A stretch of 29,340 nucleotides of DNA, from IMG/VR virus record IMGVR_UViG_3300021181_000032, positions 1 through 29,340 of that record. One strand, given 5' to 3'. The stretch's first letter is position 1. Every line of letters starts with the position of its first letter. Position numbers and translations under genes: made by a program. The notes below the pieces were generated by a model. That model searched no databases and was not told where the DNA came from. It saw only the letters and a program-made list of their open reading frames with translations. This DNA is from a virus. Positions 1-29,340 of this stretch are shown piece after piece.

Positions 1-1119
1 CGCTGGCGGCTTTTCTGGGGGTGTCTGGGGGGTAGGTGCCTCTTGAACTGGACGCGGTTCTGCGGCCTTCCCTGCGATTTCACCGTCTGCTATTGTACTA
101 CTCTTGCCTGTAGATTGTCTTACCCCCAGAGTAGCCTCGGCAGCAGCACGTTGTGCGGGGTCCATAATATCAGGTGGAAGGGGCGCGCCCGTATTAGTAT
201 CAGTGGTGGTTCCTTTACCCAGAGGCTTGAGTATCGCGTCAACTTTACGACCCTGTCTGCCACTCCCTACACCTGTTCCACTGGTGTCTGAAACAGGCTC
301 ACCTCTTGCCGGTCCACGCTCTCCATGACCCATCAAGCCAAAGCCTGCACCCATTAACCCCTGTTCGACGATACCGCTTGTTAAGTCGCTTACTCCCGGA
401 GTACCGCCAGTTGCCCCTGTAAGCGCTAGATTACTGATAGCGTTACCAGCTACGCCTGTACCCGCTCCAATAGCTAGACGCCCTGCAACCGAGCCACCTA
501 CTCCCGGTAGAACTCCCATTGCTGCGCTTGCCGCACCGGCTTCAAGCATACCCGTTGGAATTTGGCTACGTATAGTTTGATTAGTCGCGTCCTCGTCCGT
601 CATCGTTTGACGTAGTATACTATAATCTGGAAATTTCTCTGCCTTCTGCTCAGGCGTCATTTGCTTAATAGCAGACGCCGCTGAACCTGCAAAATCCGTT
701 GCACCTATTGCGCCAAGCCCTAGAGCGGCACCGACGGGGCCACCGACTGCTCCACCCCCGACACCTGCGACTAGACCTGGAATTTGTTGCTCAATACCGA
801 ACAACGCTCCATGTAAATAATGTCTATTCCATCCCGTTGCCGCTTCCTTACCGGCAGGGGACATATCGTTGAAAGCATCAAGGGCAGCGGCGCGATGGTA
901 ATCGGCTTCTTGGCTGTTATATTTAGTTGTCTCGTCATCAGGGCTTATTAGACTTGACGCAACATGCAGTCCCGCCATTGAATTATGGAAAACATTGTCG
1001 AGGTAATTCATATGGTCAGAGGCAGTCGGCGCTTGATCTGACTGCGGTGTAGGCGAGGGTGTATCGCTGCCAGCGTAACCACCAGCAAAATCTGGTACGT
1101 AAAAGTCGTCGTCAGCCAT
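1..1119 (-). CDS. Large virion protein, probable internal/ejection protein, partial
   Basis: The open frame starts at ATG 1119 and runs off the left edge after 373 codons, so only the N-terminal part is present. It is Gly/Ala/Pro-rich. A glycine-zipper-like stretch near residues 118-150 (LVAGVGGGAVGGPVGAALG) and others near 190-240 could insert in membranes, as proposed for ejected phage proteins. It is the last of three large genes after the GNAT-like gene, where T7-type phages encode internal virion proteins. The ribosome site GAGAG, 4 nt before the ATG, is half of the palindrome at 1121-1135, which fills the gap to the upstream stop. The family is not recognised; the role is inferred from position and composition. 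Confidence 0.75.
   Translation of the reverse strand, partial: MADDDFYVPDFAGGYAGSDTPSPTPQSDQAPTASDHMNYLDNVFHNSMAGLHVASSLISPDDETTKYNSQEADYHRAAALDAFNDMSPAGKEAATGWNRHYLHGALFGIEQQIPGLVAGVGGGAVGGPVGAALGLGAIGATDFAGSAASAIKQMTPEQKAEKFPDYSILRQTMTDEDATNQTIRSQIPTGMLEAGAASAAMGVLPGVGGSVAGRLAIGAGTGVAGNAISNLALTGATGGTPGVSDLTSGIVEQGLMGAGFGLMGHGERGPARGEPVSDTSGTGVGSGRQGRKVDAILKPLGKGTTTDTNTGAPLPPDIMDPAQRAAAEATLGVRQSTGKSSTIADGEIAGKAAEPRPVQEAPTPQTPPEKPPA
120..134. repeat. Dispersed palindrome copy 1
   Basis: TTACCCCCAGAGTAG. Copy of the TTACTCYNRGAGTAA family, inside the partial left-edge gene; on the coding strand it reads ATLGV. Confidence 0.7.
390..404. repeat. Dispersed palindrome copy 2
   Basis: TTACTCCCGGAGTAC, perfect 11-bp core, inside the left-edge gene and read as GTPGVS. 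A decayed relative, CTACTCCCGGTAG, lies about 100 bp away at 499-511. Confidence 0.85.
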
Positions 1120-1120
1120 T

Positions 1121-1135
1121 TTACTCTCAGAGTAT
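1121..1135. repeat. Dispersed palindrome copy 3, intergenic
   Basis: TTACTCTCAGAGTAT with a perfect core. It fills the gap between two genes: its right end touches the stop codon of the 1878-residue protein (1135-1137), and its left half supplies the GAGAG ribosome site for the ATG at 1119. Confidence 0.9.
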
Positions 1136-4100
1136 TATTGTGGTGGTATTGCCGGTTCTCCTATTGGTCGTCGAGCCCATCGTCCTATAGCAGCAGGGAC
1201 GGATGCGCTTTCTGTAGGCGCTTGCCCCGGTATCGCGCCAGTCGGATTTCTGAACCACTGCCACGCAGCAGGGAGCGGAGCAGTTGACTCAGTGGGTGCA
1301 GTAGCTGGGTCAAGCCCAAGCGGGTTCTGCGCTATACCTAAAGGTGTCTTACCTCTTAGTTTCTCCTCTATTGCCGCTGGTACCGACGCCGACTGTCCGG
1401 TGTAACCGGGGGGTGGTATAGCTGTGGCCGATGATGGCTCTTTGTCAGATGGCTTGTTCTTACCATATTCTGCTCTTGCCGCCATTGCCTGCTTAAAGCC
1501 TATAGGTGACATATAGAATGGGTCTTGCCCCGGTAGAGTAATTTTAATTCTATCTCTACCACTACTATCTTTATCATGCTCCCAGTTATCTTCTTTGAAC
1601 GCTTTACTCGTAACTAAGGTGTGCATATAATCAGCGGCAGAAGTGGGTGGCATACGGTTGTAGCGGGCAATGTCAGTTGTGCCATACCCAAGAGCATGTT
1701 GGTTCTCGGGTGAAGGGATAATTTTATTAAGCTGGTCTTGTTGCTTACTATCAATTGTAGATGCTACTCCTGGAGTAACCGGCGCAGAAGGCGGTGCAAA
1801 CGCATTGATTATAGCCTTATTCGACTCAAAATTTAGATTGCTCTCAGTTCCATCTTCAGCCCGTATGGGATGGAATGGGTCAAGTGGCTCGTCTGACTTC
1901 GCACGTTCTTTGCGTTGATCCTCTGACTGTTGCGCTGCCTGCCGCATTGCTTGTTGCTGCGCATCCAAGATTGCACGTCTGTTCTGTTGGTCTTGTGAAA
2001 ATCCTTCTCTTTGCATTTCAGACGTAGCCCTAAATTGTTCTGACTCTTTTGTTGCCGCGATCTTAGCCTTTTCTGTTGCATCATATTGTTTTGCCATGCG
2101 TTGTTCGTGCGCCATTTTCATTTGGTTATTCAAGTCAGCACGGCGAGAGCCTATCTCACCATTAATAATTGACTTGTTGTTCATATTATATTTGTTCCAC
2201 ATGTCCAGTCGTTCATGGTATTGCTGAAGTGCCATTTGGTCAAAGTGACGATCACCAGTCATTACTGGTTGTCTCGGGAAATCAATAACCTGATTGGTTC
2301 CCGGTATTACCGGATTACCCTTTTCGTATAATTGGTTTTCCATTTGCTTTCGATATTCAAGCAGATGTTTTTCCCCTTGTGACTGTATAGCATCAACTTC
2401 AGCTTCACCTGTTGGTGTCGTTGCTAGCTGTGCTGTTCCGTCACTTCCTCCCGCTACTTGAGTAGGAGCTTGATCAGACGTATCAGATGCGGCAGTGGGA
2501 ATTGCTGTGTCACCACCTCCTGATGAGTCATCACTCAACATGCTCATAGCTTGCTGTTGCTGTACCCTGTCTTGATAGTCGTCACCACCAAGTCCATACT
2601 CGCTACCCCAGTCGCCCTCACCCGAAGGCTGACTCCCAGAGTAATCTATGGGGTTGGGTTGAACAACAACGTCGCCACCGTCTTGGAACCTTGTGACTGC
2701 TCCACCACGTCGGTATTGTTTCGTGGGGGTAGTTGTCGGAGAAGTATATTTCGACAGGTGTTGACCCATCATCTTGAAGAAGCCTATACCTGATGCAAGA
2801 CCATGTGCTGCCATTTTTAGTTGGTCTGGCCCAACATTGCCAGCCCATATAGGGTGCCCCTTTAGGTTTGTTTGTTGAACATAGACTGAACCGTCATCGT
2901 TGACTTTTGCATTCATATGTTTTCCATCAGGCACATGATGATAACCCATTACAATGTTATCAACGGCGTCTTGTGTATCTCCTCTGTTAAGGGCATGAAC
3001 AGCTTTCTCACCATATTCTGCGCCCTTATTTCTTAGATGTAATAGGTACGACGCATTTGCTGAATTAGCATCGTCTTGATGCCCTGTTAATATTCCAAAC
3101 CTGTTGATACTCTCGATAGAAGCAAGATGACGCATATTGGGTGTCAGTATACCATTGGGGTCAACTGCTTTACCTATTGCATCTATATGATTATCATCCA
3201 TTGCTCCGTCGTTACCGTAGAACCCTTGTCGGTTCTGTGCTTCATCTTGTGAAGGTATTCCACCAGACGGTGCAAGACCATGATCCGCCAATAGAGACTT
3301 TGCGCCAGCCTGTATACCGTCTGTTGCTCCACGCGAAGGGTTGCCCCACCCATCCATGATTTGCGGTGTACCAAGCGGCAAGCCAGTCTCAGATGGACCT
3401 TCTTCGAGTAAACCTTGGAGATGGCGTTGCATCGTCATTTCACCTTGGTCGTCTTGACTACCGCCGTATTCAGAGTCATCACCCCCAGAGTAATCGTCTA
3501 CGGAACCGCCGTTCGCGAACCTTACTACCATGCCACCACGAGCATAACGTCCTACGACGCCACCCTTAGCGTGACCGCCGTGACCAACAACTGCTGGACT
3601 AAATTGACTACTACCAAATCCACCATAAGAACCAGCAACCGCTGTACCCGGTGCAACACCCATACCAGCAGGTGCTGGTCCCATATTAGAACCGTAACCA
3701 CCCGGCATTCCACCCGGACCTGTTGGACCCATCATATTAGCTGCGTTAGGTGCTGGTGCATTCTGATTTGCCGCAGCTAATGCTGTTGCAGGGTTGAACC
3801 CTGTTATACCAGTGCTCTGACCAGTCATTCCAAATGGTGCAGGACTTCCTAGTTCATTAGCCATATTCGCTGGCGATGGCGTACCGGGAGGAGCAGGCGT
3901 GCCTTGTATTCCTCGTATTCCCAGTGTTGGATTTGCTGCCGGATACCCCAAAGCTGTTGCAGGTGAAGTAGGCGCAGTCTCACCGGCAGGACCAAGTCCG
4001 GGATGTCCGGGCGACCCCGTGCCAAACGGTGCTGATGCATACATACTTATTTGAGCCGGTGTCAATGTATGTGTTGAAGGAACTCCTAATGCTGTTAGGT

Positions 4101-6771
4101 TACTTTTTAACGTTGCAAGTTGTGACGGAGTAAGAGCATTTAACGCACTTTGTGACGGACCAGTAACAACCGAACCAGATGCCCCAGAAGTGCCAAGCAT
4201 ACCCGGAACACCTGTAACATTCATCGCTTCTGCCGCAGTTACACCCCCACCGTGACCACCACCGCCAGTACTACCAGTCGATCCACCCCCACTACCTCCA
4301 CCTCCACCACCTCCACCACCTCCACCCCCACCACCAGTACCACCAGCTGCACCACCACTCATACCACCAGTACCCCCACGTTGCCCTGTCGCCGTAGCAG
4401 CACCTTGAGAAGCGGCAGTAGCGGCACCCTCGTCACCACTGGCAGGACCAATACTCATACCAAACCCAAACCCGGTTTGACCACCCGCAATACCACCTTG
4501 ACCTTGACCACCGGCAGCCTCACCACCGCCACTGCTTGGATCACCGCCAGCCGTTCCACCACCAGAAGTGCCATCGCCTGTACCGTCACCAGGACCGGGT
4601 CCACCACCACTCCCCGGACCACCGTTGTCTAAGAAGTTTACCATGCCACCAGCTTGAAAGCCCGGAGTTGGCACTGCTCCACCCTTACTCTGGAAGTAAG
4701 AGTCGTCCATACTAGACATATCTGGCGCACCACCCCCACCGCTGCCACCACTACCCCAATTACCCTTACCCCATAGTGAGTTCTTTGTACGCTTCATTCG
4801 GGCAGTGCTTGCTGTCGCCGCAGGCATACCGCCCATTGTTCCCATAGCACTACCCAGCATTGACTGTCCTTGCTGGACTTGCTGTTGAAGACCTTGTACT
4901 CCTTGATCTGAAGTAACAACAGGTGGAGGGATAGCAGGCGGTGGTTGAACAGAAATAGTTTGCGGCGACATAGCCGGGTTATTTGGATCAACATCACCAC
5001 CCTCTTGATAACCAAAACTAGAGTCATCAAGATAACCAGCGTCGTCAGGCGCAGATGGTTCAGCACCCGAATAATTCGAGTAATCAGCACCAGACGGAGG
5101 TACAACAGGTGTAGAAGGTGCAGACTGTGGAGGTGGTTGTTGTTGGCTTGTAGGAACGTTATACGATAACCACGTTGGATCATTCGGACTTACATGAGTA
5201 TTAATAAGCGGTGCGCCCATCATAGGCCCACCACCGCCACCACGACCACCACCCGATTGGTCTATATTAGGCCGCTCTATTAAGTTAGGTTGAGGTTGTG
5301 GTTGCGCTGCTGCCTGCCCCTGAGACGGAACAGCAGACACAGGCTGTGCTTGCCGTGTCGGTTGATTGGCGGCAGAAGCGGGAGGTTTTATTGGGACAAG
5401 ATTACCCTGCGCGTCACGGGTATAGCCATAGTCCCCAAAGCGTGGCGGTAGAGCAGGTGCGGTATCAGGGGGAACCGTTGACGGTCTTGCCTCAACAGGT
5501 GGTAATGGCTGTGGACCTTGCTGCGGACCACCATAAGGTGTAGTGCGTGGATCGACATTAGTCGTGTCTGTTGCTCTGGGAGTAACAGACGGACCTTGCT
5601 GCGGAGGTGGTACAGGCGTGCGACCACCATAAGGTTCAATTGGTGCAGAAGGTAAAACGTTACGTGGTGGATAAGCAGGGCCACGATCCGCACTTACTAT
5701 CGGTCCTGCTTCCGTTGGTATTTCCTGAGTAGGCGTTGCTGGCCCCGGTCCCGGCCCCTGACCAATATCCTTTGGAATAGCTGGACCGGGTGGCGCTGCG
5801 GGAACCGGCCCGCTCTCTGGTAATGGGAGTCGATGCTGTTGCTGTAGCGCAATACGCATAGCAAGAGCATCATCACCACCTGCAAGGTCAGCATCAGAAG
5901 GAGCAAGCTTCTTAGGCGTAGGCTTCTCTTCTACTGGTGTAGGCTTTTCAGCAGGCGCAGGTTTGGCTTTGGTCTTGGCCTCTTCAGGTTGAGTAGCCCC
6001 AATATCCTTTGGTAAAGATCTGTCATATGCCTTTGCCCTAGCAATATGTTCAGGGAATGCCGGTACACCGGGACCACCTTCTGTCATACCCTCATAATGA
6101 TGCTCCCATGATCGTGCAGCATCTTCAACATTATCTTGTTTTTTCAAATCATCTATAGCACGTCCATATGTAGGATTAGTAGCAATTTCATGCTGTATAA
6201 AACCCCAATTAGCTTCATAACTACTTGGGTCTAAATTATTAGCCGCAGCATATTTTTCAAATTCTGTACGGCGTGGACTATCCTTTGTATCAGTCCATTG
6301 TGCATACCCCCAACCACCACGTCCTCCTTCTGGTTTCCCCTCCTGTAAGTTCTTAAAATTACCACTCTCATAACCCATAACACCAACAGCACCAACTGCC
6401 TGTTCACGCGTTAGGCCGTATTTTTGCATCATATCGCCAGTAAGGCGTGCAGCAGTAGCGTTACCGCTTGTGCCATCATCCGCACCACCACCCCCGCCCT
6501 CACGCGTATGTGTGCCAGTCCCTTGTTGTCCTTGTATCCCTTGCCACCACTTAGCGTGTGACATCTCCATTTCTTGTGGTGAGCCTAAATCATATTGTCC
6601 ATTTGAATAATTAAAGAACTTGCCATTTTCACCTTGCCCTGACTGGCGCAGACGCATGGTATATAATTGCATTAACATTTGGTTCATTTGTCGCTGCATA
6701 CCGAGCTTCTGAGCGGCAAGGAATGCCTTAATGAAGCCGTCAGCGAAAGAGCCGCCGTAAAATCTAGCCAT
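1135..6771 (-). CDS. Giant virion protein with N-terminal phage-tail-lysozyme-like domain
   Basis: 1878 residues. The ATG at 6771 overlaps the preceding stop by one base (TAATG); a longer frame opens 31 codons upstream but would sit inside the previous gene. Residues about 105-255 resemble the phage tail lysozyme family: GYESGNF at 133-139 places Glu135 as the likely catalytic acid, followed by GGWGYAQWT at 152-160. The family cleaves peptidoglycan during genome entry. Then come long Pro/Gln/Gly-rich disordered segments, a poly-Gly run (about 820-850), three RGG-V-RF-GG-like basic/Gly motifs (about 700, 1065-1105, 1350-1400), a more globular part (about 1170-1340), and a Gln/Arg-rich coiled-coil region (about 1530-1650). 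By position it is an ejected internal protein with the role of T7 gp16. The lysozyme call is good; the rest is inference. Confidence 0.85.
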   Translation of the reverse strand: MARFYGGSFADGFIKAFLAAQKLGMQRQMNQMLMQLYTMRLRQSGQGENGKFFNYSNGQYDLGSPQEMEMSHAKWWQGIQGQQGTGTHTREGGGGGADDGTSGNATAARLTGDMMQKYGLTREQAVGAVGVMGYESGNFKNLQEGKPEGGRGGWGYAQWTDTKDSPRRTEFEKYAAANNLDPSSYEANWGFIQHEIATNPTYGRAIDDLKKQDNVEDAARSWEHHYEGMTEGGPGVPAFPEHIARAKAYDRSLPKDIGATQPEEAKTKAKPAPAEKPTPVEEKPTPKKLAPSDADLAGGDDALAMRIALQQQHRLPLPESGPVPAAPPGPAIPKDIGQGPGPGPATPTQEIPTEAGPIVSADRGPAYPPRNVLPSAPIEPYGGRTPVPPPQQGPSVTPRATDTTNVDPRTTPYGGPQQGPQPLPPVEARPSTVPPDTAPALPPRFGDYGYTRDAQGNLVPIKPPASAANQPTRQAQPVSAVPSQGQAAAQPQPQPNLIERPNIDQSGGGRGGGGGPMMGAPLINTHVSPNDPTWLSYNVPTSQQQPPPQSAPSTPVVPPSGADYSNYSGAEPSAPDDAGYLDDSSFGYQEGGDVDPNNPAMSPQTISVQPPPAIPPPVVTSDQGVQGLQQQVQQGQSMLGSAMGTMGGMPAATASTARMKRTKNSLWGKGNWGSGGSGGGGAPDMSSMDDSYFQSKGGAVPTPGFQAGGMVNFLDNGGPGSGGGPGPGDGTGDGTSGGGTAGGDPSSGGGEAAGGQGQGGIAGGQTGFGFGMSIGPASGDEGAATAASQGAATATGQRGGTGGMSGGAAGGTGGGGGGGGGGGGGGSGGGSTGSTGGGGHGGGVTAAEAMNVTGVPGMLGTSGASGSVVTGPSQSALNALTPSQLATLKSNLTALGVPSTHTLTPAQISMYASAPFGTGSPGHPGLGPAGETAPTSPATALGYPAANPTLGIRGIQGTPAPPGTPSPANMANELGSPAPFGMTGQSTGITGFNPATALAAANQNAPAPNAANMMGPTGPGGMPGGYGSNMGPAPAGMGVAPGTAVAGSYGGFGSSQFSPAVVGHGGHAKGGVVGRYARGGMVVRFANGGSVDDYSGGDDSEYGGSQDDQGEMTMQRHLQGLLEEGPSETGLPLGTPQIMDGWGNPSRGATDGIQAGAKSLLADHGLAPSGGIPSQDEAQNRQGFYGNDGAMDDNHIDAIGKAVDPNGILTPNMRHLASIESINRFGILTGHQDDANSANASYLLHLRNKGAEYGEKAVHALNRGDTQDAVDNIVMGYHHVPDGKHMNAKVNDDGSVYVQQTNLKGHPIWAGNVGPDQLKMAAHGLASGIGFFKMMGQHLSKYTSPTTTPTKQYRRGGAVTRFQDGGDVVVQPNPIDYSGSQPSGEGDWGSEYGLGGDDYQDRVQQQQAMSMLSDDSSGGGDTAIPTAASDTSDQAPTQVAGGSDGTAQLATTPTGEAEVDAIQSQGEKHLLEYRKQMENQLYEKGNPVIPGTNQVIDFPRQPVMTGDRHFDQMALQQYHERLDMWNKYNMNNKSIINGEIGSRRADLNNQMKMAHEQRMAKQYDATEKAKIAATKESEQFRATSEMQREGFSQDQQNRRAILDAQQQAMRQAAQQSEDQRKERAKSDEPLDPFHPIRAEDGTESNLNFESNKAIINAFAPPSAPVTPGVASTIDSKQQDQLNKIIPSPENQHALGYGTTDIARYNRMPPTSAADYMHTLVTSKAFKEDNWEHDKDSSGRDRIKITLPGQDPFYMSPIGFKQAMAARAEYGKNKPSDKEPSSATAIPPPGYTGQSASVPAAIEEKLRGKTPLGIAQNPLGLDPATAPTESTAPLPAAWQWFRNPTGAIPGQAPTESASVPAAIGRWARRPIGEPAIPPQ
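1764..1778. repeat. Dispersed palindrome copy 4
   Basis: CTACTCCTGGAGTAA, perfect core, inside the giant virion gene and read as VTPGVAS. Confidence 0.85.
2630..2644. repeat. Dispersed palindrome copy 5
   Basis: TGACTCCCAGAGTAA, perfect core, inside the giant virion gene and read as DYSGSQ. Confidence 0.85.
3479..3493. repeat. Dispersed palindrome copy 6
   Basis: TCACCCCCAGAGTAA, one change in the core, inside the giant virion gene and read as DDYSGGD. Confidence 0.7.
4685..4699. repeat. Dispersed palindrome copy 7, degenerate
   Basis: TTACTCTGGAAGTAA. Only the outer five bases of each arm pair; inside the giant virion gene, read as SYFQSK. Confidence 0.45.
5571..5585. repeat. Dispersed palindrome copy 8
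   Basis: TTGCTCTGGGAGTAA, one change in the left arm, inside the giant virion gene and read as VTPRAT. Confidence 0.7.
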
Positions 6772-8114
6772 TATCCTACCGCCCTTCTCTGGAGCAGGCG
6801 TTGTGTCGGGATGGCACCACCACTCTGTGAGCCATAGGTCGTCGATGGGCCACCACCGTTCCAATTCTTATTTACTCCGGGGGTAATTGGCCCACCATAT
6901 TGAACCCCACGCGCGTGAGGGATAGCAGGATTAGACGCACCCGGTCTACTGACAAACGTCGGTCGTGCTGGCGGCGCATAACCGCGCTCGCCACCAATGT
7001 CGTTACGCTGGCTCGCCATCTGTCTTTCTTGCCGTGCCCTGTCAATGCCAGCATAGAGTTTCTTCTGGCCTTCCCACTCCACAACATCTTTAGGCCATAC
7101 GAACTCACCCACAGTCAACCTTGCCGGAACGTCATCAGTCTCTTGCCCACCTGTTGGTGACGCTTCAGTTGGGATAGCCCCTCCCGGTGTACCATTCGGT
7201 GGTACCACACTTTGAACTGTTGCACCGGGACTAGCTGTGACATTGCCCGGATTACCTTGAGGCGGAATAGCAGGTCCACCCTCCTGCAACATTGATGTAA
7301 TAGATGGATTACCCAAAGCCGCCCCACCTAAACCACCAGCAAGTGCGCCAAACCCAGCGCTCTGCATTGCACCGACTTGTGCGTAACCTAATTGTGACTG
7401 GTTATAACCGTTCACTGCATTAACATAAGTATTCATATTCGATGCGCCAGTATTAAACCAATTTGATGGTGCAGTTAATGCTGACGAACCAGTAGAAATA
7501 TTACTCGCACCCACCCCTGCTGCTGCCGACCCAGCCCCTACACCCGTGCTAGCAAGTCCAGCAGTTGTATTAGGTAGACCACGTCCAGTATTAACAACGC
7601 CAGCCTCAAGACCAAGACCTTGTAACTTCGTAGCCTGTACTGCTGACGTACCAGCACCCGCTTCCGCTGCGGCCTGTGTCGTGCGAGCACCAATGTCAAG
7701 ACCGGCAAAGCGGGTACTGCCGGGGTTAATACCAAAACCCTCCAATTGCTCTTGCGCAGAAGACCGTTGAGCCTCTGACGCTTCGCTGACGTTTGTCATT
7801 GCAGCGCCAGCGTTTATAGATTGTTGTGCTGGCGATGCCCACTGTTGAGCTTGTGTAGCGTACTGTTGTTCGAGGGGTTGATAAGTTGTTTGATAGAGTT
7901 GCTCTTGTTCTTGTGCAAATTGTGCTGCTTGTTGTTGAGAAGCAATATCAGAAGTCATAATTTGCTGAACATAAGGTTGTTCAGCGTTCCATTGCTGTTT
8001 GGCCCAATCAAGTTGCTGTGTACCAAGTGAATATGCTTGATTAGCCGCCTGAGCAGACGCTAACGCCTGAAACATACCAGACGGATCAGCGGAACCACCT
8101 TTTTGACCACCCAT
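6771..8114 (-). CDS. Probable internal virion protein, Ala/Gln/Gly-rich
   Basis: 447 residues from ATG 8114, chosen because GGAGAG lies 5-6 nt upstream; a TTG four codons earlier lacks this. The upstream stop ends one base away (TGAGATG). The N-terminal 130 residues are Gln/Ala-rich and probably helical (ASAQAANQAYSLGTQQLD). The middle is Gly/Ala/Ser-rich. Residues about 326-349 hold DDVPARLTVGEFVWPKDVV, a motif I associate with large caudoviral structural proteins, where it reads approximately D-x-VPA-x-L-(T/S)-x-GEFV. It lies between the GNAT-like gene and the lysozyme giant, the place of gp14/gp15 in T7, so it is probably a channel-forming ejection protein. The palindrome at 6872-6886 lies in its 3' part. 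Confidence 0.82.
   Translation of the reverse strand: MGGQKGGSADPSGMFQALASAQAANQAYSLGTQQLDWAKQQWNAEQPYVQQIMTSDIASQQQAAQFAQEQEQLYQTTYQPLEQQYATQAQQWASPAQQSINAGAAMTNVSEASEAQRSSAQEQLEGFGINPGSTRFAGLDIGARTTQAAAEAGAGTSAVQATKLQGLGLEAGVVNTGRGLPNTTAGLASTGVGAGSAAAGVGASNISTGSSALTAPSNWFNTGASNMNTYVNAVNGYNQSQLGYAQVGAMQSAGFGALAGGLGGAALGNPSITSMLQEGGPAIPPQGNPGNVTASPGATVQSVVPPNGTPGGAIPTEASPTGGQETDDVPARLTVGEFVWPKDVVEWEGQKKLYAGIDRARQERQMASQRNDIGGERGYAPPARPTFVSRPGASNPAIPHARGVQYGGPITPGVNKNWNGGGPSTTYGSQSGGAIPTQRLLQRRAVG
6872..6886. repeat. Dispersed palindrome copy 9
   Basis: TTACTCCGGGGGTAA, one change in the core, inside the 447-residue gene and read as ITPGVN. Confidence 0.75.
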
Positions 8115-8115
8115 C

Positions 8116-8613
8116 TCACTCTCCAATTTTACTCTGAGAGTATTCGTGTACTTGTATTATATTTGTTTTTTCAATAGGTGCAAATTCTACCTTTGGTGGT
8201 TTTTTACCTGTATTAACAAATTTACAATCTTCTTCATACATGCCCATAACCACTAAGCCTTCCCCACCCGGAAATACGTCGTCAATAATTGCTTCTTCTT
8301 TGAAACCAATATGCATATTAAATTTACGTGCTCGCCTGTTACCCTCTGGTACACGTCCAAATAGTTTCTTTACTTTACGTACTTTAAACACATAATTGAA
8401 TACTGCCCAAAGTATTTCTGGTTGTGCCCCATTTGGCATAAAGATAGCAGAATGTATCTCCATGCTATGACCATTATCCTCCATTAACAATACTCCACTC
8501 ATAAGGCGATCCTTGCTGTCGTAACACGCAATAGAATATATCTTAGCCCCAAGATTAACTTTTGCTTGGTCAGCTATTAGTTTAATAGCGTGTGCTTCAT
8601 TTATTCTTATCAT
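8116..8613 (-). CDS. GNAT-fold virion protein, T7 gp13-like
   Basis: 165 residues. The ATG overlaps the fibre-gene stop by four bases (ATGA), typical of translational coupling. The segment NRRARKFNMHIGFKEE at 92-107 matches the GNAT acetyltransferase pattern N-x-x-A-x-x-F-x-x-x-x-GF, and the preceding beta-rich part (SGVLLMEDNG, SAIFMPNG) fits the fold. T7 gp13, an internal virion protein, has the same general GNAT-like look and the same place after the nozzle gene and before the large ejection proteins. Whether this copy acetylates anything is unknown; a structural or assembly role is more likely. Its last codons contain the palindrome at 8129-8143 (EYSQSK). Confidence 0.8.
   Translation of the reverse strand: MIRINEAHAIKLIADQAKVNLGAKIYSIACYDSKDRLMSGVLLMEDNGHSMEIHSAIFMPNGAQPEILWAVFNYVFKVRKVKKLFGRVPEGNRRARKFNMHIGFKEEAIIDDVFPGGEGLVVMGMYEEDCKFVNTGKKPPKVEFAPIEKTNIIQVHEYSQSKIGE
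8129..8143. repeat. Dispersed palindrome copy 10
   Basis: TTACTCTGAGAGTAT, perfect core, in the final codons of the GNAT-like gene (EYSQSK), 15 nt before the next gene's start codon. Confidence 0.85.
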
Positions 8614-9326
8614 GTCACTCGTATCATTAGAACTGAACCATTACGATATACTCCGCCAACTGGTACGCCTGCCGTCGCCGCCGCTGTATCGTCAGTAGCA
8701 TTAATTGGTGATAAAGCAATTGTTGGAGCTACACTCAAAGTCAAAACACCAGTAGCACGATTAACATTTAAAGGTCTACTAAGTACAGCTCCAGTATCAT
8801 CAATAGAAATCAAAGTAAAGTTACTCCCAGAGTTAGAACCACTTTCTGGGATTTGATCACCTAATTGTAACTGCCAACGCCAACTTACTGCACCGGGCGA
8901 AGTCCCTGTTCCACCAAGAATTCCCCGTTGGTTTCCTGATGTAGCATAAAGTCCTATTAAATTACTACCCTGAAAGTAAGTTGGTCCGGTTATTACACCG
9001 CCAGTCAACGGTAAGACCGCACCCCATGTCGCGTTAACACGACCATAATAACCACCATCAATTGGCGCATCAGGAAAACTAGGTGGACCTACTGGACCTA
9101 TTGGACCTTCTGGACCCGGTAAACCTGGTGGACCAGTTGGTATATTTTTAATTGTCTCTTGTAATGCAAAAATTGATGCACCTTGAAGGTTACTAGATTT
9201 GGCTACGCCCTGAGAGTTGACAATCAATATGTTAACCGCTTGCTTAAGCGCAGCCACAGCCGCAGCAATACTCGGAAGAGTAGCACCCGGATCAGGAATA
9301 GTAATATATGGCGAATTACTAGGCAT
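8610..9326 (-). CDS. Tail fibre-like protein with collagen-like segment
   Basis: 238 residues, one base after the nozzle-like gene (TAACATG). Residues 1-62 are Ala-rich and probably helical, suited to trimer formation or attachment to the virion. Residues 65-82 (GPPGLPGPEGPIGPVGPP) form six Gly-X-Y triplets, the collagen-like repeat common in phage fibres. A beta-rich part follows, with LPLTGGVITGPTYF at 105-118, a phrase typical of fibre shafts, and the C-terminal sequence PVGGVYRNGSVLMIRVT that often ends fibre tips. It is short for a complete receptor-binding fibre, so it may be a side fibre or spike accessory. The palindrome at 8821-8835 is read here as SNSGSN. Confidence 0.82.
   Translation of the reverse strand: MPSNSPYITIPDPGATLPSIAAAVAALKQAVNILIVNSQGVAKSSNLQGASIFALQETIKNIPTGPPGLPGPEGPIGPVGPPSFPDAPIDGGYYGRVNATWGAVLPLTGGVITGPTYFQGSNLIGLYATSGNQRGILGGTGTSPGAVSWRWQLQLGDQIPESGSNSGSNFTLISIDDTGAVLSRPLNVNRATGVLTLSVAPTIALSPINATDDTAAATAGVPVGGVYRNGSVLMIRVT
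8821..8835. repeat. Dispersed palindrome copy 11
   Basis: TTACTCCCAGAGTTA, perfect core, inside the fibre gene and read as SNSGSN. Confidence 0.8.
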
Positions 9327-9327
9327 G

Positions 9328-11142
9328 TTACGCCTTTGCCAAGTCTTTTACACTACCAGCCATTTTCATCATATATACGTATACCTGCCCTTCCAATTGT
9401 ATTTCCCAAAACGTTGCCTTCTGTCCATCGGGTATTAACAGAACTTCACCATCTGTTATTATTTCTCGAACAACAACCGGATTACCATTAGCATAAATTC
9501 GAGCGATCAAATATTGTTTAGTAGGATCAAATACTTGAGATTGGTTGTTATTTCGAGTTTGAGGAGTAGGAGGTGTAATTGTCACTTCTGGTGGCACATT
9601 AAAGTGAATTTTAAGTGCCTTCATATCCTCGGGTTTTGGTAAACGAAACTTCTTTGACTTCCATACCCATGAAAGTAATATACCGCCCGATGGTGCAAAC
9701 CACCACCGAACGTCAGTGTTATGAACTAAAAATAACTGCCCTGATAACTCGTCCCAATATAGATTAACAATCTTTTCACTTGGCTCTAATAGAGCCTGTA
9801 TATAAACAGCTGGAACGTTTTTTTCCAATTGATCCAATATAACTCCATTAGGAACAATCTCTGATGAAGATCCTTTAAAGAATGCTGTATAAGACAGACC
9901 AGTCCGCCCTGCTGCCCATGTGTTAGGAGTTAAAGAATTAAAAAATTCCCGCTCCATGAACATCTGTGTTACGTTTATGGTGCCAGATGTATTAAGTAAT
10001 ATTAATCCATTAGGTGAGGCATAATACGTACCTTCACCTGCCGCAAAGACCGATCCACGCCCAATACATGGTTCGTTCGCTGTTACCTTACCAATCGTCA
10101 TAGTATCAGGCGTCGTGCCCGTTGCAATAAATGGTTGACCTTCTGTCAATACGCTTAACGAACTCCCAATAGCATTCAATGCAACAGTAGGATAGTCTAC
10201 CGTTAACGCATAAGTAGCAGGCCACGAATGAGGTAAAAATGCCGTACTAAACCATATTTCACGTTCATTTGTCCATCCCGCCATAATACCATTTGCCATC
10301 ATTACGACGCCCTGCAAACCGGCAGGAGGGCCAGTATAAACTGTCGAGTTTAATACTGTGTTGTTTGTGATTTGATCAGCAGTTTGGGAGTCGTTATAGA
10401 CAATTGGTGCTCCGGGAGTGGTAATAGGTATGTTAGTAGTATTAACTTGGAAGAACTCAGCATTGCCAGAGCTATCTGTAACGGTGCGATAGATACGGAT
10501 ACCAGAGAGGTTTCTATTAAGTAAGTTGGCACTACTCGGAGAGTAAACCGTAATAGTCCATGTCGTACCGGGGCCGGGGTCACCACTTGCGGTAGTCGGT
10601 GGCGACGGCGCTCCCTCTTCTCCATATGCACTGACATACGTATAAATATAAGAACGAGTCTCTTGTGGATTAGGACTAACGACCGGAGCAGGGACGACAC
10701 CGGGAGCGGTAGCAGGTACAGGGATACCCAAAAGATAATATGGGCCGGGGGGAGTAGCTCGAAGATTACTTAGGGGAGCGTAAAATGGTGTAGAGAACCA
10801 TCCGCTACCATCGTCAATAAATTGGTCAGATGGAAAGAAGTAATACCTAGCGTATTGATCCCCAACCACGGGGCTACGAATAACGTTCATGTATGGGTCA
10901 GGAAATTCCAGCCAAAGAGAATTTGTCCAATCCTCAAGGTTCTCGTTAAGTGGGATACGATAAACCTGTTTGGTTGTAAGAGGACGTATTAGAGTATAAA
11001 CTGGTTGAGAAGCACGAAGTCCTCTTATAGCACCTTTAAAGAGCCATGTATTCTGAGCAAATTGGGCGTAGTTGTCCGGTAGCAAAGTTGGGTCACGTAC
11101 AGGCAACATACCTGCAAAATCTGCAACACCTAATGTTGTCAT
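9328..11142 (-). CDS. Tail nozzle-like virion protein (T7 gp12-like role)
   Basis: 604 residues. The N-terminus (FAGMLPVRDPTLLPDNYAQFA, then IRGLRASQPVYTL) has the layout of podovirus tail tubular protein B/nozzle proteins, which open with a Gly/Pro-rich peptide, an N-x-W/x-x-x-G turn and the phrase 'GLR.P'. A further block near residues 165-185 (RSYIYTYVSAYGEEGAPSPP) is one I recognise from many uncharacterised podophage virion proteins. The central part (WTNEREIWFSTAFLPHSWP, then SVFAAGEGTYYASPNGLIL) looks like propeller blades. It follows the adaptor genes and precedes the fibre and GNAT-like genes, as gp12 does in T7. The nozzle assignment is by analogy; membership in a conserved phage virion family is firmer. 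Confidence 0.75.
   Translation of the reverse strand: MTTLGVADFAGMLPVRDPTLLPDNYAQFAQNTWLFKGAIRGLRASQPVYTLIRPLTTKQVYRIPLNENLEDWTNSLWLEFPDPYMNVIRSPVVGDQYARYYFFPSDQFIDDGSGWFSTPFYAPLSNLRATPPGPYYLLGIPVPATAPGVVPAPVVSPNPQETRSYIYTYVSAYGEEGAPSPPTTASGDPGPGTTWTITVYSPSSANLLNRNLSGIRIYRTVTDSSGNAEFFQVNTTNIPITTPGAPIVYNDSQTADQITNNTVLNSTVYTGPPAGLQGVVMMANGIMAGWTNEREIWFSTAFLPHSWPATYALTVDYPTVALNAIGSSLSVLTEGQPFIATGTTPDTMTIGKVTANEPCIGRGSVFAAGEGTYYASPNGLILLNTSGTINVTQMFMEREFFNSLTPNTWAAGRTGLSYTAFFKGSSSEIVPNGVILDQLEKNVPAVYIQALLEPSEKIVNLYWDELSGQLFLVHNTDVRWWFAPSGGILLSWVWKSKKFRLPKPEDMKALKIHFNVPPEVTITPPTPQTRNNNQSQVFDPTKQYLIARIYANGNPVVVREIITDGEVLLIPDGQKATFWEIQLEGQVYVYMMKMAGSVKDLAKA
10532..10546. repeat. Dispersed palindrome copy 12
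   Basis: CTACTCGGAGAGTAA, inside the nozzle-like gene and read as VYSPSS. One centre base departs from the consensus. Confidence 0.7.
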
Positions 11143-11144
11143 GT

Positions 11145-11447
11145 TTACTTTTCTTGAGTTCTCGCAATACGCCTTTCAGCAAATCGCTTCCCATAGTCAA
11201 GTTCAGCCTGACGCCGTTGACTGTATTGATCCGCCGCTCTCTTTCCTGCGGCCATCTCGTCATGAGTGATATCCGTCATCATATGGTCAACACTGTCGAC
11301 TGTGGTCATATGAGCGGCAGGAGGGGAACCCATTTCAGAGTTGTTCTTCGGGATATCTTCTGGGTCAGGGGTTAGCGATGTAGCAGGTGGCGTGTATATC
11401 ACAGTTTTTGTAGTAAGGGGGTTTGGTTTGACCGGAGATGTTGCCAT
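11145..11447 (-). CDS. Small hydrophilic protein, unknown function
   Basis: 100 residues from ATG 11447, chosen because GGGAG lies 6 nt upstream, inside the palindrome at 11452-11466. A frame 24 codons longer would overlap the spike gene end and has no such site. The N-terminal half is Pro/Thr-rich. The C-terminal half (KRAADQYSQRRQAELDYGKRFAE) is strongly charged and helical. No family is recognised. It lies two bases before the nozzle-like gene and may be a small virion or assembly protein. Confidence 0.65.
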   Translation of the reverse strand: MATSPVKPNPLTTKTVIYTPPATSLTPDPEDIPKNNSEMGSPPAAHMTTVDSVDHMMTDITHDEMAAGKRAADQYSQRRQAELDYGKRFAERRIARTQEK

Positions 11448-11451
11448 GTTG

Positions 11452-11466
11452 TTACTCCCAGAGTGT
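11452..11466. repeat. Dispersed palindrome copy 13, intergenic
   Basis: TTACTCCCAGAGTGT, perfect core, between the spike stop (11473-11475) and the ATG at 11447, for which it provides the GGGAG ribosome site. Confidence 0.9.
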
Positions 11467-11472
11467 TGTATG

Positions 11473-14400
11473 TTAAAACCCAGTGCAGGGGCCGAACGCG
11501 ATTTGATCTGACGCCGCAAGACCAGTAAGAGCGGTGAATGTTATTGACGTTGGCGTATAGGCAGTTTCTTTCAATGAATTAGTGGGCGTTGTCATATCGT
11601 CTGCGCCGCAACGCCATCCAGTTGGCGCGTTTGCTGCTGCGGGCATAGAGAGAATAATCGTCCCATTAGAAGCACACGCACCGGCTGCTCTAAACGAACC
11701 TGTGCTCATGCCGCCAACTTGAGTGTTAATAGCACACGAACCAGAATTGACTGGCCTCGTACCACCTGAGACAATAGCGTTGTATTGCCAAGTATTACCG
11801 CCGGTATCGAGCGAAATTGGATCGGAGGGGTTCATCGGCGTTGTTGAGAGATTGCTAGTGTCAAACCACTCGCCTTGACCACCCGCCGCCGCAGCCGTGT
11901 TGATGCGCACATCCCCCTGTCGTTTTGAAGTAGCAAGGATCGTGTCGCCAGTCGCCACTGTATTTATTGATTGCAATGGCATAAAGACACGCGGAAGATT
12001 GGTGCACGATACGATAGTGCCAATTACAGCGGAATTAAACGCATTGGTGAGCGGCCCCGGCGACACGCCCGTGCAAGTATTAACCGGGATCAGGAGATTA
12101 GTTGTACCATAATAATCTTGGGCGATGATTGCTGTCGCGCCAGCCAGCAAATTATCCCGACTGCCAATGCTAGCGCTAGCCGCCGCTGCACTCAATGTAA
12201 TCGTCGGTTGCGCAGCGTTACAAGCAGGTACCGACGGAACCGTGCCAAGAATAAAATTATTTCCTCTAGTCGAGTCAACCAAAGTACGCGGAAAAATAAT
12301 GCCAGTGCAAGCACTCAAAGGAATACTAAAGTTGCTGGTAGTCACTGGATCAGTTGCAGTGATGCCAGTCGACTGAGTGATAGTCGCTGCACTAATACCT
12401 GCATCAAGCAAGCGCTCAGTACCAGGCCCTTGAGCATTTGAGAGTAAAATACCAAACCGTGCAAGAGGACTAACAGTAGCCGGATTATAACCCTTATATT
12501 CAACATTAGCGAGCGCAAAGACCGGATTGGTGCCACCCGGACTCACATTATAACTGTAAGCACTAAGGAACCCATTGTAACCAAAAGTCACTGGCGCACC
12601 ACCCGGCGCTCCACAATATCTGTCAAAATACATCGCATAAAATAAAGGATTGAGACCGCCCGCAATGCCAACACATGGTAGGTTGTTTTGCGGTGCACCA
12701 CCTGTCGGCTGAGTAACCGAAAGCGTATCACCCGCAATACTCGTCATAAGGGAGTTAGATAAAAACATCACACCCGCCGCTGAAACGTTCTGGATTTTAG
12801 TTCCAGCCGGGATTGACGCGGGATTGGTCAAATCGCTAATGCCAAGCCCTTCAAACATCCAACGGTTGCCACCGCCGGGAAAGCCCAAAACATTACTACC
12901 GGGAGTGCCGGTCGGAGTGGAAGTGTTTTGACCCGCAATACTACGAAAGCGCCATACGCCATTACCAGTAAATTGGCCCCCAGAAATCCCCCACGCATCA
13001 GGTGGAGTTTGAAGCTGTGGACCAATCCACAATGACGATAGTGAACCCGCGTTGTTATAGCCAAGCGGATAAGTGAACCCTAAGCCGCTGTTCGGGCTGA
13101 CACCAATCGGCTCGCAAACACCATAAGTATAAAAGGAGCTATAGATACCCGACCAAGCAGTTGCATTGAAACCGCCGCAATTTTGCAGCACATTTATCGC
13201 TGAATAAGAATTATCCCCACTGTTGTAGATATCGCCTGAATAAAACGAGCCAACCTGTCCTAGATCAGCAACATCAGCTATCCGATTGCGCGCGTAGAAA
13301 TTACCAAAGTTAGAACTGCCGCCAGTGTTACTCCCAAGTGTCCACTTACCAAGAAGACTCTCAGTGATATTGTTACCCGCATCAACACTACCAGTAACAT
13401 TCAATCCGACACTGGTGATACCTGCCATCTTCAAACCAATTGGGAAACCAATAATATTATTGTTATGCGAAGTGCCATTGACAGTTCGATTAAGCCCAGT
13501 CGGCACCTCCCAAAGCAAACCGTTCGTTTGTGATACGGTTGCCCACACAAGATTATGACCAACGTTATCAAGCACGCTGACCCGATTGCCGCGCGCCAGA
13601 TAATCCACTGCGCCGAACGCAAAAGCATTATTCCAGAGTGCATCGCCGCTTCTCAACGGAATATTTGGGTTGCCACCGCCGTTAATAGTGAAAATGGCGC
13701 TGGTAAATAGAAGTCCGTCAGTTGCACCCTGTGAAGCGGTCTGCGGCGAAGCAGTGAGTACCGCCAGATTGGCGACCGGATCGCACAACGACACCGTGCC
13801 AACTAATCTATTAGGTGAATAGTTTGTATCAAACAATTGTGTGCCTTCCCCCACTGGCACACCATTTGAATTACAATTGCCCGCCGTTATCGGAATAGCT
13901 GCGCCAATCGTGAACACAGTCGGTGTTGCAACCGTTTGTGGGCCGCTGAGCGTATAATTGCCAGTGGCGTTGGTGCAGCCGCTAGTCGCGCCACCGGGCA
14001 ATTGCGTAACAGTAGGCGTATAAGCCACACCAATCGGGTCATAGCCATTGGCAAAAGCACTACCACCGTTAACCGTCGAACCGACGCAAACCTGTCCGGT
14101 TACTGCGCTCACCGCCATCGTTGTATTATTAATCGTCGCCATGACTTGGTTCGCCGTAGTTGCCCACGCAGCTGTCGCAGTACCTGTTGATGGTCCTTGC
14201 GTTGTAACCTGATATGCCAAAGCAGCGGGCAGACGCTCAATCAAGAAACCAGTAGCAGCGGCGTAATAAGGATAACTAGGAGCACCACCAGTAAAAGGAG
14301 ATGCAAAATTCAGGGTTTGGCCGCCAGTTGGACCAGAAACGCTGCTCAAGTAAGCACCAGGCTGGATCGCCAACTGAGCGCTAGACAAATAATTCAGCGA

Positions 14401-15144
14401 CGCAACAACAATAATACCATCACCTGCCTGCCAAGGTGGTGGCTCAAACGGTCCCCACGGCGTATTCTGACCGTACATAAAACTCAATGTCATAGAAGTA
14501 TTATTAAGCTGATTGACCATCGAGCCCATGCCATAGCCAAGACTGGCGATCTGGCATCCGGTAATGTCCGCGCCTTCAGCGTTACCACCGTCTGGCGTCT
14601 GCACGTCACTTTCCATCCTGACGCCGTCAACACCTGCGTCAAATAATAAAGTAACACCAGCAAACACGTCATTACCGGCGGAACCGCTGCCGCAATTGAT
14701 TTGACCACTACGGCTCATTTCAAGTGGTTGTTTAAGAAAATAAATAGTGTTCGCCTGACCAGCTTTAGCTGGAAATTTTACCGTCGAAGAACCACCATAT
14801 TGAGATGGTACAGTGCCAGGCATTGAAGCAAAATTACCGATCACATTCATCAATGTCGAAACTAATGGTCCATTGTCGAATGGCGTCAGCGATGTAAGCG
14901 GTTGCATACCAATATTAGGCTGAGTAACAATGATTGAACCATCTGCACTAAACCCAGTAAATGTATGCGATACCGAGTCAACAGTACCAATTTTAACCCA
15001 AGTCCGGGTATTGTCAAGTACCTGTAAAACTTCTGGCACTGTCGTAGGAGTAATGCCCATCTGCGCCGGTGATGGCGCTTGCGCGAACGCACTTACCCCA
15101 AGAGTAAGGAGGCTACCACCAAAAAGTAAGGCTCGTTTAAACAT
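11473..15144 (-). CDS. Spike-like protein with N-terminal signal peptide
   Basis: 1223 residues. The ATG overlaps the end of the preceding gene by eight bases. Residues 1-21 form a clear secretion signal: Lys3-Arg4, a hydrophobic core, and an AFA|QA cleavage site after Ala21. The remainder is Gly/Ser/Thr/Asn-rich with regularly spaced small residues and many short beta-strand-like segments (for example SDVQTPDGGNAEGADITGC and NITESLLGKWTLGSN), which suggests a beta-helix of the spike/pectate-lyase-like type. The C-terminal part has paired cysteines (WRCGADD, GPCTGF). It lies in the adaptor-to-nozzle interval. A signal peptide is odd for a protein assembled in the cytoplasm. No glycan-cleaving residues can be assigned by eye. 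Except at its 5' end it lacks clear copies of the dispersed palindrome. Confidence 0.8.
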   Translation of the reverse strand: MFKRALLFGGSLLTLGVSAFAQAPSPAQMGITPTTVPEVLQVLDNTRTWVKIGTVDSVSHTFTGFSADGSIIVTQPNIGMQPLTSLTPFDNGPLVSTLMNVIGNFASMPGTVPSQYGGSSTVKFPAKAGQANTIYFLKQPLEMSRSGQINCGSGSAGNDVFAGVTLLFDAGVDGVRMESDVQTPDGGNAEGADITGCQIASLGYGMGSMVNQLNNTSMTLSFMYGQNTPWGPFEPPPWQAGDGIIVVASLNYLSSAQLAIQPGAYLSSVSGPTGGQTLNFASPFTGGAPSYPYYAAATGFLIERLPAALAYQVTTQGPSTGTATAAWATTANQVMATINNTTMAVSAVTGQVCVGSTVNGGSAFANGYDPIGVAYTPTVTQLPGGATSGCTNATGNYTLSGPQTVATPTVFTIGAAIPITAGNCNSNGVPVGEGTQLFDTNYSPNRLVGTVSLCDPVANLAVLTASPQTASQGATDGLLFTSAIFTINGGGNPNIPLRSGDALWNNAFAFGAVDYLARGNRVSVLDNVGHNLVWATVSQTNGLLWEVPTGLNRTVNGTSHNNNIIGFPIGLKMAGITSVGLNVTGSVDAGNNITESLLGKWTLGSNTGGSSNFGNFYARNRIADVADLGQVGSFYSGDIYNSGDNSYSAINVLQNCGGFNATAWSGIYSSFYTYGVCEPIGVSPNSGLGFTYPLGYNNAGSLSSLWIGPQLQTPPDAWGISGGQFTGNGVWRFRSIAGQNTSTPTGTPGSNVLGFPGGGNRWMFEGLGISDLTNPASIPAGTKIQNVSAAGVMFLSNSLMTSIAGDTLSVTQPTGGAPQNNLPCVGIAGGLNPLFYAMYFDRYCGAPGGAPVTFGYNGFLSAYSYNVSPGGTNPVFALANVEYKGYNPATVSPLARFGILLSNAQGPGTERLLDAGISAATITQSTGITATDPVTTSNFSIPLSACTGIIFPRTLVDSTRGNNFILGTVPSVPACNAAQPTITLSAAAASASIGSRDNLLAGATAIIAQDYYGTTNLLIPVNTCTGVSPGPLTNAFNSAVIGTIVSCTNLPRVFMPLQSINTVATGDTILATSKRQGDVRINTAAAAGGQGEWFDTSNLSTTPMNPSDPISLDTGGNTWQYNAIVSGGTRPVNSGSCAINTQVGGMSTGSFRAAGACASNGTIILSMPAAANAPTGWRCGADDMTTPTNSLKETAYTPTSITFTALTGLAASDQIAFGPCTGF
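15093..15107. repeat. Dispersed palindrome copy 14
   Basis: TTACCCCAAGAGTAA, one change in the core. It encodes part of the spike signal peptide core (LTLGVS). Confidence 0.75.
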
Positions 15145-16075
15145 GTGTGTATACAGCGATGACCGCTGCTCCCGGTGGAACTGAGTAGATAGTGCTAACC
15201 CAAGTCAAAGTATTATCGGAAATCGTGAACGCAATATCAGGACCAATTGGGAAGAATGCCGTTCCACTGACGAACAGCATCATCACATTACCATCCGGTG
15301 CATAAGACAAAGGAGGTATAACATTAATTGTTGCAATGGGGAGATATTCCATCTTTATTGCCGCACCTAACGGTGGCGCAGGCGGTGAGGGTGGAGGCGG
15401 CACGGAGAGAATATCAATGACAATTTCTTGACCTACTACAGTGGGTGTCAACAAAGTAATTTGATTGTTAGCTACACTAACTAAATAATCATAAATAGGG
15501 ACTATTCTGTCACCAGTGCTATAAACATTTACATTGTTGCCGCTTAGGAGTCCCACACGACCAAACTGATCCGGTATACCCAGATCAAACACAATTTGAT
15601 TTGCAATGGCTTTATAGTATAACGTGCTCGAAATAATAACTGGAGCCGGTCCATAAAGAAGACCCGGACCAGTATACGGTGCTAGATTGCACGACTGAAC
15701 CGTAACAACAATACGGTCAATCCATATTTCACCACTTGATAATTTTGTTGTTGCAGTAATCACGTACGACGTACCAACTACCCCACCGCTAACCTGAAAC
15801 GTTGAGATACTACCGACAAGTGTAATGTCAGTAACAACTAACATTTCCACTGCCATCTGTGCTACGTCATACGCGATAGTCTCAATAGTTACTCCAGTGG
15901 GTAATTGCTGAGTATAGTCAAACGTAATTAACGTCTTTGCCGAAACATCGACGGTCAACTGCCCATTCGCACAGTCACAACAACCATCAGGACCACTAGC
16001 AAGATTGCCTACTTGGTAATATGGCCCCATAGGGGGTGGAGCCGTTACACCGGGAATTGGGTATGGAAAGGTCAT
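15137..16075 (-). CDS. Beta-rich virion protein, probable spike/fibre attachment or tail protein
   Basis: 312 residues, overlapping the adjacent adaptor gene by four bases and the spike gene by eight, so it is part of one coupled module. A segment at about 41-120 (LTVDVSAKTLITFDYTQQL, then GTSYVITATTKLSSGEIW) looks like an Ig-like beta sandwich. A Pro-rich hinge (PPPPSPPAPP) near residue 226 precedes a second beta domain ending VPPGAAVIAVYTHV. CCDC near residue 32 is notable. Two domains joined by a hinge suit a protein that links a spike to the tail. No family is named with confidence. Confidence 0.7.
   Translation of the reverse strand: MTFPYPIPGVTAPPPMGPYYQVGNLASGPDGCCDCANGQLTVDVSAKTLITFDYTQQLPTGVTIETIAYDVAQMAVEMLVVTDITLVGSISTFQVSGGVVGTSYVITATTKLSSGEIWIDRIVVTVQSCNLAPYTGPGLLYGPAPVIISSTLYYKAIANQIVFDLGIPDQFGRVGLLSGNNVNVYSTGDRIVPIYDYLVSVANNQITLLTPTVVGQEIVIDILSVPPPPSPPAPPLGAAIKMEYLPIATINVIPPLSYAPDGNVMMLFVSGTAFFPIGPDIAFTISDNTLTWVSTIYSVPPGAAVIAVYTHV
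15889..15904. repeat. Dispersed palindrome, 16-bp variant
   Basis: TTACTCCAGTGGGTAA. The arms are kept but the centre is one base longer; inside the 312-residue gene, read as LPTGVT. Confidence 0.45.
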
Positions 16076-16803
16076 GCTATCCTCGGCTGTCTATAATTCC
16101 AACCTTGTGGGAACATCCATCGTTGCCCACTATAAGTAAACATAGCCCTCGTTTCTGTTCTGGCCAGACCAACACCTTCATTAAATTTACGTCCATGAAA
16201 TGCCGCACCTTGCTGTGAACTATATCCCTTGCCCGGTTGCAACATCAGACGAGACTTTACACCAGAACAAAGATAATCATAATATTTAGACAAAATCCAA
16301 TCAGGAACGTTCGGTAGACCATCTTGATTTACCGGATCACCAATATTCAAAGCAACAGTAGCAATCCAATATTGAGGCTGTTGCGGATTTGTCTTAATAC
16401 GCATAATCGGACAAGATGTGCCTGCGTTTAATAAGACGGCAGAGATGGGGACAGAGTACGCTGGGTTAATTGACTCGCTAGTTCCATCCAACTCGTTGTT
16501 AGGCAACAACGCCAAAAACTGTGGAGGGCTCATTGGCAGATACTGAGGGGGTATTGGAGGCGGGAAACGAGGAAGCATTACTTGCATTAAGCGATTAACT
16601 ACAACCGACGAGCCACAAACTTCAAGAACATAATCGTTTGTGCTTGGGACAATACTGACAACAGTTTCGTATAGCCAGCAATTTGAGCGAGCGAAAAACT
16701 CTTTGAGTGCATCAAAGAGGGCCATATAAATAACGCCATCGAGCGCGCCGGGGCACGTCATGCGCGTAGCGTCGATAATACGAACTTGAGTCTGGGTAGC
16801 CAT
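16072..16803 (-). CDS. Head-to-tail adaptor-like protein (T7 gp11-like role)
   Basis: 243 residues. Two ATG codons are in tandem; the second (16803) is preferred because GGAG lies 5 nt upstream, against 2 nt for the first (16806). The opening pattern (CPGALDGVIYMALFDALKEFFARSNCW) is the helical bundle typical of podophage tail tubular A/adaptor-type proteins: a P-G-A turn, an acidic helix and an E-F-x-x-x-S-x-x-W motif. The remainder is beta-rich with a Pro-rich loop (FPPPIPPQYLPMSPPQF). It sits just downstream of the other adaptor gene and capsid, where such proteins form the ring between portal and nozzle. Confidence 0.78.
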   Translation of the reverse strand: MATQTQVRIIDATRMTCPGALDGVIYMALFDALKEFFARSNCWLYETVVSIVPSTNDYVLEVCGSSVVVNRLMQVMLPRFPPPIPPQYLPMSPPQFLALLPNNELDGTSESINPAYSVPISAVLLNAGTSCPIMRIKTNPQQPQYWIATVALNIGDPVNQDGLPNVPDWILSKYYDYLCSGVKSRLMLQPGKGYSSQQGAAFHGRKFNEGVGLARTETRAMFTYSGQRWMFPQGWNYRQPRIA

Positions 16804-16805
16804 CA

Positions 16806-16820
16806 TTACTCCAAGAGTAT
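16806..16820. repeat. Dispersed palindrome copy 15, intergenic
   Basis: TTACTCCAAGAGTAT, perfect core. It fills the gap exactly: its right end shares a base with the stop codon at 16820-16822 and its left half contains the GGAG for the next gene. Confidence 0.9.
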
Positions 16821-17215
16821 TACGCCGCCAAGCTCATAACAGCACCGACAAACTTCTGATGGAACATTTGTGCCCTTACGTCCGTTGTATCCTCAACATC
16901 CCAGAACTGTAGCAGTCCCGCCATGTACCATATCGTTGGCTGAAAAAACGGACGTGGTATAGGCACAAGATCAGTCGGTGACTCGGCCGAGAATATACCC
17001 GGCACGAGAGGATCAAGTGTTGCTTTCTTAGGAAGTGGTTGCTGGTATTTAATATCTAAGAAGAAATCAGGACGTATTCTTGCAATCTCACCGACAGCAT
17101 TATTAAGCGCAGTAGCAATATTGTCGTCAGAGTAACGATAAGGAGGCCCAACCAAGTCTTGTAAGAAAGACCTAGTTAGAGATAGATAGTCACTTACCAA
17201 GAAATACGTAGCCAA
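16820..17215 (-). CDS. Head completion/adaptor protein, DUF6682-like
   Basis: 131 residues. The start codon is TTG at 17215; AGGTGAG, 6 nt upstream, supports it and no ATG is nearby. The pattern LTRSFLQDLVGPPYRYSDDN, then ALNNAVGEIARIRPD, matches what I know of DUF6682-type phage adaptors: a helical pair with a Y/W-x-D/E-x-x-(L/I)-x-x-x-L-N core followed by R-P-D. It is the first gene after the capsid terminator, so read-through or a separate start would set a lower level than for capsid. The likely role is joining portal to tail. Confidence 0.75.
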   Translation of the reverse strand: MATYFLVSDYLSLTRSFLQDLVGPPYRYSDDNIATALNNAVGEIARIRPDFFLDIKYQQPLPKKATLDPLVPGIFSAESPTDLVPIPRPFFQPTIWYMAGLLQFWDVEDTTDVRAQMFHQKFVGAVMSLAA

Positions 17216-17230
17216 TGTACACTCACCTTA

Positions 17231-17245
17231 TTACTCTAAGAGTGT
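17231..17245. repeat. Dispersed palindrome copy 16, intergenic
   Basis: TTACTCTAAGAGTGT, perfect core, between the capsid terminator and the ribosome site of the adaptor gene. On the minus strand it directly follows the terminator T-tract. Confidence 0.88.
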
Positions 17246-17281
17246 AAAAAGCTGGGCAAGAACTGCGCATCTCTTGCCCAG
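17246..17281 (-). terminator. Intrinsic terminator after the capsid gene
   Basis: On the minus strand a 10-bp stem, CTGGGCAAGA paired with TCTTGCCCAG, around a 10-nt loop, is followed by CTTTTT. It starts 32 nt past the capsid stop. A partial terminator here, as behind T7 gene 10, would keep capsid transcripts more abundant than those of the tail genes. Confidence 0.88.
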
Positions 17282-17312
17282 ATAGTTTAGGAGTGGGAGG
17301 ACACACCCCTAA

Positions 17313-18347
17313 TTACGGACCTGCTTGGACCACGATAGCCTCGCAGAGAGCAACAACGCCCAGCGGGGGCGCAGGCAACCCTGCTCGACCATAGACCTGA
17401 AGTCCACGCAAGATTTGACCGAACGTCCGCTCAGAGCGAAGCGTTTCCACGTTGGTCAACTGCGACGCGAACGTAAGTCCGTGTGCATGACCGCCGTAGA
17501 TAACCCACTCTGTAGCCGCCAAGCCGGGAGAACCGGCCGGACCACTAGGGAGCAAGTTTGACGCGTAGATGGTAAACCGATCCACCTGCCCGAACCGACC
17601 GTTACGAAGGATCGAGACTTGATCGCCAGACAAGAACACTTCGCGAAGTTCTGACCGCTTAATCTGGAACGACGCCCAAGTAGGCATCACAATCCAGCGT
17701 CCAGTTTCGGGAATGTTCTGTTCGTCAAGCGCCTGACCGATACGCAAGATCACGTCGATCATCTCGACCTGACCCGTCGTCGGGTTACGACCCACTGTGC
17801 CGAGAGGTGTTCCGGTAACACCAAGATTGATGTTATGGGAAATAATTCCCGCCGCAACCCCACGGTTATTTGAGTCCGCCCATGGAGTAGCGCCGGTATT
17901 GCCGGAATGCATCCAATTCAGCACGTCGCTATCAACAGCGATCTTCATCTGCTCGGACGCGTCATCCGCCCAGATGCTCAAGTTGTTGATGTCCGATTGC
18001 TTCTCGATCACGTCATCGAGAATAGTCGCGAAGTACTTACCTTGGTCGATAAAGAGTTCGGTATTGCTGCCGACAGGACGTTGCAGAGTAAGGTCGCCGC
18101 CAACAAGATAATTGTTGATGGTGATTGTCGGCTTGGTGCGGATTTTAACGCGATCGCCGTAAGACTTAATCTCGCCTTCGTAGTCAGTGTTGGTAATAGC
18201 TGCGAGAACGGTAGCCGCGTAAAATTTTTCGATAAGCTTGCCCGACCATATTTCTGGAACGAAACCAGCAGCCACATAGTCAGGATTAATTGAACCAGCA
18301 GGATATAGCGGAGGTGTGGTACCTCCACCTGCAAGACCGAGTGCCAT
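17313..18347 (-). CDS. Major capsid protein, HK97-fold type
   Basis: 344 residues. The ATG at 18347 has GGAG 8 nt upstream. The N-terminal region (PEIWSGKLIEKFYAATVLAA, then GDRVKIRTKPTITINNY) is characteristic of podophage major capsid proteins: W-S-x-x-(L/I)-x-x-x-x-x-x-x-x-V-L, then the G-D-x-V-x-I strand. The centre holds a D-x-L-x-x-W segment and a WIVMPTWASFQIKRSELR domain, and the C-terminal part contains QVDRFTIYASNLLP, also typical of this family. It directly follows the scaffold gene and is followed by a strong terminator. No protease-cleaved delta domain is apparent. Confidence 0.92.
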   Translation of the reverse strand: MALGLAGGGTTPPLYPAGSINPDYVAAGFVPEIWSGKLIEKFYAATVLAAITNTDYEGEIKSYGDRVKIRTKPTITINNYLVGGDLTLQRPVGSNTELFIDQGKYFATILDDVIEKQSDINNLSIWADDASEQMKIAVDSDVLNWMHSGNTGATPWADSNNRGVAAGIISHNINLGVTGTPLGTVGRNPTTGQVEMIDVILRIGQALDEQNIPETGRWIVMPTWASFQIKRSELREVFLSGDQVSILRNGRFGQVDRFTIYASNLLPSGPAGSPGLAATEWVIYGGHAHGLTFASQLTNVETLRSERTFGQILRGLQVYGRAGLPAPPLGVVALCEAIVVQAGP

Positions 18348-18377
18348 TTTGTTTCTCCGTTAAGCCGTATTGTTGAC

Positions 18378-19547
18378 TTAGCGGCGAACGCGACCATCCC
18401 TCAGAGCTTCTTGGATTTGACTTTCGATCAGACGATATTCGTCGTCACGACCAGCGTACTTTCCGCGTGTAACATCTGAATAGAATTGCGCGATCTCCGC
18501 ACCTGTTACTATAGGCTTATCGGGGGGAGCTTGTGTCTGCCCCGGTCGCGCTCTGCCCGGTGCTGCAAGACTTACAAGATCGACAGCCGGGGTGGTTGCA
18601 GGGTTACTCCTAGAGTGAGTCGCGTTCCCACTCCCAGAGCTTTCTGCCCCGTTGCCCGGCTGTGATCTTCCAGTCTGTACAGGACCAGAAGCAGCCAGTT
18701 CCGCCTGATACCTCTCAAATGTCGCCACAACCCTGGAAGCTTCTCCACGGTCAAAAGCGTGCATCAAGATTGCTTTGCGTTGGGTTCCATACATGGGGTC
18801 AATCTGAGCCAGCCATGTTTTGAACCCTTCGTCGTCATTCTGTGCTTCCCAATCAGGTACTCGCTCTTTAAGCGCCTGATAAACCTGCGAACGTGCGTCT
18901 GCCGCAACGTGTGTTTGCACGCCACTTAAAGACTGACGCACTTGTTGAATTTCACCACGTACTGGTGCTAGTTCTGCCTCTGCCACTTCACGGGCAGCGC
19001 GACGAGCCATATCAACGAGTTCTTTACTCCATTCCTTCTCATCTTCAGGAGTAACATATCTCTTTGGAACAAAATTATTAACTGACTGTTGAGAGGTGGC
19101 AGGAGAGGATACCGTAGCAAGGAGCCGCTGCATTTCTCCGACACGGTTGACAAGGTCACGGTTTTCCTGTGACGCTTTTTCAAAGCGCCCAACCATGGCC
19201 CTAAATTCACTCTCAGAGTAATGACGATCTTGTTCTTGACCATTACCCTGACCATTACCCCGCTGTTGGGGGGCAGGTGCGGGCGCAGGTTGAGGTGAAG
19301 GTGATGCATTCCTCAATATAGGATTTGGTTGCGCGCGGGCGGGCTGAGCCGGTAATTCTGGAATTGGTGGTGTAGGAGAACCAATGTCAGCGAACACCAT
19401 CTTCCCCGGTTGTCCGCCACCAATCCGTTGCTGCTCTGATAACTCGTTCGCTCGTGCAGCCGCACGCCTGACAGCTTCAGGAAGATGAGCGTTCGGGTCA
19501 GGTGTATTCGTACGTACGGTTCTTGTTTGTTCGTTTGGATTTGCCAT
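18378..19547 (-). CDS. Capsid scaffold protein
   Basis: 389 residues, one base after the preceding gene. Long Pro/Ala/Gln-rich low-complexity stretches (about 55-105 and 285-330) flank a central coiled-coil part (about 110-250; RFEKASQENRDLVNRVGEMQ). The C-terminal basic segment (AQFYSDVTRGKYAGRDDE near 343-360, ending DGRVRR) is the kind that binds coat protein. Position immediately before the capsid gene, the high helical content and the basic tail are standard for podophage scaffolds. Two palindrome relatives lie in the low-complexity tail and one near residue 110. Confidence 0.85.
   Translation of the reverse strand: MANPNEQTRTVRTNTPDPNAHLPEAVRRAAARANELSEQQRIGGGQPGKMVFADIGSPTPPIPELPAQPARAQPNPILRNASPSPQPAPAPAPQQRGNGQGNGQEQDRHYSESEFRAMVGRFEKASQENRDLVNRVGEMQRLLATVSSPATSQQSVNNFVPKRYVTPEDEKEWSKELVDMARRAAREVAEAELAPVRGEIQQVRQSLSGVQTHVAADARSQVYQALKERVPDWEAQNDDEGFKTWLAQIDPMYGTQRKAILMHAFDRGEASRVVATFERYQAELAASGPVQTGRSQPGNGAESSGSGNATHSRSNPATTPAVDLVSLAAPGRARPGQTQAPPDKPIVTGAEIAQFYSDVTRGKYAGRDDEYRLIESQIQEALRDGRVRR
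18604..18618. repeat. Dispersed palindrome copy 17
   Basis: TTACTCCTAGAGTGA, perfect core, in the scaffold gene and read as THSRSN. A decayed copy, CACTCCCAGAGC, lies at 18629-18640 (SSGSGN). Confidence 0.85.
19207..19221. repeat. Dispersed palindrome copy 18
   Basis: TCACTCTCAGAGTAA, perfect core, in the scaffold gene and read as HYSESE. Confidence 0.85.
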
Positions 19548-19548
19548 G

Positions 19549-19773
19549 TTATCTTCTTACCCTTACTTGTCTTGGATACGCACTAGGGGTATCGAACATC
19601 ATATCCCTATCCCCAACGCCTAACCTGACTTTGTCCTCTTCAGTCAAAACATGTTCCTTAAGTAATCCTCTCATATGCTGAACTTGATTTGCAAGATAAT
19701 CATTGTGCCGTTGCAGCCTTTCAAGCCGCTCGGCCATATCTCTGACTTCATTTCCAGTATAAAGTATAGTCAT
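19549..19773 (-). CDS. Small coiled-coil protein, unknown
   Basis: 74 residues. The ATG overlaps the previous stop by four bases (ATGA), and the stop is one base from the scaffold start. Residues 8-45 (EVRDMAERLERLQRHNDYLANQ) form a heptad-rich helix. The C-terminus (RQVRVRR) is basic and resembles the end of the scaffold (DGRVRR). It may help assembly, but no family is recognised. Confidence 0.72.
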   Translation of the reverse strand: MTILYTGNEVRDMAERLERLQRHNDYLANQVQHMRGLLKEHVLTEEDKVRLGVGDRDMMFDTPSAYPRQVRVRR

Positions 19774-20024
19774 ATTTTCTTCTCATCTCGTCTCATAATC
19801 TTATCATGTGCCTCGTCTAATCCACGCATATTTAAGGCAAACTCTAACGCTTGTTGTGCAATACCTACTGTTCTATGTAACTCCGCAGTCGGCGATCTTA
19901 GTGCTCGTTCAACACGATCATTGGTGTAAGCGTCTAACGCGATTAAATATCTCTCCCATTGCTCAGCGTTTATCTTTGAAAGCGCCCACGCCTCTCTTAT
20001 TAAGTTTTCCTCCGGATTACTCAC
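19770..20024 (-). CDS. Small helical protein, unknown
   Basis: 84 residues from GTG 20024, which overlaps the upstream stop as GTGA and has AAGAGAG about 4 nt upstream. The frame stays open for a further 61 codons, but that extension would lie wholly across the 98-residue gene and has no ribosome site. The protein is charged and helical (EQWERYLIALDAYTNDRVER). Function unknown; it is coupled to genes on both sides. Confidence 0.7.
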   Translation of the reverse strand: MSNPEENLIREAWALSKINAEQWERYLIALDAYTNDRVERALRSPTAELHRTVGIAQQALEFALNMRGLDEAHDKIMRRDEKKI

Positions 20025-20317
20025 AAAACTCTCTTGGGCACAGAAATGTTCAAGTATGGAGGCCCACTCGTATCTTCTTTGAGCGCCAAACCACCCAAAC
20101 CGTCTTCTCCTGTGGGTTTCTTGGCAAGCTCCACTTTGCAGTAATTGCGCTCGTGCCAACGCTGTTCTTTCGTGCCAGGAACAGCCTCGGTAAACGCACC
20201 AAGACATTTCAATTCTTGGTATCGACCACCGCTATCAGGGCAGTCATGCGCATCAAAGTCAGTCTCTGGTTTGTCATACCAGCGTGGCTTGCTGTCACCT
20301 TTTTTAATACGATCCAT
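20021..20317 (-). CDS. Small hydrophilic protein, unknown
   Basis: 98 residues, with GGAG 7 nt before ATG 20317. It overlaps the preceding gene by 14 bases and the following one by four. It is Lys/Gly/Pro-rich with three cysteines (HDCPDSG, LKCLG, NYCKV). No family is recognised. Codon phase and the coupled overlaps, rather than homology, support it over the competing frame in 20024-20207. Confidence 0.65.
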   Translation of the reverse strand: MDRIKKGDSKPRWYDKPETDFDAHDCPDSGGRYQELKCLGAFTEAVPGTKEQRWHERNYCKVELAKKPTGEDGLGGLALKEDTSGPPYLNISVPKRVL

Positions 20318-20699
20318 GGAAGCTCTCCGGTAAACTTTGTGTCACAGTGTCCGCAGCGTCGATGATATCGTTTATCTTTACTCCATAATAGTCAGCCATA
20401 AAACCGACTGAGTTATAATCGACTTGTTCATATACTTTTGGTTTTAATTTAATTGGCAGTTCGAGTTTATCAACAATAATTGCCTGCCAACCTGCTACTT
20501 TTTTGAACGCATCGGCAATTTCTGCTACGTCTATTCTTATATACAACTGTACTTCTTCTGGTAATGTAACTTTATACTGTACAGCCAACTCCATTATTTT
20601 CTCTATAATCTCATTAACAACACCCGTAGTTGCAGTAATGTCAAAGTGATGACGTGGAACGAGATGATTGATTTCTCTGTTCACGTATCGCCTTAACAT
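20304..20699 (-). CDS. Unknown protein
   Basis: 131 residues. ATG and the previous stop overlap as TGATG. Mixed alpha/beta composition: a helical N-terminal half (GVVNEIIEKIMELAVQYKV) and a central strand pair (VQLYIRIDVAEIADAFKKV). No motif is recognised. It belongs to the block of small genes between portal and scaffold. Confidence 0.68.
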   Translation of the reverse strand: MLRRYVNREINHLVPRHHFDITATTGVVNEIIEKIMELAVQYKVTLPEEVQLYIRIDVAEIADAFKKVAGWQAIIVDKLELPIKLKPKVYEQVDYNSVGFMADYYGVKINDIIDAADTVTQSLPESFHGSY

Positions 20700-21223
20700 C
20701 AGGGCACCACAATAATATTACTGGCGGAAGGCAAACTAGAGCCTCCTGCGTTAGTGGCAGTGACTATGCAACTCAAATCATGACCACCTACGTCAGCAGC
20801 CGCAAGAATACGACTGTTTGTCGTTGCTCCGACGATGTTTACGCCATCACGCTGCCACTGATACGCGTAAGAGACTGGTACATTACTCCAATTCCCCATA
20901 GTACAGTTCAGCGTACTGCCCTGTGCATAGGGTGGTGTACCGCTAACAAACGGCTCAGTGACAACCTCTGGAATTTCTGGCGTCGCCGTCAATGCAACCA
21001 ATACGTTCAACGCAGCCACAAACCCAGTGTAATCTAAAGACGGCAGAGGGGCAAGTGACTTAGCGACCCGGTAGTTATTGATGACTTTCAAGTAAGTGCG
21101 TTGGCTGTTCGCCGCACTCACATCGGGGATCAAGTTGGACGCAAGGCCAAGCTGGATACCCACATCCCTTAATGCAGCCATGCGTTGGCTAAAGTCAATA
21201 TCAACATAAAGGGGCATAGCCAT
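20699..21223 (-). CDS. Protein with C-terminal Ig-like domain, probable virion decoration
   Basis: 174 residues. GGGAG, 8 nt before the ATG, comes from the palindrome at 21229-21243. Residues 1-80 are helical with no recognised motif. Residues about 85-174 look like an Ig-like sandwich: LNCTMGNWSNVPVSYAYQW at 105-123, a disulfide-type pair Cys107/Cys152, and the closing strand SCIVTATNAGGSSLPSAS. Such domains on phage surface proteins are thought to bind weakly to carbohydrates or cell surfaces. The site on the particle is not known. Confidence 0.75.
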   Translation of the reverse strand: MAMPLYVDIDFSQRMAALRDVGIQLGLASNLIPDVSAANSQRTYLKVINNYRVAKSLAPLPSLDYTGFVAALNVLVALTATPEIPEVVTEPFVSGTPPYAQGSTLNCTMGNWSNVPVSYAYQWQRDGVNIVGATTNSRILAAADVGGHDLSCIVTATNAGGSSLPSASNIIVVP

Positions 21224-21228
21224 CTTAG

Positions 21229-21243
21229 TTACTCCCAGAGTGA
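21229..21243. repeat. Dispersed palindrome copy 19, intergenic
   Basis: TTACTCCCAGAGTGA, perfect core, just upstream of ATG 21223 and supplying its GGGAG. It abuts the separate 16-bp palindrome at 21243. Confidence 0.9.
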
Positions 21244-21258
21244 GCGCAAGCTTGCGCT
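21243..21258. repeat. Perfect 16-bp palindrome
   Basis: AGCGCAAGCTTGCGCT is a perfect palindrome in the gap between the MFGKGH-repeat gene and the Ig-domain gene. As RNA it gives a GC-rich hairpin with a four-base loop. No T-tract follows on the minus strand, so it is a processing site, pause site or protein site rather than a standard terminator. Confidence 0.75.
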
Positions 21259-21277
21259 GCGCGAACCACTCAAATAA

Positions 21278-21526
21278 TTACCCTACTTGACTTTGCTTCC
21301 CGCTGACAGCAGGAACCTTGTTGCCAGCGTGCCCCTTGCCAAACATTTCGTTCGAGCCACCGCCCTTGGCGAACTCGCCGTTCTCAGAGCCTTGACTCGA
21401 CTTGCCGGATTGACCAGACTCCACCTTGCCAGTGTGGCCCTTGCCAAACATCTTCGTCTTGCCACCTTGCGCAAAGAAGCCAGCGTCTTTGTTCTGGTGG
21501 TTGTCTCTACTGATAAACTTCGCCAT
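21278..21526 (-). CDS. Small Gly/Lys-rich protein with MFGKGH tandem repeat
   Basis: 82 residues. GGAG lies 7 nt upstream of ATG 21526. Two copies of a motif, FAQGGKTKMFGKGHTG (18-33) and FAKGGGSNEMFGKGHAG (52-68), are separated by a Ser/Gln/Gly spacer. The protein has almost no hydrophobic core, so it is probably disordered until bound to another component. Proteins of this kind lie in phage structural regions and are usually left unnamed. Function unknown. Confidence 0.72.
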   Translation of the reverse strand: MAKFISRDNHQNKDAGFFAQGGKTKMFGKGHTGKVESGQSGKSSQGSENGEFAKGGGSNEMFGKGHAGNKVPAVSGKQSQVG

Positions 21527-21543
21527 TTTAGTTCTCCTATTTC

Positions 21544-21577
21544 GCGTTTAGCGTGTTCGCGTAAACGCGCACGCTTA
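21544..21577. repeat. 34-bp hairpin element, copy A
   Basis: Starts GCGTTTAGCGTGTTCGCG and contains the arms GCGTTTA and TAAACGC. It matches 31 of 34 positions of the element at 26488-26521. Here it overlaps the stop codon of the signal-peptide gene and lies before the MFGKGH gene. Confidence 0.82.
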
Positions 21578-21886
21578 ACACCCTACAACAGGCGCAACGA
21601 ATACCCACGCAGGATACGCATCTGCTGCCATTGCCCACACATGAGACGTTGTGTTTAGACACTGCGTCCCACCATTGATCGGAAATCCCAACCCCTGCTG
21701 AAGGCCAGTCGTGGGGGCTGTATCGTCGATCAAAAACACAACATGCCCAGTAGGACCAATGAGCGCAGGACCAACGCCAAGATCACTCCATGCCGTAGAG
21801 TTAAGCACAACCTTCGCTGTTGCTATGGCCTCTGCTAAGGAGGTACTAATAAGAACAAAAGCAAGTGCTGCGATAACTCTCAACAT
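21575..21886 (-). CDS. Decoration-like small protein with signal peptide
   Basis: 103 residues, starting one base after the upstream stop (TAACATG). Residues 1-20 form a secretion signal (Arg3, hydrophobic core, AEA cleavage site after Ala20). The mature part (VVLNSTAWSDLGVGPALIG, then LNTTSHVWAMAA) resembles a short beta domain I have seen in phage head-decoration or fibre-like proteins. Only two cysteines, near the C-terminal half, are present. An export signal on such a domain is unusual. The exact family is uncertain. Confidence 0.72.
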   Translation of the reverse strand: MLRVIAALAFVLISTSLAEAIATAKVVLNSTAWSDLGVGPALIGPTGHVVFLIDDTAPTTGLQQGLGFPINGGTQCLNTTSHVWAMAADAYPAWVFVAPVVGC

Positions 21887-21887
21887 G

Positions 21888-22355
21888 TTACGTCCCCTTT
21901 TTATGTGTACCTATACGCGCCTTAGCGTTGGAAGTCTGAGACGAAATCGCCTCAAGACCAACACCTTTCACGCCAGCACGTCGCCCCTCACTGCCTGTAC
22001 CCTTGGTGATACCCTCTTCCACTTTGTGCATGGTACCGGGCATTCCATGGGTCTTATGACCAGCGATGACTGGCCCCCCGTGCGCGTGCTTTGTTACTTC
22101 TTCTTTTTTCTCTTCGCGCTTCGCCTCTCCCCCCTTCTTAAAAGCTCCGATACCACTGCCGGGGGCAGCTCGCGGCCCCATAGCCCCGCCCATAGGCGAA
22201 GGACCGCCACCAACAGGAGGACGAGGCCGCGGGGGCATAGCGCCCATCCCCCCCATGGGAGGACCACCCATCATCGTCGGTGGTTGTCGCGGTTTACGCC
22301 CTCCACCACCCATCGCTGCGGCACCAGCGCCCATTCCACCTGTTCTACGTGGCAT
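21888..22355 (-). CDS. Gly/Pro/Met-rich basic protein, unknown
   Basis: 155 residues with a strong ribosome site, AAAGGAG, about 8 nt before ATG 22355. The N-terminal 70 residues are Gly/Pro/Met/Arg repeats (MMGGPPMGGMGAMPPRPRP). A Lys/Glu-rich stretch (KKGGEAKREEKKEEVTKH) follows, then a Gly/His/Lys tail. It is probably disordered and positively charged enough to bind nucleic acid or the acidic part of another virion protein. No family is recognised. Confidence 0.68.
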   Translation of the reverse strand: MPRRTGGMGAGAAAMGGGGRKPRQPPTMMGGPPMGGMGAMPPRPRPPVGGGPSPMGGAMGPRAAPGSGIGAFKKGGEAKREEKKEEVTKHAHGGPVIAGHKTHGMPGTMHKVEEGITKGTGSEGRRAGVKGVGLEAISSQTSNAKARIGTHKKGT

Positions 22356-22386
22356 CGTTGCTCTCCTTTATATTTCTCTTCTATGT

Positions 22387-22415
22387 AGTCTATCTTCGCT
22401 TCCGCTCGATAGACT
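22387..22415. repeat. Inverted repeat between genes
   Basis: AGTCTATC at 22387-22394 is exactly complementary to GATAGACT at 22408-22415, with 13 nt between. It lies in the 68-bp gap after the 22424 stop. No T-tract follows on the minus strand, so a terminator is not claimed. Confidence 0.55.
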
Positions 22416-22423
22416 TTAGACCC

Positions 22424-22714
22424 TTATTTCTTTGGGGGAGTTGAAGTCGAAGATTGCGTCGCAGTGTTCGGCGTAGGGGACGGCACGGGAGGAGGTGTCG
22501 CAGGTGCGGGAGGGGGTGCCGAAGATTGCGCTTGCTTCTGCGCTTCTTTCTCTGCCTGCGCCTTCTCGTGATCTTCGATGGCTTTGATTTGATCGCGGAT
22601 ACCGTCAAACTCCGCTTCAAGGGATTTCCATTTTGCAGCGGCGTCGTCCCACATCTGCTTTGCCTGATAGGTTACGCGCTCCAACTCAGCCTTAAGTTCA
22701 GCAATGTTAACCAC
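22424..22714 (-). CDS. Small coiled-coil protein with Pro-rich tail, unknown
   Basis: 96 residues from GTG 22714, chosen because AAGGAG lies 6 nt upstream. An ATG six codons earlier (22732) overlaps the portal stop but its own GGGAG is only about one base away. Residues 1-60 are a charged helix (AELKAELERVTYQAKQMW). The rest is Ala/Pro/Ser/Thr-rich and unstructured. It directly follows the portal gene. Function unknown. Confidence 0.68.
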   Translation of the reverse strand: MVNIAELKAELERVTYQAKQMWDDAAAKWKSLEAEFDGIRDQIKAIEDHEKAQAEKEAQKQAQSSAPPPAPATPPPVPSPTPNTATQSSTSTPPKK

Positions 22715-22728
22715 TTTACTCTCCTTCT

Positions 22729-25029
22729 TCATTCTCCCGCTTGGGGTGTCGTTACTCCGGGGGTATTACCCCCACCTCCCGGTGGCATTGCGCCCGCCGG
22801 TGGACCTTTACTGGCGGGTCCAACAACGTTTAGTTGGGGACCACCTTTAGCTGGGCGCGGTGCTTGCTGACCTTGAGCCTGCGCCGCTCCATGCTGACCA
22901 GCCAATTGCGTATTCGCAGCCGCCTCCTGCCCTTGAGCAGCCCCGGTTTGCGCAGCCGCTTGAGCCTTCTGCTGATTGTTAAGTTCCTCTTCGGTGGGGA
23001 CGATATCTGCGCCGGGAATATTGAGATGGTCCGCAACCTGTTTAAGGACAACTGCACGTCCCTTCGGTCCAATAATCGACATGTCAATCGGATTAGCTGT
23101 GATTTGTAGAAACTCAAGTTCCCGCTGTATCTGGGCTTCCTTAGCCATGGCGACGTTAACACCGAGTATTCTAACTTCTTCTTGCCCATCAAGCAGACCT
23201 GAAGTATCTGTAAGCATAATCATATCAAGAAGGTTTGTTATCAACCCTTCTACTATATCTCTATCAATGTTCGATGCGACGGTTTGAAGTATCTTCGCAG
23301 CGTTCTGCATGAGCATAGCAAGCCCAGAAGCAGTACGACCAGTCGGTCCCGCTCCGGGCATACCTTGCACAAACTTAGGAATAGCGGACATCTCGTCCGC
23401 CAACGTACTAAACGCAGTATAGACAGCCATTAACTCTTGGGAATTACTTTGCGGTTGCCAGAATGAAATCGCAGGTTGAGTATTATTACCAAATGGATCA
23501 GACTTGATGTGCCAACGTTTCCAAGGATACAGTTCCTCACCGTCCTCACCGTCTGCCAATCGGTCGTCGCTAATAGTAACTTGTGGTCCACTCGCAATGC
23601 TGAGATTATTAACAAGTGCTCGTAGAGTGGCATTCGCCACGGTACTAATATCAGTGAGCAAATCCGGGAGTCCGTTACCAACGACAGTGCCCGGCACTTT
23701 TTCAAAAGAGGTAAGGTAATAAATATGGCGTTTTCGCGGCGATGGGGAAAGTTGAACTTTGATAACATATCGCCCTATCAGCCATGCTTCAATAAAATAA
23801 TCACGCGTCGGATCAGGTATCATTGGAGCAGGGAAGCCTGCCTCTAAAATCTGCTTACCCTGAGCCCACCCACTGAATTGTAAACATGCGATCAGTCCTG
23901 ATTGGTTAAATCGAGGGTTCTCTCGGGACTCAAGTATTGCTCGCTCTGCGTCGGTCTGGTCCCAATTATCAACAAGACCTCCACGACCATAATCGTCCAG
24001 AACAGCTCTGACAGCTTGTTGATCAAATCCGGGGAGGTCGAGTAAATCATTTAACTCTTTTCGTGTAACTCGTGATCTTTCAATGACATTTGCATCAGCT
24101 ATATTTGCAACCCCCGGTGTCCAGTAGATATCAAATGGACTAACACGTTCCCAACACAAATAAGGTTTCTGCGTTGTGAGCGGATTACTCTTGAGAGTAT
24201 TAGGGTCACGCTGCCATTCTACGTTGGTTTTAATTCTAACTACTGGCCCTTTAATAACTCCGTATGGGAAAATTGGTAGATCAACTAGGAACTCTGCGAA
24301 TGCTGTATAGAACCCGCCTTGTGCAAGAATTTCTTGAATTTTATCTTCCGCAATTTTTGCCTTCTTCGCCGCATTTCTCTTTGCCGCATCACGCGCTGCC
24401 GTTTCGAGTTCGGTAAATCTATCTCGTATGGCATTAGCATCAGGTAATGGTTCAGGGGGTGGTGGCGCTGGTGGTTGTTGTGCTTGAGCAACTGCGGGCT
24501 GTTGCGCGTTTTGAGTGTGCATCGCGGCCACACCCGCCGCATGCGCCTGCTGAGCATGTAACGCTTGTAAATGACCTTGAACTGCCCCTTGTATTTCTGA
24601 CTCTACAAGTTTCTGTATGGACTGGTATATCTCAGGTGGTACGGGGGGATCGGGCGAAGGCTCAAGCCCCCACGGTCGTTCAGTCCCAAGATAAACATCT
24701 CTCAAGAGGGACGTAGTCCCTCGCGCTTTCATCGCAACGATGCGCGCGTATACCTGTGATCCTCCGAATTTTCTTATCTCTTGTAGAATGTCTTCTTCGT
24801 AGACACCATTAAACGCGCGAAGTGCTCTCAAAAGTCTATGTGCCCAGCCGGCGCTCGTGTTATCTCGATGCCGCCGCATCAATGTAAATTGGTCATTTAT
24901 AAAGCCGGCTAGGCCAGTTAATTCTGCAACGGGGGGAAGCTGCGCCTGCGCACGGATAGCGGCTTCGCGCTTAACCTGTGCGTCTGTATCTGCGCCGCCT
25001 ACAACGCGTAAGACCCCACCAAGAGGCAC
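22729..25029 (-). CDS. Portal protein
   Basis: 766 residues. It starts at GTG 25029, the only credible start, with no Shine-Dalgarno. The core matches podophage portal proteins: an N-terminal part with RLLRALRAFNGVYEEDILQE, a wing section with KPYLCWERVSPFDIYWTPG near 300, then crown-proximal parts with TSFEKVPGTVVGNGLPDLL and TGRTASGLAMLMQNAAKIL near 610. An Ala/Gln/Pro-rich insertion (about 150-210) and C-terminal Gln-rich tail are low-complexity. The portal is the dodecameric ring through which DNA enters. The palindrome at 24185-24200 lies within it, and another lies in its last codons. Confidence 0.9.
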   Translation of the reverse strand: MPLGGVLRVVGGADTDAQVKREAAIRAQAQLPPVAELTGLAGFINDQFTLMRRHRDNTSAGWAHRLLRALRAFNGVYEEDILQEIRKFGGSQVYARIVAMKARGTTSLLRDVYLGTERPWGLEPSPDPPVPPEIYQSIQKLVESEIQGAVQGHLQALHAQQAHAAGVAAMHTQNAQQPAVAQAQQPPAPPPPEPLPDANAIRDRFTELETAARDAAKRNAAKKAKIAEDKIQEILAQGGFYTAFAEFLVDLPIFPYGVIKGPVVRIKTNVEWQRDPNTLKSNPLTTQKPYLCWERVSPFDIYWTPGVANIADANVIERSRVTRKELNDLLDLPGFDQQAVRAVLDDYGRGGLVDNWDQTDAERAILESRENPRFNQSGLIACLQFSGWAQGKQILEAGFPAPMIPDPTRDYFIEAWLIGRYVIKVQLSPSPRKRHIYYLTSFEKVPGTVVGNGLPDLLTDISTVANATLRALVNNLSIASGPQVTISDDRLADGEDGEELYPWKRWHIKSDPFGNNTQPAISFWQPQSNSQELMAVYTAFSTLADEMSAIPKFVQGMPGAGPTGRTASGLAMLMQNAAKILQTVASNIDRDIVEGLITNLLDMIMLTDTSGLLDGQEEVRILGVNVAMAKEAQIQRELEFLQITANPIDMSIIGPKGRAVVLKQVADHLNIPGADIVPTEEELNNQQKAQAAAQTGAAQGQEAAANTQLAGQHGAAQAQGQQAPRPAKGGPQLNVVGPASKGPPAGAMPPGGGGNTPGVTTPQAGE
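22752..22766. repeat. Dispersed palindrome copy 20
   Basis: TTACTCCGGGGGTAT, one change in the core, in the last codons of the portal gene and read as NTPGVTT. Confidence 0.75.
24185..24200. repeat. Dispersed palindrome copy 21, 16-bp variant
   Basis: TTACTCTTGAGAGTAT, with a centre one base longer than the consensus, in the portal gene and read as NTLKSN. Confidence 0.7.
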
Positions 25030-25048
25030 GTTTTATTAATTTTCTATA

Positions 25049-25076
25049 TCGTTACACTCCATACCCTAGTGGTCAA
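25049..25076 (-). promoter_or_regulatory. Possible portal-operon promoter
   Basis: On the minus strand TTGACC (25076-25071) and TAACGA (25054-25049) are 16 bp apart. The -10 match is weak. A start near 25040 would leave almost no leader before GTG 25029, which would fit the absence of a ribosome site. Confidence 0.35.
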
Positions 25077-25077
25077 G

Positions 25078-25093
25078 TTACCCCCCGGAGTAA
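25078..25093. repeat. Dispersed palindrome copy 22, 16-bp variant
   Basis: TTACCCCCCGGAGTAA, upstream of the portal gene, between its possible promoter and the T-rich end of the hairpin at 25110-25152. Confidence 0.7.
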
Positions 25094-25152
25094 CAAACAA
25101 ACAAACAAAATGGGGGCCGCTCTTTCCGCGGGAGGATCGAACCGGCCCCCAT
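25091..25152 (-). terminator. GC-rich hairpin with T-rich tail upstream of portal
   Basis: A perfect 10-bp stem (ATGGGGGCCG at 25110-25119 with CGGCCCCCAT at 25143-25152) encloses a 23-nt loop containing CCGCGG. On the minus strand it is followed by TTTTGTTTGTTTG. It would stop transcripts arriving from the terminase operon before the portal gene. A T-arm-like GGTTCGATCC is present, but the rest is not a tRNA. Confidence 0.65.
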
Positions 25153-25186
25153 ACTCGTATGACGGAGAGCACAATTTCTGCCATAC

Positions 25187-25218
25187 TTTTGCCATGATAA
25201 TATGCTATTGTGGCAAAA
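25187..25218. repeat. Inverted repeat in the divergent control region
   Basis: TTTTGCCA at 25187-25194 pairs with TGGCAAAA at 25211-25218, 16 bp apart. It lies in the AT-rich stretch upstream of the small-terminase promoter and may be a regulator site. No match to a known operator is claimed. Confidence 0.45.
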
Positions 25219-25231
25219 TTATGATGGAAAT

Positions 25232-25260
25232 GTGTCATTTTTATGTCTACATTTTATCAT
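25232..25260 (+). promoter_or_regulatory. Predicted promoter of the small-terminase-like gene
   Basis: GTGTCA (25232-25237) and TATCAT (25255-25260) are 17 bp apart, with 4/6 and 5/6 matches to sigma70 consensus. Transcription would begin near 25267, inside the palindrome at 25262-25287. Confidence 0.55.
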
Positions 25261-25261
25261 T

Positions 25262-25287
25262 GTAAATTAAGGTATACCTTAATTTAC
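25262..25287. promoter_or_regulatory. Perfect 26-bp palindrome, probable operator
   Basis: The 13-nt arm GTAAATTAAGGTA is followed directly by its exact reverse complement. It overlaps the predicted transcription start and ends 20 nt before ATG 25308. Its core ATTAAGGTATACCTTA matches 14 of 16 positions of the site near 29186, which links the two control regions. Confidence 0.75.
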
Positions 25288-25307
25288 CACTAAGAGAGAC
25301 CTGTAAA

Positions 25308-25910
25308 ATGCCAATCACAGAGCACAAGATAAGGTACCTAGTAACAGAAATCGCCAAAGACGTGGTAGAGATAGACAATATACTGTTTCATCTCAATATT
25401 ACGCGTGAGGAATACCTAAGACTTTCTGGTACTCGCGCTTTCAAGGAAGCGCTCGTAGTCGCGCAGACTGAATGGCAGGGCGCAACAAATACCCATAAGC
25501 GAGTTAAACTCAAGGCTGCGGCCATCGTCGAAGAACTGATTATGAAAGTATTCTTTGCTTGCACCAAAGACGACCAACCACTGAACTCTAAAGTGAAAGC
25601 ACTTGAGACCATTGCAAAAATCGGTGGTCTAGGCGCGCTTGAACCAGCGGCAGGCACAAGGGAAGGTACAATGGGGAATATTTTTAATCTACAGATAAAT
25701 TACTCCGAGGGTAATACAGAGCAAGTGCAATTGGGTGGCCCGATTGTAGATGTTGATGAGTACTCCGAGAGTAACGAAGACGAGATCAGCGATAATATCC
25801 AAGAACATGTCAACGAGAATAAAGTCTCTAACGCTCAAACTTCCAATATCCAATTTCATGGTTCATCCCTTTCGTCTGTATTTGCTAGCGATGACTTGGA
25901 ACCATTATAA
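25308..25910 (+). CDS. Terminase small subunit-like protein
   Basis: 200 residues, the only complete gene on the plus strand here. AGAGAG lies about 10 nt before the ATG. Residues about 12-55 (KDVVEIDNILFHLNITREEY) look like a helix-turn-helix, followed by a helical region (KLKAAAIVEELIMKVFFAC) and KVKALETIAKIGGLG, a phrase common in phage small terminases. The acidic C-terminal tail (150-200) would contact the large subunit. The small terminase recognises the packaging site. Two palindromes are read in the tail as NYSEGN and EYSESN. Its last 55 bases overlap the convergent gene. The call rests on the helix layout and the nearby large terminase. Confidence 0.72.
   Translation: MPITEHKIRYLVTEIAKDVVEIDNILFHLNITREEYLRLSGTRAFKEALVVAQTEWQGATNTHKRVKLKAAAIVEELIMKVFFACTKDDQPLNSKVKALETIAKIGGLGALEPAAGTREGTMGNIFNLQINYSEGNTEQVQLGGPIVDVDEYSESNEDEISDNIQEHVNENKVSNAQTSNIQFHGSSLSSVFASDDLEPL
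25700..25714. repeat. Dispersed palindrome copy 23
   Basis: TTACTCCGAGGGTAA, one change in the core, in the small-terminase-like gene and read as NYSEGN. Confidence 0.78.
25760..25774. repeat. Dispersed palindrome copy 24
   Basis: GTACTCCGAGAGTAA, perfect core, only 60 bp from copy 23 (centre to centre), in the small-terminase-like gene and read as EYSESN. This is the closest pair in the window. Confidence 0.85.
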
Positions 25911-26473
25911 GTAAGACGGGCGACGCTCATTTGCGCTTGAGTTAAGTTTTTATATTCTCCAAGTTTCTTTATATCAAGTTTCTGCATTTCATCATTTTTA
26001 CCAGAAGGCACCCACTCACGCTTAGATATAACCCATGTCTGCTTAGGATCATCGTACGAACTCGTTGCCACGTATGCACTATTTTCACCGGGCAACACAC
26101 ATATCCATAGTCTCTTATTGTCATGTATGCCATAATATTTCCACGCATTACCCCCAACAGTTATTTCGTTTCCCGCTGCAATGTCTTTTAATTTTTCTTC
26201 GTTGACTTCATAGCGCATCTCAATATGTTGCGCAACTTCCTGTGCTTCATATCTATTAAAGAACGTGGTTGCACCGAATTGTGGTGGCTCGCTACCAACA
26301 CGCCAACCCAAACTCCACTGCCACATTATCCCATCGTCAATACCGCTGACATTATATAGCCTTTCACGGTCTAAGCTATGAGCCTCCCATATTTGTTGCG
26401 TGTCACTATGAAGTCTACGCGCCCATTGTAGCTCTCTAGCACCGTATTGGTTTGGTTTAATTTTTACTTCCAT
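25856..26473 (-). CDS. Unknown protein, convergent with the small terminase
   Basis: 205 residues. AGGGAGAG lies 4 nt before ATG 26473. The protein has many tryptophans (QWARRLHSDTQQIWEAH, DGIMWQWSLGWRVG) and a charged C-terminal half; no domain is recognised. Its 3' end overlaps the last 55 bases of the plus-strand gene. The half-site GAGAGTAAC next to its start resembles half of the dispersed palindrome. Confidence 0.7.
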   Translation of the reverse strand: MEVKIKPNQYGARELQWARRLHSDTQQIWEAHSLDRERLYNVSGIDDGIMWQWSLGWRVGSEPPQFGATTFFNRYEAQEVAQHIEMRYEVNEEKLKDIAAGNEITVGGNAWKYYGIHDNKRLWICVLPGENSAYVATSSYDDPKQTWVISKREWVPSGKNDEMQKLDIKKLGEYKNLTQAQMSVARLTYNGSKSSLANTDERDEP

Positions 26474-26487
26474 GTTACTCTCCCTAT

Positions 26488-26521
26488 GCGTTTAGCGTGT
26501 ACGCGTAAACGCACATGCTTA
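26488..26521. repeat. 34-bp hairpin element, copy B
   Basis: Starts GCGTTTAGCGTGTACGCG; 31 of 34 positions match copy A at 21544-21577. It sits in the gap upstream of the 205-residue gene, next to another hairpin at 26527. Confidence 0.82.
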
Positions 26522-26526
26522 GAGTG

Positions 26527-26547
26527 GCGCAAGCCCTTCGGGCGCGC
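26527..26547. repeat. GC-rich hairpin
   Basis: GCGC-AA-GCCC-TTC-GGGC-GCGC forms two stacked 4-bp stems with a 3-nt loop. It borders the stop codon of the 104-residue gene. No T-tract follows on the minus strand; with copy B it may act as a transcript-stabilising or pausing structure. Confidence 0.6.
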
Positions 26548-26861
26548 TACTCGTCCTCATCTGTAAGTGTAGGGTCCGGCATGACAGAGCCTTGTGTATA
26601 TCGCTCATAGTTCAAGCGAAATGCTAATGTTGAGACCGCAGTGGTTAAACTATGTGACCAGCCATCAGTAAATGATAAAATTGTTTCAGTCGATCTACCC
26701 ATATCAGAGTCAGACTCATTATTCACAATAGCAAGAGCAAGACCCATCGCTTGTATTTTACCTGCCTTTGCATCGCGTAATGCTTCACGCAACAATATTA
26801 TAATGCGCTCATTTGGAGCCCACTTGGTCTCAGCTACTCTAAGAGTAATAGGGGTAGTCAT
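26547..26861 (-). CDS. Small conserved-looking protein, unknown
   Basis: 104 residues, one base after the preceding gene (TAACATG). It contains a helix (NERIIILLREALRDAKAGKI), a strand region (AMGLALAIVNNESD) and a C-terminal helix after DGWSHSLTTAV. This order resembles small unnamed phage proteins near terminase genes. The palindrome at 26834-26848 forms codons 5-9 (ITLRV). Confidence 0.68.
   Translation of the reverse strand: MTTPITLRVAETKWAPNERIIILLREALRDAKAGKIQAMGLALAIVNNESDSDMGRSTETILSFTDGWSHSLTTAVSTLAFRLNYERYTQGSVMPDPTLTDEDE
26834..26848. repeat. Dispersed palindrome copy 25
   Basis: CTACTCTAAGAGTAA, perfect core, in codons 5-9 of the 104-residue gene (ITLRV), so close enough to the start to act on initiation. 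Confidence 0.85.
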
Positions 26862-26862
26862 G

Positions 26863-27045
26863 TTATTTCACCCTGATACACACAATCTCAATACCGGGAG
26901 TCGTTAGACCCTTCATCGTCTTTTGAGCAACCTCGTTACACTCTTTTAGACTAACCTCGTGAGTATCTACCAAATAACTATGATCGCACATTAATGCATC
27001 AGGTGGTGCGATACACAATACAATTGCTACATACTTAGCCATCAT
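26863..27045 (-). CDS. Small protein, unknown
   Basis: 60 residues from ATG 27045 (a second ATG follows at 27042). GAGGG lies about 8 nt upstream and the large-terminase stop is 11 bp away. A longer frame would start inside the terminase gene. The N-terminus is hydrophobic (AKYVAIVLCIAPPDALM), either a buried strand or a weak membrane segment. Three cysteines, no recognised motif. Confidence 0.62.
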   Translation of the reverse strand: MMAKYVAIVLCIAPPDALMCDHSYLVDTHEVSLKECNEVAQKTMKGLTTPGIEIVCIRVK

Positions 27046-27055
27046 GACTTTTCCC

Positions 27056-28609
27056 TCAAGTCCAAGCCTTACTATTAAAGGGTGCGCGTCGTGCATGTCG
27101 CTCACGTGCTCTTTTAGTATAACCGTAGGCGTACGAGTATGCTTCCGCGCTCGACGCGGTCAAGCACGCATACTGTAACGCGTCCTGCACGTGAGACCAT
27201 GGTGTATCTTTTTCGGGGAGCGGTCTATCGGTCTCATATTTATTTTTAGGGTAACGGTACGCACCCAATAACCCTTCGACTAATAACGGACACTCATCCT
27301 CGTCAATTAATATTTTACCCTCACCCCTAACATTCCCAAGGAAGAACCCTTCCACTGCACCAACGCGTCTATCAATGTCGTTGCTTACTGCCGGAACATT
27401 AGGTAGACCCAAATGTGACAATAGGTTAAACTCATTCATCTCAAACAAACTAGACCGTGCAATACCGGCAGGGTCGCCAACAATAATGAACCTACGTCCG
27501 GCAAAGCGAGGTGTGGCGAGCGCAGGTTTAAGTTGTTCCTCAATGTGTTGACGCAGTCCCATCCCAGAAGTCGGTATCTCTTTTAGAACTAACAACTGAC
27601 CTCTATGTGTGAGTTGTGTTATAACGGCTCCGGGGTTCCGCCCAAAGTCTTGACCAATAATAAGCATTCGGTCGTCCACAGGCTCAAGGCCACGACGTAT
27701 ATGAAAATCATAAATAAAGCTCTCTCCATATACGGCAGAGCCAGAGGGATCTTTTCCGAAATCTGCGTCCACATAACGACGAATATAATCAGGGGTACCA
27801 GTCGCGACAAGCCGCTCATAATATTTGCGTCCCTGCGCTCGACGTATTTCTAAGTTCTTTTGTATTTGTTCTGGGCTTACTCCGGGAGTAGGGTCGATAG
27901 GAAGTATAACCGTGTCAGGCGTTTGCTCTAAGTGCTCAAGGTTCTCAGCGTTAGGCTCACGCCCTCCCGGTTGCCGAAATATCTCCCACTCACGCACTTC
28001 ACCCAATAGCCCACGTTTTATGAACTTAGCCCACGGTGCCATCTCGGGAGGCATATTGGTATCAGCCATTATGCCTTTCCACGTAGGCACACCCAACTCG
28101 TCGTTAGGGTATCGCCCACATCGCCCCGCGATGTCACTAATCAAGTCTATGTCGATCTCAATACACTCATTAATAAAAGCTGCCGTAAGGTTGGTACTGA
28201 GAAGGCGGCGCTTATCTTCTGGTTCGTCAAGAGGAACAAAAAGCCATTCCGAGTGAATATCACCCTCACGAAAATAAAGCGTAGATTCGGACACCCTCCA
28301 ATCAGCAATAAGGGCGTATCGCGATAATACGTCCTTAAGCACAGTATCCTTAAGTTGTTTGAGAGTTTGTCGGATGATCGCATAGCGTGTGAACCTTCTT
28401 GGGTTGTTAGGACGTACAGGGTCCTGAAACGCAGGCATCTGCTGTTTCATTCTCCGAGTGAGATCGACTAGTGAGCCGGTAGTTTTGCCAGACCCAACGG
28501 GTCCACATAGTAAACGCCCGAATGATTGTGACTGCATGAACCTACTAATAGTAGGGGGCGCATTATAAATAAACGTTCTTTCAACTCCGCTATATTGATG
28601 AGGTTTCAT
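27056..28609 (-). CDS. terL: Terminase large subunit
   Basis: 517 residues. The ATPase half has Walker A GPVGSGKTT at 36-44 and Walker B-like AAFINE at 143-148, with Glu148 as the catalytic acid. The nuclease half has QDFG (Asp321), VGDPAG (Asp379) and QDALQY (Asp476), the three acidic positions of the RNase H-like terminase nuclease. It pumps DNA through the portal and cuts it. The ribosome site before ATG 28609 is weak. The gene shares a minus-strand operon with two small genes upstream. One palindrome at 27877-27891 is read as TPGVSP. Confidence 0.95.
   Translation of the reverse strand: MKPHQYSGVERTFIYNAPPTISRFMQSQSFGRLLCGPVGSGKTTGSLVDLTRRMKQQMPAFQDPVRPNNPRRFTRYAIIRQTLKQLKDTVLKDVLSRYALIADWRVSESTLYFREGDIHSEWLFVPLDEPEDKRRLLSTNLTAAFINECIEIDIDLISDIAGRCGRYPNDELGVPTWKGIMADTNMPPEMAPWAKFIKRGLLGEVREWEIFRQPGGREPNAENLEHLEQTPDTVILPIDPTPGVSPEQIQKNLEIRRAQGRKYYERLVATGTPDYIRRYVDADFGKDPSGSAVYGESFIYDFHIRRGLEPVDDRMLIIGQDFGRNPGAVITQLTHRGQLLVLKEIPTSGMGLRQHIEEQLKPALATPRFAGRRFIIVGDPAGIARSSLFEMNEFNLLSHLGLPNVPAVSNDIDRRVGAVEGFFLGNVRGEGKILIDEDECPLLVEGLLGAYRYPKNKYETDRPLPEKDTPWSHVQDALQYACLTASSAEAYSYAYGYTKRARERHARRAPFNSKAWT
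27877..27891. repeat. Dispersed palindrome copy 26
   Basis: TTACTCCGGGAGTAG, perfect core, in the linker region of the large terminase (residues 240-244, TPGV). Confidence 0.85.
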
Positions 28610-28640
28610 TTTATGTAACTCGTCTGCGCTGCCGCTTGAC

Positions 28641-28889
28641 TCATGAGCTTTTCAACTTGTCACTTATATGCACAATAGTGTGCTCGTCGATACCACCTTG
28701 TACGAAGTCATATAGATGTGACTCGGTCTCCCCCGCAAATATCCATATGTCAATCGGTAGACCAATATCCTTGCCAACGATTTTGATGAACCCATCTAAC
28801 GGCTCAGCCCTGAGTTTATCAAGGTTCTGGAAGCTTAACCCAACCATCAGTATCTTTACATCATTTAGTGTGACTACACCTTTTAACAT
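28641..28889 (-). CDS. Small protein, unknown
   Basis: 82 residues. GGAG from the palindrome at 28897-28911 lies about 10 nt before ATG 28889. Alternating strands and helices (VKILMVGLSFQNLDKLRAE, then LPIDIWIFAGETESHLYDF) suggest a small alpha/beta fold. No family is recognised. It lies directly upstream of the large terminase in the same operon. Confidence 0.68.
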   Translation of the reverse strand: MLKGVVTLNDVKILMVGLSFQNLDKLRAEPLDGFIKIVGKDIGLPIDIWIFAGETESHLYDFVQGGIDEHTIVHISDKLKSS

Positions 28890-28896
28890 GACGGTA

Positions 28897-28911
28897 TTAC
28901 TCCAAGGGTAA
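28897..28911. repeat. Dispersed palindrome copy 27, at a gene junction
   Basis: TTACTCCAAGGGTAA. On the minus strand it encodes the last three residues and the TAA stop of the zinc-ribbon gene, and its GGAG serves the next gene. Confidence 0.82.
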
Positions 28912-29100
28912 AGGACGAAGGGTTGCAGTCATAGTGCGTATCTCTTGTACCTGTTCAGGGGTCAGGTCAGACATACTGTGTATCCATGTACAGACAGCGC
29001 ATCGCTCACGTACAAGCACCTGCTCAATGTCAACCGCGTCAAGGCACCACGAATAGACTGTTGACTTACAGTCTATGCAAATAAATTTTATTGACTCCAT
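28897..29100 (-). CDS. Small zinc-ribbon protein
   Basis: 67 residues from ATG 29100, chosen for GAGG 6 nt upstream; a frame 17 codons longer would begin upstream of the predicted transcription start. Two Cys-x2-Cys pairs (CIDC at 8-11, CAVC at 34-37) form a likely zinc-binding knuckle, and a helix (SDLTPEQVQEIRTMTATL) follows. It is the first gene of the terminase operon, next to the operators. It might bind DNA, RNA or protein; no specific role is shown. Confidence 0.7.
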   Translation of the reverse strand: MESIKFICIDCKSTVYSWCLDAVDIEQVLVRERCAVCTWIHSMSDLTPEQVQEIRTMTATLRPLPLE

Positions 29101-29126
29101 TGTTTCCTCTTGACTATTCCCTCTTA

Positions 29127-29146
29127 TTATGGTATGTATATCATAA
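29127..29146. promoter_or_regulatory. Operator-like site O1
   Basis: TTATGGTAT-GT-ATATCATAA is a 20-bp near-palindrome (one mismatched pair in the arms plus the centre). It covers the minus-strand -10 box and start site. Confidence 0.6.
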
Positions 29147-29168
29147 CACAACCGACATGGTTTGTCAA
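29140..29168 (-). promoter_or_regulatory. Strong sigma70-type promoter of the terminase operon
   Basis: On the minus strand the consensus -35 TTGACA (29168-29163), a 17-bp spacer and -10 TATGAT (29145-29140) are present. Transcription should begin near 29133, about 33 nt before ATG 29100. Confidence 0.85.
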
Positions 29169-29189
29169 TACACGCGTAGGTTGTATTAT
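29162..29189 (+). promoter_or_regulatory. Divergent plus-strand promoter
   Basis: TTGTCA (29162-29167) and TATTAT (29184-29189) are 16 bp apart. Its -35 box overlaps that of the minus-strand promoter, so the two would compete for polymerase. Confidence 0.6.
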
Positions 29190-29196
29190 GGTATAC
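29179..29196. promoter_or_regulatory. Operator-like site O2
   Basis: GGTTGTATTATGGTATAC. Its reverse complement matches 16 of 18 bases at 29136-29153, giving a dyad centred near 29166, on the shared -35 region. It contains the plus-strand -10 box. Confidence 0.65.
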
Positions 29197-29243
29197 TTTA
29201 CACTGAGGAACTCGTCCCTTCGATAAACTCAGGATGAAGTCAA

Positions 29244-29340
29244 GTGTTCATTTGTGCTTCCTGCCGCAACCGCCAGTTTTTCAATCTTCCCCCATGGGAG
29301 AACTGCAAAGACTGTAACCACGTACGCGCAACCCTCACGG
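29244..29340 (+). CDS. Zinc-ribbon-like protein, partial at right edge
   Basis: A frame from GTG 29244 is open to the window end (32 codons) and is preceded by AGGA about 9 nt upstream and by the plus-strand promoter. The residues include CASC at 4-7 and CKDC at 21-24, a paired Cys-x2-Cys layout like a zinc ribbon, with natural-looking composition between them (RNRQFFNLPPWEN). It would be transcribed away from the other zinc-ribbon gene. The rest lies outside the window. Confidence 0.55.
   Translation, partial: MFICASCRNRQFFNLPPWENCKDCNHVRATLT

Follow-up and report, generated by a model that had tools for sequence, protein, structure and literature searches.

The palindrome array in the window

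The stretch of viral DNA analysed here, the window (29,340 nt; IMG/VR record IMGVR_UViG_3300021181_000032), contains 28 copies of a short palindrome: 25 have a 3-bp spacer (N3; 15 bp, TTACTC-N3-GAGTAA, with up to two mismatches allowed), and three have a 4-bp spacer (N4; 16 bp, one mismatch each, starting at 15889, 24185 and 25078). The 11-bp core ACTCYNRGAGT is exact in 15 of the 28; none of the window copies matches the full 15-bp consensus exactly. The landmark genes, all on the minus strand, are those for the major capsid protein (17313–18347; the query for finding relatives), an SU10-like portal protein (22729–25029) and the terminase large subunit (27056–28609).

Copies lie both within genes and at gene edges. 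The copy at 120–134 is within gene 1–1119, one with the exact core follows at 390–404, and that at 1121–1135 fills the junction between the stop of gene 1135–6864 and the start of gene 1–1119 (both minus strand). Intragenic copies come next (1764–1778 and 2630–2644, with the exact core; 3479–3493, 4685–4699 and 5571–5585); then 6872–6886 stands directly upstream of the start of 1135–6864, and 8129–8143 (exact core) directly upstream of that of 6771–8126 (minus strand). After 8821–8835 (exact core) and 10532–10546, gene 11473–15144 (minus strand) has an exact-core copy at its stop end (11452–11466) and another copy close to its start (15093–15107). The N4 copy TTACTCCAGTGGGTAA is at 15889–15904. 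An exact-core copy at 16806–16820 occupies the junction of genes 16820–17215 and 16072–16806 (both minus strand), and is missing from close relatives as a clean 16-bp gap; another, at 17231–17245, separates the major capsid gene from its neighbour, a junction occupied in 20 of 25 genomes. Exact cores recur at 18604–18618, 19207–19221 and 21229–21243, the last directly upstream of the start of 20699–21223 (minus strand). At the portal gene, an N3 copy is close to the stop end (22752–22766), the N4 copy TTACTCTTGAGAGTAT is within the gene (24185–24200) and the N4 copy TTACCCCCCGGAGTAA is upstream of its start (25078–25093). Plus-strand gene 25308–25910 holds N3 copies at 25700–25714 and 25760–25774 (the latter with the exact core); the rightmost N3 copies are 26834–26848 (exact core; close to the start of 26547–26861, minus strand), 27877–27891 (exact core; within the terminase large subunit gene) and 28897–28911 (directly upstream of the start of 28641–28889, minus strand).

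The original prediction, made from the letters of the sequence, listed 28 positions and 15 exact cores, and the recount agrees on both: a copy is present at every position, and the exact cores number 15. It also proposed comparison with shuffled sequence, which leaves chance far behind: order-1 and order-3 Markov shuffles of the window yield 0.3–0.5 copies at two or fewer mismatches, against 25 observed, and 0.07 exact cores against 15; the reversed pattern, used as a control, has no copies in the window. The density, about one copy per kilobase, is that of the relatives, and spacing is slightly evener than random (CV 0.70, p = 0.04). The claim that copies occur on both gene strands stands for the one clear plus-strand gene with sites, at 25308–25910; it is otherwise weak because nearly all window genes are on the minus strand. 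The palindrome itself is strandless, with no orientation relative to transcription.

A double-stranded site, not a hairpin

Comparison between relatives reveals a two-lobed footprint: the arms have a divergence of 0.07–0.11, compared with 0.24 for the dyad centre and about 0.20 for the flanks. The arms are thus two to three times less divergent than the flanks; the central spacer is not. The view of the palindrome as a dispersed, selected, dyad-symmetric candidate DNA-binding site is borne out. The paired arm changes first reported do not survive scrutiny: symmetric positions have no excess complementarity and no coupling, and arm changes between relatives are one-sided in 88 cases and double complementary in 6. 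The hairpin possibility drawn from that covariation falls with it. Because the arms change one side at a time, the palindrome is best read as a site in double-stranded DNA for a protein that binds as a dimer.

Hairpins of RNA or single-stranded DNA, acting in translation control, as terminators or as N4-like hairpin promoters, are therefore strongly disfavoured, to the point of being hardly credible. The geometry would suit them, as 6-bp arms flank three or four bases, and a gene at the window edge weakly matches a virion RNA polymerase family. Against this, the arms do not covary, most of eight copies tested fold no better than shuffles, and one motif class in the relatives is an 18-bp palindrome without a loop. 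Hairpin promoters of the N4 type need a base-paired stem, whereas here the arms are uncoupled. As to the edge gene, the polymerase assignment was rejected: it is a weak PHROG match, and in the polyvalent protein that is probably orthologous the domains are InPase and LPD39, with no polymerase. Intrinsic terminators were likewise set aside: in window positions 1–20000, terminator-like sites are no commoner than in shuffled sequence, and none of them is a palindrome copy.

Kept places, changed sequences

Related podovirus-like phages, a little-studied group, have arrays as well: each of 25 genomes or large fragments contains 25–86 copies, in early and late regions alike; genomes over about 47 kb have 35–86 copies, with the exception of one (G027) that has 30. 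The nearest complete relative, G001, has 72 N3 copies. Among the 20 genomes modelled, sites carry 16–24 bits of information, and spacing is evener than random (p < 0.05) in most. Every lineage has dyad-symmetric sites of 15–18 bp, and the consensus varies by lineage: TTACTC-N3, TTACTC-N4, TTACCC-N3, TTACCT-N4, TCACTAT-N2, TTAACTGC-N2, TTGATCC-N2 and TTGTTCC-GC; one class is the spacer-free palindrome already mentioned. The motif differs even between phages whose capsid proteins are 89–93% identical. A scan for prophages, with the terminase, of GTDB species-representative bacterial genomes gave weak matches and no close relative. The array is also found in cultured Rhizobium phages: RHph_TM27A, TM27B, TM29 and TM3_14A.

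In RHph_TM27A, whose motif is GTTACCT-N4-AGGTAAC, 19 of 46 sites fall in non-coding DNA, which makes up 9.4% of the genome (p = 1e-8); the other 27 are intragenic. Twenty-one lie within −80 to +10 of a start, where chance would place 6. Sites are found at convergent, divergent and co-directional junctions, and both convergent junctions are occupied. The early region is denser (29 sites in 27.7 kb versus 17 in 33.2 kb). Across 485 conserved gene ends in the group, 68 sites lie 0–20 bp before starts and 105 lie 0–20 bp after stops, with 9.5 expected. This preference could in part be freedom from coding constraint. The Shine-Dalgarno sequence, through the GGAG in the arm, was rejected as its cause: start and stop enrichment is equal in genomes whose arms lack GGAG.

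Different motifs reuse the same orthologous edges: of 12 motif classes, as many as 11 share one edge. The start of family f21 is occupied in 20 of 25 genomes, belonging to 11 classes; the end of the FAM6 gene has one in 17 of 23, and that of the SNF2 gene in 14 of 22. Heterogeneity of boundary usage far exceeds simulation (chi2 211 versus 42). Between close relatives, 277 of 358 sites are retained at the aligned place, and gain or loss occurs by substitution in 79 cases versus by gap in 2, which are one event seen twice. Spread of the 15-mer in the manner of a mobile element was discarded, there being a single clean indel event among the 358 comparisons. The proposed examination of relatives for loss of symmetry at aligned positions left the protein-binding site standing. 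The original picture of a dispersed, selected motif holds; it overlooked the lineage-wise change of sequence with gene-edge positions kept, and the relatives that encode integrases. That about a dozen classes of sequence occupy conserved edges implies selection on the arrays, and a partner of some kind with which they evolve in step.

Candidate binding proteins

The best candidate binder, unproven, is FAM6 (the family of RHph_TM27A EVB29_028), a novel all-helical family encoded beside the early region. All near-complete genomes that carry the array encode it, and it is undetected in three distant array-less relatives (G053, G056 and Pseudomonas phage Rollin); G056 lacks array and FAM6, yet retains the remaining core genes that were tested, the giant-protein hit excepted. 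In 10 of 23 genomes the 80 bp ahead of the start of FAM6 itself contain a site. Searches of Pfam, PHROGs and PDB folds returned no match to FAM6 and no recognised DNA-binding domain. FAM6 divergence follows that of the motif moderately (r = 0.57; a VWA-domain gene reaches 0.67), FAM6 being a post hoc choice out of about 40 families, and its contrast between same-motif and different-motif pairs is seen in other families too; we do not take this covariation as proof of a binder, since it is moderate and not decisive. A small XRE-type HTH protein (the YKSYSFVDKDPMID family) was dismissed: fewer than half of the genomes have it, and recognition helices that are almost identical accompany different motifs. 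Nothing related to a known repressor was recognised, and for two relatives that encode an integrase, Pfam scans of its surroundings found no known repressor.

Known parallels

Repressor-bound palindromes scattered in a temperate phage genome are familiar from phiC31, as its conserved inverted repeats (CIRs); these are fewer and are tied to early promoters.

The mycobacteriophages offer partial parallels in stoperators and start-associated sequences, as the first reading of the window suggested, and a further one in Cluster O. Corndog and its Cluster O relatives carry 17-bp perfect dyad repeats of unknown function, TGTTCGG-N3-CCGAACA, with 7-bp arms and a 3-bp spacer, nearly invariant in five close phages; more than 30 copies, intergenic and genic, are at similar positions in relatives, and a dimeric binder has been proposed (PMC4351075). 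The dyad, the 3-bp spacer and copy numbers above 30 are shared (72 N3 copies in G001; 28 copies in the 29-kb window). Unlike Cluster O, whose phages infect actinobacteria, one phage group here has about a dozen motif classes with degenerate sites, places at gene edges persist although the sequence changes, and integrases are encoded by some members. The Cluster O sequence is not matched, the nearest being TTGTTCC-GC-GGAACAA in L187 and L190, and no mycobacteriophage is among the terminase and portal matches listed from the phage collection.

Cluster A stoperators (L5, Bxb1) are 20–30 dispersed repressor sites, mostly outside promoters; the consensus diverges between relatives and tracks repressor distance, and a site precedes the repressor gene (PMC6550527). 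The present arrays resemble them in having many dispersed sites, genic and intergenic (25–86 per genome or large fragment). Stoperators, however, are 13–14 bp, asymmetric, monomer-bound and oriented with transcription (PMC6550527), whereas the sites here are symmetric, 15–18 bp and orientation-free, and nothing akin to a known repressor is recognised. Cluster A phages are temperate, and their bound repressor blocks elongation of transcription. The start-associated sequences (SAS) of Cluster K are repeats near the starts of many genes and are conserved within each gene family, as are the sites near start codons here; they are non-palindromic, in a single orientation and 3–7 bp from the start (PMC3203893). 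In contrast, the present sites are palindromic, favour stops no less than starts (105 versus 68 in the nearest 20-bp bins) and are also intragenic.

What the array may do

Most likely, the sites are stoperator-like and serve a phage-encoded regulator; the first role proposed for them, a silencer or regulator site, is still the best. In the fuller version, to which we give a probability of about one half, the array would be the sites of one phage dimeric protein that represses genome-wide, with edges kept and recognition sequences switched. A single phage-encoded protein would bind the double-stranded palindromes throughout the genome as a symmetric dimer; bound at gene edges, or inside genes where no edge is near, it would repress or truncate transcription in stoperator style; sites adjacent to early genes would double as operators, and a site ahead of the regulator's own gene would allow autoregulation. 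Relatives would switch the recognition sequence and keep the places, regulator and sites being driven apart, for example by superinfection immunity; kept places with changed sequences are what such divergence leads one to expect. We infer the phage-encoded binder (FAM6 at best), the effect on transcription and the role in immunity from these patterns. Tyrosine integrases occur in 10 of 41 records tested, and integrase-bearing relatives have an array of the same kind; none was detected in the window's subclade or RHph_TM27A, where immunity is therefore conjectural.

That last observation, together with enrichment strongest directly after stop codons and the similar array of Cluster O phages, which have no lysogens (PMC4351075), would suit a phage protein whose regulation is confined to the lytic programme and plays no part in lysogeny, for instance by protein-dependent termination or activation at gene edges. 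We consider this unlikely, if a serious contender: the array is of the same type in relatives with an integrase, over half of RHph_TM27A sites (27 of 46) are intragenic, and convergent, divergent and co-directional junctions all have sites. Another perspective supposes that the array organises the phage DNA, by nucleoid-like or ParB-like coating, condensation or packaging, hence the even spacing. About one site per kilobase genome-wide, spacing evener than random in most of the 20 genomes (p < 0.05) and occupation of early and late regions are consistent with it; sites nevertheless follow particular orthologous gene edges and no ruler, and the RHph_TM27A early region is denser (29 in 27.7 kb versus 17 in 33.2 kb), which makes it rather improbable.

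If the binder were encoded by the host, phages would adapt their sites to each host's regulator. Motif differences could track hosts, and the phage binder is a candidate only; yet motifs differ between phages with capsid proteins 89–93% identical, and a host factor should in principle have sites in its own genome too. We regard this as quite improbable. Least credible among the double-stranded roles are points of recombination between modules, or modification marks: gene-edge sites are where mosaic joints would fall, and the copy at 16806 differs between relatives by its clean gap, but gain and loss are otherwise by substitution, conserved genes hold internal sites too, and unlike sequences at the same edges would not recombine with each other.

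Significance

The stoperator-like regulator remains the preferred reading, and the closest known parallels are the Cluster O dyad repeats and Cluster A stoperators; positions kept while the sequence is rewritten are the surprise. Dispersed palindromes, with no function found, were known from Cluster O, and stoperators from Cluster A; here an entire phage group has about a dozen classes. A bolder proposal, tentative and with the odds somewhat against it, is that these phages have a genome-wide palindromic system of stoperator type outside the actinobacteriophages, run by an undescribed all-helical DNA-binding family, whose sites, tens of them, would have been jointly rewritten many times with their places kept. 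The cultured Rhizobium phages (RHph_TM27A, TM27B, TM29 and TM3_14A) are a direct test bed for array function, and the FAM6 candidate family would allow site and putative binder to be paired across many specificities. If the proposal is true, nature would have provided in this group an extensive set of specificities for immunity or regulation.

Palindromes in the window and its relatives

A palindrome copy is present at all 28 positions of the original prediction, and the observation is confirmed in wider form than first described. With no more than two mismatches, TTACTC-N3-GAGTAA accounts for 25 copies in the window; three of the 28 have the same arms about a 4-bp spacer, and a weak N4 copy at 9268 makes a 29th site. 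The 11-bp core is intact in 15 copies; shuffling gives an expectation of 0.07 exact cores and 0.3-0.5 copies at two mismatches. The copy at 16806-16820 corresponds to a clean 16-bp gap in G001 (the nearest complete relative), the related contig L008 and others, at a point where two genes abut; the difference is one gain or loss of an entire site.

The array belongs to the phage group as a whole. De novo search, run without seeding from the first motif, showed that one palindrome dominates in every one of the 18 relatives examined first (whole or in large part; 13 more were added later) and in the annotated Rhizobium phage RHph_TM27A, with differing consensus sequences. Matrices fitted to each genome yield 25-86 sites, roughly one of them expected to be false; every genome exceeds 30 sites apart from the window, the fragment G012 and G027. 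Among contigs picked for the gene of FAM6, a helical protein family considered below, the majority likewise have such a palindrome, in further sequence variants. Very different palindromes occur in the relatives L187, L188 and L190 (TTGTTCC-GC-GGAACAA, TTGATCC-gc-GGATCAA), and sparse or unusual ones in G045 (L319-L321) and G047 (L335-L336), namely TTCCTC-N4-GAGGAA (8 copies) and TGTCAC-N7-GTGACA (7 copies).

Gene content and life style

The record, 29,340 bases, encodes terminase, portal, capsid, a large protein with a lysozyme domain and an internal virion protein; nearly all of its genes lie on the minus strand. Positions 1-8000 have no nucleotide match among named phages; its portal shares 50% identity with the portal of four Rhizobium phages (RHph_TM27A, TM27B, TM29, TM3_14A), and 80 related virus contigs came from a search with the capsid. 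A giant gene, whose start lies at 1-1119, weakly matches the virion RNA polymerase family; its probable orthologue in G001 (L088:230-7033) has inorganic pyrophosphatase and LPD39 domains. An N-acyltransferase gene (8116-8613) lies within the structural operon and is retained in most relatives. Between portal and terminase, 25308-25910 (plus strand), present in most relatives, has a helix-turn-helix-like start and probably encodes the small terminase subunit. Immediately after the capsid gene, a terminator-like hairpin (17252-17281; 11 pairs and a T tail) adjoins the conserved site at 17231.

Tyrosine integrase was found in 10 of the 41 records tested, and not in the window's subclade or RHph_TM27A; in several cases it sits at the extreme end of the record, which may reflect an excised prophage. 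The IMG names of L182, L187 and L190 follow another format, and we take them to be isolate-genome numbers.

Protein site or stem

If the palindrome acted as a stem, a change in one arm should be matched in the other. Across 1128 sites, complementarity at symmetric arm positions equals or falls slightly below the independence prediction, a deficit that may stem from the score threshold, and there is no coupling. Changes between relatives are one-sided in 88 cases, two-sided but unpaired in 10, and two-sided and paired in 6. The matched arm changes first claimed are not borne out, and an arm-coupled stem is strongly disfavored; the other part of that interpretation, a DNA-binding site, is supported. 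Divergence between relatives falls to 0.07-0.11 in the arms alone, against 0.17-0.25 in the flanks and dyad centre, the footprint expected where a protein dimer binds double-stranded DNA. The spacing of the half-sites is not rigid, as spacers of 3 and of 4 bp are both tolerated in some genomes. We put the probability that the array consists of protein-binding sites, as predicted here, at roughly 0.9.

The sites favor gene edges. In the window, 11 of 29 centres lie no more than 40 bp from a start or stop codon (3.0 at random); in RHph_TM27A, 41% of sites fall within the 9.4% of DNA that is non-coding, and both convergent junctions have one. Over 485 conserved-gene ends in 25 genomes, site density is raised 7-fold over the 20 bp that precede a start and 11-fold over the 20 bp that follow a stop. 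Room left by coding sequence may account for part of this preference; a Shine-Dalgarno-like arm was considered as its cause and rejected, as enrichment is equal in genomes whose arms lack such sequence. Orthologous edges differ: some have a site in nearly all genomes, others in hardly any, and one and the same edge can be occupied by up to 11 motif classes; the places are therefore old and the sequences new. Among aligned close relatives 77% of sites are kept, and losses come by substitution.

A candidate binder

FAM6 (RHph_TM27A EVB29_028; G001 46251-47282, minus strand) is found in every near-complete array-bearing genome; its gene adjoins the early region and is often flanked by sites, one just before and one just after. 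In G053, G056 and Pseudomonas phage Rollin, which have many or most core genes in common with the group yet no array (for Rollin, as searched in the first 50 kb), FAM6 was not detected. The AlphaFold2 model is confident and all-helical (mean pLDDT 83.6), with no match in the PDB and only two close viral matches, both without known function; no DNA-binding domain was recognised. FAM6 divergence tracks the motif only moderately, and in G045 and G054, both lacking FAM6, there are palindromes that are sparse or doubtful; these points, like the want of a recognised domain, count against it as binder. FAM6 is a tentative candidate, at somewhat less than even odds. In a minority of genomes, a small XRE-type HTH protein (YKSYSFVDKDPMID family; L088:17857-18186) is encoded beside a RecB-like exonuclease.

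Parallels and role

Among described systems the Cluster O repeat is nearest in form; a dimeric binder was proposed for it too, and its authors had no function for it (PMC4351075). Cluster A stoperator motifs also diverge along with their repressor (PMC6550527); the sites here are set apart from stoperators, which are asymmetric and oriented, by being symmetric and having no orientation. Symmetric gene-edge sites, genome-wide, of lineage-specific sequence and denser in the early region of RHph_TM27A, would act most like a stoperator or operator array. The chances that silencing of transcription is the array's main role seem evenly balanced.

Follow-up and report, generated by a model that had tools for sequence, protein, structure and literature searches.

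We identified a short, imperfect DNA palindrome that is dispersed through the genomes of a family of soil phages and is fused to gene junctions, where it overlaps the stop codon of one gene and the ribosome-binding site of the next. This fusion, which the earlier note had claimed from one contig, proved to be far beyond chance and family-wide. We consider it probable (roughly 0.6), judging from sequence, that the palindromes form a genome-wide array of putative DNA operators for a sequence-specific protein that binds as a dimer and is most likely encoded by the phage.

The window, which is the whole stretch of DNA that was analysed and an entire 29,340-bp viral contig, carries virion genes, almost all of them on the minus strand, for the portal, major capsid, terminase, and internal virion proteins. 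Its nearest isolates are Rhizobium phages of the RHph_TM27A group, with 50% identity in the portal and 65% in the capsid. No known RNA family or tRNA was found in it. Two other repeats were observed: short, GGT-rich, tandem-like repeats at 4242-4380 within a 1909-aa virion gene, glycine-rich on the sense strand, and a 34-bp element present in two copies (21544-21577 and 26488-26521; 91% identical), each just upstream of a start. The latter has an inner inverted repeat, GCGTTTA...TAAACGC, and is possibly a promoter, a terminator, or another operator.

The element itself is an imperfect 15-bp dyad, TTACTC-YNR-GAGTAA, in which Y and R stand either side of one central base. A position weight search found 27 copies in the window (Table 1), about two thirds of them inside genes; the non-coding fraction is 0.29, against 0.10 expected. 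With a 3-base gap, 11 of the 12 arm positions match in 20 places and 10 of 12 in five, while all 12 match in none; the window has no perfect palindrome of this type. Gaps other than 3 bases give at most three places with 11/12 arm matches, and the dyad is thus gap-specific and far above background. Of the 25 best copies, 24 combine a perfect arm with one that departs from it at one or two positions. This half-site asymmetry, a perfect arm paired with a single-mismatch arm, is real in TTACTC-type genomes; at junctions, stop-codon use explains part of it.

Table 1. Dyad copies and half-sites in the window (arm match, identical arm positions out of 12; SD, Shine-Dalgarno sequence).
Position	Strand	Arm match	Context
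120..134		10/12	in gene; TTACCCCCAGAGTAG
390..404		11/12	in gene; TTACTCCCGGAGTAC
1121..1135			junction copy; touches stop of gene 1135-6864; GAGAG is SD of gene starting 1119; sense ATACTCTGAGAGTAAAATG
1764..1778		11/12	in gene
2630..2644		11/12	in gene
3479..3493		10/12	in gene
4685..4699		11/12	in gene
5571..5585		11/12	in gene
6872..6886		11/12	8 bp upstream of TTG at 6864; possible junction copy (by position)
8129..8143		11/12	3 bp upstream of TTG at 8126; possible junction copy (by position)
8821..8835		11/12	in gene
8965..8979		9/12	weak copy, in gene
10407..10421			weak copy, in gene
10532..10546		11/12	in gene
11452..11466			junction copy; GGGAG is SD of gene starting 11447
15093..15107		11/12	in gene
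16806..16820			junction copy; touches stop of gene 16820-17215; GGAG is SD of gene starting near 16803-16806
17231..17245		10/12	intergenic, upstream of start at 17215
18604..18618		11/12	in gene; aligned by a G001 dyad copy
19207..19221		11/12	in gene
21229..21243			junction copy; GGGAG is SD of gene starting 21223
22716..22724	-		half-site only, sense GGAGAGTAA; just upstream of start near 22714
22752..22766		10/12	in portal gene
25700..25714		11/12	between minus-strand genes, inside + strand ORF 25308-25910
25760..25774		11/12	between minus-strand genes, inside + strand ORF 25308-25910
26475..26483	-		half-site only, sense GGAGAGTAA; just upstream of ATG at 26473
26834..26848		11/12	in gene
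27877..27891		11/12	in terL; aligned by a G001 dyad copy
28897..28911			junction copy; contains TAA of gene 28897-29151 and GGAG SD of gene starting 28889

The individual junctions described in the earlier note are as it had read them. With the minus strand as the coding strand, the copies at 1121, 16806, and 28897 share bases with the TAA that ends the upstream gene (1135-1137, 16820-16822, and 28897-28899) and their GAGAG or GGAG precedes the ATG of the next; those at 11452 and 21229 supply a GGGAG 12-13 nt before an ATG, and the half-sites lie directly upstream of the starts at 26473 and 22714. Five window copies lie 9-15 nt upstream of a start codon, against 0.3 expected from random relocation. 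The note had also claimed that copies in coding regions are read almost only in two phases, the third being seen only where a gene ends. This description stands for the window, in which phases 1 and 2 are used within genes and phase 0 at 28897 only, and the pooled 15-bp sites fall 22/51/81 in phases 0/1/2; the bias is mostly stop avoidance.

A de novo search for inverted repeats, given no motif, recovered a dispersed dyad in all ten related contigs and in the isolated Rhizobium phage RHph_TM27A; with the window, all 12 genomes contain one. Every near-complete relative examined within the clade, RHph_TM27A included, has its own version, at about 0.5-1.3 sites per kb and about 30-76 sites per near-complete contig. 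The consensus varies by lineage (TTACTC-N3, TTACTC-N4, TTACCC-N3, GTTACCT-N4, and TTAACTGC-N2), and most versions share a common core of TTAC followed after 7-8 bp by GTAA. Further contigs (G020, G021, G023-G028, and G041) agree with the TTAC-type result. In one of these, G023 (L371-L374), frame breaks interrupt each of the portal, polymerase, helicase, and candidate-binder genes (see below), apparently through errors in sequencing or assembly. A scan for perfect GTTACCT-N4-AGGTAAC returned mostly single chance matches, and the contigs dense in matches all encode the same portal family.

Beyond the clade, the more distant relatives G013-G015 seem to carry a dyad of another type, ACTAC-N-GTAGT, at lower density; CACTAC-N-GTAGTG occurs 17 times in G013, 11 times in G015 (all within 40-55 kb), and six times in L052, while shuffled sequences give 0-1 copies. 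G018 (L213-L215) contains dense GCGGCCCGGGCCGC-like words at 45.1-47.5 kb, many of them 33 bp apart, apparently a repeat within a coding region and not a dispersed dyad.

The site table assembled from the 12 genomes holds 611 sites: 40 join a stop codon to the SD of the next gene, 53 overlap a stop only, 87 an SD only, 301 lie in genes, and 130 are elsewhere in intergenic DNA. Placement is tightly tied to gene ends. Sites centred 10-15 nt before a start number 92, a 28-fold excess over the 3.3 expected, and those centred 5-10 nt after a stop number 66, against 3.9 expected. Depending on the genome, the share of sites no more than 20 bp from a gene end is 22-53% (6-11% expected), and the non-coding fraction is 0.29-0.46 (about 0.10 expected); in none of the 12 are the copies placed at random relative to starts and stops. 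The left-arm variant TAACTC, which yields a stop codon, is found in 25 of 32 stop-plus-SD sites vs 37 of 252 in genes. The gene caller used favours SDs in choosing starts, but the junction result is unchanged with the GenBank annotation of RHph_TM27A, in which 53% of sites are within 20 bp of a gene end against 11% expected. The junction and SD/stop enrichment was repeated in contigs found by the motif alone.

Selection maintains the sites, and conservation is seen at orthologous positions. Between G004 and G005, 36 of 41 aligned sites are kept as sites, with identity of 0.86 vs 0.77 in the flanks; between G007 and G008, 23 of 30 are kept (0.86 vs 0.79). In the G003/G007 pair, site identity is no higher than that of the flanks.

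The position of so many right arms at SDs raises the question of whether the element acts on the transcript. The earlier note had proposed that either a bound protein or a short RNA hairpin would hide the ribosome site and so set expression of the downstream gene. The 28-fold excess before starts is what such translational control, by a hairpin or by a protein site on RNA, would produce, and SD accessibility is indeed 0.29, compared with 0.37 when the left arm is shuffled (lower in 91 of 127). Against it, mismatches in the transcript sense are G-U in 125 cases and A-C in 128, and at junctions 22 vs 61, whereas pairing kept by G-U or compensatory changes would be expected of an SD-sequestering hairpin; pairing on the transcript is not maintained in this way. 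Within genes G-U mismatches are somewhat in surplus (103 vs 67 A-C), which could stem from coding constraint. Hairpins at SD sites are no stronger than those in genes (-3.4 vs -4.0 kcal/mol), the stems in the window are weak (-0.1 to -2.9 kcal/mol), and about half of all sites are inside genes, where control of a downstream start has no obvious role. We rejected the hairpin because G-U is not favoured over A-C and the window stems are weak, and we regard translational control through RNA as improbable. Of the two possibilities in the note, the bound protein is plausible, given that selection acts on the sites and that they behave like dyads in DNA. The modest drop in accessibility leaves a weak translational effect possible.

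The dyad of G009 bears on the same point: it has no GGAG, yet it still favours junctions, with 12 of 37 sites after stop codons and 4 of 37 at SD distance. This placement suggests that the overlap with SDs follows the letters of the motif more than a translational function. Taken together, the observations speak for a DNA-level dyad whose fit to stop codons and SDs is incidental to its letters.

A DNA-level element that is dispersed and often upstream of genes could also be a promoter for a phage RNA polymerase, in the manner of T7 or N4, and the distant relative Aeromonas phage 1233 has both a dyad array and a T7-like polymerase. The same PF00940 search that detects the polymerase of that phage has no match in 10 genomes of the set, and on this basis T7-like promoters were rejected. 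A weak PHROG match of the first window gene to a virion RNA polymerase, a possible reader of N4-like hairpin promoters, did not hold up; the corresponding RHph_TM27A protein, EVB29_085, has matches to pyrophosphatase and DarB-like families. Moreover, a promoter centred about 12 nt before a start codon would leave no leader or SD, and half of the sites are inside genes. We consider promoters extremely improbable. In Aeromonas phage 1233 itself (L113 / W04, OR359403), we counted 23 copies of AAA-WCGGACA-NN-TGTCCGW-TTT, 83% of them non-coding, whose central bases change along the genome, GG predominating first and CC later; these dyads may be promoters, because this phage has a T7-like RNA polymerase.

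The gene content of the family is relevant to what an array of bound sites might do. No match to PF00589 (tyrosine integrase) or PF02195 (ParB_N) was found in 10 genomes, and a portal scan of a bacterial and archaeal genome collection yielded two MAG contigs only. With the integrase search covering the tyrosine type, the phages appear to be lytic, as Corndog and its relatives are. A ParB/parS centromere was rejected on the same evidence, ParB_N being detected in controls.

An array could alternatively be architectural, with a nucleoid-like protein, or one acting in packaging or segregation, organising the replicating or packaged DNA and with junctions occupied merely for their low coding constraint. 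The sites spread over the whole genome at about one per kb, more evenly than random in most genomes, and they occur in the virion-gene operon as well as in the early region; evidence of lysogeny was not found. All of this would suit such a role, but the preference for tandem junctions and for SDs and stops exceeds simple avoidance of coding DNA, the search that covered ParB_N found none, and site density is raised around the early control region. We judge a purely architectural array unlikely.

We favour instead the operator array, in which a dimeric protein, most likely encoded by the phage, would bind the dyads as dispersed operators. At junctions the right arm doubles as an SD, and the T-to-A variant of the left arm, TAACTC, as a stop codon. 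Junctions would be used because coding constraint is lowest there and because GAG/GGAG and TAA suit the motif. The bound protein may act on transcription within operons, as a stoperator-like roadblock or by tuning, or may organise the genome, and would probably not act through an RNA hairpin. Stoperator-like silencing lacks an obvious purpose here, since there is no sign of lysogeny. A more ambitious version is doubtful: that this lytic podovirus family has a rapidly re-specifying operator array read by a new class of helical DNA-binding protein, with single palindromes acting as operator, stop codon, and SD together, so that occupancy by one protein tunes transcription and translation across almost every operon.

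A shared-gene profile singled out a candidate for the binder, a family of 230-390 aa encoded between terL and the ATPase gene (EVB29_028, QIG66858.1, in RHph_TM27A). The family is found in the TTAC-type genomes that cover this interval and was not found in G014, G015, and G017, which have no TTAC-type dyads although their sequences span the interval and most other core genes are shared. Its apparent absence from G027 and G041 arises because these contigs end between terL and the ATPase gene. Dyads are denser near the candidate gene, with 96 within 2.5 kb vs about 55 expected (10 genomes summed). Structure prediction gives a helical protein (mean pLDDT 76); it has no recognised DNA-binding domain, and its fold matches nothing in the PDB. 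From these sequence-derived features, and with less confidence than for the array itself, we propose this novel helical protein as the best candidate binder, a lead and not a proof; its link to the motif follows presence and absence along one phylogeny and may reflect a single evolutionary event. The interval between the ATPase and terL genes encodes, in G014 (L200:6891-7988) and in G015 (L205:13014-14060), a protein of similar length (about 350 aa) with no detectable similarity to the candidate, a hint that a switch of motif may go with a change of this protein.

Two other families were considered as binders. The G004_039 family, of 76 aa, is distributed over the genomes in a similar way but was rejected, as it shows no DNA-binding signature. 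The G004_030 family, encoded beside the DNA polymerase gene, matches Cro/CI-type helix-turn-helix (HTH) proteins, has a winged-helix neighbour, and is conserved in seven motif-bearing genomes, and the dyads could be operators for it. The family occurs, however, in many contigs without such a dyad and was not found in G010 or RHph_TM27A, both of which bear dyads; its divergence also conflicts with motif class, G005 being nearer to G007/G008 than to G004. We therefore rejected it, and consider it very unlikely that the dyads are its operators.

Dispersed dyads in lytic phages have been a puzzle since the repeats of Corndog were described. The present family offers many related genomes with a drifting motif and a candidate narrowed to one gene position, and binding and function are directly testable in the isolated Rhizobium phages. 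If the array is regulatory, operator arrays that span a genome would extend beyond the temperate mycobacteriophages. A single palindrome as putative operator, stop codon, and SD would also clearly illustrate how several signals can share one set of bases.

Among published systems, the closest is that of the cluster O mycobacteriophages, such as Corndog, in which each genome carries a 17-bp dyad, TGTTCGG-N3-CCGAACA, more than 30 times, with many copies between genes and about a third within them; these phages have no integrase or parAB, and a dimeric DNA-binding protein has been predicted (PMC4351075). The arrays here likewise consist of short-spaced inverted arms in about 30 or more copies (32-69 sites in the near-complete genomes), partly in genes, with arms of 6-7 bp and a spacer of 3-4 bp compared with 7 and 3 bp in Corndog. 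The Corndog arms are nearly invariant, whereas here most sites have an arm mismatch and the consensus changes between lineages; the Corndog repeats are also reported to have no close link to start sites, in contrast to the sites 10-15 nt before starts, and the many on stops and SDs, in this family. The host phylum and virion type also differ.

The stoperators of cluster A phages (L5, Trixie) are asymmetric sites, oriented with transcription and bound by the immunity repressor of temperate phages (PMC6550527, PMC9283540). They resemble the present sites in being many and dispersed and in a motif that drifts with lineage, as cluster A repressor sites do, but the sites here are dyads, in phages in which lysogeny genes were not found. 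The start-associated sequences (SAS) of cluster K are an asymmetric 13-bp word present in 11-19 copies, in non-structural genes only and virtually always at starts (PMC3203893). These too place a repeat with AGGAG at the ribosome-binding site, sometimes with the upstream stop inside, but the dyad here is genome-wide, about half in genes, and about 20% of sites fit SD placement. The operators of bacteriophage lambda are pseudo-symmetric sites of odd length, with one half near consensus and the other deviating. The dyads here share these features, but lambda has a handful of sites at promoters and these genomes have dozens, mostly away from promoters. The array thus combines features of cluster O dyads, stoperators, and SAS, and fits the full definition of none.
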